NCBI GenBank assembly: GCA_001768565.1
Contig: MEOE01000007.1
Coordinates: forward strand, 62,001 to 126,000
Direction of reading: 5' to 3'
Source: Bacteroidetes bacterium GWF2_33_16
Lineage (GTDB): Bacteria; Bacteroidota; Bacteroidia; Bacteroidales; UBA12077
Length of the DNA: 64,000 bases
In this document: one piece after another, positions 1-64,000 of the stretch
Numbering within the stretch: the first letter of the stretch is position 1
Layout of the letters: the number at the start of each line of letters is the position of its first letter
Notes under the pieces: model-generated
Database searches by the model: none
Told to the model about the DNA's origin: nothing
What the model saw: only the letters and a program-made list of their open reading frames with translations
Program-made: the position numbers and the translations under genes

Positions 1-1110
1 CTTATCATTAAACAGGTATATAATATCTCCTGAAAGATCATAACTGGTGGTGCTTAACTTACGTATTATCCAATCAGAATGATCATTGTCATTATCCAGA
101 ATTTCATTGTTTGATGGTTGGCTGAAAGAATGTGCAAAAGACAAATTAGTTTTAAAATCAGTAAGAAAATCTTTTGAATATCGCAAACGCTCAAAAGTAT
201 TTATGAGTTTTATCCGGTTCTGATGTGTTAGTGTTCCCCAATCGGCAAATTCGTACTTGTTATTAATATTTTGATGGCTAATATCGAATGTAATTTCTCC
301 TACCTTTTCTGATTCATATCGCATTTTACCATATATACTAAAAGGCATTGTTTCATTTTGCTCTGTTATGTCAGTTGCATCATAAACATTTGAACCGGGA
401 ACGTTTTTAGGATTTAATCCCGTAAAATCATACTGAGAGAAACTACTTGCAAAAATAATATCAAAGTTGTTTTTCTTTCCTCCAAAAACACTGCTTATTC
501 CATAGGCAGCTTCTTTCTGATACTTGCCACCAAAGTTAGTAATAGAGTTATCAGCAAGCGTTGAGCCGTTTTTTGTTATAATATTTATTACTCCAAGAAA
601 TGCATTTTTACCATAAATGGCCGAGTTAGGTCCACGTACAATTTCTATTTTTTCAATTACCTCAATTGGAATAAGCGATGGGTCAAGATAATTATCGGAG
701 CTGGAACGAAAAGAAACACTTTGTCCGTCAATCATTACTTTTGCAAGTCGCGACCAGCTTCTCATACCTCCATTTATTCCTCGTATACCTAAATTGGGTT
801 GAAAATAATCGGTTATAACATCTATTCCTACAGTACTGTTTAGTGCTTCTGCAACACTCAAATATCCTCTTTCTTTAATTTGTTTTGCAGTTATAACTGT
901 TACTACTGATGGGGCTTCAGTAATGTTTTGCTTTTGTTTAACTGCCGATTCAATTTCAATATTCATTAAATCATCTAACGATAAATTAAAAAGCATTTTG
1001 GTATTTAGAGTGTCTTCTCCCTGCGAAAATAAATACGTACTGAAAAAAAGCATGATAAAGCAAAACGAAAGAAGTGTTAGTAAAGTTTTCATTTTTGAAT
1101 TCATACTCAT
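1..1110 (-). CDS. TonB-dependent outer-membrane receptor, 5' part (cut by window start)
   Basis: The minus strand is open for 370 codons from an ATG at 1110 to the window edge, so the C-terminal barrel is missing. In-frame ATGs at 1104 and 1092 are alternative starts; all keep a signal peptide ending near LFSQ. After it comes a TonB plug domain: a stretch beginning NITEAPSVVTVIT, then GIRGINGG, VMIDGQSV, and IEKIEIVRGPNSAIYG followed by GVINIITK. That is the classic plug order of the TonB receptor family, which imports ligands too large for porins using proton-motive force passed on by TonB. There is no N-terminal carboxypeptidase-like domain, so it is not a SusC-type receptor. The ligand cannot be read from this part. 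It lies 63 bases after the radical SAM gene on the same strand and may be co-transcribed with it. Confidence 0.85.
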   Translation of the reverse strand, partial: MSMNSKMKTLLTLLSFCFIMLFFSTYLFSQGEDTLNTKMLFNLSLDDLMNIEIESAVKQKQNITEAPSVVTVITAKQIKERGYLSVAEALNSTVGIDVITDYFQPNLGIRGINGGMRSWSRLAKVMIDGQSVSFRSSSDNYLDPSLIPIEVIEKIEIVRGPNSAIYGKNAFLGVINIITKNGSTLADNSITNFGGKYQKEAAYGISSVFGGKKNNFDIIFASSFSQYDFTGLNPKNVPGSNVYDATDITEQNETMPFSIYGKMRYESEKVGEITFDISHQNINNKYEFADWGTLTHQNRIKLINTFERLRYSKDFLTDFKTNLSFAHSFSQPSNNEILDNDNDHSDWIIRKLSTTSYDLSGDIIYLFNDK

Positions 1111-1173
1111 GTAAATGATAAAAGGTAAAATTTAGGCTATTTATAGTAATGCGATAAATTACAAAAAATCATA

Positions 1174-2172
1174 TTAGTACTTTATACGTAATCCTTCGGT
1201 ACAGTTACAACAAATGATTACTTTTTTTCGTTCGGTCAATATTTTTTTTCTGAATTGGTTGAAAGCTAACGATTTCCAGACACTGGAAAGATTGTTGTTT
1301 TTCAGGTTTCCGATTTTATATTGTACCGATTTGTCAAAACAACAGGGAACGACAGTACTATCCCATGTAATTACCAAAGTCTCCCAAAGCCGAAAACATC
1401 TATTTCTAAGCTTGCTTTTTATTGTTAATGTTTTATTTTCTTTACTATATCTGCCGAATTTCTCAATTGTTGTTAACAAACCAATATCATTTCCATTTAA
1501 TTGTGCCGATTTTAACTCTACTTTAGTTGCCCCTAATTGAATTCCCAGTTGTTGTATTTCTTTAATTTGATGCTCGTTTTGCATAAAAACAATAAACTGT
1601 ATAATTATTTCAGGATACTTAGTTTGCTTTTCTGTTTTTGCATTTGACAAATAGCCTATTCCATCTAAAACTTTTTTTAGCGATCCTCCTTTTCGGTATA
1701 TCTCATATGTTTCTTGATCGGTTCCATCAACAGAAATAATTATTTTTTTAAGACCCGATTGAATAATTTCGACTGCAGTTAACGAATCCAGAAAATGGCC
1801 ATTTGTCGATAAAGATGTATAAATATTATGATCAGTTGCATAACGAATCATTTTAAAAAGATCGGGATTTAAGAAGGGCTCACCCTGTAAACTTAGGTTA
1901 AGATACACAGCGTATTCTTCTACTTTATTAATTAGTTGGGTAAAATCCGGGTAAGACAGTAGCCCTTGTTCTCTTTCCATGGTGTTTTTTCCTGTTGGGC
2001 ACTCTGGGCATCGCAGGTTGCAGATTGCCGATGTTTCGATAGAAACAGCATAAGGATAACCCCATATAAAAACTCTTTTAAATACTACTGAGAGCCAATA
2101 TCCAATATAGACTAAAGTGATATTTGCTAATTTAGAAAAGCGTATATATGGAATAAATGATGCAATGTTCAT
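1174..2172 (-). CDS. Radical SAM/SPASM domain protein
   Basis: A 332-residue protein. From the chosen start a hydrophobic N-terminal stretch leads to the radical SAM cluster motif CNLRCPEC (Cys 51, 55 and 58), which would bind the [4Fe-4S] cluster that cleaves S-adenosylmethionine. Near the C-terminus several Cys (RCFRLWETLV, VVPCCFD, CCNC) form a SPASM-like site for an auxiliary Fe-S cluster. The family modifies peptides, sugars or cofactors; the substrate is unknown. The reading frame is open back to 2268, but those extra 32 codons lie largely inside a MITE-like repeat (2181-2298) and look acquired, so I start at the ATG at 2172. The gene sits between an OmpA-like lipoprotein and a TonB receptor, all on the minus strand. 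Confidence 0.85.
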   Translation of the reverse strand: MNIASFIPYIRFSKLANITLVYIGYWLSVVFKRVFIWGYPYAVSIETSAICNLRCPECPTGKNTMEREQGLLSYPDFTQLINKVEEYAVYLNLSLQGEPFLNPDLFKMIRYATDHNIYTSLSTNGHFLDSLTAVEIIQSGLKKIIISVDGTDQETYEIYRKGGSLKKVLDGIGYLSNAKTEKQTKYPEIIIQFIVFMQNEHQIKEIQQLGIQLGATKVELKSAQLNGNDIGLLTTIEKFGRYSKENKTLTIKSKLRNRCFRLWETLVITWDSTVVPCCFDKSVQYKIGNLKNNNLSSVWKSLAFNQFRKKILTERKKVIICCNCTEGLRIKY

Positions 2173-2180
2173 AGGAAAAA

Positions 2181-2298
2181 GAGTTTGTCTCAAAAGAACT
2201 TTCCATCGTCCAGAGGACATGGAAACGTTTATATATAAGTAATATATAAAACACGATAGAAAGTCCAAGGACGTTTCTATGTGTTTTGAGACAACCTC
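2181..2298. mobile_element. MITE-like remnant with IS-type terminal inverted repeats
   Basis: A 118-base segment is bounded by 15-base inverted repeats that match at 14 of 15 positions: GAGTTTGTCTCAAAA at 2181-2195, and GAGGTTGTCTCAAAA read on the minus strand from 2298 to 2284. Inside, CATGGAAACG (2218-2227) nearly mirrors CGTTTCTATG (2272-2281), and the centre is an AT-rich hairpin. From memory, GAGRYTGTCTCAAAA-like ends are typical of insertion sequences common in Bacteroidota. No transposase is encoded and I see no clear target-site duplication, so this is inferred to be a non-autonomous or decayed element. It separates the OmpA-like gene from the radical SAM gene and lengthens the latter's open frame upstream. 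Confidence 0.6.
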
Positions 2299-2304
2299 GA
2301 ATTA

Positions 2305-3315
2305 TTAGTTTGATTCAAGTATCTGAAATAACTCATCTAGTTTTGGTGTCAGAATTATTTCCGTTCTTCTGTTTTTTCTTCTGGCATCAGGTGCAATAGA
2401 AGGATCAATCGGCAAATATTTGCTTCGCCCGGATGCATTAATGCGGCTTCCCTCAATAGTTGTACCATCCATAAGTATTCGTACAATTGCTGTGGCACGC
2501 TTAACGCTCAAATCCCAGTTGTCCTTAATCGATTCGCTTGCTATATATGGCACATCATCGGTATGTCCTTCGACCATTATATTTATATCCGGATTTTTTT
2601 CGAGTACTTCGGCTAGTTTCTTAATTGCTGAAACACCTTTTGGATCAACTACTGTGCTACCCGATTTAAATAGCAATTGTTCTTCAAGCGATACATAAAC
2701 CTTTCCATTTCTGGTTTCAATGGCCAATCCCTTATCAGTAAAGCCAAGCAATGCTTTCGAAACTTTATCTTTTAATGCTGCCACAACCGAATCTTTTCTA
2801 TTTAAAATAGTTTCAAGCTCAACCAATCGAATATTTTGTGCTTCAATATCTTTTTTAAGCTTATCAAGGTTTATTCTTTCTAATCGTAAATTGTCTTCAA
2901 GCGTTCGAAGCTTATCCTCTTTAGCTTGCAATCCTTCCTGTGTTACCTGTAACTCTTTTAATATTTTTCGGGTTTCGTCAACATTGCCTTTTAAAAGAGT
3001 TTCTTGCGTTTGTTGAAGGTCGGTATATGATTTATTTAACCTGTCGTACTTCATCTCAAAGGATCGCAACTTGGTTTCTCTTTCCAGACTATCTTTCTGT
3101 AAATCCGAAAGCTGATTTTTCAGTACGTCTACCTTCGATTTTAACTCCGTATTTTCGATTGTTACAACTCTGTTTTCTTCTTTTAATATCTCACGTTCCT
3201 GATCGCACTTGTCGCTTTTTTCTTGCAGATCTTCGAATTTTTTTGCTGTAACACATCCCGAAACCAGGATGGCTAATGAAAGTATATATCCAATAGATTT
3301 GATTTTTAAACTCAT
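2305..3315 (-). CDS. OmpA-family lipoprotein with coiled coil
   Basis: A 336-residue protein. A lipoprotein signal peptide ends in the lipobox LVSGC (Cys 21). Residues about 25-185 are a long charged, heptad-rich coiled coil. Residues about 205-330 form an OmpA/MotB C-terminal domain with VEGHTDD, an NWDLSVKRA helix and the end RRKNRRTEI; this fold binds peptidoglycan diaminopimelate. The role is inferred to be an envelope tether linking outer membrane and cell wall. Similar Bacteroidota proteins are annotated as OmpA family or flagellar-motor-like. It is divergent from dxs, and a TATCTTTG box on the minus strand lies 50 bases upstream of the start. Confidence 0.88.
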   Translation of the reverse strand: MSLKIKSIGYILSLAILVSGCVTAKKFEDLQEKSDKCDQEREILKEENRVVTIENTELKSKVDVLKNQLSDLQKDSLERETKLRSFEMKYDRLNKSYTDLQQTQETLLKGNVDETRKILKELQVTQEGLQAKEDKLRTLEDNLRLERINLDKLKKDIEAQNIRLVELETILNRKDSVVAALKDKVSKALLGFTDKGLAIETRNGKVYVSLEEQLLFKSGSTVVDPKGVSAIKKLAEVLEKNPDINIMVEGHTDDVPYIASESIKDNWDLSVKRATAIVRILMDGTTIEGSRINASGRSKYLPIDPSIAPDARRKNRRTEIILTPKLDELFQILESN

Positions 3316-3365
3316 ATTAACTATTTTAGTTTATAATTGTTAAATATAAGAAAATTTGTAATTAA

Positions 3366-3391
3366 CAAAGATATAAAATAACTAACTTCAA
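3366..3391 (-). promoter_or_regulatory. Candidate promoter of the OmpA-like gene
   Basis: Read on the minus strand, TATCTTTG (3373-3366) is a perfect Bacteroidota -7 box (TAnnTTTG). A TTG at 3391-3389 is a possible -33 element, but the 15-base gap is shorter than the usual 19 or so. Confidence 0.45.
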
Positions 3392-3402
3392 TTTTGCGTT
3401 AA

Positions 3403-3430
3403 TTGCTTGTAAAAATTATTAATATCTTTG
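3403..3430 (+). promoter_or_regulatory. dxs promoter
   Basis: TATCTTTG at 3423-3430 is a perfect -7 box, with TTG at 3403-3405 as -33 (17-base gap). Transcription would start near 3437, giving a leader of about 15 bases before the ATG at 3452. The TTG at 3428, which opens the reading frame, is therefore the end of the -7 box and would lie upstream of the transcript, which decides the dxs start. Confidence 0.6.
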
Positions 3431-3451
3431 CTGAAAATAAAAACAGAGCGA

Positions 3452-5368
3452 ATGCCTGGTGAATTATTAAAAAACATTCTAATTCCGGAAGATCTGAAAA
3501 AACTGGATGTATCTCAACTCCCACAGGTGAGTCAGGAGCTACGTCAGTTTATTATTGACATAGTTTCTTCAAATCCGGGACATTTTGGTGCAAGTCTTGG
3601 TGTGGTAGAGCTTACAGTTGCACTGCACTATGTTTTTAATACACCCTACGATAGAATTGTTTGGGATGTAGGCCATCAGGCTTATGGTCATAAAATACTT
3701 ACTGGTCGTCGTGAGACTTTTTATTTGAACCGAAAATACAAAGGTCTTAGTGGCTTTCCTAAAGTTTCAGAAAGTCCTTACGATGCATTTGGTGTAGGTC
3801 ATTCATCAACATCTATTTCTGCAGCACTTGGAATGGCCTCTGCTGCTCGATTTAAAAACGAATTGGATCGTAAAATTGTTGCTGTTATTGGTGATGGCTC
3901 CCTAACTGCAGGACTTGCCTTCGAAGGACTAAATAATGCCGGCTCCGAAAAAACTAACCTGCTGGTTATTCTGAACGATAACAATATGGCTATCGATCCA
4001 AACGTGGGAGCTTTAAAAGAATATTTACTTGATATAACCACATCAAAAACATATAATAAAATTAAAAATGATGTGTGGCATTTGTTGGGTCACCTTAATA
4101 AACTTGGTCAAAACTACCAAAAGCTGGCACAGCAAATAGAAAATTCTGTTAAGTCGTTTCTTCTTCGTCAGAGCAACCTTTTTGAGTCGCTCAATTTCAG
4201 ATATTTCGGTCCAGTTGATGGTCATGATGTAATTTATCTTACTAAAATATTAAACGATTTAAAAGACATACCAGGTCCAAAACTTTTACATGTAATTACT
4301 CAGAAAGGAAAAGGATTTAAACAAGCCGAACAGGATCAAACAGTATGGCACGCTCCGGGAGTATTCGATAAAAACACAGGAGAAATTCTTACCATCAAAT
4401 CAGATAAACCATGTGCTCCCAGATATCAGGATGTTTTTGGTTTAACGCTTCTTGAACTTGCTAAACAAAATGAAAAAATAGTCGGAATTACTCCTGCAAT
4501 GCCATCGGGCTGTTCATTAAATTTGATGATGAAAGAAATGCCTGATAGAACTTTCGATGTAGGCATAGCAGAACAACATGCCGTTACTTTCTCTGCCGGA
4601 CTGGCTATTGAAGGAATGCTTCCTTACTGTAATATTTATTCGTCATTTATGCAACGTGCATACGATCAGGTTATTCATGATGTTGCTTTGCAAAACCTGA
4701 ATGTTGTTTTTTGTCTCGATCGTGGTGGTCTTGTTGGCGAAGATGGCGCTACACATCATGGTGTTTACGATCTGGCATATATGCGTTGTATTCCAAATAT
4801 GATTATTTCTGCTCCCCTCAACGAGGAAGAGTTACGAAATTTAATGTATACAGCTCAACTAGGAAAAAAAGGGCCATTTACAATCAGGTATCCGCGAGGC
4901 AGAGGTGTTATGACAGATTGGATAAAACCATTTAAGGAAATTCAGATTGGTAAAGGGCAACTCATCCGAAAGGGTACCGATATAGCAATTCTTTCTATTG
5001 GTCATGTGGGTAATTTTGTTATGGAAGCATCCGATAAACTGGCAAAAAAACATATTGATGTAGCTCATTATGATATGAGGTTTGTTAAACCAATCGATAC
5101 AGAAATATTACACGAAGTTGGTCGTAAGTATAAATCCCTTATTACTATCGAAGACGGAACTGTGATTGGAGGATTTGGCAGCGCAGTTCTTGAATTTATG
5201 AACCAGTATGGTTATAAAACCCAAATAAAAATGATGGGTGTTCCCGATCGCTTTATTGATCAGGGTACTCCTCAGGATCTTTATACCGAATGCGGATTTG
5301 ATGTAGATGCAATAGTGGAAGCAGCAAAGCAGCTAACAAATAATAATCTGCTCTCAAATACAGCTTAA
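3452..5368 (+). CDS. dxs: 1-deoxy-D-xylulose-5-phosphate synthase
   Basis: A 638-residue cytoplasmic thiamine-diphosphate enzyme that condenses pyruvate and glyceraldehyde 3-phosphate, the first step of the MEP isoprenoid pathway. Visible signatures are [15 protein letters not shown] near the N-terminus, the thiamine-binding GDGSLTAG (Asp 148) with NDNNMAI about 30 residues on, GEDGATHHG near residue 430, and the C-terminal transketolase domain with PDRFIDQG. The length fits the family. I choose ATG 3452 rather than the in-frame TTG at 3428 because that TTG belongs to a -7 promoter box. It appears to be a single-gene unit: the following 65 bases lead into a separate tRNA promoter. Confidence 0.97.
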
Positions 5369-5430
5369 GTATATTTCGGGTTGAATTAGTAGAATTTTGT
5401 AATTTTATTTTCATTCCTACACAAATAAAT

Positions 5431-5461
5431 TTTGTCTATATCGAAACATTATCTATTTTTG
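5431..5461 (+). promoter_or_regulatory. tRNA-Leu promoter
   Basis: TTTG at 5431-5434 and TATTTTTG at 5454-5461 are separated by exactly 19 bases, a near-ideal Bacteroidota promoter. Transcription would begin about 20 bases before the mature tRNA. Confidence 0.65.
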
Positions 5462-5487
5462 CACCGCACCGGTTCATTGATTATTAT

Positions 5488-5571
5488 GCCTGGATGGCGG
5501 AATTGGTAGACGCGCTGGTCTCAAACACCAGTGAACGCAAGTTCGTGTCGGTTCGATCCCGACTCCAGGTA
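5488..5571 (+). tRNA. tRNA-Leu (anticodon CAA)
   Basis: The 84-base cloverleaf has acceptor strands GCCTGGA and TCCAGGT (one G-U pair), discriminator A, the D-arm GGCGGAATTGGTAGACGC, an anticodon stem CTGGT/ACCAG enclosing loop CTCAAAC (anticodon CAA, reading UUG), a long variable arm typical of leucine tRNAs, and a T-loop GGTTCGATCCC. The 3' CCA is not encoded. Its own promoter lies upstream and a hairpin terminator follows 12 bases later. Confidence 0.97.
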
Positions 5572-5583
5572 CTCTAATAACAG

Positions 5584-5607
5584 AACCCTCAAGCCGAGGG
5601 TTTTTTT
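5584..5607 (+). terminator. Rho-independent terminator after tRNA-Leu
   Basis: AACCCTC (5584-5590), a 5-base loop, GAGGGTT (5596-5602) and then a run of T. It lies 22 bases before the dCMP deaminase start, so that operon is probably fed by read-through or by a weak promoter I could not identify. Confidence 0.85.
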
Positions 5608-5628
5608 GTATATCCTAATTTTATTGTT

Positions 5629-6081
5629 ATGTCAAAGATTAATCCCCTTCATCCGTATAAAGAAAAACAGGAAGAATTCGATAAAAGATATCTCGAAATG
5701 GCCAGAATTTGGGCAAAGAATTCATATTGCATTCGTCGACAAGTAGGAGCTCTTATTGTTAAAGATAAGATGATAATATCCGACGGATATAATGGTACTC
5801 CAGCAGGTTTTGAAAATGTTTGTGAAGATGATAATAATAAAACTAAACCCTACGTTTTACATGCTGAGGCGAATGCTATTACAAAGGTCGCCAAATCGAA
5901 CAACAGCTCTGAAAATGCTACATTGTATATTACTACCTCACCTTGTATGGAGTGTTCAAAATTGATTATTCAATCGGGTATTAAACGTGTGGTTTTTTGC
6001 GATAAGTACCATAATGTTGAGGGATTACAATTGCTTGAAAGAGCCAAAATTGAAATAGTGCATATTCAAATTAATGATTAA
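5629..6081 (+). CDS. dCMP deaminase (ComEB-like zinc deaminase)
   Basis: A 150-residue cytoplasmic enzyme of the cytidine/deoxycytidylate deaminase fold. Zinc ligands are His 78 in HAEAN (with proton-shuttling Glu 80) and Cys 106 and Cys 109 in PCMEC. The N-terminal RYLEMARIWAKNSYC and GYNGTPAGF stretch match deoxycytidylate deaminases, which convert dCMP to dUMP to supply thymidylate synthesis. The length is usual. The C-terminal protease gene starts 3 bases after its stop, so the two form an operon; the pairing has no obvious metabolic logic. Confidence 0.93.
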   Translation: MSKINPLHPYKEKQEEFDKRYLEMARIWAKNSYCIRRQVGALIVKDKMIISDGYNGTPAGFENVCEDDNNKTKPYVLHAEANAITKVAKSNNSSENATLYITTSPCMECSKLIIQSGIKRVVFCDKYHNVEGLQLLERAKIEIVHIQIND

Positions 6082-6084
6082 AGT

Positions 6085-7686
6085 ATGATTCAGAATAAAA
6101 TAAACAAGATTTATCTACCCATTCTTTTTGCAATTATATTAGCAGCAGGGATATTTTTAGGTAACAAATTAGGAAAAAACCCAAGATATAATTATGCATT
6201 TCTGAACAACAGAAATGATAATCTATCAAGCGTTATTAATTATATTGAGTCTAGATATGTAGATACTGTTAATCGAAAATCATTGGAAGAATCAGCTATT
6301 CCTGCTTTATTAGAAAAGCTCGATCCGCATTCTGTTTATATTCCTGCAAGCGAAATGCAGTCGGTAAACGAAGATATGCAAGGAAACTTCGACGGAATTG
6401 GTGTGGTATTTAATCTATTGACCGATACTGCAATTATTATCGATGTAATTTCTGGTGGACCATCCGACAAAGTCGGTATTTTACCTGGCGATCGTATAAT
6501 AAAGGTAAATGATTCGTTGATTGCTGGTCAGAAACTCGAAAGCGATCAGGTTGTCGGGATGTTAAAAGGTTTGCGTGGCACAAAAGTAAATGTGTCAATA
6601 CAACGAACCGGAATTAGCGATTTAATAAATTTTGAAATAATTCGTGATAAGATACCTTTATATAGTGTTGATGTAGCATATATGGTAAACCATGAAATAG
6701 GATTTATAAAAATAAATCGTTTTGCGCAAACAACATTTGAAGAGTTCTTAACTGGAATAGACAAGTTGAGAAAACAGAATATGAAAAAGCTGATTGTAGA
6801 TCTTCGTGGAAATACTGGGGGTTATATAAATGCAGCTGCAAATATTGCAGATCAGTTTTTGGAGGAAGGAAAAATGATTGTCTATACTCAGGGAAAAGCT
6901 AGCCCGAAGAGCGAGATTTATTCAACATCAAGCGGAATTTGTGAAGATATAGAAGTGGTTATTTTACAGGATGAATGGTCGGCATCGGCAAGCGAGATTC
7001 TCTCGGGAGCAATTCAAGATAATGATCGTGGTAAAATTATTGGCCGACGATCATTTGGTAAAGGATTGGTTCAAGAAGAATATCATTTATCCGATGGTGC
7101 AGTTATTAGATTAACAATCGCACGATATTATACTCCGACAGGAAGAAGTATTCAGAAACCATATTCAGATAGCAGAGAAGATTATTTTAATGATTTAAAT
7201 AATCGTTTTGAGCATGGCGAATTTGAGCAGGCGGATAGTATTCATTTTTCGGATTCGCTAAAATATAAAACGCCGGGAGGAAACATTGTATATGGCGGAG
7301 GTGGTATTATGCCCGATATTTTTGTTCCAATAGATACATCAGGATTTACTAAGTATTATGCTTTGGTAGTAAATAAAAGACTTACATACGATTTTGCATT
7401 CGACTATTCTGATAAAAACAGAAATGCACTAAGTAAATATAAAACTGCTCAGGATTTAAATAACTATCTCGAATCACAGAAAATTTTTGATCAGTTTGTA
7501 AAGTATGCCGAGCAAAAAGGTGTTCCAAAAGATACCAAAGGACTAGATGTATCAAAGAAAATAATTAACACACAAATTAAGGCTTATATTGCCCGTAATA
7601 TTATTGATAATGAAGGATTTTATCCCATAATTATGGAGATTGATAAAACCTTTATAAATGCAGTAAATTATTTAAGTAATAATTAA
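6085..7686 (+). CDS. S41 family C-terminal processing peptidase (PDZ-containing)
   Basis: A 533-residue periplasmic or membrane-anchored serine protease. A single N-terminal membrane segment (about residues 9-26) is followed by a PDZ domain (about 90-180, with SGGPSDKVGILPGD) and the S41 catalytic domain. The serine lies in SASASE (residues 299-304) and the general-base lysine in RRSFGKG about 25 residues later. LIVDLRGNTGG is also typical. The family cleaves unfolded or C-terminally tagged envelope proteins. A long C-terminal extension after the catalytic core (from about residue 385) is usual for Bacteroidota members. It is co-transcribed with the dCMP deaminase and ends at a terminator. 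Confidence 0.93.
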   Translation: MIQNKINKIYLPILFAIILAAGIFLGNKLGKNPRYNYAFLNNRNDNLSSVINYIESRYVDTVNRKSLEESAIPALLEKLDPHSVYIPASEMQSVNEDMQGNFDGIGVVFNLLTDTAIIIDVISGGPSDKVGILPGDRIIKVNDSLIAGQKLESDQVVGMLKGLRGTKVNVSIQRTGISDLINFEIIRDKIPLYSVDVAYMVNHEIGFIKINRFAQTTFEEFLTGIDKLRKQNMKKLIVDLRGNTGGYINAAANIADQFLEEGKMIVYTQGKASPKSEIYSTSSGICEDIEVVILQDEWSASASEILSGAIQDNDRGKIIGRRSFGKGLVQEEYHLSDGAVIRLTIARYYTPTGRSIQKPYSDSREDYFNDLNNRFEHGEFEQADSIHFSDSLKYKTPGGNIVYGGGGIMPDIFVPIDTSGFTKYYALVVNKRLTYDFAFDYSDKNRNALSKYKTAQDLNNYLESQKIFDQFVKYAEQKGVPKDTKGLDVSKKIINTQIKAYIARNIIDNEGFYPIIMEIDKTFINAVNYLSNN

Positions 7687-7771
7687 ACCTTTTTATTACT
7701 TTTATATCTAATAACTGAATCTTGAATTAAATAAATGTTTAATTCATTATTTTGGGTTTTTAGGTTAGTTT

Positions 7772-7800
7772 AAGGCACTCTGGGGAGGGTGCCTTTCCTT
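7772..7800 (+). terminator. Terminator after the S41 protease gene
   Basis: AAGGCACTC (7772-7780), loop of 6, GGGTGCCTT (7787-7795; nine pairs with one G-T), then a T-rich tail. It lies 85 bases after the protease stop. The rest of the 299-base gap to the next gene is AT-rich, with no clear promoter match. Confidence 0.75.
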
Positions 7801-7985
7801 TTTCCCAAACCTTAAAACTAGTTTTTTCTTCGATTAATCAAACAAAGTTTTTGTATGTACTAATCATCTGGTTTATGATAGATCATTTTCTACCAAATTC
7901 ATTTTTTTTACCTGCTTTGTAATAAAGTATTTTTTTTTGTGTCATATGTTCAGAAAACAAAAATGTTTAACAAAAATTTAAAACT

Positions 7986-8480
7986 ATGAAAGCACAAAAA
8001 ATTAGTATTTCAGTTATAGCAGTTGCACTGCTTATGTTTATCGGTTCAGATATGTTTGCACAAAGAGGAGATGGCTATGGTCGTGACCAGAAATCCGGTA
8101 GAGGCAACAATGAGTATTGCCAGAATATTCCTGATTTAACTCCGGAGCAGGAAACAAAAATCGAAGCACTACGAGTTGATCATCTCAAAAAAAGAACAGA
8201 ATACAGGAATCAAATGAATGAGCTAAGAGCAAAAAAGCAAACATTAATGACTTCTGACAAACCGGATATAAACGAGATTAATGGTATTGTAGACCAGATG
8301 ACTGCTTTGCAAAACAAAATGATGAAAGAACGTGTTAAAAATCACCAGGATGTAAGAAATATCTTGACAGATTCACAGAAAGTTTACTTTGATAGCAGAT
8401 CAATGAATAGACATGGTCATAGACAAGGTGAAGGTATGAGAGGGAATAGAGGAGATGGCTATGGCCAAAAAGGTAATTAG
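7986..8480 (+). CDS. Spy/CpxP-like periplasmic protein with two LTxxQ motifs
   Basis: A 164-residue protein. The signal peptide ends at MFA, so the mature chain would begin QRGDGYG. It is helical and very basic/amphipathic in the middle (residues about 50-130), with LTPEQ and LTDSQ: the paired LTxxQ motifs of the Spy/CpxP family of periplasmic chaperones and envelope-stress sensors. The C-terminal tail is rich in Gly, Arg and His and repeats RGDGYG, the same peptide found at the mature N-terminus (encoded by 17 identical bases at 8064 and 8448). The tail could bind metal, but that is conjecture. It is a single gene ending in a bidirectional terminator. Confidence 0.75.
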   Translation: MKAQKISISVIAVALLMFIGSDMFAQRGDGYGRDQKSGRGNNEYCQNIPDLTPEQETKIEALRVDHLKKRTEYRNQMNELRAKKQTLMTSDKPDINEINGIVDQMTALQNKMMKERVKNHQDVRNILTDSQKVYFDSRSMNRHGHRQGEGMRGNRGDGYGQKGN

Positions 8481-8509
8481 GTTATTTTTTTAGGGTTAGA
8501 GTTTTAGGT

Positions 8510-8545
8510 AATGATAAAGGGAGCAAATTTGCTCCCTTTATCATT
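8510..8545. terminator. Bidirectional terminator (36-base perfect palindrome)
   Basis: Positions 8510-8527 are the exact reverse complement of 8528-8545 (18 bases per arm, core GGGAGCAAATTTGCTCCC). It sits between two convergent genes and touches the stop codon of the minus-strand sensor. Confidence 0.85.
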
Positions 8546-10881
8546 TACATATATTCCGATATATCATTTGCTATTTTTAGAATTTTGCTAACAAAACCTT
8601 CTTCGTTATAAATAGGAGTATATGATTCCATCAGCAAATAGCTTTTTCCCTGTGCTGTAATTTTTGTTTTTTCTCTTTTAACAATGCCTTCTCTTAAATC
8701 ATTCCAGAACTCATTGTAATTTTTATTCTGTTCGTCAGTTAATTCAATATTGTCAGAATGATGCTTGCCTATAATCTCATCACGCGATACTCCAAAAAAG
8801 CTTAAAAAGGCATTATTTACAGATAGTATATTTCCATCGAGATCGTATTCAATGATAAAGCTTGTAGAATTTAAAGCATTAATCACACCTTCCATTTCGG
8901 CAGTCTTGCGGGCTGCTTCTTCCTGTGTAGCTTTAAGTTCCTCCATGTTCTGTCGCATTTCTTCTTCCTGCGAAGCAAGCTCTTCAGATTGTTGTTGCGA
9001 CTGTTTTAATAATTTGCTGGTTTGTTCGCTTACTCTAACAGACATGAGTGTTGATGCAATATTTTGACCAATTTTTTCGACAAATTCTATTTCGTGTGGA
9101 GCAATATCAGTAAAGGATGCAATCTCAATCAAACCCAAAACATTTTCTTCAATTTTTAATGGAACTATAAGCAAACACTTAGGATTTGCACCTCCTAAAC
9201 CAGATGTAATTTGTATATAGTTCTGAGGAAGATTAGTTAAATATATGGTTGATTTTTCTTGTGCACAAGTACCGGCAAGACCTTCTCCCATGATTATTTG
9301 CTTCTGCTTATATTTTTTTCTGTTAAAAGCATATGAAGCAAGTAAATCAAATTTGATTTCGTCTTTTTGCTCATCATTAATAATAAATAATCCACCTTGG
9401 TTAGCGTTTAGATAATTAATAAGATTTTGGATTATTGAATATGAAAGTTCTTTGATATTGTCGTGGTTTTGTCTCAAAACATCGCTGAATAAAGCCAATC
9501 CTTCATTAGTCCAACTGCGCTTTTCGTCTTCAGTCTTTCTTTTTATTTCTTCGTTACGCGCATTTCTTAGATTATTGCGCATTTCAATTAGTGACTTACC
9601 CAATAAATCCTCATCACTTAATAAGTGAATATTCGTATCAAGATTTCCATTACCAATATCTTTTGCAAAATCAGTTTTTTCAACCAAACCAACAATAGAT
9701 TTGTTAAGAGCATTGCTCATTTCTTCAATCTCGTCACCACTATTAATTTGTAACTGCATTTTGTTATCAACCTGACCCTTGGATAAACGTGTCAGAAAAT
9801 CGGTAACTTTAAGTACTGGTTTAGTAATTGAATTCGAAATAAAATAAATAACCAGACTTAATATTAACAACCCTAATATGCCAACGGCCAATGAAATATT
9901 GAAATTACGATTGGCTTTTTCCATTACCTGATCTAAAGGAACAGCAATTCCTATTGACCATGGTGTTCCTGTATTTCCGATTTGTATTGGTGCATATACA
10001 TCATAGTAAAGCGATCCACTCAAACCCAAAACCTCATATGATAAAAATTTTCCTTTGGCAATATGCTCCATTACCTTGTACTTCTTTATTTCTTCAGGAA
10101 AAACATCAATAGCTCTTTTGCCAGTAAACTGATCATCAGGATTTGCTACATACGTTCCGTTATTCGACATTAGAAACGCAATACTGTTTTCGAAAGGTTT
10201 AACCCTATTTATAATTTCTTTGAACTGAGCGAGCTGTACATCAACACCAACAACTCCCAAAAAATTCCCGTCAACAATAATGGGAACACAAATACTAATT
10301 TCAAATAGTTCAGTGCCCTTTTTGTTTGAATATGAATAGTAGTATGGATCTTCAATAATTTCTTTTTTTAATTGTTTTGATCGTGTATACAATCTTCCGC
10401 TTAATACCTCGGCTGGGTCTTGTTCAACATAATTGCTAAGCATTATCTGATTACCTTCTTTGTAATAGATATATCTGAAGTTGCCAAGAATTGTACTTCC
10501 AACTTTGTTTTTGTAAATATTGTCAAGATTATCAATTGAATTCGTTTCCAGAATACTCCATACAGATAAAAAGTCTTGATTCGACTCAAGTGTTTTTTTC
10601 ATTATCTCACTTAACACAGATCTACGGTTATTTTCATCAATTTCTTTGTAGGTTTTAAAGATATTGCTTAGGTCTTTAACCGTGGTTAAATAGCTTTCGA
10701 GATAAATCTGAACCTGACTTGCCGCGCCAATTGCATAATTATCAGAAATGCGTTTTGCATCGCTATAGGCCATTGATTTGCTTTTAATGCTTATGTAACC
10801 TAATGCTCCAGCATAAATCAAAATGGTGGTTGAAAGAATATAAAGTTGAATTTTATGCCTTATTTTAAGATTAATTTTCAT
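8545..10881 (-). CDS. Membrane sensor protein: dCache, HAMP, GAF and PAS, no output domain
   Basis: A 778-residue protein. A first membrane segment (about 10-30) is followed by a large extracytoplasmic region to about 320 that looks like a double Cache ligand-binding domain (SNNGTYVANPDDQFTGKRA is Cache-like). A second membrane segment (about 328-350) leads to a HAMP linker, a GAF domain (about 465-620), a Gln/Glu-rich coiled coil (about 625-665) and a C-terminal PAS domain ending at the stop. There is no histidine-kinase, GGDEF or methyl-accepting module, so it must signal through a partner, or it lost its transmitter. Proteins of this kind with the coiled coil SQEEEMRQNMEELKATQEE are common in Bacteroidota, so it is probably intact. 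The ligand is unknown and no partner gene is adjacent. Confidence 0.8.
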   Translation of the reverse strand: MKINLKIRHKIQLYILSTTILIYAGALGYISIKSKSMAYSDAKRISDNYAIGAASQVQIYLESYLTTVKDLSNIFKTYKEIDENNRRSVLSEIMKKTLESNQDFLSVWSILETNSIDNLDNIYKNKVGSTILGNFRYIYYKEGNQIMLSNYVEQDPAEVLSGRLYTRSKQLKKEIIEDPYYYSYSNKKGTELFEISICVPIIVDGNFLGVVGVDVQLAQFKEIINRVKPFENSIAFLMSNNGTYVANPDDQFTGKRAIDVFPEEIKKYKVMEHIAKGKFLSYEVLGLSGSLYYDVYAPIQIGNTGTPWSIGIAVPLDQVMEKANRNFNISLAVGILGLLILSLVIYFISNSITKPVLKVTDFLTRLSKGQVDNKMQLQINSGDEIEEMSNALNKSIVGLVEKTDFAKDIGNGNLDTNIHLLSDEDLLGKSLIEMRNNLRNARNEEIKRKTEDEKRSWTNEGLALFSDVLRQNHDNIKELSYSIIQNLINYLNANQGGLFIINDEQKDEIKFDLLASYAFNRKKYKQKQIIMGEGLAGTCAQEKSTIYLTNLPQNYIQITSGLGGANPKCLLIVPLKIEENVLGLIEIASFTDIAPHEIEFVEKIGQNIASTLMSVRVSEQTSKLLKQSQQQSEELASQEEEMRQNMEELKATQEEAARKTAEMEGVINALNSTSFIIEYDLDGNILSVNNAFLSFFGVSRDEIIGKHHSDNIELTDEQNKNYNEFWNDLREGIVKREKTKITAQGKSYLLMESYTPIYNEEGFVSKILKIANDISEYM

Positions 10882-11085
10882 ATCGTTTTATTGATTTGAG
10901 AGAGCTAAAAATATAAAATATTTGTTTAAAAGGTGCGGTTATATAAATTAATTGCATATAAACCTTTCTGGTTGATAATTGTAATACAGATAATTTATAA
11001 TTTACCATTACTACTATAGGAGAATTTTCTATTTTAAGGAGTTCTTGTTTTTAATTATTCTGGATAAATTAGAATATATAAAAGA

Positions 11086-11119
11086 AAACTGCAAAAATAC
11101 TTAGGTATTTTTGCAGTTT
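11086..11119 (-). terminator. Terminator downstream of the PPK2 gene
   Basis: A 15-base perfect stem (11086-11100 with 11105-11119, core ACTGCAAAAATAC) with a 4-base loop, followed on the minus strand by TTTTCTTTT. It lies 40 bases past the PPK2 stop. Confidence 0.75.
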
Positions 11120-11159
11120 CTGAAAAACAATAATATTTTAGTTACTGATTATTAGATAA

Positions 11160-12047
11160 TTAATAAACATCAGGAACAAAATTCTGATCTGTAATTGGTG
11201 GTCTTACATACGAATGATCTTCTTTTCTCTTTGGTAGTTCGATTGGAGGAAGAGTTAAATCTTTGTATTCAAATAAACTTAATAAATGATGTATACAATT
11301 TAAACGGGCTCTCTTTTTATCATCGGCATGAACTACATACCAAGGTGCTTGCTTTATATCAGTATGAGCAAAGTTTTCATCTTTTGCTTTTGAATATTCA
11401 ACCCATTTATTACGTGATTCAATATCCATTGGACTCAATTTCCATCGTTTAACAGGGTCTTCGTTTCTTGCCTGAAATCTCTTTTCTTGTTCTTTATCGC
11501 TAACCGAAAACCAGTATTTAATTACGATTATTCCTGAACGTACCAACATCCTTTCAAATTCAGGGCATGATCGGAGAAACTCAAGATATTCAGGTTCTGT
11601 GCAGTATCCCATTACTCTTTCAACCCCGGCTCGATTATACCAACTACGATCGAAGAGAACAACTTCGCCTGCTGCAGGTAAATGTGGAACATATCGCTGA
11701 AAGTACCATTGAGTTTTTTCCTTTTCGGTTGGCACACCAAGTGCTACTACCCTGCAAAACCTAGGGTTTAATCTTTCGGTAATAGTTTTTATTACACCTC
11801 CTTTACCTGCTGCATCGCGACCCTCAAAAATACATACTACCTTAAGCTTTTGCTGCTTAACCCATTCTTGTAATTTAATAAGTTCTATCTGTAACTTGTA
11901 TATTTCTTTTTCATATGTCTTCTTATCAATTATCTTTTTATCCTCGACAGCCTCATAGTTAAGTTTGATATCTTTAGTAACCTTTTTCTTTACTTCAGCT
12001 TTTTTATCTTTCTTTTTTGGCTGTTTTTCTTCTTTTTTCTTTGCCAT
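11160..12047 (-). CDS. Polyphosphate kinase 2 family protein
   Basis: A 295-residue cytoplasmic kinase. After a Lys-rich N-terminal tail (about 40 residues) comes the PPK2 core: Walker A FEGRDAAGKGG (about 74-84), Walker B with the Arg lid FDRSWYNRAGVE (from residue 132), and KYWFSVS. PPK2 enzymes move phosphate between polyphosphate and nucleoside di- or monophosphates; the single-domain size and motifs best fit a class I enzyme making ATP or GTP from ADP or GDP. The direction cannot be read from sequence. It stands alone, with a terminator on each side. Confidence 0.93.
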   Translation of the reverse strand: MAKKKEEKQPKKKDKKAEVKKKVTKDIKLNYEAVEDKKIIDKKTYEKEIYKLQIELIKLQEWVKQQKLKVVCIFEGRDAAGKGGVIKTITERLNPRFCRVVALGVPTEKEKTQWYFQRYVPHLPAAGEVVLFDRSWYNRAGVERVMGYCTEPEYLEFLRSCPEFERMLVRSGIIVIKYWFSVSDKEQEKRFQARNEDPVKRWKLSPMDIESRNKWVEYSKAKDENFAHTDIKQAPWYVVHADDKKRARLNCIHHLLSLFEYKDLTLPPIELPKRKEDHSYVRPPITDQNFVPDVY

Positions 12048-12159
12048 AGTGCTTCAGATTAAATTGGTGATACAATCCAATATTATGTTGGGGAAATGTT
12101 ATAAATTAAAAATCAATTAAATATACAAAAAAAAGGAGTCGTGTCAACAGAATTAAACA

Positions 12160-12191
12160 AAAAAATGAAAGGATTTGTCCTTTCATTTTTT
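12160..12191 (-). terminator. Terminator of the aminopeptidase-hydrolase-hexosaminidase operon
   Basis: A 14-base perfect stem (12160-12173 with 12178-12191, AAATGAAAGGA type) with a 4-base loop and a T-rich tail on the minus strand, 38 bases after the hexosaminidase stop. Confidence 0.75.
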
Positions 12192-12229
12192 GCAGTTAAG
12201 AATTACAATTTTGTATGATATAGGCTCTC

Positions 12230-13843
12230 TTAAAAATCTAAAGTTCTATAATTGTAGTTTTTTGCTTTAAGTCGCACCACATGTATTTTTAATCTTGTTT
12301 TGAAATCTTCAAAGTCTTTTTGTTCTTTTTGACTCCAAACTACTTCGGCTAATGCACACAATCGAGGCAGAGCCATATATTCGATATGTTCTGGAGTGGT
12401 AATATATTCAGTCCATATATTGGCTTGAGCACCCATAATATATTTCGATTCCTGATCGTTGAGTTCGACAGGAACAGGGTCATAACTATATACTTCAGCA
12501 AGATCTGTAAATCCACCAATTGCAAGAGGTTCTTTTGCAGGATCGCCCTGATAATGATCAAAATAGCATTGTTTGTTAGGCGCCATTACAACATCGTGTT
12601 TCATTTTTGCTGCCTGAATTCCGCTTTCGGCTCCCCTCCATGACATTACTGCAGCAGATGGGGCCAAACCACCTTCAAGAATTTCATCCCATCCGATGAG
12701 TTTTTTATTGTTTGCAATCAAAAGCTTTTCTATTCTTCTAATAAAATACGATTGAAGTTCTGCCTCATCTTTTAAACCTTCAGCTTTTATGCGCTTTTGA
12801 CATTTGGGGCATTTTTCCCATGCCTCTTTCGGGCATTCGTCGCCTCCAATATGAATATATTTTCCGGGGAAAAGCGCAATTACCTCTGTTAAAACATCCT
12901 GCAAAAACTCGAATGTCTTATCATTACCAGCACAATACACATCATTAAAAACACCCCATGTTTTTTCTACTTCATAAGGCTCACCAGTACAGCCAAATTC
13001 AGGATACGATGCAAGCGCAGCAAGCGAATGACCGGGCATTTCAATTTCGGGTACAATCGTTATATAACGATCTGCTGCATATTGAACTACTTCTTTGATA
13101 TCATCTTGTGTATAAAATCCACCATGAGGAATACCATCAAACTCATTCCAGTTTTTGCCAACCATCGTTTCTTTTCTTATCGAACCAATTTCTGTGAGTT
13201 TTGGATATTTTTTTATTTCGATTCTCCAACCCTGATCTTCGGTTAAATGCCAATGAAAAGTATTCATTTTATGCATAGCCAAAACATCTATATACTTTTT
13301 TACAAATTCCTTATCGTAAAAATGCCGGCATACATCCAGATGCATTCCTCTCCATTTAAACCGGGGGTAATCATAAATTTTTACTCCTGGTATAATATTG
13401 CTATATGTAAATTGATTGTTTTGATTCGTAATTTTCGTCAATTGTAAAAGCGTTTGGATCCCATAAAAAGAACCATGAGCCGTGGATGAAAAAATCTGAA
13501 TATTTTTTCTGGTTACAATTATCAGATACTCTTCTGTACTTAAATTCTGAGTTGTATCTTTTATAAGCAGAATAGAATTCTTCTTTGATATTTTCTCTGA
13601 AACATCAATTTTTAAATTGAAATTTTGATTTTTCTTGATTTCTTCGTGTAAGTAATTAGCAACTTTTTTAAAATCTATGTCGCTATCATTGTAAATGATA
13701 GTTGTATTCTTATTTATCTTAAAATCTGAATTAGTAAATTCTGTTTTTATTGGTTTTGGAATGATACTTGACTCATGAATCTGAGGATTGTTTTTACATG
13801 ATAAAACAAGTGTAATTATGCAAATAGTAAATATATTTCTCAT
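12230..13843 (-). CDS. GH20 beta-N-acetylhexosaminidase lipoprotein
   Basis: A 537-residue protein. The lipoprotein signal ends in LVLSC (Cys 16), and the next residues (KNNPQ) are not acidic, suggesting a periplasmic rather than surface position. A GH20b N-terminal domain (about 30-155) is followed by the catalytic barrel: RGMHLDVCRHFY, FHWHLTEDQGWRIEI and the catalytic pair Asp 335-Glu 336 in HIGGDE. Family members remove terminal GlcNAc or GalNAc by substrate-assisted catalysis with the acetamido group. Targets could be peptidoglycan turnover products, chitin fragments or glycans. It begins 1 base after the hydrolase stop and is the last gene of its operon. Confidence 0.94.
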   Translation of the reverse strand: MRNIFTICIITLVLSCKNNPQIHESSIIPKPIKTEFTNSDFKINKNTTIIYNDSDIDFKKVANYLHEEIKKNQNFNLKIDVSEKISKKNSILLIKDTTQNLSTEEYLIIVTRKNIQIFSSTAHGSFYGIQTLLQLTKITNQNNQFTYSNIIPGVKIYDYPRFKWRGMHLDVCRHFYDKEFVKKYIDVLAMHKMNTFHWHLTEDQGWRIEIKKYPKLTEIGSIRKETMVGKNWNEFDGIPHGGFYTQDDIKEVVQYAADRYITIVPEIEMPGHSLAALASYPEFGCTGEPYEVEKTWGVFNDVYCAGNDKTFEFLQDVLTEVIALFPGKYIHIGGDECPKEAWEKCPKCQKRIKAEGLKDEAELQSYFIRRIEKLLIANNKKLIGWDEILEGGLAPSAAVMSWRGAESGIQAAKMKHDVVMAPNKQCYFDHYQGDPAKEPLAIGGFTDLAEVYSYDPVPVELNDQESKYIMGAQANIWTEYITTPEHIEYMALPRLCALAEVVWSQKEQKDFEDFKTRLKIHVVRLKAKNYNYRTLDF

Positions 13844-13844
13844 G

Positions 13845-14660
13845 TTAGTTAATTTTTACATCTATAAAACTTTTAATATGGTTTAGTGCAATTTGTTTTT
13901 CTTCAATAAAACCCATATGGCCTGAATTTTCTAAAACAATTAATTTATAATTTTCGGGCAACTTAATTTTAGGTACAATATTATGGAAATCAATAAGGTT
14001 ATCTTTTTTCCCGACAATATACAAAAATGCTAATCTAGAGCCAGCAAGCGATTCTGATAAATCAGGACGAGTCATCATGGCATGTAGATTCGCAATAATA
14101 CCTTTATTCGGGGTTTTAAGAACAATGTTTTTTGCTTTCTCAATCTCAGAGTTAAACACAGTTACATTTTCGGATGCATAAGTATTTGGGATATTAACAG
14201 AAGCAATCAGGCTTTTTTTGCCATCTTTTATAAGCTCCATTTCACGCAAACGGTTTTCTCGTTTTTCATCCGAATCGGCAAATGGATGTGAATGGAATAA
14301 ACAAAAGCCAGAAAGTTTTTCTGGAAATAGATGGTGAAACATAAGGGTTAAGTAACCACCCATTGAGTGACCCACAAGAAAACACTTTTGAATTTTAAGT
14401 GATATTAAAGCATCATGAATGCAGGATGCAAGCTCATCCATCGTTTGGGTTTCGCTCAACATATCACTTTGGCCATGACCCGGAATATCGAAACAAATAA
14501 CTCTGTAATGCTTACTTAATTGAATTGAAAAATCGCCCCATACCTCGAGCGATTCTAAATAACCATGCAATAATACAATAACATTTCCCTGGCCGTAATC
14601 GGTATAATTTAAAATGTGGTTTTTAATAACCAGAAAGCTTTTTAATCTGCTGTTATCCAT
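13845..14660 (-). CDS. Alpha/beta hydrolase
   Basis: A 271-residue cytoplasmic protein with the alpha/beta hydrolase fold. The oxyanion-hole motif is LLHGYLES, the nucleophile Ser 99 lies in VGHSMGG, and Asp 220 and His 248 (NSGHMG) complete the triad. FDIPGHGQS is typical of the esterase/lipase-like branch. The substrate cannot be told. It overlaps the upstream STAS-like gene by 19 bases and leaves 1 base before the hexosaminidase, so translation is probably coupled. Confidence 0.87.
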   Translation of the reverse strand: MDNSRLKSFLVIKNHILNYTDYGQGNVIVLLHGYLESLEVWGDFSIQLSKHYRVICFDIPGHGQSDMLSETQTMDELASCIHDALISLKIQKCFLVGHSMGGYLTLMFHHLFPEKLSGFCLFHSHPFADSDEKRENRLREMELIKDGKKSLIASVNIPNTYASENVTVFNSEIEKAKNIVLKTPNKGIIANLHAMMTRPDLSESLAGSRLAFLYIVGKKDNLIDFHNIVPKIKLPENYKLIVLENSGHMGFIEEKQIALNHIKSFIDVKIN

Positions 14661-15013
14661 TTCTGAGCATCAATGGGATTATCGAAAATCTGAGTATTCC
14701 AGCCAGAGCCTTGCATTTTCTTTTCATATTCTTTAGTAATAATGTTTACAGCATTATCATTTGTGATAATAGCCACTTTCATTACTTTGTTCCATTCAGA
14801 TTGGGCTTTGTCCATTGCAGCAATTATTTCGATATCTTCTTTTGTAATTAGAAAATCAGAGATATCTAGAAAATCAAAAATCTGGTTATGGATATTTTCA
14901 AACTCTGAGTTGCTTATTAAATAATTATTTGCATCTATTAAATCCTGAGCTGTAACAATGCCTCTGAATTTAACATGTACTGCTTTCTTACCCCATTTAA
15001 TATTAAATGTCAT
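14642..15013 (-). CDS. Small STAS/SpoIIAA-like protein
   Basis: A 123-residue cytoplasmic protein with alternating strands and helices: an N-terminal strand pair (FNIKWGKKAVHVKFRG), a helix, a central strand with FDFLDISDF, then VAIITND and a C-terminal FDNPIDAQKWI. This pattern, especially the FD-P--A--W ending, resembles the SpoIIAA-like (STAS-fold) family seen in many environmental bacteria, whose biochemical role is unsettled. No phosphorylatable Ser in a DS context is obvious. It starts 19 bases after the aminopeptidase gene and overlaps the hydrolase gene. Confidence 0.6.
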   Translation of the reverse strand: MTFNIKWGKKAVHVKFRGIVTAQDLIDANNYLISNSEFENIHNQIFDFLDISDFLITKEDIEIIAAMDKAQSEWNKVMKVAIITNDNAVNIITKEYEKKMQGSGWNTQIFDNPIDAQKWITAD

Positions 15014-15032
15014 ATTTTTAGGTATTAAAGGA

Positions 15033-16325
15033 TTAATTATTATTCTCCATCAGCATTTCAATTTCATCCACTTCTCTTGGTATATGCTGCATTAAATCAA
15101 TTGGTTTTAAACCAATAACTATATCATTCTCAATGCGAATTCCTATGTTTTCTTCCGGAATATAGATACCGGGTTCACAGGTAAGTACCATTCCTTCTTC
15201 AAGTACAATTGTTCTGTCTCCAACATCATGTACATCTAGCCCAATAAAATGAGAGGTTCCGTGAGGGTAATACATCTTTACAAATGGTTTGTTTTTGTCT
15301 TGTTTAGCAACATCTTCTTTTGTGTAAAGACCAAGATTTATATGCTCTTCCTGCAATATCAGATCAACCTGATCATTAATATTATTAATAGTTGTTCCTG
15401 GAATCATAATGGCAACTGCTTTTTTCATAACACGTAAAACCGCTTCGTAGCATTCGCGTTGGCGAGGTGTAAATTTTCCATTTACGGGAATTGTTCGAGT
15501 GCAGTCGGCAGCATAATTGGCATACTCAGCCCCAAAGTCGATTAACAATAAATCACCATCGTTACAGGTTTTATTGTTTTCTACATAATGCAAAATACAA
15601 GCGCTTTTCCCTGAAGCAATTATAGGAGCATAAGCATGTCCACTGGCTTTGTTCCACAAGAATTCATGTGTTAGTTCTGCTTCAACCTCGTATTCAGTAA
15701 CCCCAGGTTTAACAAATCGAAGTACTCTATGGAAAGATTTATTTGTTATATCGCATGCTTTTTGCATTAATTCAATTTCTTCGTTTTCTTTTTTTAGCCT
15801 CAGTTTTTTCATTATTGGCGCTAACCGCTCAAGTTTATGCGCAGGGAATTCACTTTTTAATCTATTTAGAAATCTTTCATCAACAGATAGTATATCAGTT
15901 TTGAACTTCGGATTTTCGTTTAGGTTTAGGTAAATATTCTCAGCATAAATGGCAAGCTCACGAAATACTGTATCAAATTCGCTTAGGTATTTAATATTTG
16001 TTATTCCTGAAGTTTCTGTTGCCTCTGCTTTTGTGTATTTATGACCTTCCCAAACAGCTATTTTTTCATTGCTTTCGATAATAAACAAAATCTCTCGTAA
16101 ATCTTTGTTTGGGTGATTTGGACATAGTGTAAGAATTGTTTTCTCCTGATCGATGCCACATAAATAAAATAGGTCAGAGTTTTGTCTGAAAGGGAAATAC
16201 TGATCACCATTTCGTGGCATTTGGTCGTTAGAATGAATCACTGCAAGTGAGTTGGATTGAATATCCTTAATTAGCTTTTTTCTGTTTCTCTCGAACAATG
16301 AGCTTTTTAGCTTATCATATTTCAT
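15033..16325 (-). CDS. pepP: Xaa-Pro aminopeptidase (M24B)
   Basis: A 430-residue cytoplasmic metallopeptidase. The N-terminal aminopeptidase P domain (NSDLFYLCGI) leads into the pita-bread catalytic domain. Its metal ligands are the Asp pair in LLLIDFGAEY and ADCTRT, His in YPHGTSHFIGLDVHD, and Glu in CEPGIY and RIENDI. The enzyme removes N-terminal residues preceding proline. It heads a four-gene minus-strand operon whose -7 box is shared with the divergent sdhCAB promoter. A second, more divergent M24 peptidase is at 30479-31870. Confidence 0.93.
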   Translation of the reverse strand: MKYDKLKSSLFERNRKKLIKDIQSNSLAVIHSNDQMPRNGDQYFPFRQNSDLFYLCGIDQEKTILTLCPNHPNKDLREILFIIESNEKIAVWEGHKYTKAEATETSGITNIKYLSEFDTVFRELAIYAENIYLNLNENPKFKTDILSVDERFLNRLKSEFPAHKLERLAPIMKKLRLKKENEEIELMQKACDITNKSFHRVLRFVKPGVTEYEVEAELTHEFLWNKASGHAYAPIIASGKSACILHYVENNKTCNDGDLLLIDFGAEYANYAADCTRTIPVNGKFTPRQRECYEAVLRVMKKAVAIMIPGTTINNINDQVDLILQEEHINLGLYTKEDVAKQDKNKPFVKMYYPHGTSHFIGLDVHDVGDRTIVLEEGMVLTCEPGIYIPEENIGIRIENDIVIGLKPIDLMQHIPREVDEIEMLMENNN

Positions 16326-16357
16326 AACTTAGAACAATTTTAAATTAGCACGTAAAA

Positions 16358-16388
16358 TTGAAAATGCAGACAGAAGCAAATATATTTG
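16358..16388 (+). promoter_or_regulatory. sdhCAB promoter
   Basis: TTG at 16358-16360, 20 bases, then TATATTTG at 16381-16388 (perfect TAnnTTTG). The leader to the sdhC ATG would be about 55 bases. Confidence 0.6.
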
Positions 16389-16403
16389 TATATAACACTT
16401 CAA
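16377..16403 (-). promoter_or_regulatory. Divergent promoter of the aminopeptidase operon
   Basis: On the minus strand TATATTTG occupies 16384-16377. It overlaps the sdh -7 box, because the 12-base stretch 16377-16388 (CAAATATATTTG) is its own reverse complement. A TTG at 16403-16401 is a possible -33 at a 16-base gap. Confidence 0.5.
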
Positions 16404-16449
16404 TCGAAACATTTTGCAAGTTAAGTAATTTCTATAAAAATTAAATTCT

Positions 16450-17130
16450 ATGAGCAAGTTTTTCACATCTTCCATTGGACAAAAATTTTTCATGAGTATA
16501 ACAGGATTGTTCCTCATGTTATTTTTACTTGTCCATCTTACTATTAATTCATTATTGCTTTTTGGCGATGGTGAGATTTTTAATATGGCAGCCAACTTTA
16601 TGAGCAGTAACCCGATAATGAAAGTTATCGAGCCTGTTTTGGCAATAGGTTTTATTCTGCATATTTTTTATGCAAGTTATATAACTCTTAAAAACATGAT
16701 GGCCAGACCTTTTAAGTATAAGGTAGCCAATAAAACTGATGCAAGTTGGGCCTCAAAAAACATGTATATTTTAGGTGGTGTTATTTTTATTTTTCTGGTA
16801 ATACACCTTGCTAATTTCTTCTGGAAAATTAAATTCGGAACTATTGCTTCTATTTCTTATGATGGCGGAGAAACCGAACTACACGATGTATATAGCCTTG
16901 TTTCCGGAGTTTTTAAAATATGGTGGTGGTATGATGTAATTTATATAGTTGGAGCCATTTTCCTCTTCTTACATCTTACGCATGGTTTCTGGTCTGCTTT
17001 TCAAACTATTGGTTGGGATAATGACAAATGGATCTATCGCCTTAAAATCATTTCGTATATCTACGCCATAATAGTGGCAGGAGGTTTTGCATTTATTCCT
17101 TTGTTTTTTCTAATAAAATATGCCATATAA
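16450..17130 (+). CDS. sdhC: Succinate dehydrogenase/fumarate reductase cytochrome b subunit
   Basis: A 226-residue membrane protein with five hydrophobic helices, the single-subunit di-heme (B-type) anchor. Candidate heme-ligand histidines are in LLVHLTINS, FILHIFYAS, LVIHLANFF and FLHLTHGFW. It anchors the flavoprotein and iron-sulfur subunits and exchanges electrons with menaquinone. It begins the sdhCAB operon, followed 31 bases later by sdhA. The family also includes fumarate reductases, so the physiological direction is not certain. Confidence 0.94.
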   Translation: MSKFFTSSIGQKFFMSITGLFLMLFLLVHLTINSLLLFGDGEIFNMAANFMSSNPIMKVIEPVLAIGFILHIFYASYITLKNMMARPFKYKVANKTDASWASKNMYILGGVIFIFLVIHLANFFWKIKFGTIASISYDGGETELHDVYSLVSGVFKIWWWYDVIYIVGAIFLFLHLTHGFWSAFQTIGWDNDKWIYRLKIISYIYAIIVAGGFAFIPLFFLIKYAI

Positions 17131-17161
17131 TTTAAATTGATAATAAAAGCAAATTATAGAT

Positions 17162-19081
17162 ATGAGTAAATTAGATTCAAAAATACCAGAAGGTCCATTA
17201 GCAGAGAAATGGTCCAAATATAAAGCTTCAATGAAGCTTGTAAGCCCTTTAAACAAGAAAAAACTTGATATTATAGTTGTAGGAACAGGTATTGCAGGTG
17301 CTCCTGCTGCTGCATCGCTTGCCGAGCTGGGTTATAATGTTAAATCATTCTGTTTCCAGGATACTGCAAGACGAGCACATTCTGTTGCTGCCCAAGGAGG
17401 TATAAATGCAGCCAAAAATTATAAAAACGATGGAGATAGTGTTTATCGTTTGTTCTATGATATGATTAAAGGAGGCGATTTTCGTGCACGTGAAGCAAAT
17501 GTGTATCGTATCGCCGAAGTAAGTAATGCTATAATTGATCAATTTACTGCACAGGGAGTTCCTTTTGCCCGTGAATATGGAGGGACTCTTGCAAATAGAA
17601 CATTTGGAGGGGTTCAGGTTTCTCGAACATTTTATGCTCAGGGTCAAACAGGACAACAGATATTACTTGGAGGATATTCAGCTCTTAAGCGTCAGGTGGC
17701 TTTAGGAAAAGTAAAAATGTTTAGTCGTCGTCAAATGCTGGATCTTGTAATTATTGATGGTAAGGCTCGTGGAATAATTACCCGTAATCTTGTTACAGGC
17801 GAAATAGAAAAACATTCGGCCCATGCAGTTGTTTTAGCTACTGGTGGATACGGAACAATTTATTATTTATCAACGCTTGCTGTTAATTCAAATGGATCGG
17901 CTGCATGGCAAGCATATAAAAAGGGTGCATATTTCGGAAATCCTAGCTTTGTACAAATTCACCCAACAAGTATTCCTGTTTTAAATGATTATCAATGTAA
18001 ACTTACTTTGATGTCTGAATCGTTGCGTAATGATGGTCGAATATGGGTGCCTAAAGAAAAAGGAGACAAACGTAATCCAAATGAAATACCAGATGAAGAA
18101 AGAGATTACTTTTTAGAAAGACGTTATCCCGCATTTGGTAATCTTGTACCTCGAGATGTTGCAAGTCGCGCAGCAAAAGAAAGATGTGATTCGGGTTTTG
18201 GTGTAGGTAAAACCGGATTAGCTGTATATCTTGATTTTAGAGATGCAGTAAAAAAACAAGGAGAGAAAGCAATTAAGGGGAAATATGGAAACCTATTCGA
18301 TTTGTATGAAAAAATTACTGGTGATATTCCATACAAAACACCTATGATGATTTATCCTGCAGGACACTATACAATGGGAGGCTTATGGGTTGATTATAAT
18401 TTAATGACGACTATCCCAGGCCTATTTGCTATTGGCGAAGCTAATTTTTCAGATCATGGCGCAAATCGACTTGGAGCAAGCTCATTAATGCAAGGAGCCG
18501 GTGATGGATATTTTATTCTTCCAAATACAATATCTAACTATCTGGCCGATGAAATTTCTACAAAATTGCCATCAACAGATGCTCCTGAGTTCGAAGAGGC
18601 GGCAAAAGAGGCAAAAGTACGTCTCGATAAATTTTTAAGCATAAATGGTAAGCAAACAGCAACATCATTTCATAAGCGATTAGGACATATTATGTGGAAC
18701 TATTGCGGTATGTCGCGAAACGAAGAGGGACTTAAAAAAGCTCTTGTTATGATTGATGATTTGAAAAAGGAATTCTGGAGCGATTTAAAAATACCTGGAA
18801 AAGCAGACGAGCTGAATCAGGAGTTGGAAAAAGCTTCTAGAATAGCAGATTTTCTTGAGTTGGCAAGACTAATGGTTCTGGATGCATTAAACCGAAAAGA
18901 ATCATGCGGAGCACATTTCCGTGAAGAAAGTCAAACCGAAGGAGGAGAAGCCCAACGAATTGATTCTGAATATTCTTTTGTTGCTGCATGGGAATATCAG
19001 GGCGATGACAAAGAACCAGTATTGCATAAAGAAGAATTAAAGTTCGAAAATGTTGAAGTAAAAGTAAGAAGTTACAAATAG
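17162..19081 (+). CDS. sdhA: Succinate dehydrogenase/fumarate reductase flavoprotein subunit
   Basis: A 639-residue protein. The dinucleotide-binding [11 protein letters not shown] (from about residue 41) is followed by [11 protein letters not shown], where His 73 is the expected covalent FAD attachment site. Substrate-site motifs [13 protein letters not shown] and GHYTMGGLW, and the [11 protein letters not shown] helical region, fit the B-type branch of epsilonproteobacteria and Bacteroidota. It interconverts succinate and fumarate in the cycle and the respiratory chain. It is the middle gene of sdhCAB. Confidence 0.97.
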
Positions 19082-19153
19082 TTTTTAAGACACAAGATAA
19101 AAGTAAAAAGATAAAAGTCTTGATACTAAAAGCTAAAATCTAATATCTAAAAC
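19082..19153 (+). repeat. A-rich repetitive spacer between sdhA and sdhB
   Basis: The 72-base gap is built from near-repeats of GATAAAAG, TAAAAAG, CTAAAA and ATCTAA units and has almost no G or C. Similar low-complexity spacers recur in Bacteroidota intergenic DNA. It may be slippage-prone or influence sdhB expression; no function can be assigned. Confidence 0.4.
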
Positions 19154-19903
19154 ATGAAAATAAAATTAAATATCTGGAAACAGGAAAATCCTAAAGCAAA
19201 GGGACGATTTGAAAAGTTTGAGTTAGATGGCGTTGCCGAAGAAATGTCTTTTCTCGAGATGCTCGATTCACTCAATGAGAAATTAATTAAAGAAGGTCAA
19301 ATTCCTGTTGCTTTTGAACACGATTGCCGCGAAGGTATCTGTGGTTCTTGTGGATTATACATCAATGGTCGCCCGCATGGACCCGGCGATGAAATAGGTA
19401 CATGCCAATTGCATATGCGTGCATTTAAAGATGGCGACTCGATTACTATTGAACCATGGCGTGCAAAAGGATTTCCTGTAATAAAGGATCTTATTGTTGA
19501 TCGTAATGCTTTCGATAAAATTATGTCTGCTGGTGGATTTGTTTCTGTTGATACTGGCCAGGCTGCCGATGGTAATGCAATTCTTATTTCGAAGATTGCT
19601 GCCGACAAAGCATTTGATGCTGCAGCTTGTATTGGTTGTGGGGCTTGTGTTGCGGCATGCAAAAATTCTTCAGCTACGTTATTTGTTGCTGCTAAAGTTT
19701 CTCAACTTGCATTATTACCGCAAGGCAAAGTTGAAGCAAAACGCCGTGCTTTAAACATGATCGCCAAAATGGATGAGCTTGGATTCGGAAGTTGCACTAA
19801 TACTGGGGCTTGTGAAGCCGAATGCCCTAAAGGAATTTCAATCGATTATATTGCAATGCTTAATCGAGAGTATTTATGCGCATCGTTCTCCGAAGCAGAA
19901 TAG
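19154..19903 (+). CDS. sdhB: Succinate dehydrogenase/fumarate reductase iron-sulfur subunit
   Basis: A 249-residue protein. The [2Fe-2S] ligands lie in [10 protein letters not shown], and the C-terminal ferredoxin-like domain has [12 protein letters not shown] and [15 protein letters not shown] for the [4Fe-4S] and [3Fe-4S] centres. It passes electrons between FAD in SdhA and the hemes of SdhC. It is the last gene of the operon and is followed by two adjacent hairpins. Confidence 0.97.
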
Positions 19904-19911
19904 TAATTTGG

Positions 19912-19980
19912 ACTTTTCTAAAGACTAAGATCTTGGGAAAAGTAATTCTTTTTAATGACCTGTTGGGCTTCCTGACAGGT
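19912..19980 (+). terminator. Tandem hairpins ending the sdh operon
   Basis: The first hairpin pairs ACTTTTC (19912-19918) with GAAAAGT (19937-19943), plus an inner AAGA/TCTT helix, and is followed by TTCTTTTT. The second pairs ACCTGT (19958-19963) with ACAGGT (19975-19980). The first is the more likely terminator. Confidence 0.6.
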
Positions 19981-20023
19981 TTACTCATTTTTAATACAAT
20001 TGAAACAACGTAAATAGGATTAA

Positions 20024-20932
20024 ATGAATGTAATTGAGCTAAATCAGATCACAAAGACTTTTGAAAAAAATACAGCGGTTGATCATCTTGATCTGCAGGT
20101 TCCAAAAGGGAGTATTTATGGTTTTATTGGCCCCAATGGGTCTGGTAAGACTACCACTATTCGAATGATTATGAAAATTTATTATCCTGATAGTGGCGAC
20201 ATAAAGCTATTTAATGATGGGCAGTCAGTGAATTTGCAAGATCGCATTGGATATCTGCCCGAAGAAAGAGGGTTGTATAAAAAAATGAAAGTAAAAGAAC
20301 TTGTTACATTTTATGGCGAATTAAAGCAAGTACAAAATCCTGGTAGGGAAGCAGATTACTGGCTCGAAAAGTTTGATCTTACTAAATCTGCAAATAAAAA
20401 AGTTGAAGCATTAAGCAAAGGAATGAGCCAGAAATTGCAGTTTATTATCACCATAATTAATAAACCCGAACTGATAATTCTTGATGAACCTTTTAGTGGA
20501 CTGGATCCTGTAAATGCAGAGATTATAAAAGAAGTAATTCTTGATTTAAGAGCAAAGGGATCGACGATTGTATTTAGTACACATGATATGGGTGTTGCAG
20601 AAAAAATGTGCGATTTTATATTCATGATATATAAAGGGAAAAAAGTGCTTGATGGTACACTCGAATCTATTCAAAAGCTTTATGGGCAAGATACAATAAG
20701 GATTCAAACAGAAGGAGGAATGTCGGTTCTGGAAAATATTCAGGGAATTGAACGTATAAATGACTTTGGACAAATGCAGGAAATTAAAATGAATTCTGGT
20801 GCCGATTCCCAAAAAATACTGACCGAAATTCTTGCCAAAACAAAAGTGAGCAGATTTGAAATTACCGCTCCATCATTACACGATATTTTTGTTAGAATAG
20901 CCAGACCAGAAAAAACCGAAGAACATGAATAA
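20024..20932 (+). CDS. ABC transporter ATP-binding protein (NatA-like)
   Basis: A 302-residue cytoplasmic ATPase: Walker A GPNGSGKTT (36-44), the signature LSKGMSQKLQ, Walker B LIILDEPFSGLDP, and the switch His in STHDMG. The C-terminal 80 residues after the core match the regulatory extension of ABC-2 exporter ATPases of the NatA/YhaQ type. Its last 8 bases overlap the permease gene, so the two are translationally coupled. The substrate (sodium, drug or lipid) is unknown. Confidence 0.93.
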   Translation: MNVIELNQITKTFEKNTAVDHLDLQVPKGSIYGFIGPNGSGKTTTIRMIMKIYYPDSGDIKLFNDGQSVNLQDRIGYLPEERGLYKKMKVKELVTFYGELKQVQNPGREADYWLEKFDLTKSANKKVEALSKGMSQKLQFIITIINKPELIILDEPFSGLDPVNAEIIKEVILDLRAKGSTIVFSTHDMGVAEKMCDFIFMIYKGKKVLDGTLESIQKLYGQDTIRIQTEGGMSVLENIQGIERINDFGQMQEIKMNSGADSQKILTEILAKTKVSRFEITAPSLHDIFVRIARPEKTEEHE

Positions 20933-22238
20933 AATATTTATAATAGCTAAAAGAGAATATAAAGCAGCCGTAAGAACAAAAGCTTTCCTTGTTTCATTAA
21001 TCCTATTGCCCATTTTTATGGGTGGCGGATTATTGGTTTTCTCCATTATGAAAGACAATGTTGATATCGACAATAAAAAAATTGTTGTACTAGATTATTC
21101 CAAAACGTTGGGAGAACATCTGTTGTTAACTGCGGAGAACTGGAATAAAAGCGAAATATATAATGATAAGGGTGAGCAGATTGCCCCAATGTATTTTATT
21201 GAAATAATTCAACCTGATACAGTTAATCCCTTTCAACAGAAACTGGAACTAAGTGATAAAATCAGAAAAAAAGAGATCTATGGATTTGTTCAGATTGGTG
21301 CTAATGTGCTGCATCCTATTCCGGGTGATGAGCAATCCAGAATTTTATACTTTTCCGAAAACTCAGCAATTGATGAGGTTAGAGGTTGGATAAGTGGTAC
21401 TATTAACAACAAAATCAGAGAAATCAGAATAACAGAACTTGGATTGGCGCAAGAGAAAATAAAAGATCTGTTTTCATGGGTAAATGCCGAAGGAATGGGT
21501 TTGTTAAGTGTTGATAGCAAAACAGGACAAGTTATTGATGCCAAAAAGACAAACGAAATGCAAACCATATTTGTACCTTATGTATTGCTATTACTGATGT
21601 TTATGATGATTATGATGTCTGCCGTTCCTTTGCTTAATGCTGTAATGGAAGAAAAAAGCGAAAGAGTAGCTGAAGTTCTTCTAGGATCGGTTACTCCCTG
21701 GCAATTTATGATGGGAAAAGTTATGGGGAGCCTTGGAGTTTCACTTACAACTTCTGCAATCTATATCACAGGAATTATATTTACATTAGGAAAAATGAAC
21801 ATGACAGATATCGTTCCTTTTGATGTATTGCCATGGTTTTTTATTTACATGTTTTTAAATATTATAATGGTTGGTTCAATAATGGCGGCTTTGGGTGCAA
21901 CCTGTAATGATTCAAAAGATGCGCAGGCCATTCAGTTTCCTGCAATGTTACCAATAATTCTCCCCTTGTTTTTCATGATGCCTGTGATTATAAATCCTTT
22001 GGGGAAATTGGCAACAGGATTATCATTGTTTCCATTATGGACACCCATGATCATGTTGTTGCGGCAATCAACCTCGGTTACCATTCCTGCATGGCAGCCT
22101 ATTGTTGGATTAGTAGGAGTGATTCTTTTTACCATCTTATCTGTCTGGGCAGGTGCAAGAATATTCAGATCAACAATTATTTTGCAGGGTAAAAGACCAA
22201 AGCTGGGAACATTAATTAAATATTTAATCAAAGGCTAG
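20925..22238 (+). CDS. ABC-2 type permease (NatB-like)
   Basis: A 437-residue membrane protein. One N-terminal membrane helix (about 22-41) is followed by an extracytoplasmic domain of about 165 residues and then a cluster of five or six helices (about 212-425). The motif NAVMEEKSERVAEVLLGSVTPWQFMMGK is the hallmark coupling segment of NatB/YhaP-type ABC-2 permeases. It pairs with the overlapping ATPase gene to form an exporter. It ends at a strong bidirectional terminator. Confidence 0.92.
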   Translation: MNKIFIIAKREYKAAVRTKAFLVSLILLPIFMGGGLLVFSIMKDNVDIDNKKIVVLDYSKTLGEHLLLTAENWNKSEIYNDKGEQIAPMYFIEIIQPDTVNPFQQKLELSDKIRKKEIYGFVQIGANVLHPIPGDEQSRILYFSENSAIDEVRGWISGTINNKIREIRITELGLAQEKIKDLFSWVNAEGMGLLSVDSKTGQVIDAKKTNEMQTIFVPYVLLLLMFMMIMMSAVPLLNAVMEEKSERVAEVLLGSVTPWQFMMGKVMGSLGVSLTTSAIYITGIIFTLGKMNMTDIVPFDVLPWFFIYMFLNIIMVGSIMAALGATCNDSKDAQAIQFPAMLPIILPLFFMMPVIINPLGKLATGLSLFPLWTPMIMLLRQSTSVTIPAWQPIVGLVGVILFTILSVWAGARIFRSTIILQGKRPKLGTLIKYLIKG

Positions 22239-22255
22239 AATATATAGAATCTGCA

Positions 22256-22300
22256 AAAACAAAGGATGGAAAGTTCACTGAACTTTCCATCCTTTGTTTT
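22256..22300. terminator. Bidirectional terminator between convergent genes
   Basis: A perfect 21-base stem (22256-22276 with 22280-22300, core AAAGGATGGAAAGTTC) with a 3-base loop and A/T-rich flanks on both sides. It serves the ABC permease gene on the plus strand and the methyltransferase gene on the minus strand. Confidence 0.88.
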
Positions 22301-22317
22301 AAATACTAGCTTATTTT

Positions 22318-23484
22318 TTATTCCGAAGGTTGAGCCCCTGATTTACTAGCCTTTTTGCTACCCTGATACAGTTCGTATTTTTGTAGTCGGCATTCCATAG
22401 GGCCATTGAATAATTTTATCTTTCGTGATGTTCTGAGGCCAAAGAATTTTAGTGCTTCGTAATTAGCACTAATAATCCAGGCATCGCAACCTTGATAAAA
22501 ATGCTTTAAACGGGAGCCCATATCCTTATAAAAATTGATTATATCATCCACATGCAATCGTTCCCCATAAGGTGGATTAATAACCACGATTCCTTTTCCA
22601 GAAGTATGAGTGGTTTGGAAAAAATCGACACATTCAAAGTCAATAAGATCTAATACGCCTGCTCTTTTTGCATTTTCGATTGCAACGTCAACTATATAGT
22701 TGTCAGAGTCTCTTGCAAATATTTTAACATCAGAATGAATAATTTTTGAATTTGCTTCATTTTTAACATTATTCCAAATTTCTTCGTCAAAGTCGTTCCA
22801 TTTTTCAAAGCCAAATTTTCGGTTTCTGCCCGAAGGTATATTGTTAGCTAACAATGCTGCTTCAATTGGGAATGTGCCAGAGCCACACATAGGATCGATA
22901 AAATCACATTTTTTATCCCATTGCGAAAGCAAAATGATTCCTGCAGCAAGTACCTCGCTGATTGGTGCTTCACTTTGAGCTAGTCTGTAATTGCGTTTCC
23001 CTAACGAAGAGCCCGAGCTATCAAGAGAAACAATAACAGATTTGTCGTTAATATGCACATTAATTCGCATGTCAGGATTTGCAGGATCAACTGATGGTCT
23101 GATGCTAAATTTTTCCCGAAACTGATCGGCAATGGCATCTTTTGATTTTAAGGCAACATATTTGGAGTGACTAAAAATATCGCTGTGGGTAGCTCCATCA
23201 ATTGCAAAGGTATTGTTGTATGTAAAATATTCGCTCCAATCAATTTTTTTAATATTATCGTATAGCTGCTGTTCGTCGGCAGCAAAAAAGGAATGAATAG
23301 GTTTTAGAATTTTTACAGCTGTTCTTAAAAGCAGGTTGCTTTTATAAAGCATTGCTTTATTGCCTTTAAATCGTACTGCACGACTTAATAATTCAACATC
23401 AGTTGCACCAATCTCACGAAGTTCCGATGCAAGAACTTCTTCTAATCCAAATATGGTAGTGGCAATAATTTCAAATTTTTCCAA
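22318..23484 (-). CDS. THUMP-domain RNA methyltransferase (RlmL N-terminal type)
   Basis: A 388-residue cytoplasmic enzyme. An N-terminal ferredoxin-like/THUMP RNA-binding region (about 1-155) is followed by a Rossmann methyltransferase with the SAM-binding DPMCGSGTF (near 195) and the catalytic NPPYGERL (near 303), the signature of exocyclic N2-guanine methylation. It corresponds to the RlmL half of E. coli RlmKL (23S rRNA m2G2445); the RlmK half is absent, as is usual in Bacteroidota. It is a single gene with its own promoter. Confidence 0.9.
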   Translation of the reverse strand: MEKFEIIATTIFGLEEVLASELREIGATDVELLSRAVRFKGNKAMLYKSNLLLRTAVKILKPIHSFFAADEQQLYDNIKKIDWSEYFTYNNTFAIDGATHSDIFSHSKYVALKSKDAIADQFREKFSIRPSVDPANPDMRINVHINDKSVIVSLDSSGSSLGKRNYRLAQSEAPISEVLAAGIILLSQWDKKCDFIDPMCGSGTFPIEAALLANNIPSGRNRKFGFEKWNDFDEEIWNNVKNEANSKIIHSDVKIFARDSDNYIVDVAIENAKRAGVLDLIDFECVDFFQTTHTSGKGIVVINPPYGERLHVDDIINFYKDMGSRLKHFYQGCDAWIISANYEALKFFGLRTSRKIKLFNGPMECRLQKYELYQGSKKASKSGAQPSE

Positions 23485-23539
23485 TGTTTTATTTTTTAAT
23501 GATACCAGAAATTACCTGGTAGTAAATAGCTAATATTTT

Positions 23540-23571
23540 CCAAAAGTAAAGAAATTAAGACTACAACCCAA
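23540..23571 (-). promoter_or_regulatory. Promoter of the RlmL-type gene
   Basis: On the minus strand TTTG (23571-23568), a 20-base gap and TACTTTTG (23547-23540) form a good TTTG/TAnnTTTG promoter, with a leader of about 50 bases. Confidence 0.5.
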
Positions 23572-23655
23572 AAAAAACAGTTAGGCAGGATTCTGGTAAA
23601 TGAGAAAAAAGTACTTTTACAGATAGTTTAACGATATTTTGCCAAACAGAATAAA

Positions 23656-24870
23656 ATGAAAATTGCAATTATTGGAGGAGGTGCTGCAGGTTTTTTTTCG
23701 GCAATTGCCGCAAAGGAGAATTACCCTGATTCCCGGGTAGTAATTTTCGAAAAAGCGCAAAAAGTATTGGCAAAAGTAAAAATTTCGGGAGGTGGAAGAT
23801 GTAACCTAACCAATGGCTGTGATTCTATTTCAGAACTTTGCAATGCATATCCCAGAGGAGGAAAAAGTTTAAAAAAAGCTTTCCATGTTTTCAATAATAA
23901 AGATACAATACGATGGTTTGAATCCCGGAGCGTTCCTTTAGTAATACAGAGTGATAATTGTGTTTTTCCTTTTTCTCAAGATTCACAAAGCATTATCGAT
24001 TGTTTTTTGCGTGAAGCAAAAAAACTGAAGATCGAAATAAAAACAGGAATGGGAGTAAAGGCAATTCATCTGCGTAATGATTTATTAGAATTGGTATTTA
24101 TGCAACCGGATATTGCTCCGGAAATATTTGACAAGATTATTGTTACCACGGGTGGCTCTCCAAAAAGAGATGGATTAAACTGGCTGGAAAAACTAAATCA
24201 CAAAATAGAAAATCCGGTACCATCATTGTTTTCATTTAAAATGTCTGCCGAACCAATAACCCAGCTTATGGGTATTGTTATTGAAAGCACCCAGGTGAGT
24301 ATTCAGGGAACTAAAATAAAATCAGATGGGCCTTTACTTATAACACATTGGGGTATGAGCGGGCCAGCAATTCTTAAACTATCGTCATTGGGGGCGAGGG
24401 AGTTGAGTACAATGAATTATCATTTTAAAATTCAGGTAAACTGGGCAAACGAACAAAACAATGAAATTGTAATAAACGACCTTATCAATATTATTGATGC
24501 ACATCCTAACAAACTTGTTTCCAACTTAAGACCTTATGGATTGCAGGAAAGATTATGGCTGTTTTTATTGGATAAAATAGAAATCTCAGCCAACAAAAAA
24601 TGGAGTGAGCTTGGAAAAAAAGGAATTAATAAGCTTACGGCTGTTTTAACCAACGATATTTACACAGTGAATGGAAAATCGACCTATAAAGAAGAATTTG
24701 TAACCTGCGGTGGAGTAAGTCTGCAAAGCATCGACCTGAATACCATGCAAAGCAAAACCTGCAAAAATATATACTTTGCCGGCGAAGTATTAGATATTGA
24801 TGCCATAACAGGAGGTTTTAATCTACAAGCTGCCTGGACAACAGGTTATATTGCAGGGAAACTTGCATGA
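23656..24870 (+). CDS. HI0933/YhiN-family flavoprotein
   Basis: A 404-residue protein. The N-terminal FAD-binding IIGGGAAGFFSAIAA (from residue 4) and KVKISGGGRCN are hallmarks of the HI0933/YhiN family, and the C-terminal FAGEVLDIDAITGGFNLQAAW closes the flavin site. Crystal structures exist for the family, but the physiological reaction is not established. It is a single gene convergent with the DUF4249 gene; I see no strong terminator between them. Confidence 0.92.
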   Translation: MKIAIIGGGAAGFFSAIAAKENYPDSRVVIFEKAQKVLAKVKISGGGRCNLTNGCDSISELCNAYPRGGKSLKKAFHVFNNKDTIRWFESRSVPLVIQSDNCVFPFSQDSQSIIDCFLREAKKLKIEIKTGMGVKAIHLRNDLLELVFMQPDIAPEIFDKIIVTTGGSPKRDGLNWLEKLNHKIENPVPSLFSFKMSAEPITQLMGIVIESTQVSIQGTKIKSDGPLLITHWGMSGPAILKLSSLGARELSTMNYHFKIQVNWANEQNNEIVINDLINIIDAHPNKLVSNLRPYGLQERLWLFLLDKIEISANKKWSELGKKGINKLTAVLTNDIYTVNGKSTYKEEFVTCGGVSLQSIDLNTMQSKTCKNIYFAGEVLDIDAITGGFNLQAAWTTGYIAGKLA

Positions 24871-24971
24871 TTTCAAGATTTATATTTTCTTAGATAATTT
24901 ATATTATTTTACGTCCTCATTCTCATTGTTTTTCAACTTCTTCATATTTTGAATTACACATCATTTAATTA

Positions 24972-26042
24972 TTAAGGGTTTGGTTCTAATTTAATATAAC
25001 TTGTACTCATGTTGGCACCTGCAAATATACCAATGCCATTTTCAATATTGGTAAATATTTGAGTTGATTCTGCGTTAGTAATATATTGCGAATATCCTTG
25101 TGTGTAAACTGATTTATAGTACTTATAATATTCTTCACTAACATGCATTAATTCAACAACAAAATAGCCAAAATCATTTATCTCTTGTCGATTTATAATC
25201 TCAACCTGAACAATTTTGGTTTCTCCATTAAATGATTCATCTGCAAATAAAAATCCGGCAGAAGCATTATCAGAAACAAAATTCATCCCTTCAATATTAG
25301 CTTCTCCATACTTTAAATTATATAATATTGTCGAATTAAAATTAAATGAAAAACCTGCAGATCTATTCCATAAATCATCCATATCGACAGTATCCATAAT
25401 AAAATCAGTTGAACAAATTACTTTTGAAAACGACAGGTAGTAATAGTCGTCTGTAGATACTGGATCACTAAAGGAAATATGATAAACAGAATTATATAAA
25501 GTGTCAGAGTTGTTATAAATTAGTTCTTCATAGTTTATTACATCTTTCTGTTGTTCAATTGTAATTGGAATTTTTGTTGGAATATATGTTTTTGCTTTTA
25601 AGTCTTTATATCCAATTTTATTTCCATATTCATCCGGTAATTCTTTTATTTCAATTGAATAATATTTTCCTGCTTCTGAAATAAGCGATTCGTCTATAAA
25701 ATAATTTACATAATTGGTGGCATTCACTGATGTCCATGAATCATTATAAACTTCCTGTGATTTAGTTTCAAAATTGTTATATTGATTGCTATCGCAGTAC
25801 ATATTGATTTCTAAATTTTTATGATTTTCATATATGTAAAAAGGTTGACTAAAATATTTAATGTTGAATGGATATTCGGGGAAAGTATTTAGAGATTCAC
25901 ATAGGATTATTTTGGGTGATTTGCCCTCCATTAAAATACCATGCAAAACAATTTGAGATTTATCCATTTCAATTTCCTCTTCGCATGAAAATAGAGATAG
26001 GGTCAGAAACAAAATGATGATAAGGGGTGTAAGATTTTTCAT
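24972..26042 (-). CDS. DUF4249 surface lipoprotein
   Basis: A 356-residue protein. The lipoprotein signal ends in LFSC (Cys 20), directly followed by EEEIEMD, an acidic stretch that works as a lipoprotein export signal to the cell surface in Bacteroidota. The mature part is beta-rich with many Tyr and Asn. The family (DUF4249, beta-sandwich-like) is typically encoded right after a TonB receptor carrying an STN domain, as here (17 bases downstream). It is probably the surface partner of that receptor, much as SusD is for SusC; the ligand is unknown. Confidence 0.78.
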   Translation of the reverse strand: MKNLTPLIIILFLTLSLFSCEEEIEMDKSQIVLHGILMEGKSPKIILCESLNTFPEYPFNIKYFSQPFYIYENHKNLEINMYCDSNQYNNFETKSQEVYNDSWTSVNATNYVNYFIDESLISEAGKYYSIEIKELPDEYGNKIGYKDLKAKTYIPTKIPITIEQQKDVINYEELIYNNSDTLYNSVYHISFSDPVSTDDYYYLSFSKVICSTDFIMDTVDMDDLWNRSAGFSFNFNSTILYNLKYGEANIEGMNFVSDNASAGFLFADESFNGETKIVQVEIINRQEINDFGYFVVELMHVSEEYYKYYKSVYTQGYSQYITNAESTQIFTNIENGIGIFAGANMSTSYIKLEPNP

Positions 26043-26059
26043 TTGATTTTAGATTTGAA

Positions 26060-28819
26060 TTAAAAACTTAAAGAATAACTTAACGAAGGTATGATTCCTA
26101 ATAATTTTTTGTCATTTATATATCTTCTGCCATATCCAATAGGCCCTAATATTTGAGCGAAATCTTCTCCGTACTCCGATGTATACACATTTTTTCTGTT
26201 ATAAACATTATAAACTGATAATGACCACTTTCCTTGACCCCACCTATTTTTTCTTTTATAATTTATTGAAATATCTAATCGGTGATAAGAAGGCAATACA
26301 TATGTATTTTTCTGATTATAAAATATTTTCGTATTGTTCCACGTTTGCATTCGTCCGTAGACATCGTTTGAATATGAATAATAGAAACTGCTTGGTATTG
26401 TTGTTTTACTGCCAGTATGGTATAACCAGTTTACACCTATATCCCATTTGTTATTAAAATGATAATTTCCAACAATATTAAAGTAATGCCGGTGATCATA
26501 AATAAACGGGAAGCTTTTACCTAAATTAATTTCTTCGAACTTTCTTGTTGTATTACTGTAAGTATAACCAATCCATCCATTAAGCTTACCTTTTGGTTTT
26601 TCAATAAGTAACTCTATACCCTTTGCATCGCCAGTTCCAATTTCAATTTTATCTACCCACAAAGGAGAATCAGTAAAATATGAAGCTCCTTCAGAAAAAT
26701 TTATCAGGTTTTCAAATTGTTTGTAATAAGCATCAATATGTATTCTGTAATTTTTGAATCGTAAAAAGCTAAAACCTAAACTATATTGATCAGATTCTTC
26801 GGATGGTGCCTTTTCAACAGCAGGCACTAATAAATCAGAAGCTTGTTTTATTCTGGTAGCACCCAGTAAATGCATATGCTGAGCCATTTTTGTATATGAG
26901 GCTTTTAAGATAATATTATTAATAAATTCCCAACTACTGGATACACGAGGTTGAAGGACTGTATTTTCATAACCGCCGGTTTTGTAGTATGATAAATGAA
27001 CACCGGGTGTGATAGAGAATCTTTTCCATGGTAAAATTTGAAATTCAACATACCCGGCATGTTCGCTGGTTTTGTAGTCGTATTTTGATAATATTGTATC
27101 TTTTCGATTTGATTCTCCCATTGAAAAATCGTTTGAATTGGTTGTTTGTTTATTGTCAGAATCTAGATTAATTGCCGAATATTTATAGCCTGCATTTAAT
27201 TTCAGATAGGGTAAGATCTCATAATTAAGATTTGTCATAGCATAATAACTTACCACTTTGTTGTTTAAACTTGTTTCAAAAAAATAAAATGTAGTATCAA
27301 TGTGGTTGATAACCATGAAATTAGTATCGCTTTCATAGTTGTTGTATTTATACTGACTAGTTGAAAATTGAACGGATGTGGTTAATTTTTCAGATATTTT
27401 TCCTTCCCATTTTAACGATCCAATTAAGTTATTCCAGTTTTGACCTTGAATTACTTTTCTAAAAGAATACGTGTGTTGGTAATACTCCTCAACTCTGTCA
27501 TGACCTTTAACTTCTTCACCAGTATCATCTCCGTAATAAACAGAAAGTTTTAATTTGTGATTGTCTGACAATTTATGCGTAACATTAAAATTTAAATCCT
27601 TAAAATTATAATTGCTTATATTATTGTCGTAGCTGTCTGAAATGACTGAAGGGAGTAGCTCGCCATACAAATAGTAGTATCCGAAGCGTCCGGCAATAGT
27701 AAAGCTGGTTTTTTCTTTAACCAGGGGTCCTTCAAGAAACAGTTTTGATGATACTAATCCAAGACTTACTATACCTTTAAATTCTTTCACATCTCCATCT
27801 TTCGTTTTAACATCAATTACCGATGAAAGTCTTCCTCCGTATTGAGCTGGAAATCCTCCTTTTATAACATCGGTTGATTCAATAACATCCGAATTAAAAA
27901 CAGAAAATAATCCAAGCAAATGAAAACAATTATAAATAGGTACATTATCTATTAGAAAAAGATTTTGAAGAGGGCCTCCACCTCGTACATAAACTTCTCC
28001 ATTTCCTTCTTGTCCCCCTTGTATTCCAGGAATTAACTGAATAGATTTCATAATATCTGGTTCGGCCATTATTACAGGCATAGATTCAATATTTTCATTA
28101 GAAATACTTATCTTACCTAATGGATCGGTTCTTTTTATGATTTCATGTTTTTCATTTCCAATTACTACAACTTCATCTAGTTCAATATTAGATTCGAGTT
28201 GAACTGAAAAATCTATATTGCGGTCCAAGATTATTAATTGTTCCACTAATTTATTTCCAATATAGGAATAAAGTAGAGTATATATACCTTCTTGAAGAGT
28301 TAAACTATAATATCCGTTCTCGTCGCTAACACAACCATAATTGTGTTTTTTATCAGATATTGTTGCCTGAAAAAGGGGCTCGCCGGTTTCTTTATCTTTT
28401 ATATAACCACTAATAGTGTATTTGCTTAATGTTTTCTTTTTTGTAAGAATTATTTGTTCATCAATAATGTTAAATGTAATTCCTGTTCCTCGCAAAATGT
28501 CAGTAATAATATCTTTAACCGTTGAATTAATAAACTCTTTCGTTAATTTTAAATCCTCGGGAATAAATTCTTTAGAAAAAGCAAACGAGTATCCTGATTT
28601 TTTCGAAATAATTTTAAATGCTTCAGGTAAAGTATTATTTTTTAAGGATACTGAAATGGTGTCATTTAGTTCTGCTCCTTGAGCTGAATTTATAAATACA
28701 GAAATATGTAGTAAGCATATTATTATAATTAAGAAACATATTTCTTTATTTATTTTTAGTCTTCTCGATTTTACCAAGGTAAAATGGTTAGTTTTTTTGT
28801 TTAAATGTAATTTTTTCAT
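26060..28819 (-). CDS. TonB-dependent receptor with STN and carboxypeptidase-like domains
   Basis: A 919-residue outer-membrane protein. The signal peptide ends near QGAE, an STN (secretin/TonB N-terminal) domain follows (about 55-125, with FKIISKKSGYSFAFS), then a CarboxypepD_reg-like domain (about 134-215), the plug (RTDPLGKISI, VYVRGGGPLQNLFLIDNVPIYN) and the barrel ending in SLSYSLSF with a C-terminal Phe. The STN domain signals to the FecR-like anti-sigma factor encoded just upstream (32-base overlap), so the receptor both imports a ligand and reports it. No iron-specific feature is visible; the substrate could be a siderophore, peptide or glycan. Confidence 0.92.
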   Translation of the reverse strand: MKKLHLNKKTNHFTLVKSRRLKINKEICFLIIIICLLHISVFINSAQGAELNDTISVSLKNNTLPEAFKIISKKSGYSFAFSKEFIPEDLKLTKEFINSTVKDIITDILRGTGITFNIIDEQIILTKKKTLSKYTISGYIKDKETGEPLFQATISDKKHNYGCVSDENGYYSLTLQEGIYTLLYSYIGNKLVEQLIILDRNIDFSVQLESNIELDEVVVIGNEKHEIIKRTDPLGKISISNENIESMPVIMAEPDIMKSIQLIPGIQGGQEGNGEVYVRGGGPLQNLFLIDNVPIYNCFHLLGLFSVFNSDVIESTDVIKGGFPAQYGGRLSSVIDVKTKDGDVKEFKGIVSLGLVSSKLFLEGPLVKEKTSFTIAGRFGYYYLYGELLPSVISDSYDNNISNYNFKDLNFNVTHKLSDNHKLKLSVYYGDDTGEEVKGHDRVEEYYQHTYSFRKVIQGQNWNNLIGSLKWEGKISEKLTTSVQFSTSQYKYNNYESDTNFMVINHIDTTFYFFETSLNNKVVSYYAMTNLNYEILPYLKLNAGYKYSAINLDSDNKQTTNSNDFSMGESNRKDTILSKYDYKTSEHAGYVEFQILPWKRFSITPGVHLSYYKTGGYENTVLQPRVSSSWEFINNIILKASYTKMAQHMHLLGATRIKQASDLLVPAVEKAPSEESDQYSLGFSFLRFKNYRIHIDAYYKQFENLINFSEGASYFTDSPLWVDKIEIGTGDAKGIELLIEKPKGKLNGWIGYTYSNTTRKFEEINLGKSFPFIYDHRHYFNIVGNYHFNNKWDIGVNWLYHTGSKTTIPSSFYYSYSNDVYGRMQTWNNTKIFYNQKNTYVLPSYHRLDISINYKRKNRWGQGKWSLSVYNVYNRKNVYTSEYGEDFAQILGPIGYGRRYINDKKLLGIIPSLSYSLSF

Positions 28820-29774
28820 TTGAGTTTTCTACTTCTAAATCAAAGGTTATTGCAATAACTTTGAGTATTTTATCAACAGGTTGATTTTTAAAATTCGCTG
28901 TAAATGGTAGCTCTTTTATGTTATTGTTTTTAAATACAATTTTAATATTAAATGTCCCTTCTAATATTTGTGCAACTTCAACAAGGGGTAAATTTGCAAA
29001 ATCTAATGTTTGGTTTTTCCATGCTATAAAATTTTCGTTATTGTATTTACTTTTTGTTATTGAAAAATTGTTTTTATTATATTGTATTTTATATCCATTA
29101 CTAACTTTAATACTTCCTTTTTTCCCTTTAGGAAAAAATTCTACAACTCCTGTTTTAACTGTAAGTGAGAGAAAATCTTTTTCATTATAAGATGAAATAT
29201 TAAACGATGTTCCTAACACTTTGAAGTTTCCATGTGATGTATGAATAATGAAAGGTTTCTCTTTGTCTTTTTTTACATCAAAAAAGGCTTCCCCAGTTAA
29301 CCATACTTCTCGCTTTCTTCGATTATAATATTTGGAATATATAAGTTGGCTATTAAAATTTAAATCTACTTTACTGTTATCGGGCAAATCTTTTTCCAAG
29401 GCTATTTGGTCCAATGTATATAAAACAAATTTTTCCGGATTTATGAAATTCTTTCCAATAAGTAAAAGTGCAGTAAAACATGCTGCAACAGAAAGTGGAA
29501 TTAAATATTTCTTTGTAAAACCTATTTTTCTATCTTTCTTCTCAATGGTTTTAGACTTTATAATTCCCCAGGCAAAATTTGTTTCATCAGAATAACAATG
29601 CGCAATATTGCCAGTTTCTAACCATGTTTTTTGAATTTGGTTAAAATATTCGGCATTTTCAGTTTCAGATTTCAACCAGTTTTCAAACTCTAGTTTCTGC
29701 TGTTCTGACGCTGTATTGCTAAGGATGTCAACTAATATATCCCAATTCACATTATTTGGTTTATTATTATCCAT
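28788..29774 (-). CDS. FecR-family anti-sigma factor
   Basis: A 328-residue inner-membrane protein. The cytoplasmic N-terminal domain (about 1-85) would hold the ECF sigma factor, one membrane helix lies at about 87-107, and the periplasmic FecR domain has the typical GEAFFDVKKDKEKPFIIHT and VLGTSFNI. The C-terminal domain (FANLPLVEVAQILEGTFNIKI) resembles the STN-like fold that meets the receptor. It lies between the sigma gene and the receptor, overlapping the latter by 32 bases. Confidence 0.93.
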   Translation of the reverse strand: MDNNKPNNVNWDILVDILSNTASEQQKLEFENWLKSETENAEYFNQIQKTWLETGNIAHCYSDETNFAWGIIKSKTIEKKDRKIGFTKKYLIPLSVAACFTALLLIGKNFINPEKFVLYTLDQIALEKDLPDNSKVDLNFNSQLIYSKYYNRRKREVWLTGEAFFDVKKDKEKPFIIHTSHGNFKVLGTSFNISSYNEKDFLSLTVKTGVVEFFPKGKKGSIKVSNGYKIQYNKNNFSITKSKYNNENFIAWKNQTLDFANLPLVEVAQILEGTFNIKIVFKNNNIKELPFTANFKNQPVDKILKVIAITFDLEVENSNEKITFKQKN

Positions 29775-29824
29775 ATCATTTATTAATTCTAATACACGGT
29801 TGATTTAAGAAGGGCCTATCTTTT

Positions 29825-30397
29825 TTAAAGATTTTTTTTAAGAATTTCTAAAATGCAGATTAACAGTCCAAAATTAAGGTATGAAAGATCTTCTTTTAAG
29901 TGTTTGAGTGCTTTTCCAATTTGATTTTTAATAGTTTTTACTGCCAGATTTAATTCTTCGGCAATTTCTTTATGCGAAAGACCATGCATTCGACTCATTA
30001 TAAAAACACGTTTACATTGTTCTGGCAATTTATCAATGGATTGGTAAATTTGAATAAGTTTATTATTGGCCTCTTCAAATTCTATCTCATAAGAAGAATC
30101 AGAATATTTTTCACTTTCCCTGAATTTACTAATTACATTCTCATGTCTTAAATAGTTTAAACATTGATTTTTAACAGATTGGTATAAAAATGGTGCAGGA
30201 GATTGATTTAATAACTTTTCCCTTTTTTCCCAAACATTTACAAAAACTTGTTGAGTTATTTCTTTTGCAATATCTTCATCATGAATAAACTTGCAACAAA
30301 AGTCTACTAAAGGTTTATAATATATTCGAAACAGAATTTCGAAAGCTTTTTCATCTGAGCATTTAATTAACTTAAATAAATTATCTTCAGTTATCAT
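29825..30397 (-). CDS. ECF sigma-70 factor (FecI-like, Bacteroidota type)
   Basis: A 190-residue cytoplasmic protein. Sigma region 2 (FEILFRIYYKPLVDFCCKFIHDEDIAKEITQQVFVNVWEKRE region, residues about 18-65) and region 4 (LPEQCKRVFIMSRMHGLSHKEIAEELNLAVKTIKNQI, about 118-165) are both clear, with the short linker of ECF factors. It should direct transcription of the FecR-receptor-DUF4249 set encoded after it, when the receptor binds its ligand. Confidence 0.93.
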   Translation of the reverse strand: MITEDNLFKLIKCSDEKAFEILFRIYYKPLVDFCCKFIHDEDIAKEITQQVFVNVWEKREKLLNQSPAPFLYQSVKNQCLNYLRHENVISKFRESEKYSDSSYEIEFEEANNKLIQIYQSIDKLPEQCKRVFIMSRMHGLSHKEIAEELNLAVKTIKNQIGKALKHLKEDLSYLNFGLLICILEILKKNL

Positions 30398-30424
30398 TCA
30401 ATATATATAATTGGTACAAAAATA

Positions 30425-30455
30425 AACCAGATAGAATATTAAATCCTATCTGGTT
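30425..30455 (-). terminator. Terminator of the second M24 peptidase gene
   Basis: AACCAGATAG (30425-30434) pairs perfectly with CTATCTGGTT (30446-30455); the minus-strand continuation is TTTATTTTTG. The T-tract also reads as a -7 box (TATTTTTG) for the sigma gene, so the two functions may overlap. Confidence 0.65.
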
Positions 30456-30478
30456 AATAAATATTGAAAATAATATAT

Positions 30479-31870
30479 TTACGATCTCATTGTCTCTTCA
30501 ACTTCTTCAACTGTAATCGGAATACGTTTACCAATAATCTGACAACCAGTTTCAGTTACTAAAATATCATCTTCTAAACGAATACCTCCAAAATCTGAAT
30601 ATTCATTCAAAACCTTATCATAATTAATAAAGCTTGCATTTATTTTCTCAGCTTTCCACTTTTTAACTAAATCTGGAATAAAATAAATACCTGGTTCGTT
30701 AGTTAGTACAAAACCTGGCTGCAATCTTCGTCCAAGTCGTAGTCCACGTAATCCAAACTGAGTAGATCTTCTTATTTCCTGATCATAACCCACATAGTCT
30801 TCTCCCAGGTTTTCCATATCGTGAACATCAAGTCCCATCATGTGACCTAGGCCATGAGGCATAAACATGGCATGTGCGCCTTCGCGAACAGCATCCTCAG
30901 GATTGCCTTTCATTAGTCCTAGCTCAGTTAAACCTTTTGCAAGAACCTTGGCAACTTCCAAATGTACACTTTGATAAGTAACACCAGGTTTTGTTAACGA
31001 AATACCATGGTTAATACCATTTAAAACAATATTATAAATGTCTTTTTGTTTTTGAGAAAATTTTCCTCCGACAGGGCAAGTTCTTGTATTGTCACTGGCA
31101 TAATGCATATTGGTTTCAGCTCCAGTATCGGTTAATAATAATCGACCTGTTTCAAGAATGTTTCCATGATAATGATTATGCAATGTTTCTCCGTTTTGTG
31201 AAAGAATAATTGGGAACGAAAGCGAAGCTCCATAAGCAAGTGATATTCCTTCTAATGTTCCTGCAATTTCTTGTTCAATAACTCCTGGTTTGGCCATTTT
31301 CATTGAGGTAACATGCATTTTATAACCAACTGCAGCAGCTTTAATTAATTCTTCAATTTCAAATTTGTCTTTTATTGAACGTAATTCAACAACTGCTTTA
31401 ATCAAATCAACTGAAACATAATTTTCAGCTTCCGTGTGGCCAATCTCTAAAAGATTACTAAATTGGATAACTGTATCTCCACGGTAAAAAGGTAATACAT
31501 GAATTATACGTTCCTGGTTATTTGCATTGCGCAGGTAATTACCCAAATGATTGAATGGCTCTGTATTTTCAACCCCAACCTGTATAGCAAGGTCTTTAAT
31601 GGTTGGTTGTTTTCCCATCCAAATAATATCGTCAATGGTAAAATCATTACCAAATAAGTATTCTTTACCTGTTTCAAAATCAATTAATCCACCTAGATTT
31701 GGCAAATCCAATCCAAAAAAGTAAAGGAATGAACTATCCTGACGAAAATGATAGGTGTTATCTGGATAATTAAATGAAGCTTCTTTATTTCCTAGAAATA
31801 ATGCGATACCGCCTTTCATTTTGTTTTTTAAGCGGTTACGACGATCAATATAAACATCTTTTCTAAACAT
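30479..31870 (-). CDS. M24 family aminopeptidase (Xaa-Pro type)
   Basis: A 463-residue cytoplasmic metallopeptidase. An N-terminal creatinase-like domain (SSFLYFFGLDLPN) precedes the pita-bread domain with metal ligands in LLLTDTGAE, ASDNTRT, MPHGLGHMMGLDVHD, TNEPGIY and RLEDDI. It is clearly distinct from the enzyme at 15033-16325; Bacteroidia often carry both forms. The substrate is inferred to be X-Pro peptides. It is transcribed alone and ends in a hairpin. Confidence 0.9.
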   Translation of the reverse strand: MFRKDVYIDRRNRLKNKMKGGIALFLGNKEASFNYPDNTYHFRQDSSFLYFFGLDLPNLGGLIDFETGKEYLFGNDFTIDDIIWMGKQPTIKDLAIQVGVENTEPFNHLGNYLRNANNQERIIHVLPFYRGDTVIQFSNLLEIGHTEAENYVSVDLIKAVVELRSIKDKFEIEELIKAAAVGYKMHVTSMKMAKPGVIEQEIAGTLEGISLAYGASLSFPIILSQNGETLHNHYHGNILETGRLLLTDTGAETNMHYASDNTRTCPVGGKFSQKQKDIYNIVLNGINHGISLTKPGVTYQSVHLEVAKVLAKGLTELGLMKGNPEDAVREGAHAMFMPHGLGHMMGLDVHDMENLGEDYVGYDQEIRRSTQFGLRGLRLGRRLQPGFVLTNEPGIYFIPDLVKKWKAEKINASFINYDKVLNEYSDFGGIRLEDDILVTETGCQIIGKRIPITVEEVEETMRS

Positions 31871-32210
31871 ATTGTAAGTGATTTAATGAATTATCAATTA
31901 TTATTGAAACTCTAAATTACAATCCATTTTCCAAAAAACAAAGGACATTAATTTTATTTAACAAAAAACAAAAACTGTCTTGTTTGACAATTTTAAAATA
32001 AGAATAATTTGATTACATAATAATGCTTTTTCTTGGTGATTATGTTGAAATCCTTTTAAAATAACACGTTTGTGGGTTATGAACAATAACTAGTTTATTA
32101 TCAAGACTCTTTTTTTATAAAATTAATTGCGAATAGACTTGTAATTTTATATTATTTTAATATATTCGCACTTTATGAACATCTTATTAACAAACTTAAG
32201 ATTGTACCAT
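31871..32210. other. Intergenic region between divergent genes
   Basis: This very AT-rich 340-base stretch contains the promoter of the rightward hypothetical gene (32139-32168). I found no clear TAnnTTTG box for the leftward peptidase and no hairpins or small genes. Confidence 0.4.
32139..32168 (+). promoter_or_regulatory. Promoter of the conserved hypothetical gene
   Basis: TTG at 32139-32141, 19 bases, then TATATTCG (7 of 8 to TAnnTTTG) at 32161-32168. The predicted start of transcription coincides with the ATG at 32175, favouring the next in-frame ATG (32211) as the start codon. Confidence 0.45.
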
Positions 32211-32942
32211 ATGCCTTACCGAAGATTACCCAACACCGACAGCTCCCGCCTTAAAGCAATTAAAACAGCCTATAAGAAAGGGAAAGAAATTAATCCTATG
32301 GATCTTGCATTTAAGCAAAGTACTTTTCAGCGTGTTCAATCTTTTTTACCTAAATGGGAAAAGGTAATTACTGAGCATAAAACAACTTATGATATTCAGG
32401 TTAAGAATAATAAAGAGTATTTGAAGAAATTTAAAAAAGCAAAACTATATATCTCGCATTTTATTCAGGTTGTTAATATGGCTATTGTTCGTGGAGAATT
32501 ACAACCTTCGGTTCGTGGTTTTTATGGTTTGGATGAGGATTTTACACGTTTACCAATACTAAATACTGAGTCTGATGTTATCGACTGGGGTAAAAAAATC
32601 ATCGATGGTGAAATGAATCGTAAAATGCAGGGTTTAACACCTATTACTAATCCTACAATTGCTGTTGTGAGGGTACATTACGATCATTTTGTTGAAGCAT
32701 ACAAATTTCAAAAAATGCTTCAGAAGAATCATGGAAGAGCACTAACAAACCTTTCTGAGCTTAGAGCCGATGCTGATGATATTATTCTAAATGTTTGGAA
32801 CGATGTAGAAGATTTTTACAGAGATCAACCCGAAGATATTAAACGCGAGAAAGCACAAGACTATGGTTTGGTTTATGTTTTTCGTAAAAACGAAATTGGC
32901 CGTATTAGTCTATTTCGAAATGCAGATCTGAGAATAAATTAA
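32211..32942 (+). CDS. Conserved hypothetical protein
   Basis: A 243-residue soluble protein with no signal peptide or membrane helix. It begins MPYRRLPNTDSSRLKA and is rich in Lys and aromatic residues, with mostly helical segments (about 60-120 and 170-215). The C-terminal half has an ELRADADDIILNVWNDVEDFY stretch. I believe similar proteins occur across Bacteroidales, but I know no function. I chose ATG 32211 over 32175 because of the promoter position. It stands alone; its terminator overlaps the end of the convergent CPBP gene. Confidence 0.7.
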   Translation: MPYRRLPNTDSSRLKAIKTAYKKGKEINPMDLAFKQSTFQRVQSFLPKWEKVITEHKTTYDIQVKNNKEYLKKFKKAKLYISHFIQVVNMAIVRGELQPSVRGFYGLDEDFTRLPILNTESDVIDWGKKIIDGEMNRKMQGLTPITNPTIAVVRVHYDHFVEAYKFQKMLQKNHGRALTNLSELRADADDIILNVWNDVEDFYRDQPEDIKREKAQDYGLVYVFRKNEIGRISLFRNADLRIN

Positions 32943-32956
32943 TCTCAATATTATTA

Positions 32957-33886
32957 TTAACCGGACAATTCTCCGGTTATTTTTTTATTCTTTTTATAAA
33001 AGCCCCATAAGAGGTACGATACAATAAATACACTTACCAGCAAAAATAAATAAGTGCCTTCTGAAACGCCGAAGTTATCAATCTGCTCCGACATTTTATC
33101 AGAGAAAAAATAGTATAATATTACTGCAGTTGTATTGTTTACAAAATGAGCTGTAATTGGAACCCAAATAGAACCACTCCAGTAAAACAGGTATCCGAAC
33201 AATACGCCAAGAATAAATCGTGGTAAAAAACCATAAAACTGCATGTGCATTCCGCTGAATAATAATGCTGCGATCATTATTCCCCAATGAATATTCTTGG
33301 TCCATTCGGTAAAAATTCGCTGCAAAATACCTCTGAAAATAAGTTCTTCACCAATAGCTGGCAAAACACCAATCATAAAAATGGTAAACAGTAATGATCC
33401 AATAGAATCCATCTTTAAGAAGGCTTCGGTAATTTCTTGCGCTGCAAGCTCTTTTTCTTTCATCCATAACTCAACCTGCCTTAAAAAATCAGGAAATTGC
33501 ATATCGGAATTTAACTTGGCCAAAAAATTAATTAAAGGCAACGAACAAAGCATTATGACTGCAACAATAAATAGATATCTGAAATTAATATCCTTATTGA
33601 ATGCTAAATAGGATAAACTGCTGTTATCGAATATATAAGCAATAATAAATGCAGGAATTATAAATAAACCAATAGATTGAAGCGTTTGAAGATATTTTAA
33701 AAAAACCAGGTTTTCAGGTTTGGTCAAATCTGTTAATGCATCCTGAATTTCAAAAATAGTAATGTGAAAAACCGGAATGGCAATAATAATTCCAAGTATA
33801 ATAACAATTAGAAAGCTTAAAAAAATTATAAATAATGAATAGATAAGCTTAGAAAATGGATGAGCATTGCCAAATGAATTTCGCAT
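32957..33886 (-). CDS. CPBP-family intramembrane metalloprotease
   Basis: A 309-residue membrane protein with about eight hydrophobic helices. The CPBP/CAAX-protease motifs are EELIFRGILQRI (Glu-Glu and Arg) and, further on, FSGMHMQFYGF and AHFVNNTTA, which supply the His and Asn expected at the metal site. Bacterial members act in membrane-protein processing or bacteriocin immunity; the target here is unknown. The frame extends to 33988, but ATG 33886 gives the normal hydrophilic N-terminus, and the longer form would run through the dusB promoter and start. Confidence 0.88.
   Translation of the reverse strand: MRNSFGNAHPFSKLIYSLFIIFLSFLIVIILGIIIAIPVFHITIFEIQDALTDLTKPENLVFLKYLQTLQSIGLFIIPAFIIAYIFDNSSLSYLAFNKDINFRYLFIVAVIMLCSLPLINFLAKLNSDMQFPDFLRQVELWMKEKELAAQEITEAFLKMDSIGSLLFTIFMIGVLPAIGEELIFRGILQRIFTEWTKNIHWGIMIAALLFSGMHMQFYGFLPRFILGVLFGYLFYWSGSIWVPITAHFVNNTTAVILYYFFSDKMSEQIDNFGVSEGTYLFLLVSVFIVSYLLWGFYKKNKKITGELSG
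32958..32986. terminator. Terminator overlapping the CPBP stop codon
   Basis: TAACCGGA (32958-32965) pairs with TCCGGTTA (32972-32979), followed by seven T. It ends the hypothetical gene on the plus strand; the same hairpin covers the last codons and stop of the convergent protease gene. Confidence 0.8.
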
Positions 33887-33901
33887 AAAGATAAATTTTA
33901 A

Positions 33902-33909
33902 TACTTTTG
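33902..33909 (+). promoter_or_regulatory. dusB -7 box
   Basis: TACTTTTG (33902-33909) matches TAnnTTTG exactly; no good -33 is seen. Its final TTG opens the dusB reading frame but is promoter sequence, leaving GTG 33940 as the start. Confidence 0.5.
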
Positions 33910-33939
33910 CCTCCAAATGTAGCACAAATTTACGATCTG

Positions 33940-34962
33940 GTGAAAATAGGCAATATTGATTTAGGCGAGAAACCACTTTTTCTGGCACCTATGGAGGATG
34001 TTACTGATCCTTCGTTTCGATACTTATGTAAACATTTCGGAGCCGATGTGGTTTATACTGAGTTTGTTGCATCTGAAGGATTGATCAGGGATTGCAAAAA
34101 GAGCTTTAAGAAATTGGAGTTATTCGAATTCGAGCGTCCGGCTGCTATTCAGTTGTATGGTCATCAGGTAGATTCAATGGTTGAGGCGGCTAAAATGGCA
34201 GAAGAAGTAAAACCTGATTTTATTGATCTGAATTTTGGCTGTCCGGTAAAGAAAATTGCTACACGTGGTGCTGGAGCTGGAATGCTCCGTAATATACCAC
34301 TTATGCTCGAAATGACTGAAGCCATTGTTAATGGTGTAAAAACTCCAGTAACCGTAAAAACCAGACTTGGTTGGGATAATGATAGCAAAATAATTGTTGA
34401 TCTTGCCGAAAGATTGCAAGATACTGGTATTCATGCATTGGCTATTCATGGCCGAACCCGCGAGCAGATGTACAAAGGCGAAGCCGATTGGACTTTAATA
34501 GGAGAAGTTAAGAACAATCCCAGAATGAAAATTCCAATTATTGGCAATGGTGATATTAATGGACCTGAAACAGCGAAAAATGCATTCGATAAATTTGGTG
34601 TAGATGCTATTATGGTTGGACGGGCTACAGTTGGCCGACCATGGATATTTAAAGAAATAAAGGATTATTTGCAAACCGGACAGATCATGAAGCCTTTAAC
34701 GATTAAGGAAAAAGTTGAACTGGCCAAGCTGCATCTTCAAAAATCAATTGAGTGGAAAGGTGATCCTCGAGGTATCCTTGAAATTCGTAGACATTTATCC
34801 AATTATTTTAAGGGATTACCTAATTTTAAAGAAACACGAATTAAACTAGTTACTCTCCTTGATGCAGATGAGATTCTTAAAACACTAAATGAAATTGCCG
34901 AACGGTACGGTGATATTGATGATTCGCAGCAGGCAAACGACTATTCGTATTTTAGGTATTAA
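33940..34962 (+). CDS. dusB: tRNA-dihydrouridine synthase (GTG start)
   Basis: A 340-residue flavoenzyme that reduces uridine to dihydrouridine in tRNA D-loops. Signatures are LAPMEDVTDPSFR at the N-terminus, FGCPVKKI with the catalytic Cys, the FMN-binding KTRLGW and HGRTREQMY, and GNGDINGPETA with MVGRATVGRPW. The GTG at 33940 gives an N-terminus of the usual length, starting MKIGNIDLGEKP; the frame's TTG at 33907 lies in the -7 box. The gene is divergent from the CPBP protease. Confidence 0.93.
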   Translation: MKIGNIDLGEKPLFLAPMEDVTDPSFRYLCKHFGADVVYTEFVASEGLIRDCKKSFKKLELFEFERPAAIQLYGHQVDSMVEAAKMAEEVKPDFIDLNFGCPVKKIATRGAGAGMLRNIPLMLEMTEAIVNGVKTPVTVKTRLGWDNDSKIIVDLAERLQDTGIHALAIHGRTREQMYKGEADWTLIGEVKNNPRMKIPIIGNGDINGPETAKNAFDKFGVDAIMVGRATVGRPWIFKEIKDYLQTGQIMKPLTIKEKVELAKLHLQKSIEWKGDPRGILEIRRHLSNYFKGLPNFKETRIKLVTLLDADEILKTLNEIAERYGDIDDSQQANDYSYFRY

Positions 34963-34999
34963 TTAAAAAAAAGGTTCTCTTACTTATTCTACATATAAA

Positions 35000-36268
35000 T
35001 TGATTATGAGAAAAATTGCATTATTTATTTTTGGACTGTGCTTTTCAACTGCATTAATAAGTCAAACAAGAAAAGAAGTTTGGATTAAGGATATTGAATA
35101 TCTAAAAACAGAACTTGCAATTCAACACAAGAATTTATTCTTTTCAGAAAGCAGGGAGTATTTTAATCATCAGTTGGATTCAATAATAAAATTGATTGAT
35201 AAAAAAGACGACACTGAACTTGCAATTGCTTTGCAAATAGTTGTTGCCAAAATGGGTGATGATCATACTTCCGTTGATTACTATAAAAAAGTTATTGAAA
35301 AAGGTCGTTTACCTCTATTTACCTATTGGTTTACTGATGGTTTTTTGGTTACAACAACAACAGCAGATTATCAAAAAATTCTGGGTTTTAAACTTACAGC
35401 AATAAATGGACTGTCTATTGATTCTGTTGTTTACAAAACATCTGCTTTGCTAACCCAAACAAATGAGGCAATTATAAAGTATCGCATACCAGGTGTAATT
35501 AACCTGATGGGCGTTCTGGAATATTTTGAAATTGCCGATTCGGATTCAGTATTTTGCTCTTTTGAAAATAATTCAGGCAATACTATGGATATGTGGATTA
35601 AGCCTATTGATGGTAATAATAAAAACAAAGACTTTGCACAATTAAAATCAGAAAAAGTTCCCTTGGGCTGGCTGGATCAAAAATCCTTTTTTTGGAGTAA
35701 AATACTGGACGATGGAAAAACACTATATGTTCAATATAATCAATGCAGAAGCAAAGAATCAGAATTAAAATATGGGAATAAAAAGGTTGCCAAAGAATTG
35801 CCCTCATTTGATAAGTTTAAAAAAGAATTGCTTAAGCAGATTACACAACCTGAAATTGAGCGATTGGTTTTTGATATGCGATTTAATTCGGGAGGATCAT
35901 CCCCTCAAGGCACAGAATTGATTAATGAGCTAGCTCAGATTGAAAAAATTAACCGAAAAGGAAAACTTTTTGTATTGGTTGGCCGAAGAACTTTTTCATC
36001 GGCAATAATTAATACAATGGATTTTAAAGAGAAAACAAATGCAATTATTGTTGGTGAACAAACAAGCGGGAAACCTAATCACTTTGGCGAAGTCAGGTAT
36101 TTTGCTTTACCAAATTCAGGAATTCGAGTTTATTATTCAACGAAGTATTTTAAGAGGAATGAATTAGATGAAAATACAATTTTTCCTAACCATGTAATTG
36201 AAATGTCTTCCGATGATTATTTGAAAGGAATTGATCTTGTTATTGATTGGACGCTAAACTTTAATTAA
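35000..36268 (+). CDS. S41-like exported peptidase-fold protein
   Basis: A 422-residue protein with a signal peptide (residues about 1-22, ending ALISQ). ATG 35006 is an equally good start. The C-terminal half carries the S41 core: LVFDMRFNSGG (strand and glycine turn), then VGRRTFSSAI where the nucleophile Ser is expected, and IIVGEQTSGKPNHFGE around the usual Lys. The N-terminal 200 residues are a variable domain with weak PDZ resemblance (KLTAINGLSIDSVV). The active site differs from the CtpA-type enzyme at 6085-7686, and the substrate is unknown. It begins 38 bases after dusB, possibly in the same transcript. Confidence 0.75.
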   Translation: MIMRKIALFIFGLCFSTALISQTRKEVWIKDIEYLKTELAIQHKNLFFSESREYFNHQLDSIIKLIDKKDDTELAIALQIVVAKMGDDHTSVDYYKKVIEKGRLPLFTYWFTDGFLVTTTTADYQKILGFKLTAINGLSIDSVVYKTSALLTQTNEAIIKYRIPGVINLMGVLEYFEIADSDSVFCSFENNSGNTMDMWIKPIDGNNKNKDFAQLKSEKVPLGWLDQKSFFWSKILDDGKTLYVQYNQCRSKESELKYGNKKVAKELPSFDKFKKELLKQITQPEIERLVFDMRFNSGGSSPQGTELINELAQIEKINRKGKLFVLVGRRTFSSAIINTMDFKEKTNAIIVGEQTSGKPNHFGEVRYFALPNSGIRVYYSTKYFKRNELDENTIFPNHVIEMSSDDYLKGIDLVIDWTLNFN

Positions 36269-36408
36269 GACAATTTTACATCAACAGTTCAACCCAGATC
36301 ATATTTCCTCGATAAAATACAATAGTCTTTTCAACTAATTATAATAGTGATTATTTCCTGATAATTAAATAAAAAATACCGGAGTCTGATCATTGAAAAC
36401 GTTAAGTG

Positions 36409-36430
36409 TCATAAAATTTGAATTTTATGA
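36409..36430. promoter_or_regulatory. Inverted repeat upstream of the locus regulator
   Basis: TCATAAAAT (36409-36417), TTGA, ATTTTATGA (36422-36430): a perfect 9-base inverted repeat 55 bases before the regulator ATG. It could be an operator for autoregulation or a hairpin in the leader. The surrounding 217-base gap shows nothing else clear. Confidence 0.4.
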
Positions 36431-36485
36431 TTTCCATGTGAATGAAATTTATTATTTTTAAGAAGATATTAAATCCTATTTTCAG

Positions 36486-39335
36486 ATGAGGACCTTTTTA
36501 AAAATTGAATTGCTTTTATCCTTCCTCTTTTCCTCATTATTTCTTTATAGTGGAAATGGCAAGCCTTTAATTATAAACTATACAAAAGAAATTTATGGTG
36601 CAGATAATCAAAACTGGTCACTTTCGAGCGACATAAATGGTATAATGTATATTGCAAATAATAAAGGATTATTAGAATTTGATGGTTCTAATTGGCTTTT
36701 AAATAAAATGCCAGAAGGAGAAGGTATTCGGTCAGTACTTGTTGAAAATCCAACCAGAGTTTATATTGGAGCATATGAAGAATTTGGGTATTGGGAGAAA
36801 AATGAAAAAGGTGAAAAAAGATATGTGTCGCTAAGTAAATCAATACCTAAGGTTAATATACATAATGATGAAATATGGAGGATTGATTCATTAAATGGGA
36901 ATATTTATTTCCAGTCTTTTTCAACAATATTTAAATATGATGGGCATGAAATAAGTATTATTAATCCTGAGTCTTCAATTGTTTTGTTATTAAAAGCAAG
37001 AGCCCGATTGTTTATTCACCTTATTGGGAAGGGTTTGCATGAGTTAATAAATGATAAATTAGTTTTATTGACAGGAAGTGAGTTTTTAGCGAATGATGAG
37101 GTCAAGTTTGTTCTTCCTTACAAGGGAAATGAGTTCCTAATAGGTACCAGTGAAAACGGGATTTTGATATACAATAACCAAGGTTTTTCAAAATGGGATG
37201 TACCTATAGCAAATCTAATTATCGATTCAAAAATAAATAATGGAATTTTTCTTAATAAAAACTATGTTATAGGAACAATAACAAATGGGATTTTTATAAT
37301 TGATGAAAATGGAGAACTAAAGCACCATTTTAATACTTCTAATTTCCTGCAGAATAATACGGTTTTAGCCTTGTATGCAAACAAATACGGAAACTTATGG
37401 GTTGCATTAGATAGAGGTATTGATTATATCGATTTTAATGGCCAATTGGATTTTTATGTTGATCCTTTTTACACTATAGGGTCAGTGTATACCGGAGTAT
37501 TGGACGAAAAAAACCTCTGGATAGGAACAAATAAAGGATTATACAAGTATTCAATTAATAAAACAGATAATACATTTGCTGATCCAGAATTGATTGACGG
37601 TACCCAAGGACAGGTTTGGAGCTTAGATATTATAGATAATCAGCTTATTTGTGGTCATACAAGTGGTACATTTTCTATAAAAGAAGGTAGTGTTTTAAGA
37701 ATTAGCAGTATTAATGGGGGCTATGATATTAAAAGAATGACTCTCAATAATGAAAACATATTGGTTCAAAGTACATATAGTTCATTGGTTATATACAAGA
37801 AGAATGGAAAAAATAACGAATGGGAATTTTCCAATATTGTTGGTGGATTTATAGAACCTATTCCAAATATAGAAATCGACCATCTTGGGAATATATGGGC
37901 CTCGCATCTCAAAAGAGGTATTTTTAAAATACAATTAAATAACACCTTAGATTCTATAAAAAGCATTAAATATTTTAGTAAAAACGAAGGATTTAGCAAT
38001 GAAAAAGAAGTTTTGGTTGGCAAAATAGTTAATAGAATAGTTTTTGTAAATGGAGGATCAATATATACATACGATGATTTAAATGACACGATTCTTCTAT
38101 ATGATCTGGTAAATAGTCAACTTAGAGAAAAAAATGAAATAAAGAAACTAATAGAAGCAAAAGAAAATCAATTTTGGATTATTGAAGATCAATGCCTTTC
38201 GTTGCATAAGAAAGAGAATGAAACTATTGATCAGATATTTAGCTATGATCTATCACGGCAAGGATTATATTTTCCAAGTGATTATCAACAAATTGTCCCT
38301 TTGGAAAACAGGACTCATTTAATATGTCTTGATAATGGTTTTGCCATTTACAATCAATCCAAAGATATAGATTCAGTTTCTTTTCCGAAACTTACAATGA
38401 GGAACGTTACAATATCTAAATCAAATGGAGATTCAAAACAACTTTATCTAAGTGCAACAGATGAAAAAAATGCATTCCCATTTTATTACAGGAATATTCA
38501 ATTTACTTTTTCAAGTTCTGAATTAACAGTTAAACCCGTATATCGATTTATTTTGAAAGGTCTTTATAATGATTATAGCTCTTGGGCTAATGAATCTGTT
38601 GTGGATTATAAAAGATTGCCTTACGGTAAATATGAGTTTATTGTTCAATCAAAAACTATTGAAGGGCAATTGCTGCAACCATTAGTTTATTCATTTGAAA
38701 TTTTACCTCCCTTTTATGCAACCAAATTGGCATTTGTTTTTTATGGTTTGTCTTTCGCAGGTCTAATTGTGTTGAGTTTTATAATATTTAAAAAACGATT
38801 AGAAAAAATTCGAAAAAGAGAAAGAGAAAAGAGAGAAACAGCAATTTTAAAAGGTAAACAGGAATTTATGGATTTAAAAAATAGAAGTCTGCAAACAGAA
38901 CTTTACTATAAAAATGTTCAATTAGCTAACCATGCACTAGCTATTGGTACAAAAAATGATTTGCTAATTAAATTAAAGAATAATATAAAAAGTCAATTAA
39001 TTCAATCAAACAATAATGTACCAGCAGCATTCCTAATTAAGCAGATAAGCTTGCTTGATCGATATATTTCAGATGAAAATGAATGGAAAACGTTCGAAAA
39101 TTATTTCGATCAGATTCACCAGGGATTCTTTAAACGATTGATTGAGCAATACCCGGATCTTACTCAGGGAGATCTTAAACTATGTGCTTATCTGCGACTT
39201 AACTTATCATCAAAAGAAATATCTCCACTTTTAAATATCTCCTTTCGGGGAGTTGAAGCAAGAAGATATAGGCTTAGAAAACGACTAAATTTTGAACATG
39301 ATAAAAACCTGGTCGAATTTCTTATCAAATTCTAA
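36486..39335 (+). CDS. Membrane-anchored regulator: beta-propeller, Y_Y_Y and helix-turn-helix
   Basis: A 949-residue protein. A signal peptide (about 1-22) is followed by a periplasmic beta-propeller of two-component-regulator type (about 35-670; repeats such as NLWVALDRGIDYI, NLWIGTNKGLYKY, NIWASHLKRGIFK), a Y_Y_Y domain (about 683-745), one membrane helix (about 747-770), a basic coiled coil, and a C-terminal LuxR-like helix-turn-helix (about 891-945; LTQGDLKLCAYLRLNLSSKEISPLLNIS region). There is no kinase or receiver domain. It should sense a glycan product in the periplasm and bind DNA while membrane-bound. It sits immediately upstream of the SusC gene, so it is the likely regulator of the locus. 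Confidence 0.87.
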   Translation: MRTFLKIELLLSFLFSSLFLYSGNGKPLIINYTKEIYGADNQNWSLSSDINGIMYIANNKGLLEFDGSNWLLNKMPEGEGIRSVLVENPTRVYIGAYEEFGYWEKNEKGEKRYVSLSKSIPKVNIHNDEIWRIDSLNGNIYFQSFSTIFKYDGHEISIINPESSIVLLLKARARLFIHLIGKGLHELINDKLVLLTGSEFLANDEVKFVLPYKGNEFLIGTSENGILIYNNQGFSKWDVPIANLIIDSKINNGIFLNKNYVIGTITNGIFIIDENGELKHHFNTSNFLQNNTVLALYANKYGNLWVALDRGIDYIDFNGQLDFYVDPFYTIGSVYTGVLDEKNLWIGTNKGLYKYSINKTDNTFADPELIDGTQGQVWSLDIIDNQLICGHTSGTFSIKEGSVLRISSINGGYDIKRMTLNNENILVQSTYSSLVIYKKNGKNNEWEFSNIVGGFIEPIPNIEIDHLGNIWASHLKRGIFKIQLNNTLDSIKSIKYFSKNEGFSNEKEVLVGKIVNRIVFVNGGSIYTYDDLNDTILLYDLVNSQLREKNEIKKLIEAKENQFWIIEDQCLSLHKKENETIDQIFSYDLSRQGLYFPSDYQQIVPLENRTHLICLDNGFAIYNQSKDIDSVSFPKLTMRNVTISKSNGDSKQLYLSATDEKNAFPFYYRNIQFTFSSSELTVKPVYRFILKGLYNDYSSWANESVVDYKRLPYGKYEFIVQSKTIEGQLLQPLVYSFEILPPFYATKLAFVFYGLSFAGLIVLSFIIFKKRLEKIRKREREKRETAILKGKQEFMDLKNRSLQTELYYKNVQLANHALAIGTKNDLLIKLKNNIKSQLIQSNNNVPAAFLIKQISLLDRYISDENEWKTFENYFDQIHQGFFKRLIEQYPDLTQGDLKLCAYLRLNLSSKEISPLLNISFRGVEARRYRLRKRLNFEHDKNLVEFLIKF

Positions 39336-39348
39336 TTCTTATTATCAA

Positions 39349-39376
39349 AAAAACACAAAGTAATCTCTGTGTTTTT
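39349..39376 (+). terminator. Terminator after the regulator gene
   Basis: AAAAACACA (39349-39357) pairs with TGTGTTTTT (39368-39376), ending in a T run. It separates the regulator transcript from the SusC operon. Confidence 0.7.
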
Positions 39377-39423
39377 AACAACCTGATAATTAGGTGTATA
39401 AAATTTAGTTTTTGCCTTTTGTC

Positions 39424-39483
39424 GTAGTATTGTTGTAGTAAAAAAATGTACCTTAAATACTACTACAGTAGTTATGTTGTACC
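39424..39483 (+). promoter_or_regulatory. Cluster of GTAGT/ACTAC repeats upstream of SusC (putative operator)
   Basis: GTAGTA occurs at 39424-39429 and 39435-39440 (11 bases apart, one helical turn). A perfect inverted repeat ACTAC-A-GTAGT lies at 39462-39472, and TGTACC is directly repeated at 39447 and 39478 (31 bases apart). The cluster is about 170-230 bases upstream of the SusC start, a sensible place for binding of the neighbouring regulator. The rest of the 315-base gap is AT-rich. Confidence 0.4.
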
Positions 39484-39650
39484 CTCTTTTTTTGACAATT
39501 TAGTAAATCTTAGTTACTTACATTTAATTCTTTTGTTTAACCAAAGCAAAAAAAAGCTATTAAAAAACTGGAACATATAAAAAACAGATTTTAAATTCTT
39601 TGTCCGAGTAGTTCTGCGATAGTAATATATTAATAACTAAAAAGCTCAAA

Positions 39651-42650
39651 ATGGAATTAAAGATTAAAAAGCTAATTAAATCCACAAAGTTTTTATTACT
39701 TGTATCTCTTCTTTTTGTTTTTAGCAATTCTTTTGCACAAGTAAGATTAATAACCGGAAAGGTAATAGATGCAACTGATAAATCTCCTTTACCTGGAGTT
39801 AATATTATAGTAAAAGGTACTACTATAGGTGTAAGTACTAATATGGATGGAGAATATAGTATTAATACTCCTGGCGATGAAATAATCCTGGTTTTTTCTT
39901 TTGTTGGATACGAGACACAAGAATTCCCTGTTAATAATATTACAAGCCTTGATGTTGAATTGAAAATGCAGGCAACTGCTTTAGACGAATTAGTTATAAT
40001 TGGTTATGGGTCTGTAAAAAAGAGTGATCTTACAGGATCAATAAGTTCTGTAAAAGGCAAGGACTTGACAAAAACTACGTCATCTTCTCTTGAGCAATCG
40101 TTACAGGGAAAAGTAGCGGGACTTCAGGTTTCAAGTCCCTCTGGTGCGCCTGGAAGCTCGCCGGTACTGAGGGTGCGTGGTGTCGGGACGCTTAATAATT
40201 CCTCTCCAATTTTTGTTGTAGATGGACTTATTTTGGATGATATAAGTTTCCTAAATAGTGCTGATATTGAATCAGTACAAGTGCTTAAAGATGCCTCAGC
40301 TACTGCTATTTATGGATCAAGGGGTGCAAATGGAGTTGTTATAATTACATCAAAATCAGGGAAATCTCAAAAAGGAAATATCGTTAATTTTTCATCTGAA
40401 TATGGTTATCAATATTTACAGAAGAAAATTGATCTTCTTGATGGTGTTTCTTTCGCTAAGGTAGTAAATGAAATTAATCCGGGAACATTTAACAATCTTA
40501 ATAAAGTTCCTAATACAGACTGGCAAGATGAGATTTTTAATAAATTCACGCCCATTTCAACCTCCCAATTATCTTTTGCAGGATCTACAGATGAAAAATA
40601 CAGTTATTATTTAGGTATTGGATATTTTGATCAGGAAGGAATAATATCCAAATCATCATACAATAGAACATCCATTAAGCTGAATCACACATATAATCTT
40701 TCTGATAATATAACGATAGGAAACAATCTCTCAATTACTTCTGAGAATAAAGAAAATGCAGCTAACATTATTGCTCAAGCATATAGAGCCTGGCCAAGTT
40801 CTGTTCCAAAAAATGATGATGGTTCATTTGCGGAGGTATATGGTGCAGGAAATCCGTTAGCTTCAATAGAATACAATAATTCCGAAATGAAAAAGTATAG
40901 AGCTGTTGGAAACTTTTTCGGAGAAATTAATTTTCTAAAACATTTTGTTTTTAAATCAAGTTATGGAATTGATATTAGCAATGAAAAAACAAAATCATTT
41001 GTACCTACATTTTATGTTTCGCCTACTCAACAAAATGTTACAAGCGACCTGTCTGTAAATACAAAAGATTTTAATATCTGGTTATGGGAAAACACCTTAA
41101 ATTTTAATTATGATATAAATAAACATTCACTGAATGTTTTAGGTGGTTATACAATGCAAAAAGTGACCGAAGAAAGCCTTGGTGGGGGCGTTGAAAATCT
41201 ATTAGGAGACGATCCATCACTTTGGTATCTTGATACAGGAGAAACAGATTCAGAAACAAATAGTAATTCTGGATCTATTTATTCTATGTTATCTTACTTG
41301 TTTCGAGTGAATTATTCTTACGAGAGCAAATATTTGTTAACTGTTTCTATTCGAGCAGATGGTTCTTCTAAGTTTAGCAAAGAAAATCGATATGGTTACT
41401 TTCCTTCATTTGCTTTGGGATGGAATATTGCAGAGGAGAAATTCTTTCCCAAAGATGGGATTTTTGGAAAAGTAAAATTAAGAGGTAGTTGGGGTAAAAT
41501 AGGAAATGAGAAAATTCCACAAAACGAACGTTTTTCATTAATCGCGAATGGACAAAATGCAGTTTTTGGAACAGATGAATTATTATATCCCGGAGCTTCA
41601 TTAGGGAATACAGCAAATCCAAATCTTCGATGGGAAACAACTACCCAAACAGATATTGGAATAGAAATGGGCTTGTGGAATAACAAATTGATTGCAGAGT
41701 TTGATGTATTTGATAGAAGAACTGAAGATATCCTGGTACAAGTTTCTACACCAGGCTATTTTGGAAATGGAGCATTTGTAAAAATTTATACCAATGCGGC
41801 TGAGGTAAGAAACCAGGGTATTGAATTTAATCTTGGATTAAATAGTAATATAGGACCCATTAGTGCATATTTCAATTTTAATGGTTCATTCATTCGAAAC
41901 GAGGTATTATCATTGGCTTCATCTACAGGAAACGATTCATTCATTATCGGTGGAAGTCTTGGTAATGGTCAAAATGTTACTCGTACTGAGGTAGGAGAAC
42001 CTATTGGTTCATTCTATGGTTATCAGGTTGTTGGGGTAATACAAAATCAGGATGATTTAGATAATTCTGCAATTATTCCGGGACAAACAATAGGCGATTT
42101 AAAATTTAAGGATATTTATAAAGATGGTGTTATAGATGAGCTTGACAGAACATATATTGGGTCTCCTATTCCGGATTTTATTTTTGGATTTAATACTACT
42201 CTAAATTATAAAAAGCTTTCTTTATCAATAGATATTACTGGTCAAACCGGAAACGAAATTTATAACGGTAAGAATGCCGTTAGACCGGATCTTTATAATT
42301 TTGAATCCAGAGTTGAAGACCGATGGTCGGGAGATGGAACTTCAAACAGCGAACCTCGTGCAACTGCGAGTGGTGCTAATTATAGTGTTTCAAGTTACTT
42401 TATTGAAGATGGATCATTTTTAAGAATAAGAAATGTTACTCTTCAGTATTCATTTAAGGCTGATGCATTTAAAAAAATCGGCTTAACTAGCTTAAATGTG
42501 TACCTTAAAGGTACAAACCTATACACATTTTCTAGCTTTTCTGGATATTCACCCGAAATTGGAAGCTCCGATGTTCTTTCATCGGGGATAGATTTAGGAA
42601 TTTATCCGGCTACAGCTATTTTTTCTTTTGGAATTGTGAGTGCATTTTAA
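39651..42650 (+). CDS. SusC/RagA-family TonB-dependent glycan transporter
   Basis: A 999-residue outer-membrane channel. The signal peptide ends at SFAQ, then a CarboxypepD_reg-like domain (about 33-110: ITGKVIDATDKSPLPGVNI), the plug with GYGSVKKSDLTGSIS, VRGVGTLNNSSPIFVVDG and the SusC hallmark IESVQVLKDASATAIYGSRG, and a 22-strand barrel ending in FSFGIVSAF. It lacks an STN domain, so it does not signal to an anti-sigma factor; control falls to the separate regulator upstream. It forms the import pore with the SusD protein encoded 52 bases later and should carry oligosaccharides, here inferred to be beta-1,2-glucan fragments. Confidence 0.96.
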   Translation: MELKIKKLIKSTKFLLLVSLLFVFSNSFAQVRLITGKVIDATDKSPLPGVNIIVKGTTIGVSTNMDGEYSINTPGDEIILVFSFVGYETQEFPVNNITSLDVELKMQATALDELVIIGYGSVKKSDLTGSISSVKGKDLTKTTSSSLEQSLQGKVAGLQVSSPSGAPGSSPVLRVRGVGTLNNSSPIFVVDGLILDDISFLNSADIESVQVLKDASATAIYGSRGANGVVIITSKSGKSQKGNIVNFSSEYGYQYLQKKIDLLDGVSFAKVVNEINPGTFNNLNKVPNTDWQDEIFNKFTPISTSQLSFAGSTDEKYSYYLGIGYFDQEGIISKSSYNRTSIKLNHTYNLSDNITIGNNLSITSENKENAANIIAQAYRAWPSSVPKNDDGSFAEVYGAGNPLASIEYNNSEMKKYRAVGNFFGEINFLKHFVFKSSYGIDISNEKTKSFVPTFYVSPTQQNVTSDLSVNTKDFNIWLWENTLNFNYDINKHSLNVLGGYTMQKVTEESLGGGVENLLGDDPSLWYLDTGETDSETNSNSGSIYSMLSYLFRVNYSYESKYLLTVSIRADGSSKFSKENRYGYFPSFALGWNIAEEKFFPKDGIFGKVKLRGSWGKIGNEKIPQNERFSLIANGQNAVFGTDELLYPGASLGNTANPNLRWETTTQTDIGIEMGLWNNKLIAEFDVFDRRTEDILVQVSTPGYFGNGAFVKIYTNAAEVRNQGIEFNLGLNSNIGPISAYFNFNGSFIRNEVLSLASSTGNDSFIIGGSLGNGQNVTRTEVGEPIGSFYGYQVVGVIQNQDDLDNSAIIPGQTIGDLKFKDIYKDGVIDELDRTYIGSPIPDFIFGFNTTLNYKKLSLSIDITGQTGNEIYNGKNAVRPDLYNFESRVEDRWSGDGTSNSEPRATASGANYSVSSYFIEDGSFLRIRNVTLQYSFKADAFKKIGLTSLNVYLKGTNLYTFSSFSGYSPEIGSSDVLSSGIDLGIYPATAIFSFGIVSAF

Positions 42651-42702
42651 AACCGGAATTAAAGGTTGAACATAAAACAGATCATTAAAAAAACACCAGA
42701 AT

Positions 42703-44199
42703 ATGGAAACTAAGCAGAAAAGAATTGGCTATAGAAAATTGAGGTTATCTTTTTTCCTGATTTTTATTTTAATGTTTGGTTGTACTCAAGATTTTCTTGA
42801 TGTAAAACCACAAGGAAGTCTAACCGAAGTTCTTTTTTTAACCAATGCAGATGATGCACTAATGGCAACAAATGCAATTTACAGTTCGATGCGCGAATGG
42901 AATTTCTCTACAGGAGGATACCCCATATTAGATATCATGTCAGATGATGCTGTTAAGGGAAGTAATCCAGGAGATGGTGCAGGTTTAAATCTTTTCGATA
43001 ATTTTCAATTTACACCATCTGTAGGTGATATCGATCGATGGTATTCTGCTCTTTACAAGTCGATTCGAAGAACAAATATAGTTATTGAAAAAGTACCCGG
43101 CATAAGTATGGACGATATTTTAAAAAGCAGGTATATTGCCGAAGCCAGATTCTTCAGAGCCCTATATTATTTCCAATTGGTAAAAGCATTTGGGGATGTT
43201 ATTAAAGTAACTTCATTGAATCCTCCAAGTGACTTAAAAAGAACCAGTAAAGATGAAATTTATGAAGATTTAATTATTCCAGATTTACTATATGCAATTG
43301 AAAACTTGCCAGAGAAGGATGCTTACGCTTCGAAAGATGTGGGCCGGGCAACAAAGGGAGCTGCCTATACAGTGCTGGCTGATGTTTATCTTTTTAATAA
43401 TGATTTTATCAATGCAGAATTATATGCTTTAGAAGTAATTCAATCACTAAAATATGATCTTGAAACAGACTTTTCAACTGTTTTTTCTCTAGAGGGAGAA
43501 CATGGAATAGAATCAGTATTGGAAATTGGTGCATTACCCGAGGAAAATCCAACATTGGGAGGCAATCAGTTTGCAAATACTCAGGGAGTTAGAGGTGTTC
43601 CTAACCGTGGATGGGGGTTTAACAGGCCTTCTATTGATCTAATAAATTCTTTTGAAACCAATGATTCTAGAAAAGATGCAACAATCATTTTTTTAGGAGA
43701 AGTGCTGGATGGTATTACCATTCTTGGAGATGTATCTACACCAGATACAACATTTACAGATGCATCCAATACTGTGGTTAAAGAAATTGAAACCTACAAC
43801 CAAAAAGTTTGGGTCCCCGGATCAACAACTGTTGAAGAGTGGGGCTATAATTTACGAGTATATCGTTATGCAGAAGTTTTACTTATTGCCGCAGAAGCAT
43901 TAAACGAAAATGGAAAAACAGCCCCAGCTTTAACATATTTGAATTTAGTCAGAGATAGAGCTGGTTTAGAAGACTTTGAAAACACTGATAAAAATTTAAT
44001 TAGGGAACAAATCTGGAAGGATCGCCGATCCGAGCTAGCCATGGAAAGCAAGCGATTCTTTGATCTGGTTCGACAAGAACGTGCAAGCGAAGTATTGGGT
44101 GATTTGGGCTTTATAGCCAATAAGCACAACCTTCTGCCAATACCTCAAAACGAAATCGATCTTTCAAAAGGCTTATTAAGTCAAAATCCAAATTGGTAA
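42703..44199 (+). CDS. SusD/RagB-family surface glycan-binding lipoprotein
   Basis: A 498-residue lipoprotein. The lipobox ends in FGC (Cys 27) and is followed by TQDFLDVKPQGSLTE, the classic start of SusD proteins. The tetratricopeptide-like helical scaffold is recognisable in RYIAEARFFRALYYFQLVKAFGDV, GAAYTVLADVYLF and the C-terminal IWKDRRSELAMESKRFFDLVRQ. It forms the lid of the SusC channel and binds the incoming glycan. It is translated from the same transcript as SusC. Confidence 0.95.
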   Translation: METKQKRIGYRKLRLSFFLIFILMFGCTQDFLDVKPQGSLTEVLFLTNADDALMATNAIYSSMREWNFSTGGYPILDIMSDDAVKGSNPGDGAGLNLFDNFQFTPSVGDIDRWYSALYKSIRRTNIVIEKVPGISMDDILKSRYIAEARFFRALYYFQLVKAFGDVIKVTSLNPPSDLKRTSKDEIYEDLIIPDLLYAIENLPEKDAYASKDVGRATKGAAYTVLADVYLFNNDFINAELYALEVIQSLKYDLETDFSTVFSLEGEHGIESVLEIGALPEENPTLGGNQFANTQGVRGVPNRGWGFNRPSIDLINSFETNDSRKDATIIFLGEVLDGITILGDVSTPDTTFTDASNTVVKEIETYNQKVWVPGSTTVEEWGYNLRVYRYAEVLLIAAEALNENGKTAPALTYLNLVRDRAGLEDFENTDKNLIREQIWKDRRSELAMESKRFFDLVRQERASEVLGDLGFIANKHNLLPIPQNEIDLSKGLLSQNPNW

Positions 44200-44251
44200 T
44201 CTAAGTTAACATACATATTAAATTAATTATTAATCTCTAAATCTTTTTATT

Positions 44252-45496
44252 ATGAAAAAAATTAGTCGTATTATTTTTATGTTATTAATCATTTTCGTAC
44301 CATTTACGGGATGTGATGATGATGAAGAGGATATTAAGGATTTGACTCTTGTGTCTCTAACATGTGGGAATGTGGACCTTTATGGTGCAACATCAGCCAC
44401 AGATGTTCCTGTTGATCAAACCATTGTAGCAGTATTTTCAACAAATATTGATGAAGCAACAGTTGCAACTGCAGTTAGTATTTTGAAAGGAGAAACTGAT
44501 GTGCCTTTTACAACCGTTGTTGATGGTAAAACATTAACAATTACAGTAACGGGTGGTTTAATTACTGGTACTCGTTATACAGTTAATATAAGTGCTGGGT
44601 TGGAATCTACTCAGGGAGCTGTTTTAGGAGCAATTTCTGCTTCCTTTACTACAATTGGTATTGGAATCGATACACCTCCAAAAGCAAGTAATCAGGTGCT
44701 TTATTTGCAATTTAACAATAGTATTGTTGATGTTATTGGTAGTCACACGAATCCTTTTACACAAGTTGCTTATACAACCGATCGTTTTGGAACAGCAAAT
44801 GGTGCTGCCAATTTCAGAGGTGCAACTGCCGCAGGAAATGGTGATTTAGTAGAAATTGCTGGTAGTAATCTTATAAATCCAAGTATGACTTTTAGCGTTT
44901 GGTTTAAAGTTAATTCTGCTGATTATGCCAATGGAGGTCACCCAATGTTTGGTCTTGCTACCGAAAGAGGATACTTTATGGAACTTGGCGGAACCTTAGC
45001 ATGGTGTAAATTTGCAACATCTCATAAAATTGATCCCGATCCAAATAGCCATTACTTCGGAACTGCATGGACAGATCCTAACGGTGATGGAAATGTTGGA
45101 GGTCAAACATTGTATGATTATGCTGGAAGTCTTGCAACAATTATGGGAGATAAATGGACATTATTAACAATGACATTCGATGCTGCTACTTCAATTAAAA
45201 CAATCTATTTTGATGGAGTAAAAATTATGCAGGTTGATCTTGATCTTGATGCAACTGAATGGTATCTGGCAGATATGGAAATAGCTGATCAAGCTGATGG
45301 AACAGGTGCTGCAATAACCGGTATTGAGGAAGTATTAGCATTGGGATATATGTGTAGCAGAGGCAATACTGCAACAGGTTGGAGTATTTATTCGACTGCA
45401 GATAATACATTTAAAGGTGCACTCGATGATCTTCGAATATTTAATGTAGCTCTTACTGAGAGTGAAGTGTTAGCTTTATATAACTCAGAAAATTAA
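44252..45496 (+). CDS. Surface glycan-binding lipoprotein (Ig-like and LamG/concanavalin domains)
   Basis: A 414-residue lipoprotein. Cys 21 is followed by DDDEED, a strong acidic export signal to the cell surface. An Ig-like (Big_5) domain spans about 30-130, and a LamG/concanavalin-like beta-sandwich about 147-410 (LYLQFNNSIVDVIG, FRGATAAGNGD, MTFSVWFKV, GALDDLRIFNVALTESEVLALY). No catalytic residues are evident. Its place right after SusD and before the enzymes fits a surface glycan-binding protein. The Ig-like domain resembles that of the following GH144 protein (both begin L-LVSL--G), so the two may share a spacer module. Confidence 0.83.
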   Translation: MKKISRIIFMLLIIFVPFTGCDDDEEDIKDLTLVSLTCGNVDLYGATSATDVPVDQTIVAVFSTNIDEATVATAVSILKGETDVPFTTVVDGKTLTITVTGGLITGTRYTVNISAGLESTQGAVLGAISASFTTIGIGIDTPPKASNQVLYLQFNNSIVDVIGSHTNPFTQVAYTTDRFGTANGAANFRGATAAGNGDLVEIAGSNLINPSMTFSVWFKVNSADYANGGHPMFGLATERGYFMELGGTLAWCKFATSHKIDPDPNSHYFGTAWTDPNGDGNVGGQTLYDYAGSLATIMGDKWTLLTMTFDAATSIKTIYFDGVKIMQVDLDLDATEWYLADMEIADQADGTGAAITGIEEVLALGYMCSRGNTATGWSIYSTADNTFKGALDDLRIFNVALTESEVLALYNSEN

Positions 45497-45522
45497 TGGT
45501 TTAATGGTAGATTAAAGAATGA

Positions 45523-45553
45523 GTAAGAATTAATCATTTTGATTAATTCTTAC
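45523..45553 (+). terminator. Strong hairpin inside the utilisation locus
   Basis: A perfect 14-base stem (45523-45536 with 45540-45553, GTAAGAATTAATCA and its complement), 3-base loop, then TTTTC. It lies between the glycan-binding gene and the first GH144 gene and may reduce or end transcription, so enzymes are made at lower level or from another promoter. Confidence 0.7.
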
Positions 45554-45679
45554 TTTTCTAATCAATTTTTTAATAGAGTTTCAAAAAATTTGAAAATTCT
45601 AACTTGACTTGAATTCTGAAAATGAACTAATAATATCAAATTTTCAATTTGTATTTTAATAAACGTTAAACTCTTTAAG

Positions 45680-47659
45680 ATGAAATTATTAATTAAACAG
45701 TTCATTTATGTTTTTGCAAGTCTACTATTTATTTTAAGTTGTAGTGAGGACGATGAAATTCCACCTGAACTAAAATTAGTTTCTCTAATGTCAGGCGAAA
45801 CAATAATCTATACAAACGCTACCAATATAAACATTCCTATTAATGGGAAATTTACCGCTGAATTTAATTTAGCGCTGGACACCATCGGATTAAAACAGTT
45901 TTTTTTTTTAACAGATGAAAATGATGATACATTGTTCTTCACTATTTCCTGTTCATCTGATCGAAAAACTGTTTCATTATCTACCACCGATTCATTAGCT
46001 CCCAATTCAAATTACAAGTTCATATTTTTAGATGAAATTCAAGCTTTGTCCGGAGATAACCTTGACAAGCTAAGTATTCTATTCACAACTAAAAACGCCT
46101 CATTCTCGATAACCAATGGCCTTGTTGGAGATATTAGTCTGTTAAATAATAGCATACTTAAAAACATACCTTTATCACCTGTTTTTCAAATTGATTTCAG
46201 CCGACCTCTAAATACTGAGTCGGTAACATCCAATAATATTCGGTTGTTTAGCACAGAAGGAAGTGCCAGTATTGGTTTTACTTTTCAAAATGAAAATAAA
46301 ACACTTATAATCAATGCAAACGAAAACTTATCCCATCTTTCAAAATATACATTGTCTCTCAGTACCGACATATTTGGTGTGAATGGAGAACAATTCACGG
46401 GGTTTTCTAAGAGTTTTTATACCCAATTGGATTCTACATATAAATTCCCCACTTTAACTGATGATGAATTATTGACATTAATTCAGCGTCAAACCTTCAA
46501 ATATTTTTGGGATTTTGGGCATCCTGTAAGTGGTATGACAAGAGAAAGAAATACTTCTGGTGATGTTGTTGCGACTGGTGGCTCAGGATTTGGAATTATG
46601 GCAATAATCGTTGGAGTTGAAAGAGGATTTATTTCCAGAGCAGAAGGACTGGAAAGATTAGAAACCATTATTACTTTTCTGAGCAATGCGGATCGATTTC
46701 ATGGTGCATGGCCACATTGGTTAAATGGATCGACAGGGAATGTAATTCCATTTAGTTCCAGTGATAATGGTGGGGATCTCGTAGAAACATCCTATATGGC
46801 GCAAGGATTAATATCTGTTCGACAGTATCTGAATGCTGCAGATGGCTATGAAAATGCACTTATTAACAACATAAATTCACTTCTCAACACGATTGAATGG
46901 AGCTGGTATACAAAAGGAGACGAAGATGTGCTTTATTGGCATTGGTCACCCACTGTGGACTGGAGTTTAAACATGCAAATTAAAGGTTATAATGAAGCAC
47001 TGATAACCTATTTTATGGCGGCAACATCTTCTGCATATCCTGTTGATTCATCGGTTTATCATAACGGATGGGCTGGCTCAAGCTATTTTATTAACGGGAG
47101 GTCCTTTTTTGGAATAACTCTTCCTCTCGGTTATGATTATGGAGGACCATTATTCTTTGCACATTATTCATTCGTAGGATTAGATCCAAGAAATCTAAAT
47201 GATATGTATGCAAATTATTGGCAACAAAATACAAATCACACGCTTATAAACAGGGCATATTGTCAGGCAAATCCAAAAAACTATATTGCATATGGAGGAG
47301 GTTGTTGGGGATTAACAGCAAGTGATAATCAATCTGGCTACAATGCCCATTCTCCAACAAATGACTTGGGTGTTATAACACCAACAGCAGCAATTTCATC
47401 AATCCCTTATACTCCAACAGAATCTATGGAGGCTATTCATTATTTTTATTATTTGGTTGGAGATCGGCTCTGGGGCGAATATGGCTTCTACGATGCTTTT
47501 AATGTTAATGAAAGCTGGTGGGCCAGCTCTTATCTGGCTATTGATCAGGGCCCGATTATTTTGATGATAGAGAATTACAGAACCGGATTGTTATGGGATT
47601 TATTTATGTCGGCTCCGGAGGTGCAGCAAGCAATGGATAAACTTAGTTTTATAAATTAA
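45680..47659 (+). CDS. GH144-like (glycoamylase-domain) surface lipoprotein, putative endo-beta-1,2-glucanase
   Basis: A 659-residue lipoprotein. The lipobox ends in LSC, followed by SEDDE, an acidic surface-export signal. Two Ig-like domains (about 30-135 and 140-255) precede a glycoamylase-like (PF10091 type) six-hairpin catalytic domain (about 263-655) starting LTLIQRQTFKYFWDFGHP. Candidate catalytic acids are Asp 366 and Glu 369 in GGDLVET and Glu 439 in KGYNEAL; from memory this D-x-x-E plus distal Glu pattern matches characterised GH144 endo-beta-1,2-glucanases. It is expected to cut polymer at the cell surface for the SusCD pair. The activity is inferred; other glycoamylase-domain proteins are uncharacterised. 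Confidence 0.82.
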   Translation: MKLLIKQFIYVFASLLFILSCSEDDEIPPELKLVSLMSGETIIYTNATNINIPINGKFTAEFNLALDTIGLKQFFFLTDENDDTLFFTISCSSDRKTVSLSTTDSLAPNSNYKFIFLDEIQALSGDNLDKLSILFTTKNASFSITNGLVGDISLLNNSILKNIPLSPVFQIDFSRPLNTESVTSNNIRLFSTEGSASIGFTFQNENKTLIINANENLSHLSKYTLSLSTDIFGVNGEQFTGFSKSFYTQLDSTYKFPTLTDDELLTLIQRQTFKYFWDFGHPVSGMTRERNTSGDVVATGGSGFGIMAIIVGVERGFISRAEGLERLETIITFLSNADRFHGAWPHWLNGSTGNVIPFSSSDNGGDLVETSYMAQGLISVRQYLNAADGYENALINNINSLLNTIEWSWYTKGDEDVLYWHWSPTVDWSLNMQIKGYNEALITYFMAATSSAYPVDSSVYHNGWAGSSYFINGRSFFGITLPLGYDYGGPLFFAHYSFVGLDPRNLNDMYANYWQQNTNHTLINRAYCQANPKNYIAYGGGCWGLTASDNQSGYNAHSPTNDLGVITPTAAISSIPYTPTESMEAIHYFYYLVGDRLWGEYGFYDAFNVNESWWASSYLAIDQGPIILMIENYRTGLLWDLFMSAPEVQQAMDKLSFIN

Positions 47660-47785
47660 ATCTTGGTAGCTTATTATGTAAATTATTATTTTTTAGAATT
47701 ATAAATCTTAAAATCTTTTGATAATTAAAAAGGAACAAAAGATAAGATAAAAGGAAGTTTAGATCATATAAAAACCATAGTTCAA

Positions 47786-49168
47786 ATGAAAAAAGGCAGC
47801 GTTTTATTTATATTAATTTTGATTTTTTATTCATGTAACCAGCCACAACAGATTGAATTTAAATCGCATGGAAAGGTTGATTATTCGATTACAAGGGATG
47901 ATGAGGTTTTACTTGATTCAATTCAGCGTAAAACATTTCTTTATTTTTTAAACGAACATCACCCTGAATGGGGCATTGTAAAAGACCGTGCTTCTCTGTG
48001 GGCTCCTTCAAGCAGTGCATCAACCGGTTTTGGAATTCCTTCCTTTGCAATTGGAGTCGAAAGAAATTGGATTACCAGAGAACAGGCAGCGCAGATCACT
48101 CTTAATATGCTTAATTTTTACTTGAATTCTGTTCAAAGTACTGATACAAATGCAACCGGTTATAAGGGATTTTATTATCACTTTGTTAGAATGAGTTCCG
48201 GTACACGTGAATGGGATTGCGAACTTTCTTCTATCGATTCAGGAATACTGATGATGGGAATTATCTTTGCCCGTAACTATTACAATTTGCAAAATGAAGT
48301 GGAAAAGCAAATCCGGTCTGTATCGGAAATACTACTTGGAAGAATTGACTGGAGCTTTATGAAAATGGGACCATCAGGCAAATTTGGCAACTCGCTGTCT
48401 ATGGGATGGTATCCCGAAAAAGGTCTTCACGATATGGGCTGGATAGGTTACAATGAAGCACTGTTTTTGTATATTCTGGCTGCCGGTCTGGATATGAAAG
48501 ATGTTGAAGAAAGTTACGATGCATGGCTAAAAACCTATTTGTGGGAAAGTACATACGAGGAATTTTCGCATGTTGCATTTCCTCCTTTATTTGGTCATCA
48601 GTTTTCGCATGCATTTATTGACTTTAGGGGATTGGCAGATTCCTATATGAAGAAAAAAGGAATTGATTATTTCGAAAATTCTCGTCGGGCAACATATGTT
48701 CAGCGTCAATATGCAATAGACAATCCACATGCATGGGTTGGATATGATTCGCTCTGTTGGGGAATTACTGCAAGCGATGGCCCAACAACAAAATACAATT
48801 TCGACGACAAAGAGTTTAGAGGCTATGCGGGAAGAGGAGCCAGTGGACCTCATTATAATTATTTCGATGATGGAACAATAGCTCCCTATGCTTCGCTTTC
48901 ATCATTGCCATTTGCTCCTGAAATAGTTTTGCCTACTATTAAATCAATATTAGAGAAACAAGGAGGAAAAGTTTGGGGCAAATATGGATTTTATGATGCA
49001 TTCAATCCTACAGCAAATTGGGTTAATGATGATTTTATCGGTATTGCTCAAGGTCCCATGCTGATTATGATTGAAAACTTCAGAACAGGACTTGTATGGA
49101 ATTACGTGATGAAAGATCCTATTATTCAGAAAGGACTTAACAGACTAGAGTTTAGTTACATTAAATAA
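47786..49168 (+). CDS. GH144-like lipoprotein, probably periplasmic, putative exo-acting
   Basis: A 460-residue lipoprotein: lipobox FYSC followed by NQPQQ, without acids, so probably kept in the periplasm. It is a single glycoamylase-like domain with no Ig-like modules (RKTFLYFLNEHHPEWGI; IAQGPMLIMIENFRTGLVW at the end). Compared with the previous protein, the D-x-x-E of GGDLVET is replaced by SSID (Ser 148, Asp 151), while Glu 224 in IGYNEAL is kept. An additional DCE (144-146) lies just before. This suggests a different mode, perhaps release of disaccharide from oligosaccharides, as described for an exo-acting GH144 enzyme of Parabacteroides. It follows its paralogue by 127 bases. Confidence 0.78.
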   Translation: MKKGSVLFILILIFYSCNQPQQIEFKSHGKVDYSITRDDEVLLDSIQRKTFLYFLNEHHPEWGIVKDRASLWAPSSSASTGFGIPSFAIGVERNWITREQAAQITLNMLNFYLNSVQSTDTNATGYKGFYYHFVRMSSGTREWDCELSSIDSGILMMGIIFARNYYNLQNEVEKQIRSVSEILLGRIDWSFMKMGPSGKFGNSLSMGWYPEKGLHDMGWIGYNEALFLYILAAGLDMKDVEESYDAWLKTYLWESTYEEFSHVAFPPLFGHQFSHAFIDFRGLADSYMKKKGIDYFENSRRATYVQRQYAIDNPHAWVGYDSLCWGITASDGPTTKYNFDDKEFRGYAGRGASGPHYNYFDDGTIAPYASLSSLPFAPEIVLPTIKSILEKQGGKVWGKYGFYDAFNPTANWVNDDFIGIAQGPMLIMIENFRTGLVWNYVMKDPIIQKGLNRLEFSYIK

Positions 49169-49219
49169 ATTTTTTGAGAGAAGTACTATTAGTTAACATT
49201 TTATATAAAATCTGAAGTA

Positions 49220-52200
49220 ATGAATCGTCTTTTTTTAAAGATAATTTTACTATTTACCTTTTTGTTTCATATTAATGTAGTTGCTTTTGCACAGGCTATA
49301 TTACTTGATGATTTTGAAAACAAAGAGGGCTGGGATTTTATTAAGTCTGATGGTGTTAATCTTAAATTATCGAACGAAAAAGGATTAACAGGAAATGCCA
49401 TTCGTTTTGACTATGATTTTACTAAAGGTACTGGTTATGGAGGATTTCAGAAACTTTTTCCAATAGATCTTCCAGACAATTATGAGTTCACCTTTTTTAT
49501 TAAGGCAGAATCTCCTGCCAATAACTTTGAGATAAAATTTATTGATAGTACAGGAAACAATGTATGGTGGGTGAATAATCGCAACTTTGACTTTCCCGGA
49601 GAATGGAAAAAAATCCGAATCAAAAAAAGGCATATCAATTTTGCTTGGGGCCCAACGAATAACCAAAAACTTAACAGAATTGACAGGATAGAATTTACAA
49701 TTGCATCCTTTGTTGGCGGAAACGGTACCGTTTGGATTGATGATCTTCGGTTTGAACCACTTCTACCCGAAGCACAAACCTATCCCAAACCAACCGCAGA
49801 AGCCTCCTCTTCTGTTAAAAATCATTTAGAAACCACTATTACCGATGATTTATTAGAAACATACTGGCAATCCGGTAAAACAAAGAATCAACATATTGTT
49901 ATTGATTTTAACATCCGCAGAGAGTTTGGTGGGTTGCAAATAAACTGGCAGAAAGATTTTTATGCCACAAAATTCGATATTCTACTATCGAATGATAAAA
50001 AGAATTGGGAAAAAGTTTACTCTGTTCAGTCTAATCAGAGTAATGTTAGTTTTATACAATTACCGGAAGCAGAAGCAAAGTACATTAAAATAAACCTGCA
50101 TGAGGCTAAATCTTTAAAAGGATTCGGAATTTGTGAAATACAGATTCTGGATATAAAAAATTCATTAACACCGAATGATTTTCTTATTTATGCAGCTAAA
50201 AATTCGCCTCAAGGTGATTATCCAAGATATTTTTTAGAACAGGCATCTTATTGGACTATTGCGGGTGTTAATAATGATGTAAAAGAGGCCATGATAAGCG
50301 AAGACGGTATAGTTGAGGTCGATAAAGCGCTTTTTTCTATTGAGCCTCTTATAAAAATAGAAGATTCAATTTTCAATTGGAGCAATGTAAAATCATATCA
50401 GTCCTTGGGTAATTCAGAAGATAAAAATGAGTTTAATTTTATACCGAATGTTAGCTGGAAGATGAGAGATTTATTACTTGTAACGGAAGTTACGGCTTAC
50501 GGAGAGGCAAATAAGAATTCGAAATTAAATATCAGTTACTCATTTGAGAATATCTCTGACGAAGCCAAAGATTTTGAGTTCTATCTTTTAATCAGACCAT
50601 TTCAGGTAAATCCATATTATCAATTTCTGAATTTATCGGGTGGCGTGGGGAAAATAAAATCAATAAAAGAGGAGGAAGGTGGATTTTTATCTGTCGATGA
50701 TAAAGTAATACTGCCTCAAAAAAAATACGATTTTTTTGGTGCAAGCGCGTTTGATGAGGGAAATAGTGTTGATCTGATTCGAAAAGGGAAAATGCCTCTT
50801 AATAAATCAGCTACAGATCAAAATGGTTTGGCAAATGGAGTTATAAAATACGCACTCCACCTGAATCCGGGCGAAAGAACCAAACTGTACATGGTTGTAC
50901 CATTTTATAACAGTAATTCAAATTTTGATAGTATAGGTGCTCAGGATATTGAAGATGAGTTAACTAAATCAGCAGATTTCTGGAGATCAAAAGTGAATCA
51001 TATTAAATTCAATTTACCCGAATCTGCAGACAGGATTGTAAATACCTATAAATCAAACCTTGTATATATATTAATTAACAGGGATAAAGCAGGGATTCAA
51101 CCCGGTTCACGATCATACGAAAGAAGCTGGATACGCGATGGCGCCTTAACCTCATCAGCTCTTTTAAAATCAGGTATTGTAAGCGAAGTAAAGGATTTTA
51201 TTGATTGGTACTCTTCATATCAGTATGAAAATGGAAAGGTTCCATGCGTTGTTGATTCAAGGGGTACTGATCCGGTTCCTGAAAACGATAGTCACGGGCA
51301 GCTAATTTACTTGATCCGCGAATATTTCAACTTTACTCACGATACCACATTTCTAAAATCAAAAAACAGTTCTGTTTTAAAGGCAGTTGAATATATTGAA
51401 TCACTTATTGCGCAGCGATCAACAGACTATTACAGAAATGGGAATGATAGTCTGCGTTCATTCTTTGGTCTTGTACCAGAATCAATAAGCCACGAGGGAT
51501 ATTCGGCCAAGCCAATGCACTCGTATTGGGATGATTTTTTTACTTTAAAAGGATTGAAAGATGCAGCAGAGATTCAAAAAATACTGGGCGAAACAGCAAA
51601 TTATGGGAGAATAAGGAGTATTAGCGATACTTTCAGAGTGAATCTGTATCGTTCTTTGCAGCTTACAATGAAAAACAAAAATATCGATTACATCCCCGGT
51701 TGTGCAGAACTTGGTGATTTTGACCCAACATCTACCACCATTGCTTTAACTCCTTGTAACGAATTGAATAACATACCCAAACCTCAGGTTTATAATACAT
51801 TCGATTTGTATTATGAGTTCTTCAAAAACAGAAGAGACGGTAAAAACGAATGGATAAATTACACTCCATATGAAAACCGATTAATTGGTTCGTTTATTAT
51901 GTTGGATCAGCCTGAAAGAGCCCATGAATTGATTGATTTTTTCCTTAATGATCAGCGGCCTAAAGGTTGGAATCACTGGGCTGAAGTGGTATGGAATGGA
52001 TATCGTACACCTGGTTATATTGGTGATATGCCTCATACCTGGGTTGGTAGCGATTTTATAAATGCCATTCGTTCAATGTTTGTTTACGAAAACGAGTTTG
52101 ATCAATCACTTGTTTTGGGTTCTGCGCTTTATCAGGACTGGATAGATTCGCCTGGTGGAATTTCTGTTGAAAATCTACCTACATACTATGGAGAGATTTC

Positions 52201-52405
52201 ATACACTGTAAATAAGGATAACAATAAGTATACATTGTCAATATCAGGAGATGTAACCTTGCCTTCGAACGGAATCAAAGTGAAAAATTTCAATGGATCA
52301 AAACTCCCTGTAAGAGTTATGGTAAATGGTATCGAAACCAATGATTTTAGTGAAAAGGAAATATCTGTAAAAGCATTTCCCGCTGAAGTAATTATATCTT
52401 ACTAA
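49220..52405 (+). CDS. Periplasmic discoidin/six-hairpin glycosidase-like protein, family uncertain
   Basis: A 1061-residue exported protein. Its signal peptide (VVAFAQ) has no lipobox, so it is probably soluble in the periplasm. Residues about 25-180 are a carbohydrate-binding-like beta-sandwich (LLDDFENKEGWDF), about 190-312 an F5/8 type C (discoidin) domain, about 320-600 a beta-sandwich linker, and about 610-1000 an (alpha/alpha)6 barrel with ERSWIRDGAL (634-643), SYWDDFF and HTWVGSDF. ERSWIRDG resembles the glucoamylase/glycogen-debranching superfamily, but I cannot place it in a named GH family. In context it should trim or debranch imported oligosaccharides. The symporter gene starts 14 bases after it. 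Confidence 0.7.
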   Translation: MNRLFLKIILLFTFLFHINVVAFAQAILLDDFENKEGWDFIKSDGVNLKLSNEKGLTGNAIRFDYDFTKGTGYGGFQKLFPIDLPDNYEFTFFIKAESPANNFEIKFIDSTGNNVWWVNNRNFDFPGEWKKIRIKKRHINFAWGPTNNQKLNRIDRIEFTIASFVGGNGTVWIDDLRFEPLLPEAQTYPKPTAEASSSVKNHLETTITDDLLETYWQSGKTKNQHIVIDFNIRREFGGLQINWQKDFYATKFDILLSNDKKNWEKVYSVQSNQSNVSFIQLPEAEAKYIKINLHEAKSLKGFGICEIQILDIKNSLTPNDFLIYAAKNSPQGDYPRYFLEQASYWTIAGVNNDVKEAMISEDGIVEVDKALFSIEPLIKIEDSIFNWSNVKSYQSLGNSEDKNEFNFIPNVSWKMRDLLLVTEVTAYGEANKNSKLNISYSFENISDEAKDFEFYLLIRPFQVNPYYQFLNLSGGVGKIKSIKEEEGGFLSVDDKVILPQKKYDFFGASAFDEGNSVDLIRKGKMPLNKSATDQNGLANGVIKYALHLNPGERTKLYMVVPFYNSNSNFDSIGAQDIEDELTKSADFWRSKVNHIKFNLPESADRIVNTYKSNLVYILINRDKAGIQPGSRSYERSWIRDGALTSSALLKSGIVSEVKDFIDWYSSYQYENGKVPCVVDSRGTDPVPENDSHGQLIYLIREYFNFTHDTTFLKSKNSSVLKAVEYIESLIAQRSTDYYRNGNDSLRSFFGLVPESISHEGYSAKPMHSYWDDFFTLKGLKDAAEIQKILGETANYGRIRSISDTFRVNLYRSLQLTMKNKNIDYIPGCAELGDFDPTSTTIALTPCNELNNIPKPQVYNTFDLYYEFFKNRRDGKNEWINYTPYENRLIGSFIMLDQPERAHELIDFFLNDQRPKGWNHWAEVVWNGYRTPGYIGDMPHTWVGSDFINAIRSMFVYENEFDQSLVLGSALYQDWIDSPGGISVENLPTYYGEISYTVNKDNNKYTLSISGDVTLPSNGIKVKNFNGSKLPVRVMVNGIETNDFSEKEISVKAFPAEVIISY

Positions 52406-52418
52406 TTCAAAAAAAGAG

Positions 52419-54518
52419 ATGGATAATAGCACAAACAATTCCACAAAAACAGAAGATCGTATTTCCTTTACCCAATTGGCAGCATATGGGACAGGTGGTA
52501 TTATTCCTATCGCCCTGTTCAATGTTGCAGGAATTCTGGTTGGCTTAATGGGAAATATTAGTTTGGGACTTAGTGCATTTTGGCTCGGCGTAATTCTTAT
52601 TATTCCTCGGTTGTGGGATGCTATATCTGATCCTATCATTGGCCATTTATCTGATAATACCCGAACTCGCTGGGGGCGAAGAAGACCGTACCTTTTGGTG
52701 GGTGGCATTTTGGTTGCTATTACTTTTGTAATAATGTGGTGGATACCTAAAGGAGAAATGGTACAAACATGGTTTCCAACAGAATCAAGCTATCATGCAT
52801 TTCAGCTTGGCTATATTCTTATTACACTTCTGTTGTTTTTTACTGCTGTAAATATTTTCGAGATTCCTCATGGTGCGCTTGGTATGGAAATGACTACCGA
52901 TTCGCATACTCGTACTCGATTGTTCAGCGCTAAAAGCTTTGTCGGCAATTTATTTGCAATGAGCACACCTTGGCTTTTTGCTATCGCTACAATGGAAATA
53001 TTTAAAGGCCCCGGAGGTAATGAAGCCGACGGTATGCGCTATGTCTCAATAATGATTGCAGCTATTCTTATTCCGCTTTCTTTCTGGTGGTTTTTCAAGC
53101 TGCGCGAGCCGGGCTTCCAAAAAGCTGCAAAGCAGGAGAAAACAGATTTCTGGAAAGATATGGGGCTGGTGATCTCAAATAAAAACTTTGTTATGTTAAC
53201 GCTAACGGTTTTTACCTTAGCTATGGGTTTTAATTTTGTGCAACTTCTCGGTTCTTATATTCCAATTTTTTATGTTTATGGCGGAGATAAAGTTGCAGGT
53301 GCTACTTTACTCGGAATAAATGGAACAATTTGGGCCATCACTGGAGTATTAGCTGTTTTTCCTCTCAATTGGATTAGTCCTAAACTTGGAAAGCGCAATA
53401 CGCTTGTTATTGCAATGGTTCTTATGATTCTTGCCCAGCTCTCCAAGATTGTTTGTTATAATCCTAATCATCCATATTTAATTGTGATTCCCACTATTCT
53501 GCTATCGACCGGAATGTTGTTTTTCTTTACACTCGGTTCGTCAATGGTGGGTGATATTTGCGATGAAGACGAACTAAACACAGGAAAACGCTCCGAAGGA
53601 AGTTATTATGCAATTTTCTGGTGGTTTATAAAAATGGGAACTGCACTTGCCAGCTTTGTAGCAGGTGTGCTTATTGTATTTACTATGTTTGATGAAGCAC
53701 AAGTAACTAAAGTGGATAGTTTACAGGGTAATATAAGAGAGCTTCGAAGCAAGGTGCAACTATGGAAAGGGAGTGAGGGCTTTGAGGGTTCAAATGCTGT
53801 ATTACTTGAAAATACAAAAAAACAGTGTAAAGATGCTTTAGATGAATCGAAAACATATGTAAGCATTCTCGAAAAAGAATCAGTAAAACAGGAAAGTGAA
53901 GCAAATCAGAATGTCGCAGATTACCAAAGTGATAGGAAGATAAAACTTTTAAATGCCTTGGCAATTACAAAATCAACAGTTATCGAACTTGAAAATATTC
54001 AATCACGTCTGGAAAATTTAGGCTCTCACCCAGATGATTCAGTGATTATAAATATATCTAAAGAAGCTGTAGCACCCACATTGCAAACTAAACTGGAGAA
54101 AGCGAAGATGAACTCATTTGAGCTCATTTCGCATCTTGAATCCAAATCTTTAGTGCCCAAATCTATTAAAAAAGAAGAAACGGATGAGCATTATGCTATA
54201 ATCATGAAAGGGATCACAATTGTTAAAGATCGACTTATTAGCATTAAAACAACTTCTTCACTAGATTCACTAGATAAAAATCTTGGTGCTATTGAAACTG
54301 AAATTATGCCTCTTACAAAGCAAACGCCATATACTCTGTTAATGATGCGTGTGGTCGAAATTGGATTGCCATTTTTATTGAGTTTGCTTTCTATATTTTT
54401 TGTCTTACGTTATTCTCTAACAGAAAAACGATCCCATGAAATCAAATTGCTGCTTAAGCTAAGAAATCAAGATGGTTTAGACAAAGAGAATGGTACTAAA
54501 GAAACATCTAACGATTAA
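52419..54518 (+). CDS. GPH-family sugar:cation symporter with periplasmic coiled-coil insert
   Basis: A 699-residue inner-membrane protein. The 12-helix core matches the glycoside-pentoside-hexuronide:cation symporters (PRLWDAISDPIIGHLSDNTRT, RRRPYLLVGG, GDICDEDELNTGKRSEGSYYA). Unlike ordinary members (about 450-500 residues) it has about 210 extra residues (about 425-637) between helices 11 and 12, highly charged and coiled-coil-like (LRSKVQLWKG, LEKESVKQESEANQ). By the usual topology this loop is periplasmic. It probably moves oligosaccharides made by the periplasmic enzymes into the cytoplasm, where the next two gene products act. The genes are spaced by 14 and 17 bases. Confidence 0.87.
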   Translation: MDNSTNNSTKTEDRISFTQLAAYGTGGIIPIALFNVAGILVGLMGNISLGLSAFWLGVILIIPRLWDAISDPIIGHLSDNTRTRWGRRRPYLLVGGILVAITFVIMWWIPKGEMVQTWFPTESSYHAFQLGYILITLLLFFTAVNIFEIPHGALGMEMTTDSHTRTRLFSAKSFVGNLFAMSTPWLFAIATMEIFKGPGGNEADGMRYVSIMIAAILIPLSFWWFFKLREPGFQKAAKQEKTDFWKDMGLVISNKNFVMLTLTVFTLAMGFNFVQLLGSYIPIFYVYGGDKVAGATLLGINGTIWAITGVLAVFPLNWISPKLGKRNTLVIAMVLMILAQLSKIVCYNPNHPYLIVIPTILLSTGMLFFFTLGSSMVGDICDEDELNTGKRSEGSYYAIFWWFIKMGTALASFVAGVLIVFTMFDEAQVTKVDSLQGNIRELRSKVQLWKGSEGFEGSNAVLLENTKKQCKDALDESKTYVSILEKESVKQESEANQNVADYQSDRKIKLLNALAITKSTVIELENIQSRLENLGSHPDDSVIINISKEAVAPTLQTKLEKAKMNSFELISHLESKSLVPKSIKKEETDEHYAIIMKGITIVKDRLISIKTTSSLDSLDKNLGAIETEIMPLTKQTPYTLLMMRVVEIGLPFLLSLLSIFFVLRYSLTEKRSHEIKLLLKLRNQDGLDKENGTKETSND

Positions 54519-54535
54519 ATCAAAAAATAAGTAAA

Positions 54536-56971
54536 ATGATATTTAGTATAAAAGATGACAGTTTTTACCTCGACGACAGAAAAATATTTCTCAATTCTGG
54601 AGAGATTCATTATTTCAGAATTAAGCACGAGCTGTGGGATAAACATTTAGAAGAAGCCAAAGAGGCTGGCTTAACTACTGTTAGTACATATGTTCCATGG
54701 GCATGGCACGAATACAAAGAGAAAACATTTGATTTTGATGGTACATCATGTCCTGAACGAGATATAATAGGTTGGCTCCAGAAATGCAAATCTCATGGAT
54801 TAAATTGTATCGTAAAACCAGGTCCCTTTATTTTGGCAGAGTTTCGTGGTGCAGGATTGCCGGACTGGTTTATGGAGAAATATGGGATTGAGGTTAAAAT
54901 GAGAAACAGCAAAGGCTCAATATTTCCAAGCGATGGAGTTAGTCTTTTTAATAAGACCTATCTTGAAAAAGTTACTTTGTGGTATGACAAGATAATGCCT
55001 TTGATAAGCGACCATCAAATATCAGCAGGTGGACCAATCATTATGATGCAAGTATGTAATGAGATAGGCGTATTTTCCTGGTTGGCTCACCAGGGCGATT
55101 ATTGCGATGAGGTGAAAAAACGATTCATTGCTTACCTATCAAAAAAGTTTAAAAATATTGCTGATGTTAATAGTTTATGGGGAACAGATTATAAAGATTT
55201 TGCAAATGTAGAACTGCCTCCTGATGGTAAATTTCCTTATGCATCGAAAAGCGATCGTGGTCGTAATTACGAATGGCACTCTTTCTGGCGAACCTACTAT
55301 GGCGACTATCTAAAAATGTTAGCCCTAATGGCAAGAGACAGAGGCGTAAGTGTACCGTTTTATCACAATCTGCCAGGCTGGATATATGGAAATGGGTACG
55401 AATTTCCGGTTAATATTACTATGTACGAAGATTTATTTGGTGATAATAGCGAAATCATTTTTGGGGTAGATCATATCCCGGAGTTTCTTTCGTACCGAAA
55501 TATGCACGATGACCGCATTATAAATGATATAACCTATGCAATGCAAGGGCAAAAACCTCTTTTCGCAGCCGAGTTTCAGTGTGGTTCACGCGAGTACCAT
55601 GTTGTCACAAATCCCCGGGAAATGGAACTCTTCTATAAGGCAAGCATTGCAAATGGACTAACAGGCTGGAACTATTATATGTTTTCGCAGGGACGAAACC
55701 CCAGACATAAAGGCTATTCCGGAGAAACGTTTTACTGGTTCAATCCACTCACTCCTGAGGGTGAAAGAACAAGTGCTTTTCCTCTCGTAAAACGAATGAG
55801 TAAGGTTTTAAAAATTTCCGAAAATATAATCGTTAATGCAAAACGAAAAGCGGATGTGTGTGTGCTTTTCTATCCTCCTTATTATGCCACAGAGTTAGAA
55901 AGGCCAGTTGATGAAAGATGTGAACTCCAATTCAACGTTTCAGCAATACGTAGACCAGCTTATTTCGATGGATTGCTTAAAGTACTTCAAGTTCTCGATA
56001 TCGATTATGATATGGTGGATTTGAATAAAGCAACTGCTGATAAACTGGCTAAATACAAACAAGTTTGGGCCTTTTGCACCGATGAGATGAATGCGAGGGA
56101 ACAGCAAACAATTGTTGATTATTCAAGGGTTGGTGGGAATGTAGTTATTTTCCCTTATCTCCCGGATCGTGAGATGTCGCAGAAACCATGCACTATCATT
56201 CGCGATGCATTATCAATTATCCCATCAGGAATAGAAAACGTTGATTCCCCATTGATAGATATATATGATTTTAAAGATATCAAATGTGCTAATCCACAGG
56301 TAATCTATAACGAAGAATCACTTGCCGGAGCAGAGATTATCGCTAGAAACATTCATGGAAACATTTGCGGTTTTACAAAACCCTTAGGAAAAGGTACAAT
56401 TATTCATATAGGCACTTGGATTGGATTTGACACAGAGGGACAAAAACCCGTTTATGAAACAATTTTAGGAAAATCTGGCGCAAAACTCAGACAGGCAACT
56501 TCTAACAATTATCATATAAATGTCAGGGAGCGATTCACAAATAACCATTCTGCTATTTTATTTATTGGAAATTATTACAATGAGGAACAGGTGGGTAGCG
56601 TAACTTACACTCATCCTAGAAGTGCTGAATCTATTGAAATTCCTTACACTCAAAAAGAAATGCTATGGCCTCCATTATATGCAGCTTTAGTTCCTGTTGG
56701 CTTAAAAATTTCTGAGGATTTAAGTGTACTGCATTGTACCTCAGACATTCTTAATGTTGAGGTTAACGACAAACAAATCCTAATTACACTTTATGGAGAT
56801 AGAGATTTGTATGGTGAGTTGGTTTTGGAAGGTGCGGGAATCAAGAATATCAGTCAGGCTGAAATGAATGGGGATACTCTTGATTTAGTTCCTGAGAATA
56901 AACGCTTAGCAATTATTTATAGTCATAAGCATAAGGAAGAAATGGTTCTTAACATCACAATAAATAAATGA
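54536..56971 (+). CDS. GH35-family glycosidase or beta-1,2-glucosyltransferase, cytoplasmic
   Basis: An 811-residue protein with no signal peptide. The N-terminal barrel is GH35-like: SGEIHYFRIKHELWDKHL, STYVPWAWHE, VKPGPFILAEFRGAGLPDW. The acid/base is Glu 176 in MQVCNEIG (most relatives read ENE; here Cys 174 replaces the first Glu) and the nucleophile is probably Glu 346 in FAAEFQCGS. A Rossmann-like middle domain (about 435-600) and beta domains follow. GH35 is best known for beta-galactosidases, but a GH35 enzyme of Ignavibacterium album is a glucosyltransferase on beta-1,2-glucosides. With GH144 and GH94 neighbours, that role fits better. Its stop overlaps the GH94 start (ATGA). Confidence 0.82.
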   Translation: MIFSIKDDSFYLDDRKIFLNSGEIHYFRIKHELWDKHLEEAKEAGLTTVSTYVPWAWHEYKEKTFDFDGTSCPERDIIGWLQKCKSHGLNCIVKPGPFILAEFRGAGLPDWFMEKYGIEVKMRNSKGSIFPSDGVSLFNKTYLEKVTLWYDKIMPLISDHQISAGGPIIMMQVCNEIGVFSWLAHQGDYCDEVKKRFIAYLSKKFKNIADVNSLWGTDYKDFANVELPPDGKFPYASKSDRGRNYEWHSFWRTYYGDYLKMLALMARDRGVSVPFYHNLPGWIYGNGYEFPVNITMYEDLFGDNSEIIFGVDHIPEFLSYRNMHDDRIINDITYAMQGQKPLFAAEFQCGSREYHVVTNPREMELFYKASIANGLTGWNYYMFSQGRNPRHKGYSGETFYWFNPLTPEGERTSAFPLVKRMSKVLKISENIIVNAKRKADVCVLFYPPYYATELERPVDERCELQFNVSAIRRPAYFDGLLKVLQVLDIDYDMVDLNKATADKLAKYKQVWAFCTDEMNAREQQTIVDYSRVGGNVVIFPYLPDREMSQKPCTIIRDALSIIPSGIENVDSPLIDIYDFKDIKCANPQVIYNEESLAGAEIIARNIHGNICGFTKPLGKGTIIHIGTWIGFDTEGQKPVYETILGKSGAKLRQATSNNYHINVRERFTNNHSAILFIGNYYNEEQVGSVTYTHPRSAESIEIPYTQKEMLWPPLYAALVPVGLKISEDLSVLHCTSDILNVEVNDKQILITLYGDRDLYGELVLEGAGIKNISQAEMNGDTLDLVPENKRLAIIYSHKHKEEMVLNITINK

Positions 56972-59900
56972 AGATCAACAGCCCAACAGGACTTTCTATT
57001 AGTCTGCTAAACAATGGTTCAATAAAATCAATTGAGGTCGATCCAATCAGAATTAGCCTCCAGGCAGCAACTCCGTATTCAAAGTTGGGTGCAAATATTT
57101 ACGTAAGGAAAAGAACAAATCCTCCTGAATTTAAAGCATTGGTTGGTCCTGAAAGTAACAGCCAATTTGAGATTTGTGGAGACACCATTATTGCGAAAGG
57201 GAGTTGGAACGGACTAAGCTACAAATGTACTTTGCAACTTTCAAACACAAGTTTGAGCTGGCAATGGCAGATTGATATTAAAAATGTAACCGATTCAGAC
57301 CTCGGGTTAGATCTAATTTATTTACAGGATATCGGTTTAAAGCCAGCTGTTGAGAATTCAATCAATGAGTATTACGTTGCCCAATATATAGAGCGATTAA
57401 TTCTTGAGGATGAGAAGTATGGTTCGGTTATTTGTTGTCGCCAGAATATGAAAGGACCAACGGGAAACCCTTGGGTGATGTTAGCTTGCAAAAACGCTGC
57501 ATCTTCTGCTAGTACAGACGGAATGCAGTTCTATGGAAAATCATATAAAGTAGCAGGAGTTCCGGAAGGTTTGGTTGGCGATTTGCTTGGTGGTGAATAT
57601 GCCGGAGAGTCTCCAATAGTTGCATTGCAGGAAAAACCCTTTGCGCTTGCTCCAAATGGTAATCATTCATCAACCTTTGTTGGATGTTATCTTCCGGATC
57701 ATCCTGAAGCAACTTCAGATAAAGATCTAAGCAAACTATCTAAACTATTTATTGAATTTGATGGAAGCAAAACATTTCAATCAAAAGGTAAAACATTTAT
57801 CCCTCAAAAAAATATCTTTAACACATCTCCCTTATTGCCCGTTGAGGATTTGAGCATAAAGGAATTGAAACAATTCTTTGGAGAGAATTGGCGACATCAG
57901 GAGGAAGATAATGGAAAACTTATTTCATTCTTTTACAACCAAAACAGCCATGTTGTTTTACGATCAAAAGTTAAACTGGTCGATCGTCCTCATGGTCATA
58001 TCATGCAAGCAAAAGCAGGTTATATTCCAGATGAAAATATTGTTTCAACTACTTCCTATGCCTATGGCGTTTTTAACTCACATTTAACTCAGGGAAATAC
58101 CAATTTTAATATTTTTCTTTCAGTATCGTCTAGCCAGTTTAATCTTAGTACAGAAACGGGTCAACGAATATTTGTTGAAATTGATGGACAAAAATACCTT
58201 CTGGGAGTTCCATCTGCCTTTGAAATGGGATTAAACTATTGCCGTTGGATTTATAAGCAGGGTGATTTTTGTTTGCAGGTTCGCACATGGACATCAAAAA
58301 CTGCCCCACAAGTAAATTTAGATATTAAATTAATTAGTGGTTCCAACGTTAAACTGCTCATCACACATCATTTTGACGAGAATAATGGATGGACACTCAG
58401 TCAGGGCAATTCCCCAAAGGAATTTATAGCCAAACCTAAATCTGAGAGTTTAATTACAAGCAAATTCCCCAATGCACAATTTAAGATTTTGGTTCAAGAG
58501 TCTGATTCAGATTTTACTGTGTATAATGATGACTCAAATAACAACAGATTATTCATCATTGATGTTCAGGAAACATCTTATTTCTGTATGAGTTTTCTGG
58601 GTGAAGTTTGCAATACTACTCAAGCGGTTTCAATTGTAAATTCAGATATTCAGTGGCAATCAGATTGTAGGGATGCACAATCTGTTTGGCAGGATTTAAG
58701 TTTAAACTTATCCATAAAAGGAGATCAGAAAGATTTAGCTGCAATTCGGGAAATATTACCATGGTTTGGCATGAATGCACTTACTCATTATTTAACTCCT
58801 TACGGATTAGAGCAATTCAGCGGAGCAGCATGGGGTACACGCGATGTTTCTCAAGGTCCTATCGACTTACTTTTAAATTTAAATAAGTACGATGAAGCTA
58901 GAAAAGTGCTACTCATTATTTTCTCTAATCAGAATCCCGATGGTGGATGGCCTCAATGGTGGATGTTCGATAGTTACGCAAATATCAGGGCACACGAAGC
59001 ACATGGCGATATCTTTTACTGGTGTATTATTGCTCTTAGCAACTATATCAAAGTTACCGACGACCTGAAAATTCTTGACGAGGTTCTTCCTTACTATTCA
59101 GAAGATGGTAAAAACAGGATTGAAAAAACAACACTTAGTGAACATGTTGATCGGTTAATCAACATGATAATTGATTCATTTATTAAAGGTACTTCTCTCG
59201 TTCCTTTTGGTGGTGGAGACTGGAATGATTCCTTACAACCAGTAAGTAGTGAGCTGGCACAACAAATGATCTCCAGTTGGACAGTTGAAATGAATTACCA
59301 GGCTTTTTCACAATATCAGGCAGTTTATGAGATGCTTGGAAAGACGGGGCAGGCAGAGAAATTAAAAAATAGTTGTGAGAGAATTAGAAATGACTTTAAT
59401 AAATTCCTGGTGAAGGATGGAATTGTTGCCGGATATGGTTTAGTTGAAAAAGATGGCAGTATGAGCGTATTGCTCCATCCAACGGATAAATTAACTGGAA
59501 TTCATTATAGCATTTTGCCAATGAACCGAGGCATTATTAGTGGGATTTTCACAAAGGAACAAGCACAGTACCATCAACTTTTAATTGAGCAACATCTTAA
59601 AGGTCCCGATGGTGCAAGATTAATGGATCGTCCGCTAAAATACAAAGGAGGAATTCAAACAATATTTCAGAGAGCGGAAAGCAGTACCTTCTTTGGTCGC
59701 GAGATTGGTTTAATGTATGTGCATGAGCATATTCGTTATGCCGAATCACTTGCCATTATGGGGAAAGCGGAGGCTTTCGTAAAAGCTCTTCGACAGGCAA
59801 TTCCGGTAGGCTACAGAGATATTGTACCAAGTGGATATATTCGCCAATCAAATTGTTACTATAGCAGTTCCGATGTTGCATTTAAAAGTCGATACGATGC

Positions 59901-60291
59901 AGATGAACGCTATGATGAAATTAATTCAGGAAAAATAACTCTTAGAGGTGGTTGGCGAGTTTATTCAAGTGGCCCTGGTATTTATATTGGGCTGATAATT
60001 TCCAGAATGCTCGGCCTGCGAATTGAATTTGGGAAAGTTATTATTGATCCAGTAATGCCCCTTTCGTTTGATGATATGTCGGTAAATATAGATTTTATGG
60101 GTTATCCTGTTAATCTAACCTATAAAGTAAAAGAAAACGGATTTAGCCCTAAATCGATAGTAATTAACGGGAAAAAGATTTCATTTGATTACGAAGATAA
60201 TGTTTATCGTAAAGGCGGAGCAGTTATTCTAAAAGAACAATTTTTAGCCATGATGAATAAAAAAGAAAATAGGGTAGAGATTCAATTATAG
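56968..60291 (+). CDS. GH94 phosphorylase, putative 1,2-beta-oligoglucan phosphorylase
   Basis: A 1107-residue cytoplasmic enzyme (no signal peptide). An N-terminal super-beta-sandwich region to about 570 leads to the (alpha/alpha)6 barrel with GAAWGTRDVSQGP, NPDGGWPQWWM, the catalytic-acid motif GGGDWNDSL (Asp 751, Asn 753, Asp 754), and SSSDVAFKSRYDA near the end. GH94 enzymes cleave beta-glucosides with inorganic phosphate. Cellobiose phosphorylases are about 800 residues; the length near 1100 fits 1,2-beta-oligoglucan phosphorylases. Products would be glucose 1-phosphate and a shortened glucan, which saves ATP. It is the last gene of the locus. Confidence 0.87.
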   Translation: MKINSPTGLSISLLNNGSIKSIEVDPIRISLQAATPYSKLGANIYVRKRTNPPEFKALVGPESNSQFEICGDTIIAKGSWNGLSYKCTLQLSNTSLSWQWQIDIKNVTDSDLGLDLIYLQDIGLKPAVENSINEYYVAQYIERLILEDEKYGSVICCRQNMKGPTGNPWVMLACKNAASSASTDGMQFYGKSYKVAGVPEGLVGDLLGGEYAGESPIVALQEKPFALAPNGNHSSTFVGCYLPDHPEATSDKDLSKLSKLFIEFDGSKTFQSKGKTFIPQKNIFNTSPLLPVEDLSIKELKQFFGENWRHQEEDNGKLISFFYNQNSHVVLRSKVKLVDRPHGHIMQAKAGYIPDENIVSTTSYAYGVFNSHLTQGNTNFNIFLSVSSSQFNLSTETGQRIFVEIDGQKYLLGVPSAFEMGLNYCRWIYKQGDFCLQVRTWTSKTAPQVNLDIKLISGSNVKLLITHHFDENNGWTLSQGNSPKEFIAKPKSESLITSKFPNAQFKILVQESDSDFTVYNDDSNNNRLFIIDVQETSYFCMSFLGEVCNTTQAVSIVNSDIQWQSDCRDAQSVWQDLSLNLSIKGDQKDLAAIREILPWFGMNALTHYLTPYGLEQFSGAAWGTRDVSQGPIDLLLNLNKYDEARKVLLIIFSNQNPDGGWPQWWMFDSYANIRAHEAHGDIFYWCIIALSNYIKVTDDLKILDEVLPYYSEDGKNRIEKTTLSEHVDRLINMIIDSFIKGTSLVPFGGGDWNDSLQPVSSELAQQMISSWTVEMNYQAFSQYQAVYEMLGKTGQAEKLKNSCERIRNDFNKFLVKDGIVAGYGLVEKDGSMSVLLHPTDKLTGIHYSILPMNRGIISGIFTKEQAQYHQLLIEQHLKGPDGARLMDRPLKYKGGIQTIFQRAESSTFFGREIGLMYVHEHIRYAESLAIMGKAEAFVKALRQAIPVGYRDIVPSGYIRQSNCYYSSSDVAFKSRYDADERYDEINSGKITLRGGWRVYSSGPGIYIGLIISRMLGLRIEFGKVIIDPVMPLSFDDMSVNIDFMGYPVNLTYKVKENGFSPKSIVINGKKISFDYEDNVYRKGGAVILKEQFLAMMNKKENRVEIQL

Positions 60292-60588
60292 GATTTCCCT
60301 CATTTTTGATTTTTAAATATTAGTATCAATTAAAACGCTCCTGTGTTCAGAAAATCAACTTGTTTGCGATCAAATTAAATAGTTGTGGAGTTAGGTTATA
60401 GGATCAAGACATAAGTTCAGGATTTGGTTTATAATAAATAAAATTTAGTTAGTTTTTATAGGAAAAAAGCAACATCTCTCAATCTTATTGATTTTTTTTT
60501 AAATTTAACATTAGGAATTCAGCAGCATTTGTTGTTTTAAGCAATAAATACAAACTTATTTAATTAAAATTGTAATTTCTATTTTACA
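60292..60588. other. Gene-free AT-rich spacer after the locus
   Basis: These 297 bases have no plausible gene, no clear terminator for the GH94 gene and no promoter match. Confidence 0.4.
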
Positions 60589-61005
60589 ACTTTTTTGGCT
60601 TGATCCAAAAAAGTAACAAAAAATCCCGATAGCTATCGGGACAAGACAAAACGATACTTCCACGCTCTCTGCGATAAGCAAACAATTCCTCCCAAAGTAA
60701 GCAAGCTCCTTTGTCGGAATCCTAATGCTTATCACATTCACCCTGCCCTATGGCTCGTCGTTTTGTCATGCCTGCGCTCAATAATCCGCATCTGATAAAT
60801 TTGTTTCAAAAATCAAGAAAAACATGTGCGGGATAGGTCAGGTAAGCAACACTCAGTCTCGACATACAATGATTAATTAGAATAATAAATTAACATCGAG
60901 ACGACTTGTGTTGCGCTGAATAACAGGTTTTTCTATGATTTTAACAAATCTGTCAGTGGCGGTGACTTTTTTTGGTTCTTTTTTGTGTGGCTGACAAAAA
61001 AGAAC
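60589..61005. repeat. Structured intergenic element with nested inverted repeats
   Basis: About 420 noncoding bases, richer in G+C than their flanks. A hairpin opens it (ACTTTTTTGG 60589-60598 with CCAAAAAAGT 60605-60614), and a perfect 18-base palindrome follows (60624-60641, TCCCGATAG core). A first nest pairs 60645-60654 with 60758-60767, 60673-60680 with 60726-60733, 60685-60689 with 60716-60720 and 60693-60697 with 60709-60713. A second nest pairs 60799-60805 with 60943-60949, 60809-60823 with 60927-60942, 60846-60852 with 60908-60914 and 60856-60862 with 60896-60902. A closing hairpin pairs 60975-60986 with 60994-61005. It could be a repeat family of Bacteroidota intergenic DNA, a MITE, or a structured RNA. 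Confidence 0.65.
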
Positions 61006-61237
61006 TTAATATATTAGAACTAATTGATTTCCTTCACACCCTTTAGTCCCGAAAACTTTCTTGAGGGGCAAATGAAGAAAATCACAAGATATCTATACAG
61101 AAATAGAAACGGACAATCATTTTTAATTAATCACCAATCATTTTTCATTACATTTCCTGAAATTCACGTTGAATTATAATATAAAATTTCTAGAGGGGAA
61201 TTGATTTAGTTTTTGTAAAAGCGAAAAACGATAGAAA
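61006..61237. other. Gene-free spacer downstream of nadB
   Basis: No gene is seen. An 11-base direct repeat (CAATCATTTTT at 61114-61124 and 61135-61145) is the only pattern; no strong terminator for nadB was found. Confidence 0.4.
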
Positions 61238-62818
61238 TTAAAACTCACTTACACTTCCTTTTTTCGGATAGTCCAGAGTATAATGTAACCCGCGGCTTTC
61301 GTGCAGATTTTGTGCCATTTTAATAATCAGATAACCAACTTTAATTAGATTACGCAATTCACAAAGTTTTTGCGAGAGTATCGATTTTTTATATAACTCT
61401 TCTGTTTCGGTAAATATAATCTCAAGTCTTTTTCGGGCTCTTTCCAACCGAAGATTTGAACGTACAATACCAACATAATTACTCATTATTTGCTGCATTT
61501 CTTTGTAGTTCTGAGTAATCATAACCATTTCTTCGGGATAGGATGTTCCTCCTGCATCCCATTCAGGAACAGATTTGTTAATCTTAATTGATGTAAACTT
61601 CAGGAGTGCATGTTTAGCAGCTTTGTCGGCATAAACAATAGCTTCGAGCAGCGAATTTGAAGCAAGCCTGTTGGCTCCATGCAATCCGGTTGACGAAACT
61701 TCGCCAGCTGCATATAAATTATGAATTGAACTGTGTCCATTCATGTCTACCTTTATTCCTCCGCACATGTAATGCGCTGCTGGAACTACAGGTATTGGGT
61801 CTTTTGTAATATCAGTCCCGTGTTTAAGGCACTTTTCGTAAATATTAGGGAAATGCTCTTTAAGTTTTTCCGAATTAAGATGCGTGGCATCAAGGTAAAC
61901 AAAATCATCACCGCGAATTTTTAACTCATGGTCAATAGCTCGTGCAACAATATCGCGGGGAGCAAGGCAGCCACGGGTATCGTATTTTTGCATAAATTCT
62001 TTTCCATCGACGGTTTTTAAAATCGCACCAAAGCCACGTAGAGCCTCTGTTATTAAAAAAGAGGGTCTTTCTCCCGGGTTATAAAATGAGGTAGGGTGAA
62101 ACTGAATAAATTCTAAATTTTCGATTGTTCCTTTTGCCCGGTAAACCATTGCTATGCCATCACCGGTTGCAATCTGGGGATTGGTCGTTGTATCATAAAT
62201 ATTTCCAGTACCTCCGGTTGCCATCAATGTAACTTTTGAAAGGAAAGTATGCACCTGATCTGTATTTAAATCCAAAACATACGCTCCGTAACATTCAATA
62301 TCGGGATAACCACGCTTAACAAGTTTTCCCAAATGGTGCTGAGTAATTACTTCAACAGCAAAATGATACTCATAAATCTCAATATTTTTATGTTCACGCA
62401 CTCTTTTAACAAGTGCATTTTCTATTTCCTGTCCAGTATTGTCTTTATGATGTAAAACGCGATACTCAGAATGGCCACCTTCTCGTCCCATATCATATTT
62501 GCCGGTTTCATTTTTATCAAACCGAACACCCCAGTCAATGAGTTGTTGAATTTGTTCAGGGGCTTCTTTTACTACCATCTCAACTACTTCACGGTTACAA
62601 AATCCATCACCACAAATTAAGGTATCCTGAATATGTTTGTGGAAATTGTCAGGATCGTACATTACTGCTGCAATACCACCTTGGGCATAACGTGTATTTG
62701 TTTCGTCAATACTCGTTTTCGAGATAATAATAACCTTACCCTGATCAGCAACTTTTAAAGCAAAACTTAATCCTGCAAGTCCGCTTCCAATTACCAGAAA
62801 GTCTGTTTCTTTGATCAT
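61238..62818 (-). CDS. nadB: L-aspartate oxidase
   Basis: A 526-residue cytoplasmic flavoenzyme that oxidises L-aspartate to iminoaspartate, the first step of de novo NAD synthesis. It shares the SdhA fold: FAD-binding VIGSGLAGLSFALK at the N-terminus, TRYAQGGIAAV, FHPTSFY, the active-site Arg in APRDIVARAI, GGIKVD and HGANRLASNSLLEAI. The lone NadB layout and length fit well, and the HLQ-type quinone sites of SdhA are absent. It is divergent from glyS. nadA and nadC are not in the window. Confidence 0.96.
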   Translation of the reverse strand: MIKETDFLVIGSGLAGLSFALKVADQGKVIIISKTSIDETNTRYAQGGIAAVMYDPDNFHKHIQDTLICGDGFCNREVVEMVVKEAPEQIQQLIDWGVRFDKNETGKYDMGREGGHSEYRVLHHKDNTGQEIENALVKRVREHKNIEIYEYHFAVEVITQHHLGKLVKRGYPDIECYGAYVLDLNTDQVHTFLSKVTLMATGGTGNIYDTTTNPQIATGDGIAMVYRAKGTIENLEFIQFHPTSFYNPGERPSFLITEALRGFGAILKTVDGKEFMQKYDTRGCLAPRDIVARAIDHELKIRGDDFVYLDATHLNSEKLKEHFPNIYEKCLKHGTDITKDPIPVVPAAHYMCGGIKVDMNGHSSIHNLYAAGEVSSTGLHGANRLASNSLLEAIVYADKAAKHALLKFTSIKINKSVPEWDAGGTSYPEEMVMITQNYKEMQQIMSNYVGIVRSNLRLERARKRLEIIFTETEELYKKSILSQKLCELRNLIKVGYLIIKMAQNLHESRGLHYTLDYPKKGSVSEF

Positions 62819-62842
62819 GATTGAGATTATTATTGAGTTTTA

Positions 62843-62850
62843 CAAATATA
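62843..62850 (-). promoter_or_regulatory. nadB -7 box
   Basis: TATATTTG on the minus strand (62850-62843) is a perfect TAnnTTTG, 25 bases before the nadB ATG. TTTG sequences upstream are at gaps of 12 and 25 bases, neither ideal. Confidence 0.4.
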
Positions 62851-62916
62851 GAAATAGTTTAACAAAAAAGAACCACAAAAAGGATTGATGTAATGATATA
62901 AGCATTAAATATATTG

Positions 62917-62947
62917 TTTGAAATGAGAACTATTTCAACTATTTTTG
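62917..62947 (+). promoter_or_regulatory. glyS promoter
   Basis: TTTG (62917-62920), exactly 19 bases, then TATTTTTG (62940-62947). Transcription should start near 62954, about 30 bases before the ATG. Confidence 0.65.
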
Positions 62948-62983
62948 TCGCATTATCAAAAAAAACAGAAAAAACAAAAAAAC

Positions 62984-64000
62984 ATGGCTCAGGACGATCT
63001 ATTTAAAAAGCTTATTGCACATACAAAAGAATATGGATATATTTTCCCATCAAGCGAAATTTACGATGGACTAAGTGCGGTTTATGATTATGGACAATAT
63101 GGTGTTGAATTAAAAAACAACATCAAACAATTTTGGTGGGATGCAATGGTTAAAATGCACGAAAATATTGTTGGTCTTGATTCGGCAATATTTATGCATC
63201 CCGATATCTGGAAAGCTTCTGGTCATGTGGGTGCATTTAACGATCCGTTAATCGATAATAAAGATTCGAAAAAGCGATACCGTGCTGACGATCTGGTTGA
63301 AGAACATATTGCTAAATACCAGGCAAAAATTGATAAAGATGTTGAAAAAGGTCAGAATAAGTTTGGTGATGCTTTTAACAAAGAACAATTTCTGGCAACT
63401 AATCCAAATGTTTTAAGAAATCAGGAAAAAATAAACGAGATAACTGCGCGCTTAACAAAAGCATTAACTTCAGATGATCTTGTTGAGCTAAAACAAATTA
63501 TTATTGATTGCGAGATTGCCGATCCAATTAGTGGTTCAAAAAACTGGACCGATGTTCGACAATTTAACCTGATGTTCGAAACCTTATTAGGTTCAACAGC
63601 CGATGGAGCAAGCAAAATATATTTACGCCCTGAAACCGCACAAGGAATTTTTGTGAATTACCTGAATGTGCAAAAATCAGGAAGAATGAAAATCCCTTTT
63701 GGAATAGCTCAGATTGGAAAAGCATTCCGTAACGAAATCGTTGCACGCCAGTTTATTTTTCGTATGCGCGAGTTTGAACAAATGGAAATGCAGTTTTTTG
63801 TAAAACCAGGAACCGAACTCGAATGGTTTGAACATTGGAAAAACCTGCGTATTAAATGGCATAAAGCAATGGGATTACCAGAAGAAAAATACCGTTTCCA
63901 CAAACACGATAAGCTGGCTCATTATGCCAATGCTGCTTTCGATATCGAATTTGAATTCCCTTTTGGATTTAAAGAACTGGAAGGAATCCATTCGCGTACC
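62984..64000 (+). CDS. glyS: Glycyl-tRNA synthetase, dimeric type, 5' part (cut by window end)
   Basis: 339 codons from ATG 62984 to the window edge. This is the single-chain, homodimeric class II enzyme (as in Gram-positives, archaea and eukaryotes), not the two-subunit GlyQS type. Signatures are FPSSEIYDGLSAVYDYGQYGVELK at the start, HVGAFNDP, and class II motif 2 with YLRPETAQGIFVNY, IGKAFRNEI and FIFRMREFEQMEMQFF. It charges tRNA-Gly with glycine. The anticodon-binding domain is beyond the window. Confidence 0.96.
   Translation, partial: MAQDDLFKKLIAHTKEYGYIFPSSEIYDGLSAVYDYGQYGVELKNNIKQFWWDAMVKMHENIVGLDSAIFMHPDIWKASGHVGAFNDPLIDNKDSKKRYRADDLVEEHIAKYQAKIDKDVEKGQNKFGDAFNKEQFLATNPNVLRNQEKINEITARLTKALTSDDLVELKQIIIDCEIADPISGSKNWTDVRQFNLMFETLLGSTADGASKIYLRPETAQGIFVNYLNVQKSGRMKIPFGIAQIGKAFRNEIVARQFIFRMREFEQMEMQFFVKPGTELEWFEHWKNLRIKWHKAMGLPEEKYRFHKHDKLAHYANAAFDIEFEFPFGFKELEGIHSRT

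What the first reader, a model, noticed from the sequence alone, without database searches (positions are those of the whole stretch)
36486..60291. Complete putative beta-1,2-glucan utilisation locus with its own membrane-bound regulator
GH144-like (two copies), GH35 and a 1107-residue GH94 occur with SusC/D, a surface binding lipoprotein and a symporter. Seen directly: the families' motifs, lipobox types and gene spacing. Known: GH144, certain GH35 and about 1100-residue GH94 enzymes act on beta-1,2-glucosides. Inferred: surface cutting, SusCD uptake, periplasmic trimming, symport and cytoplasmic transglycosylation/phosphorolysis giving glucose 1-phosphate. No GH3 sophorosidase is present, so the route would be phosphorolytic rather than hydrolytic.
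Basis: partly seen in the sequence, partly recalled or inferred. Interest (0 to 1): 0.85.

Follow-up and report, generated by a model that had tools for sequence, protein, structure and literature searches.

The report
Beta-1,2-glucan locus with unknown GH15-like enzyme

Summary
All ten genes at 36486-60291 are real and correctly identified. What its reason leaves out is the 1061-aa protein at 49220-52405 ("GH15L"). Its catalytic half has no Pfam match and no PDB sequence match. It models as a supersandwich plus (alpha/alpha)6 barrel with distant GH15 signatures. Of 80 relatives fetched by GH15L peptides alone, 72 lie within 10 kb of a GH144 gene. The order GH144-GH15L-GPH-GH35-SOGP is a fixed core that co-evolves (r 0.69-0.96) and couples loosely to an exchangeable SusCD module. 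Proteobacterial plasmids repeat the link: GH144-GH15L in Croceibacterium and Xanthomonas, SOGP-GH15L in Methylosinus. GH15L is probably a periplasmic exo-acting alpha-glucosidase-like enzyme that removes a bond GH144 cannot, possibly the alpha-1,6 closure of alpha-1,6-cyclised beta-1,2-glucans. That specificity is a hypothesis. The locus is a new variant of a known kind; GH15L may found a new family.

The parts
36486..39335 (+). membrane-bound one-component regulator: signal peptide, Reg_prop beta-propeller, Y_Y_Y, TM 745-770, LuxR-type HTH
   Evidence: no histidine-kinase or AraC domain found, so not a hybrid two-component system
39651..42650 (+). SusC-type TonB-dependent transporter
   Evidence: TIGR04056 842 bits, TIGR04057
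42703..44199 (+). SusD-type lipoprotein
   Evidence: PF07980, PF14322
44252..45496 (+). surface glycan-binding lipoprotein candidate: Big_5 + LamG, acidic lipobox context
   Evidence: homologue between SusD and GH144a in many related loci
45680..47659 (+). GH144a, endo-beta-1,2-glucanase candidate, surface lipoprotein with Big_5 spacer
   Evidence: PF10091 246.6 bits; CpSGL 5gzk E=5e-149, 4gl3 E=8e-169; E439 (general acid) and E369 conserved
47786..49168 (+). GH144b, XcSGL-type endo-beta-1,2-glucanase candidate, non-acidic lipobox (periplasm-facing by inference)
   Evidence: XcSGL XCC2207 8xul E=1.6e-104 against CpSGL 1e-43; E224 at the general-acid position
49220..52405 (+). GH15L: uncharacterised 1061-aa secreted enzyme; jelly-roll CBM-like domain, F5/8-type C domain, supersandwich, (alpha/alpha)6 barrel
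   Evidence: AlphaFold2 pLDDT 89.1; no meaningful Pfam match for the catalytic half; TIGR01577 in 53 of 54 relatives below cut-off; W637, R639, D640, E754, E759, E922 invariant
52419..54518 (+). GPH-type sugar:cation symporter with a 200-residue soluble insertion before the last TM
   Evidence: PF13347 226 bits; TIGR00792 168 bits, below its cut-off of 231; TM segments
54536..56971 (+). GH35 beta-1,2-glucosyltransferase candidate (IaSGT-like), cytoplasmic
   Evidence: 7vkw E=1.4e-150; Y52, E102, N175, E176, N278, E346, Y381, plus L100 and R352 (IaSGT R349), conserved
56968..60291 (+). [quoted passage not shown]
   Evidence: SOGP_N, SOGP_2nd, SOGP_4th over cut-off; 5h3z E=5e-181; GDWND motif 750-754

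Best explanation
A polysaccharide-utilisation locus for bacterial beta-1,2-glucans (osmoregulated periplasmic glucans and cyclic beta-1,2-glucans), built from two modules. The surface module (SusC, SusD, LamG lipoprotein, GH144a) binds the glucan, cuts it and imports the pieces. The fixed catabolic core (GH144b, GH15L, GPH symporter, GH35, SOGP) finishes the job. In the periplasm GH144b shortens the chains, and GH15L, a distant GH15-like exo-acting and probably inverting hydrolase, removes a bond that GH144 cannot cut. The symporter takes up beta-1,2-gluco-oligosaccharides. In the cytoplasm SOGP phosphorolyses chains of three or more units to glucose 1-phosphate plus sophorose, and the GH35 transglycosylase re-disperses sophorose onto other glucosides so that it can re-enter phosphorolysis. 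Shown here by sequence: gene identities, catalytic residues, gene order and its conservation. Inferred: compartments, substrate and flow. Hypothesis only: the bond cut by GH15L, with the alpha-1,6 closure of alpha-1,6-cyclised beta-1,2-glucans as first candidate.
For: Closest characterised relatives of four enzymes all act on beta-1,2-glucosides (PMC8861115, PMC12102758). GH15L loci fetched with GH15L peptides only: 72 of 80 contain GH144, GH144b is directly upstream in 58 of 66, and 33 of 50 loci with room show GPH-GH35-SOGP directly downstream. SOGP and GH15L occur in exactly the same 3 of 59 relatives. All 18 strong GH15L genomes in the phylum sample have GH144, against 105 of 296 overall (hypergeometric P=2.9e-9, not corrected for phylogeny). 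Distance matrices of core genes correlate at r=0.69-0.96 but with SusC/SusD at only 0.27-0.51. Proteobacterial plasmids repeat the GH144-GH15L and SOGP-GH15L neighbourhoods. GH15L: GH15-type W-x-R-D and Glu in the two catalytic loops (GH15 positions from PMC12446779), and GH15-type models hit by 53 and 51 of 54 relatives.
Against: No activity, growth or expression data exist. GH15L has no sequence match to a solved structure, its GH15 matches are far below cut-offs, and the nearest folds (GH95, GH78, GH65, GH94, GH15, GH116) are close together at 8-14% identity, so its substrate is not determined. GH15 enzymes are exo-acting, so opening a ring would need prior cleavage by GH144. Three GH3 genes elsewhere in the genome could hydrolyse sophorose.
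Confidence: 0.82

Rival explanations
1. GH15L acts on the beta-1,6-glucosyl branches (or on the beta-1,2 ends) of linear E. coli/Pseudomonas-type OPGs, not on an alpha bond; the locus targets branched linear glucans.
For: Linear OPGs carry beta-1,6 branches that endo-beta-1,2-glucanases would leave (PMC11842490). The (alpha/alpha)6 folds nearest to GH15L include beta-active GH94 and GH116.
Against: Sequence-level relatives are GH15 alpha-glucosidase and trehalase models, and the W-x-R-D spacing is that of GH15, not the W-G-T-R-D seen in SOGP.
Confidence: 0.25
2. GH15L opens or trims alpha-1,6-cyclised beta-1,2-glucans by hydrolysing their single alpha-1,6 bond, with inversion (a sub-hypothesis of the best explanation).
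For: GH15 contains glucodextranase and isomaltose glucohydrolase, both specific for alpha-1,6 bonds (PMC12446779). Alpha-1,6-cyclised beta-1,2-glucans are made by Xanthomonas campestris, Ralstonia and Cereibacter (PMC11842490, PMC11228985). Xanthomonas sacchari carries a GH15L-like sequence about 4 kb downstream of a GH144 gene.
Against: No direct test; GH15 enzymes attack non-reducing ends, and the alpha bond is internal until GH144 has cut the ring; the X. sacchari copy is frame-disrupted in that record.
Confidence: 0.35
3. The locus serves mainly plant sophorosides or other glucosides rather than polymeric beta-1,2-glucan.
For: IaSGT has wide acceptor specificity for aryl and alkyl glucosides (PMC8861115); sophorosides occur in plants (PMC11842490).
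Against: Two endo-acting GH144 homologues, SusCD and a surface binding protein argue for a polymer.
Confidence: 0.06
4. Chance assembly of unrelated carbohydrate genes that happen to sit together.
For: None beyond the absence of expression data.
Against: The five-gene core is found complete in 34 fetched loci, mostly in the same order, from many Bacteroidota families, with correlated divergence.
Confidence: 0.01

Closest known systems
Ignavibacterium album beta-1,2-glucan cluster (IALB_1177-1187; PMC8861115)
   Same: Two GH144, a GH94 and the GH35 beta-1,2-glucosyltransferase, no beta-glucosidase in the cluster according to that paper's discussion; Ignavibacteria-type loci fetched here also carry GH15L directly upstream of the GH35
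   Different: ABC import instead of SusCD plus GPH symporter; its GH94 is described as a homologue of the C-terminal domain of cyclic glucan synthase; GH15 is not mentioned in the paper's text
Listeria innocua SOGP cluster (Lin1839-1841; described in PMC12369401)
   Same: SOGP as the phosphorylase for sophoro-oligosaccharides
   Different: ABC binding protein and GH3 beta-glucosidase; no GH144, GH35 or GH15L named there
Bacteroides thetaiotaomicron GH144/GH3 (BT_3567) cluster (cited in PMC8861115 and PMC12369401)
   Same: Bacteroidota gene cluster with an endo-beta-1,2-glucanase homologue
   Different: Hydrolytic GH3 end step; SOGP_N was found in only 1 of 296 sampled phylum genomes, this one
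GH15 inverting alpha-glucoside hydrolases (glucodextranase 1ug9, bacterial glucoamylase 1lf6) and their homologue dextran dextrinase (9ju0)
   Same: Supersandwich plus (alpha/alpha)6 architecture (Z 20.9-21.8, rmsd 3.5-3.9 A over 540-553 residues), W-x-R-D and Glu in the alpha5-6 and alpha11-12 loops
   Different: 12-13% identity, no PDB sequence match, below every curated cut-off, two extra N-terminal binding-type domains

Membership tests
GH144 | Match to PF10091 over cut-off and closest to characterised GH144 endo-beta-1,2-glucanases | tested here: met
GH144 | Conserved general-acid Glu (CpSGL E211, XcSGL E239) and an acidic residue at the CpSGL E142 position | tested here: met
   GH144a E439, E369; GH144b E224, with D151 at the E142 position (read; residue roles from PMC12102758)
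GH144 | Hydrolysis of beta-1,2-glucan | not testable with these tools
   needs purified enzyme
[quoted passage not shown]
[quoted passage not shown]
   GDWND at 750-754; that this is the catalytic motif is general knowledge of GH94
[quoted passage not shown]
   needs assay
GH35 beta-1,2-glucosyltransferase (IaSGT type) | Y52, E102, N175, E176, N275, E343, Y378 of IaSGT | tested here: met
   all conserved in the alignment, also L100 and R349; residue list from PMC8861115
GH35 beta-1,2-glucosyltransferase (IaSGT type) | Transfer from sophorose | not testable with these tools
   needs assay
GH15 (for GH15L) | Match to PF00723 or a curated GH15 model over cut-off | tested here: not met
   no relevant Pfam match for the window protein; TIGR01577 32.7 bits against 820.7
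GH15 (for GH15L) | Subsite -1 W-x-R-D and Glu in the alpha5-6 and alpha11-12 loops | tested here: met
   W637-I-R639-D640; E754/E759; E922, invariant in the alignments; loop positions from the model (GH15 positions from PMC12446779)
GH15 (for GH15L) | Fold: supersandwich plus (alpha/alpha)6 barrel, clearly nearest to GH15 | tested here: inconclusive
   fold shared, but GH94, GH95, GH78 and GH65 score about as high or higher
SusCD polysaccharide-utilisation locus | SusC/SusD pair next to glycan enzymes and a regulator | tested here: met
Hybrid two-component (HTCS) regulator | Histidine kinase, receiver and AraC domains | tested here: not met
   none found; LuxR-type HTH only

The most novel reading that the evidence does not exclude
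GH15L founds a new glycoside hydrolase family whose job is to break the non-beta-1,2 bond of bacterial beta-1,2-glucans, most interestingly the alpha-1,6 closure of alpha-1,6-cyclised beta-1,2-glucans, for which no degrading enzyme was found in the literature searched.
Probability: 0.3. Interest if true: 0.8.

Novelty: new variant of a known kind. Interest (0 to 1): 0.6.

Why it matters
Beta-1,2-glucans are made by many Proteobacteria as osmoprotectants and as factors in plant and animal interactions, yet which bacteria recycle them, and how, is little known. The locus defines an accessory, probably mobile five-gene phosphorolytic core for this in environmental Bacteroidota. It also points to an overlooked enzyme family whose gene neighbours fix its likely substrate class. 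If GH15L cuts the alpha-1,6 closure, it would supply the missing degradation step for a glucan that Xanthomonas campestris needs for infection, and a useful analytical tool.

Tried and rejected
GH94 as cellobiose phosphorylase: rejected. Second GH144-like protein as GH192-194: considered because its best PDB match, XCC2207, comes from the paper that created those families, but that paper places XcSGL in GH144. GH35 as beta-galactosidase or exo-beta-D-glucosaminidase: rejected on score (226 bits or less against 506; NF041127 235 bits against a cut-off of 1500). GH15L as a member of GH94, GH65, GH78 or GH95: folds close together, no decision possible. Profile search of GH15L against PDB sequences: nothing at E<=1. 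hhalign of GH15L against the window's SOGP, against GH144b and against one Methylosinus GH15 protein gave no significant match; only the W-x-R-D stretch aligned with the GH15 protein. A cyclic-glucan exporter next to the Methylosinus GH15L: not supported. Bacteroidetes -33/-7 promoter motif in the strict form: none in front of the locus genes. Literature on GH15 with beta-1,2-glucan: no paper found that links them.
Full report
Observation. Ten same-strand ORFs lie at 36486-60291. Pfam and NCBIfam identify regulator, SusC, SusD, a LamG lipoprotein, two PF10091 (GH144) proteins, a GPH-type symporter (PF13347 226 bits), a GH35 and a GH94 with the three SOGP-specific domains. The two GH144 genes are the only ones in the 4.33 Mb genome, and the GH35 has no relative elsewhere in it. 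The flanks hold housekeeping genes (dusB upstream, nadB downstream).

Identity of the named enzymes. Against the PDB, GH144a is closest to 4gl3 (deposited as a putative glucoamylase) and to CpSGL (E=8e-169 and 5e-149), and GH144b to XcSGL/XCC2207 of Xanthomonas campestris (E=1.6e-104; CpSGL only 1e-43). Both CpSGL and XcSGL are shown endo-beta-1,2-glucanases (PMC12102758). The general-acid Glu is present in both: E439 of GH144a and E224 of GH144b. The 8xul chain has Gln at the GH144b position, which fits the paper's statement that a mutant was crystallised; that it is E239Q is my inference. The GH35 is closest to IaSGT (506 bits; other enzymes 226 or less) and keeps every one of the seven residues listed as conserved among IaSGT homologues, plus L100 and R349, which vary among them (PMC8861115). 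The GH94 is closest to LpSOGP (607 bits over 43-1096; others 43 bits or less).

Compartments (inference from N-termini). GH144a and the LamG protein have lipoboxes followed by acidic residues. GH144b has a lipobox without them or, in many relatives, a plain signal peptide. GH15L has a plain signal peptide in the relatives inspected. GH35 and GH94 have none. This gives surface cutting, SusCD import, periplasmic GH144b plus GH15L, symport, and cytoplasmic GH35 plus SOGP.

The overlooked gene. Residues 28-166 resemble a CBM11-type jelly roll of endoglucanase H (E=0.015) and 193-303 an F5/8-type C domain. The catalytic half (from about 311) has no Pfam match at E<=10 apart from two irrelevant weak ones. 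A 54-member profile finds nothing in the PDB at E<=1. Its curated sequence relatives are GH15-type NCBIfam models: TIGR01577 in 53 of 54 members and archaeal trehalase TreH1 in 51 of 54, all far below cut-off. Seven members reach PF00723, and 15 the GH78-type PF17389, weakly. AlphaFold2 with 68 relatives gives pLDDT 89.1, pTM 0.87: two N-terminal beta domains, a supersandwich and an (alpha/alpha)6 barrel. Nearest solved structures (GH95, GH78, GH65, GH94, GH15, GH116) lie close together at 8-14% identity, so the fold alone does not choose a family.

Catalytic anatomy of GH15L. In GH15 the subsite -1 glucose is held by Trp-x-Arg-Asp (W540, R542, D543 of dextran dextrinase), the acid lies in the alpha5-alpha6 loop and the base in the alpha11-alpha12 loop (PMC12446779). 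In GH15L the motif Y633-x3-W637-x-R639-D640 and the residues E754 and E759 (loop 747-768, between helices alpha5 and alpha6 of the model) and E922 (loop 912-941, between alpha11 and alpha12) are invariant (helix numbering by me). A single GH15 protein from Methylosinus aligns with GH15L only over this W-x-R-D stretch, without significance. A carboxylate at the base position argues for a hydrolase rather than a phosphorylase, as does export. These are predictions; the same paper warns that GH15 mechanism cannot be read from sequence alone.

Genomic association. Twenty of 296 phylum genomes gave a match, 18 of them strong, this genome included. The 17 other strong ones were fetched and all have a GH144 gene in the stretch, at most 20 kb long, around GH15L. 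All 18 have GH144, against 105 of 296 overall (P=2.9e-9 by hypergeometric; genomes are not independent). A scan of 84,980 species genomes with two GH15L peptides gave at least 580 relatives, of which 80 were kept. Of these, 72 have GH144 within 10 kb; the other eight have less than 1.6 kb of sequence upstream of GH15L, where GH144b normally lies. GH144b is the immediate upstream gene in 58 of 66 loci with room, and GPH-GH35-SOGP follow directly in 33 of 50. Organisms include Bacteroidales, Chitinophagaceae, Flavobacteriaceae, Saprospiraceae, Ignavibacteria, Calditrichota and KSB1. SOGP and GH15L sit in exactly the same 3 of 59 near relatives, and in only 2 of 20 sampled genomes of the genus, so the core is accessory and probably mobile. 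SOGP_N itself was seen in no other genome of the 296.

Two modules. Across 34 loci with the complete core, plus the window, distances of GH15L correlate with GH35 (r=0.90), SOGP (0.92), GPH (0.86) and GH144b (0.84), but with SusC and SusD only 0.42 and 0.39; SusC-SusD is 0.98 and GH144a-SusC 0.81. Third-position GC agrees in part: 0.18-0.25 for SusC-SusD-LamG, 0.29-0.31 for the core, 0.28 for GH144a. So the surface module is exchangeable and the catabolic core is inherited as a unit.

Outside Bacteroidota. Among annotated plasmids GH15L homologues occur directly downstream of GH144 in Croceibacterium (with GH3 and TonB receptors nearby), about 4 kb downstream of GH144 in Xanthomonas sacchari with ABC transporter genes between, divergently next to an SOGP homologue (36% identity over the full length, annotated hypothetical) in Methylosinus, and without either in Methylocystis. 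The Xanthomonas copy is interrupted by frame changes in that record. Two independent partners, GH144 and SOGP, thus tie GH15L to beta-1,2-glucan.

Function of GH15L. GH144 enzymes cut beta-1,2 bonds. Natural beta-1,2-glucans also hold one alpha-1,6 closure (Ralstonia, Xanthomonas, Cereibacter) or beta-1,6 branches (E. coli, Pseudomonas) (PMC11842490). GH15 includes alpha-1,6-specific enzymes, so the alpha-1,6 closure is my first candidate (0.35) and beta-1,6 branches the second (0.25); the rest is other linkages or ends.

Known or new. GH144 + GH35 + GH94 clusters are known (I. album, PMC8861115, which also proposed that sophorose feeds the GH35 where no beta-glucosidase is present). Not found in the literature searched: a SusCD-type locus with this phosphorolytic core, or any mention of a GH15-like protein with beta-1,2-glucan clusters. 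The library lacks most subscription papers and all preprints, so this is not proof of novelty.

Noticed in passing
window 52419-54518: The GPH-type symporter carries about 200 residues of soluble, helical-looking sequence between the hydrophobic segments 402-430 and 639-669; most homologues in related loci keep a length of 670-699 aa against about 440-480 for the MelB/GPH models.
   Followed up: partly
L133:7639-14097 (Methylosinus plasmid pMSC49c): A full-length SOGP homologue annotated hypothetical protein lies divergently next to GH15L and beside a GH15-family protein, without GH144.
   Followed up: partly
L130:10831-14283 (Xanthomonas sacchari plasmid): The GH15L homologue is unannotated there and interrupted by frame changes; whether it is a true pseudogene or a sequencing fault is not known.
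   Followed up: no
L070, L105, L118 and similar Ignavibacteria-type loci: In the IaSGT-type clusters GH15L sits directly upstream of the GH35 (9 loci, median gap 53 bp), so the cultured I. album probably has a GH15L too.
   Followed up: partly
L021:1297-3831, L022:1243-3627: Distant relatives (26-27% identity over the barrel) without the N-terminal binding-type domains; the one on L021 sits next to a glycosyltransferase-like gene. The superfamily is wider than GH15L.
   Followed up: no
G305:C171:1359-4461 (L127, L129): In a genome of the same genus the SOGP gene appears as two open frames, which suggests a frameshift or assembly fault.
   Followed up: no
window 60600-60625: AT-rich intergenic sequence after the SOGP gene with two near-identical 26-bp copies elsewhere in the genome.
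   Followed up: partly
window 36486-39335: The regulator gene is markedly AT-rich (GC 0.297) compared with the enzyme genes (0.35-0.38).
   Followed up: partly

What the first reader, a model, noticed from the sequence alone, without database searches (positions are those of the whole stretch)
49220..52405. 1061-residue discoidin/six-hairpin enzyme that may be a new glycosidase family
It has two binding-like domains and an (alpha/alpha)6 barrel with ERSWIRDG, sits inside a tight operon of beta-1,2-glucan genes, and matches no GH family I can name. Such a conserved-context orphan may handle side chains, cyclic glucan or a substituent.
Basis: partly seen in the sequence, partly recalled or inferred. 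Interest (0 to 1): 0.7.

Follow-up and report, generated by a model that had tools for sequence, protein, structure and literature searches.

The report
Glucoamylase-like partner of a beta-1,2-glucanase
This gene makes an uncharacterised, secreted sugar-cutting enzyme that bacteria of several phyla keep beside one particular type of beta-1,2-glucan-cutting enzyme, and its alpha-glucosidase-like active site suggests that it may cut the one alpha bond that closes certain bacterial sugar rings.

Summary
Window 49220-52405 (+) is one 1061-aa ORF: signal peptide, beta-sandwich, discoidin domain, super-beta-sandwich, (alpha/alpha)6 barrel, C-terminal beta-sandwich (AF2 pLDDT 90.2). It lies in a SusC/D-GH144-GH144-this-GPH-GH35-SOGP operon. 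No Pfam or NCBIfam model matches its catalytic part above cut-off. It is no local orphan: the scan found at least 582 relatives. In 295 genomes of the order, 15 have it and all 15 have GH144 (67 of 295 overall). It pairs with one GH144 clade, to which the characterised XcSGL belongs: 64 of 65 clade members come from loci with this gene, distances track each other (r = 0.93), and one locus holds an in-frame fusion. The barrel is nearest to GH15 (Z 33.5 to dextran dextrinase) and keeps GH15's W-x-R-D and both catalytic Glu positions (E759, E922) in 44 of 44 relatives, but lacks the Trp before the acid.

Best reading: a new GH15-like family, probably inverting and alpha-cleaving, that helps XcSGL-type GH144 dismantle beta-1,2-glucans holding an alpha bond, most likely the alpha-1,6 closure of rings made by Xanthomonas, Ralstonia and Cereibacter. 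Coupling and fold are well supported. The bond is inference (about 0.45). No activity is known.

The parts
49220..52405 (+). the gene: 1061-aa discoidin / GH15-like six-hairpin protein (called DGH here)
   Evidence: ORF; family; AF2 model
49220..49291 (+). predicted signal peptide (residues 1-24), no lipobox: periplasmic or secreted
   Evidence: read by eye from the sequence; helix 2-23 in the model
49298..49759 (+). N-terminal beta-sandwich, residues 27-180
   Evidence: model; weak phmmer match to 1v0a, E 0.015
49787..50155 (+). discoidin / F5-8 type C domain, about residues 190-312
   Evidence: PF00754 E 2.2e-14; CBM32-like chains 2rva, 4zz5; model
50171..51004 (+). super-beta-sandwich, residues 318-595
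   Evidence: model; VIA alignments spanning 335-1060
51005..52105 (+). (alpha/alpha)6 catalytic barrel, residues 596-962
   Evidence: model; barrel-only model and PDB comparison
51128..51139 (+). W637-I-R639-D640, equivalent of GH15 W-x-R-D (subsite -1, O4/O6 binding)
   Evidence: 44 of 44 members; W-x-R-D in 12 of 12 GH15 proteins examined; role in GH15 from PMC12446779
51494..51496 (+). E759, candidate general acid in the alpha5-alpha6 loop
   Evidence: invariant 44 of 44; loop 733-768 in model; hhalign to GH15
51983..51985 (+). E922, candidate general base in the alpha11-alpha12 loop
   Evidence: invariant 44 of 44; loop 911-939 in model; hhalign to GH15
47786..49168 (+). XcSGL-type GH144 beta-1,2-glucanase (GH144b), probable lipoprotein without surface-export acid run; obligate-looking partner
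   Evidence: PF10091 E 9.5e-73; 8xul XCC2207 E 1.6e-104; clade
45680..47659 (+). GH144a, CpSGL-type beta-1,2-glucanase with Big_5 domain; lipobox followed by SEDDE, probably surface-exposed
44252..45496 (+). probable surface glycan-binding lipoprotein (Big_5 + Laminin_G_3)
   Evidence: N-terminus
42703..44199 (+). SusD homologue
39651..42650 (+). SusC homologue
   Evidence: TIGR04056
36486..39335 (+). propeller-type regulator (Reg_prop, Y_Y_Y, weak LuxR HTH)
52419..54518 (+). GPH/MFS_2 inner-membrane sugar transporter
   Evidence: PF13347 E 7.6e-67
54536..56971 (+). GH35, homologue of beta-1,2-glucosyltransferase IaSGT; no signal peptide
   Evidence: 7vkw E 1.4e-150
56968..60291 (+). [quoted passage not shown] no signal peptide
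   Evidence: 5h3z E 5.1e-181

Best explanation
The protein is a periplasmic glycoside hydrolase of a new family next to GH15. SHOWN BY COMPUTATION: fold, conserved GH15-type catalytic positions, obligate-looking pairing with XcSGL-type GH144. INFERRED: E759 donates a proton to the leaving oxygen and E922 activates a water, so an alpha-D-glucosidic bond is cleaved with inversion; R639/D640 hold O4 and O6 of the glucose in subsite -1. INFERRED, less certain: the bond is the single alpha-1,6 linkage that closes alpha-1,6-cyclised beta-1,2-glucans (DP 13, 16 and 18 in Ralstonia, Xanthomonas and Cereibacter). In the model, SusC/D imports the ring; in the periplasm the lipoprotein GH144b cuts beta-1,2 bonds and this enzyme cuts the alpha-1,6 bond, in either order. 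The resulting plain beta-1,2-oligosaccharides go through the GPH transporter to the cytosolic GH35 and SOGP, neither of which I know to handle an alpha-1,6 link. The discoidin and beta-sandwich domains would hold the glucan.
For: Coupling: 75 of 80 loci hold GH144; of 71 loci with at least 600 b upstream, 60 have GH144 immediately upstream on the same strand, median gap 44.5 b. 15 of 15 gene-positive genomes of the order have GH144 against 52 of 280 others (Fisher 5.8e-11). GH144b clade: support 0.98, 64 of 65 members from loci with this gene. Distance correlation with GH144b is 0.927, against 0.62-0.83 for the other neighbours tested. In-frame GH144-DGH fusion L023:8615-13060, with the second signal peptide gone. 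Xanthomonas and Croceibacterium loci have the same GH144 type. Mechanism: TIGR01577 hit in 42 of 44 members, best 2e-11. hhalign to GH15 92.9%, against 66.9% to SOGP and 0.5% to GH144b. Barrel Z 33.5 to GH15 dextran dextrinase over 335 of 367 residues, next Z 30.1 to GH15 isomaltose glucohydrolase. W-x-R-D, E759 and E922 are invariant in 44 of 44 and lie in the loops where GH15 keeps them (PMC12446779 passages). Substrate: 19 gene-negative GH144 loci do without it, so GH144-based use of linear beta-1,2-glucan does not seem to need it. The alpha-1,6 closure is the alpha-glucosidic bond described in such glucans in the review passages read (PMC11842490). X. campestris, source of XcSGL, makes the DP16 ring (PMC11228985).
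Against: No activity has been measured. GH116 beta-glucosidases (Z 30.0) tie with GH15 isomaltose glucohydrolase in the barrel search, and beta-acting GH94 enzymes share the fold, so the fold alone does not fix the anomer. In the ring the glucose at subsite -1 would carry the chain on O2; GH15 sites are pockets for a terminal glucose, so the O2 side would have to be open, which I could not examine (no coordinates available). The Trp before the acid found in most GH15 is His in 44 of 44, and the residue after the base is Val in 44 of 44. Sequence alone cannot separate inverting from retaining in GH15 (PMC12446779). The Methylocystis/Methylosinus branch shows no GH144 nearby, and L155 has a GH144b without this gene.
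Confidence: 0.45

Rival explanations
1. It cleaves beta-1,2 bonds: an exo- or endo-acting enzyme that trims GH144b products, for example releasing glucose or sophorose in the periplasm.
For: The fold hosts beta-acting families GH94 and GH116. The very tight coupling with a plain beta-1,2-glucanase fits sequential action on one chain. The window has no GH3 by my probe, so a periplasmic beta-glucosidase could be wanted there.
Against: Profile similarity and catalytic layout are nearer to alpha-acting GH15 than to GH94. Cytosolic SOGP and GH35 already cover short oligosaccharides. It does not simply stand in for GH3: 20 of 80 gene-positive loci, and Croceibacterium, carry a GH3 homologue as well, against 12 of 19 gene-negative GH144 loci.
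Confidence: 0.24
2. It removes another alpha-linked sugar or substituent from decorated periplasmic glucans, so that GH144b can proceed.
For: alpha-type machinery; two carbohydrate-binding-like domains; accessory distribution among GH144 genomes, 15 of 67 in the order.
Against: The substituents named in the review passages read are succinyl, acetyl, phosphoglycerol, phosphoethanolamine and beta-1,6-glucose; no alpha-linked side sugar is named there.
Confidence: 0.15
3. It is a retaining transglucosylase, like the GH15-related dextran dextrinase, that moves an alpha-linked unit rather than hydrolysing it.
For: Dextran dextrinase is the top hit both for the full model by Foldseek and for the barrel by Z; the residue after the base is not Gln, as is also so in dextran dextrinase.
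Against: A periplasmic enzyme in a catabolic operon has little use for transfer; the position of E922 relative to the anomeric carbon could not be measured.
Confidence: 0.1

Closest known systems
GH15 (glucoamylase, glucodextranase, isomaltose glucohydrolase, dextran dextrinase)
   Same: (alpha/alpha)6 barrel after a super-beta-sandwich; W-x-R-D; Glu in the alpha5-alpha6 and alpha11-alpha12 loops; best barrel Z (33.5, 30.1) and best profile match
   Different: identity about 10-15%; PF00723 not reached; His instead of Trp before the acid and Val after the base in 44 of 44; extra discoidin and beta-sandwich domains; a beta-1,2-glucan operon, not alpha-glucan
XcSGL-type GH144 beta-1,2-glucanase (XCC2207, 8XUL)
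   Same: operon partner; one in-frame fusion; parallel distances
   Different: no sequence relation (hhalign 0.5%); a different (alpha/alpha)6 clan, GH-S (PMC12102758)
GH94 1,2-beta-oligoglucan phosphorylase and cellobiose phosphorylase
   Same: same domain order and fold; weak profile similarity (66.9%)
   Different: an invariant Glu stands at the GH15 base position; no PF17167 match at E up to 0.01 in 44 members
GH78, GH95, GH65, GH116 and other six-hairpin families
   Same: fold, Z 20-26 on the full model; PF17389 weakly in 16 of 44 members
   Different: about 10% identity; no match over a curated cut-off for the window protein

Membership tests
GH15 | match to PF00723 above the curated cut-off | tested here: not met
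   no match for the window protein (E up to 0.1); 8 of 44 members match weakly, best E 0.0011
GH15 | W-x-R-D in the alpha1-alpha2 loop, binding O4/O6 at subsite -1 | tested here: met
   W-I-R-D in 44 of 44; W-x-R-D in 12 of 12 GH15 proteins examined; binding role taken from PMC12446779, not tested here
GH15 | general-acid Glu in the alpha5-alpha6 loop and general-base Glu in the alpha11-alpha12 loop | tested here: met
   E759 and E922 invariant in 44 of 44, loops from model, aligned by hhalign; position only, role not tested
GH15 | Trp directly before the general acid | tested here: not met
   His758 in 44 of 44; [IL]WE found in 10 of 12 GH15 proteins, so the mark is common rather than universal
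GH15 | Gln after the general base in inverting members | tested here: inconclusive
   Val923 in 44 of 44, but a pattern scan found E-Q near the C-terminus in only part of the 12 GH15 proteins; retaining dextran dextrinase has Ser there
GH15 | hydrolysis of alpha-glucosides with inversion | not testable with these tools
   needs purified enzyme
GH144 / clan GH-S | PF10091 or profile similarity | tested here: not met
   hhalign 0.5% to GH144b and 0.3% to GH144a
GH94 | PF17167 or SOGP domains above cut-off | tested here: not met
   none at E up to 0.1 for P0001 or up to 0.01 for 44 members
GH78 | PF17389 above its cut-off | tested here: not met
   window protein no match; 16 of 44 members match, best 1.5e-7, cut-off not printed for them
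GH116, GH65, GH95 | same fold with family-specific catalytic residues | tested here: inconclusive
   fold Z 20-26 full length, GH116 30.0 for the barrel; catalytic residues not compared

The most novel reading that the evidence does not exclude
It is the founder of a new GH family whose job is to open alpha-1,6-cyclised beta-1,2-glucans, the plant-immunity-relevant rings of Xanthomonas and its like. It would be a catabolic counterpart of the GH186 cyclase XccOpgD and the first known enzyme that hydrolyses that bond, shared by Bacteroidota, Ignavibacteria, Calditrichota and Proteobacteria including Xanthomonas itself.
Probability: 0.4. Interest if true: 0.78.

Novelty: new variant of a known kind. 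Interest (0 to 1): 0.62.

Why it matters
Beta-1,2-glucan degradation has been worked out enzyme by enzyme. This points to a missing, widespread enzyme that travels with a characterised glucanase (XcSGL) whose paper, in the passages read, does not mention it. If it opens alpha-1,6-closed rings, it explains how soil and sediment bacteria, and Xanthomonas itself, eat or recycle osmoregulated periplasmic glucans, and it would give a specific reagent for detecting those rings. The prediction can be tested at once, because the ring can be made with XccOpgD.

Tried and rejected
Searches that led nowhere: PDB sequence search with the 44-member catalytic profile gave no hit at E up to 1; PHROGs gave none; promoter and terminator scans were near chance level. 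Related loci were first sought in the window's own class, where only 1 of 395 genomes has the gene; the other two rows were discoidin-domain matches only. Profile comparison with GH144 showed no kinship, so an ancient duplication of the neighbouring glucanase was rejected. The idea that it is needed for all beta-1,2-glucan use was rejected: 52 of 67 GH144 genomes in the order lack it. The idea that it replaces GH3 was rejected: 20 of 80 gene-positive loci carry GH3 too (one search was the same script with a query mix-up that picked GH35, and its counts are not used). A literature search for this protein family found no paper that describes it; that covers only the held open-access library. The Fisher count treats related genomes as independent, so its p-value is too small, though presence and absence also change together in the window's own genus (3 of 3 congeners lack both).

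Rows dropped: the neighbourhood statistics leave out L004-L007 (plasmid records, read by their own annotation) and the window itself. 9 of 80 loci with under 600 b upstream were left out of the adjacency count. Alignment A2 used the window and 58 homologues from the 80 loci; A3 the window, 40 locus homologues and three plasmid homologues (44 rows); A4 the same without those three (41 rows).
Full report
Observation. The window holds a single ORF of 1061 aa at 49220-52405 (+). Genes upstream and downstream run in the same direction with gaps of 51 and 13 bp, then 17 bp and a 4-bp overlap. Pfam finds only the discoidin domain (193-303, E 2e-14). NCBIfam finds only sub-threshold matches, best to the GH15-type model TIGR01577 (E 5e-8, residues 509-732). 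The PDB by sequence returns only binding-domain chains. The neighbours are a regulator, SusC, SusD, a surface lipoprotein, two PF10091 (GH144) proteins, a GPH transporter, GH35 and a GH94 phosphorylase. Their nearest solved relatives are a CpSGL-type GH144 (4gl3, 5gzh), XcSGL XCC2207 (8xul, E 1.6e-104), the beta-1,2-glucosyltransferase IaSGT (7vkw) and SOGP (5h3z). In the whole genome the gene is single-copy and PF10091 occurs only at these two places.

Distribution. In an even sample of the class 1 of 395 genomes has the gene (two further rows are discoidin-only). Plasmid records add Xanthomonas sacchari, Croceibacterium, Methylocystis and Methylosinus.

Coupling to one type of GH144. Of the 80 loci, 75 carry GH144; of 71 with at least 600 b upstream, 60 have it immediately upstream on the same strand, median gap 44.5 b. 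In 295 genomes of the order, 15 have the gene and 67 have GH144 at E below 1e-40. All 15 gene-positive genomes are among the 67, and in each a GH144 match lies just upstream on the same contig and strand (Fisher 5.8e-11, which ignores kinship). Three congeners of the window's genome lack both. In a tree of 151 GH144 proteins, a clade of 65 (support 0.98) contains the window's GH144b and those of X. sacchari and Croceibacterium; 64 of the 65 come from loci that carry this gene, and L155 is the exception. The X. sacchari member is an orthologue of XcSGL (bit score 1109 to 8xul), the X. campestris beta-1,2-glucanase (PMC12102758, passages and section 2.3). Pairwise distances of this gene correlate with those of GH144b at r = 0.927 (61 loci), against 0.67 for GH144a, 0.62 for GH35, 0.70 for GPH and 0.83 for SOGP. 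In L023 (8615-13060) the two are one in-frame 1481-aa protein without the second signal peptide. This is one case in a metagenome assembly, but loss of the signal peptide is hard to get from a sequencing error.

What gene-negative GH144 loci look like. Nineteen such loci were read. Fifteen have SusC/D, 12 have GH3, none has SOGP, GH35 or the GPH transporter by my probes, and one has a GH144b-type protein. GH3 is not exclusive to them: 20 of 80 gene-positive loci also carry a GH3 homologue, the window does not. So Bacteroidales seem to own two kinds of beta-1,2-glucan locus, told apart by GH144b, this gene, SOGP, GH35 and GPH rather than by GH3. Linear beta-1,2-glucan can evidently be used without the gene.

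Structure and mechanism. AF2 on 59 sequences gives pLDDT 90.2 and pTM 0.87. The full model matches many six-hairpin families at Z 20-26 and 9-15% identity, so full-length comparison shows the superfamily only. The barrel alone (pLDDT 89.3) stands closest to GH15 dextran dextrinase (Z 33.5, 2.9 A, 335 of 367 residues), then to isomaltose glucohydrolase (30.1), GH116 (30.0, tied), glucodextranase and glucoamylase (29.8). TIGR01577 is hit by 42 of 44 members, best 2e-11. hhalign to a GH15 alignment gives 92.9%, to SOGP 66.9%, to GH144b 0.5%. PMC12446779 (passages) describes the GH15 marks: acid Glu in the alpha5-alpha6 loop, base Glu in alpha11-alpha12, Arg-Asp binding O4 and O6. Here E759 lies in the loop between helices 716-732 and 769-789, E922 between 898-910 and 940-954, and W637-I-R639-D640 before the second helix; all are invariant in 44 of 44, Methylocystis and Methylosinus included. 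Differences are equally constant: His758 before the acid where most GH15 have Trp, and Val923 after the base. I therefore call it GH15-like, not GH15.

Which bond. GH15-like machinery predicts an alpha-glucosidic bond. In beta-1,2-glucans the review passages read name one such bond, the alpha-1,6 closure of rings of DP 13, 16 and 18 in Ralstonia, Xanthomonas and Cereibacter (PMC11842490). X. campestris makes the DP16 ring with XccOpgD (PMC11228985 passages), and X. sacchari carries a TonB receptor, the XcSGL orthologue, an ABC importer and this gene in a row. That is the case for a ring-opening alpha-1,6 hydrolase. Against it: the subsite -1 glucose would be substituted on O2, which a GH15 pocket would not take unless it is open on that side, and no coordinates were available to look. 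GH116 and GH94 show that the fold can also act on beta bonds. I give the alpha-1,6 reading 0.45 and the beta-1,2 reading 0.24.

Localisation (by eye). The gene has a plain signal peptide. GH144b has a lipobox without acidic residues after it, GH144a has SEDDE after its Cys. GH35 and SOGP have no signal. So surface GH144a, periplasmic GH144b with this enzyme, and cytosolic finishing enzymes is the likely order. That an acidic run after the Cys marks surface lipoproteins in Bacteroidota is recalled, not from a call.

Literature. Searches list no paper on this protein. The Ignavibacterium album cluster paper (PMC8861115, passages) describes the neighbours but, in the passages read, not this gene, although Ignavibacteria loci fetched here (for example L036) have it between GH144b and GH35.

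Noticed in passing
L155-L173 against L008-L087: Two kinds of beta-1,2-glucan locus in Bacteroidales: GH144a often with GH3 and without SOGP/GH35/GPH, and GH144a + GH144b + this gene + GPH + GH35 + SOGP (GH3 in 20 of 80).
   Followed up: partly
L007:5972-12430 and L006:9554-12427: Methylosinus and Methylocystis plasmid homologues (30% identity) lack a signal peptide and start with a discoidin domain; in Methylosinus one lies next to a SOGP-type phosphorylase, with a GH15 protein nearby, an independent link to beta-1,2-glucan.
   Followed up: partly
L004:11695-15147: The X. sacchari R1 homologue is split over reading frames in its record and is not annotated, though it sits after the XcSGL orthologue and ABC importer genes.
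   Followed up: no
L023:8615-13060: In-frame fusion of GH144b and this protein, 1481 aa.
   Followed up: partly
genomes G489, G588, G671 (same genus): Three congeners of the window's genome lack both GH144 and this gene, so the locus seems gained or lost as a whole.
   Followed up: no
L155 (GH144b-type gene): Only GH144b-clade member seen without this gene; its locus has GH3 instead.
   Followed up: no
60623-60642: GC-rich palindrome followed by a T run just after SOGP, perhaps the end of the operon.
   Followed up: no

Follow-up and report, generated by a model that had tools for sequence, protein, structure and literature searches.

A folded noncoding module carried by a decayed ISL3-family MITE in Bacteroidetes bacterium GWF2_33_16 and found independently of it in other Bacteroidales families

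The window analyzed here is the whole stretch of 64,000 nucleotides presented above, from Bacteroidetes bacterium GWF2_33_16 (labelled G000 in our genome set). Near its right end, a noncoding element sits between two convergent genes, which end at 60291 and 61238. The original prediction stated that no gene explains this element, and indeed the sole overlapping open reading frame of at least 50 amino acids is an unsupported 61-aa frame. A coding explanation was also rejected because indels between copies, such as a TT insertion in L038, break any frame. The features of the locus are as follows.

60401 to 60424, plus strand: left terminal inverted repeat of an ISL3-type MITE (GGATCAAGACATAAGTTCAGGATT; diverged), from alignment with the sharp left ends of sister copies and the left end of the insertion sequence L064.
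60401 to 60575, minus strand: diverged remnant of the 3' end of an ISL3 transposase gene, which would read on the minus strand (insertion sequence nt 1-92 against 60401-60491, 73%).
60589 to 60614, no strand: left T-rich hairpin (ACTTTTTTGG/CCAAAAAAGT); within G000, only core-bearing copies show this exact pattern.
60624 to 60641, no strand: 18-bp perfect palindrome TCCCGATAGCTATCGGGA, a putative mobile REP-like insert, missing in 3 of 8 aligned copies.
60642 to 60770, no strand: domain M1, closed by GACAAAACGA/TCGTTTTGTC, with an inner hairpin at 60673-60734; seen within the genus only.
60785 to 60968, minus strand: domain M2, a long interrupted stem with the conserved internal loop CGCANNNCAAGYCGT...ACT...TGCTT (minus strand), recognized by covariation and distribution.
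60974 to 61005, no strand: right CT-rich hairpin (GGTTCTTTTTTGT...ACAAAAAAGAAC) that accompanies M2, as judged from a count of hairpins of at least 8 bp beside M2.
61006 to 61031, plus strand: final stretch common to sister MITE copies, from their alignment; the right terminal inverted repeat is absent here.

It had been claimed from the letters that long-range complementary arms form two nests between two T-rich hairpins, with an additional 18-base perfect palindrome, and that this is more structure than chance allows. The two hairpins are present (the right one, at 60975-61005, has 12-bp arms that are 100% complementary), the palindrome was confirmed, and the two nests correspond to M1 and M2. 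The region 60575-61010 folds with z = -6.5 on the plus strand and z = -8.2 on the minus strand relative to dinucleotide shuffles, and none of 100 shuffles was as stable on either strand. Because folding goes far beyond that of the shuffles on both strands, the flagged structure stands. Two details had to be revised. The flagged stretch is real, but the repeat is bigger and runs from 60401 to about 61031. The palindrome is present as described, but in the aligned copies it behaves as a separate presence/absence insert outside the conserved fold. Directly after the MITE remnant, at 61024-61084, lies a separate hairpin repeat (TGATTTCCTTCA...TGAAGAAAATCA), copies of which are also found in L026 and, beside a lone 18-bp palindrome, at G000:C23:48205.

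The element is multicopy, with four copies in G000 (the window and contigs C5, C6, and C23) and more in relatives. A search of 59 genomes gave matches at an E value of 0.001 or better in 15, many of them to the short palindrome alone; long copies were present in G000, G001, and G019 and partial ones in G010. Homology between the aligned long copies spans about 570 to 850 bp, with sharp ends well beyond the flagged coordinates; each end is about 24 bp long, and the two are imperfect inverted repeats of one another (GGATCAAG...). In the window copy, the left end is at 60401, homology ceases at about 61031, and the right end is lost. Searching with the left-end pattern revealed a 1424-bp element on contig C9 of G000 (L064) that has both ends and encodes a DDE_Tnp_ISL3 protein (PF01610, 6e-47; ISAon1 model, 2e-109), its 248-aa frame being without the first 92 model positions. 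Core-bearing copies match nt 1-173 of L064 at the left and its last ~56 nt at the right, and therefore the core occupies the place of the middle of the transposase gene. Sister copies keep frames of the transposase C terminus. An 8-bp target duplication is usual for ISL3 elements. Such a duplication was found in all eight core-bearing copies with both ends, exact in six and at 7/8 in two (the window copy is not included, as its right end is lost), whereas random flank pairs match at 8/8 with a frequency of 0.0008 and at 7/8 with a frequency of 0.005. One of these eight copies, L043 of G010, has different ISL3-like ends, and the insertion sequence copy L064 shows no target duplication (4/8). 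These results show that the insertion reaction of the sister copies makes 8-bp target duplications and that the window element is a decayed, nonautonomous ISL3-family (ISAon1-type) element in which the middle of the transposase has been replaced by a folded noncoding module. It shares its ends with the transposase-encoding L064 (in the window, the left end matches), it is present in several copies, and it has no functional transposase gene. The suggestion of a MITE-like mobile repeat was thus right for the carrier.

The core itself does not derive from the insertion sequence. Comparison with L064 revealed nothing core-like within it, partial and diverged cores lie inside other ISL3-type ends in G010, and in L085 the core and the ISL3 end point in opposite directions. 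When genome contigs were scanned for exact M1 matches, 13 loci were recovered; they match the genus copies, and every one is in a MAG with the label Bacteroidales or Bacteroidetes. The M1 pattern gave no match in viral contigs. Across 19 copies, 7 of the 21 inner pairs of M1 show double changes; the G-U frequency depends on the fold, with 1/387 for the plus-strand fold and 23/425 (5.4%) for the minus-strand fold. The 18-bp palindrome differs in L009 and is replaced by other sequence in L010. Two copies of TCCCGATAGCTATCGGGA at G000:C13:393333-393533 (L007 and L155) are located with a 131-aa remnant of a Y1 (RAYT-like) transposase, one of them inside its frame, a placement in and around the remnant that would fit a REP-like insert. 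In Bacteroidetes and other phyla, tnpA genes of subclass 2.4 are reported to contain REPs (PMC6006769). Extra palindromes (CCTGCCTGCCGGCAGGCAGG and CTTGCCTGCTGCAAGCAGG) have been inserted into T-runs or the tips of hairpins in the core, and only some sister copies have them (L010, L042, L002, and L003). There is also a third folded module, M3 (CCGAAATGAG...TTCATTTCGG), which is joined to M1 or M2 in either orientation (L014 1-250, L034, and L012), and therefore the modules shuffle. In G014, a repeated structured element combines a second T-rich hairpin with an M2-like domain, seen in L108 and half present at a contig end in L115; L115 differs by an insertion of roughly 200 bp.

M2 and its CT-rich hairpin exist independently of the ISL3 MITE; they occur in other families of the Bacteroidales and also, within the same class, in a second order. 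A covariance model was built from 14 M2 copies, and a second model was used for the phylum search. Among 393 genomes of the order, the first model found M2 in at least 6, of which 5 belong to other families. Among 395 genomes of the phylum, the second model found it in at least 3, including 2 that lie in the same class but not in the order. Of 19 chosen genomes, 16 gave M2 matches, with copy counts that include reverse-strand echoes. From 109 matches, we dropped nine reverse-strand echoes, one duplicate place, and one low-scoring copy (L285 2601-2786), leaving 98 copies in 15 genomes. G374 has 19 copies, G051 about 27, and G093 about 12, and M2 lies at many other intergenic places in these three genomes and in G365, G190, G706, and G749. 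At the loci inspected, M2 copies are intergenic and no flanking transposase was seen by eye, save for a transposase-like frame several kilobases away in L250. Beyond the genus, the borders of M2 are fuzzy and no duplications could be defined. Of 95 copies (those with at least 60 nt of flank), 74 have a hairpin of at least 8 bp on the RNA-5' side of M2, and 9 have one on the opposite side. In G749, there are 15 copies across two contigs, including ten on the same strand in a polysaccharide-type gene cluster (L243 6172-16343, G749:C5; gene types judged by eye).

In three loci (L298, L236, and L250), one and the same small gene is immediately followed by M2, with variable cargo alongside. In L298, L299, and L250 (G015, G018, and G365), one neighbor of M2 is a TPR-like gene that is conserved across two families, and on the other side lies differing cargo, which by eye consists of restriction- and ATPase-like genes; this suggests a shared insertion hotspot. 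Apart from one small gene in G015, G018, and G365, the recurrent ORFs near M2 were rejected as translated repeats. In G051, a 280-bp tandem repeat with 3.4 copies, built of small palindromes, adjoins M2 (L167 395-1351). Plasmid and phage records gave no match. Two viral-contig stretches that match the M2 pattern were dismissed as chance, since the model does not support them and the contigs are ORF dense. Rfam 15 gave no family at the gathering score, and up to an E value of 10 there were only chance matches of the microRNA or snoRNA type. The literature searches gave no description of the element among the matches listed (for three of them, the best 8 of 23, 10 of 25, and 10 of 59). Judged by the Rfam and literature searches, the latter covering the listings and passages of PMC6006769, PMC3733652, PMC2864571, and PMC4596501, M2 is a new family. 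The proposal that the element could be a chromosomal-organization site found no support. The orientation of M2 agrees with the local GC skew in 15 copies and opposes it in 24 (39 copies; skew is weak in these genomes), and it is unrelated to the coding majority.

A single-copy region with no covariation would have spoken against the structure, and M2 is neither. In an alignment of 27 copies fitted to the model, 32 of 44 pairs show double changes, a level reached in 0 of 500 shuffles; 93.2% of the cells pair, and 195 cells carry a double change compared to 50.3 in the shuffles. Within the genus, 96.2% of the cells pair in 14 copies, and double changes occur at 14 of 44 pairs (again 0 of 500 shuffles). 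The signal is gone when the partner is slid by 1 to 3 columns. Most of the 15 genomes keep the internal loop CGCANNNCAAGYCGU...ACU...UGCUU, while G706 and G749 carry variants of it. This shows that the stems of M2 change in sequence while Watson-Crick pairing stays, around an internal loop that is nearly constant.

In RNA, single changes to G-U are expected to be common. We counted G-U on the modelled strand; A-C there corresponds to G-T on the other strand. In the 27 copies, G-U makes up 13 and A-C 16 of 1180 cells; the count was made over all 44 pairs and separately for a 39-pair subset without five badly fitting pairs. In the 98 copies, the counts are 48 and 113 of 4201, and the 26 copies of G051 account for 66 of the 113 A-C cells. 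For comparison, RNase P sequences of the same order (30 genomes), treated by alignment and RNAalifold, have 248 G-U (10.1%) and 17 A-C (0.7%) in 2453 cells; under the same unfitted procedure only 14 pairs of M2 were recovered, with no G-U and 4 A-C of 378, in agreement with the other M2 counts. As both G-U and A-C are rare in M2, we infer that the constraint acts on a DNA fold, either a single-strand hairpin or a cruciform, and not on a transcript. The original prediction of a structured RNA holds for the conserved fold and its strong covariation, but the near-absence of G-U points to a fold at the DNA level.

It is still conceivable that M2 acts at the RNA level, as a true structured noncoding RNA or a transcript-processing element, and that it became multicopy via mobile elements and lacks G-U by an accident of descent. 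Strong covariation around a fixed internal loop would be expected of such an RNA, folding is more stable on the minus strand than on the plus strand, and in the genus-level set G-U is slightly above A-C. Moreover, all 15 copies in G749 lie on the strand of the surrounding genes, except that one gene (L245 5865-6326) is opposite. In other genomes, however, there is no constant relation to the flanking genes (where these are codirectional, M2 is opposite in 14 cases and on the same strand in 5). Of the hallmarks of an RNA family, M2 has the compensatory changes, but it matches no Rfam family, and its G-U frequency of about 1% is some 10 times lower than that of RNase P by the same kind of count. 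We regard an RNA as unlikely.

Within the DNA reading, the main alternative is a mutational process that perfects inverted repeats. Replication template switching could make the palindromes a by-product and the elements inert cargo of the MITE; it would yield Watson-Crick-only double changes and strand symmetry, and many small palindromes have indeed been gained and lost. Such a process leaves the constant loop unexplained, as repair of the arms would not spare an unpaired loop that is nearly constant in 15 genomes while the stems vary, and the hairpin on one side of M2 also speaks against it. This makes it improbable as a full account. Still less probable is that M2 is an attachment or recombination site of a tyrosine recombinase, read as an attC-like folded strand. 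Such a site would suit the two short stems, with their unpaired spacer and variable tip, the ten same-strand copies within 10 kb in G749, reminiscent of cassettes, and the variable cargo beside the small gene. However, no attC-type R box appears to be kept, as the outer stem bases vary, and most copies are dispersed singly.

The reading we prefer, to which we assign a probability of roughly 45%, is that M2 is a folded-DNA element that hitchhikes in an ISL3 MITE and serves, while single stranded, as the substrate of an enzyme supplied in trans. This enzyme may be an HUH (Y1) transposase, a type that recognizes folded single strands. A trans-acting enzyme of this type, most likely of the kind that mobilizes REP repeats, would read the folded single strand and copy and spread M2. 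The ISL3 MITEs of the genus would have picked up the module as cargo, which would give it a second route of spread, and the small palindromes inserted at A-runs and hairpin tips may represent a further, REP-like layer. M2 gave no match around 21 Y1 genes from 6 genomes, and no Y1 frame was found in the ORFs of 124 M2 loci (many overlapping). The link between M2 and Y1 is therefore by analogy only, and a Y1 transposase is put forward as a candidate partner. The more stable minus-strand fold, which an RNA might also show, the fuzzy M2 borders beyond the genus, and the orientation of M2, which is unlinked to GC skew, likewise weigh against the preferred reading. Also rejected as a link was a T-rich hairpin close to a Y1 gene in G018 (L109/L154), since it is part of another palindrome set. 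By eye, the M2 alignments lack a GT[AG]G foot at a 20- to 40-bp hairpin. According to the passages of PMC6006769 considered here, the Bacteroidetes subclass 2.6 is flanked by atypical structures that are repeated in the genome and are without this foot.

A broader claim is possible but rather doubtful, namely, that M2 with its CT-rich hairpin represents an undescribed class of mobile folded DNA in the Bacteroidota, about 220 nt long and without a protein or inverted ends, which has a dedicated enzyme for its single-strand fold, is patchily distributed across orders, forms arrays, and hitchhikes in ISL3 MITEs. If true, this class would be the DNA counterpart of a structured RNA family, recognizable by covariation without wobble, and the enzyme that reads the fold would be a new target to find. 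A fold like M2 (~184 nt, in several families of one phylum) would normally be classed as a new RNA, and the near-absence of G-U may offer a simple sequence-only test that separates DNA folds from RNA folds. The case also shows an ordinary insertion sequence capturing and spreading a folded module.

How does this compare with known systems? Insertion sequences of the ISL3 family (ISAon1 type) and their MITEs share with our element the terminal inverted repeats and a transposase remnant of the matching family, and with its two-ended sister copies the 8-bp target duplication, but the interior is here a folded module that has a different origin and is also found where these ends are absent. BrickBuilt of Porphyromonas gingivalis, as presented in the passages cited from PMC4596501, is likewise a Bacteroidales MITE with predicted long stem-loops and terminal inverted repeats like those of a resident insertion sequence; it differs in that 23-nt tandem repeats give rise to the stems and the terminal inverted repeats are listed beside an IS5-type element. 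The structured-RNA motifs of Bacteroidetes in the 2010 survey (PMC2864571, in part) are also covarying noncoding motifs of this phylum, whereas M2 matches no Rfam 15 family at the gathering score. Integron attC sites resemble M2 in that one strand folds into two stems with an unpaired spacer between them and the tip is variable, and the same-strand arrays of G749 are a further parallel; boxes, stem length, and the accompanying hairpin set them apart. Finally, REPs and REPtrons, with their TnpA_REP/RAYT transposases of the HUH Y1 type, are hairpins of 20 to 40 nt, while M2 has about 184 nt plus a hairpin and no Y1 gene beside it at the loci searched; what they have in common is that they are dispersed, noncoding, folded repeats with pairing that looks DNA level, and that in the genome studied here a small palindrome lies in and around a Y1 remnant.
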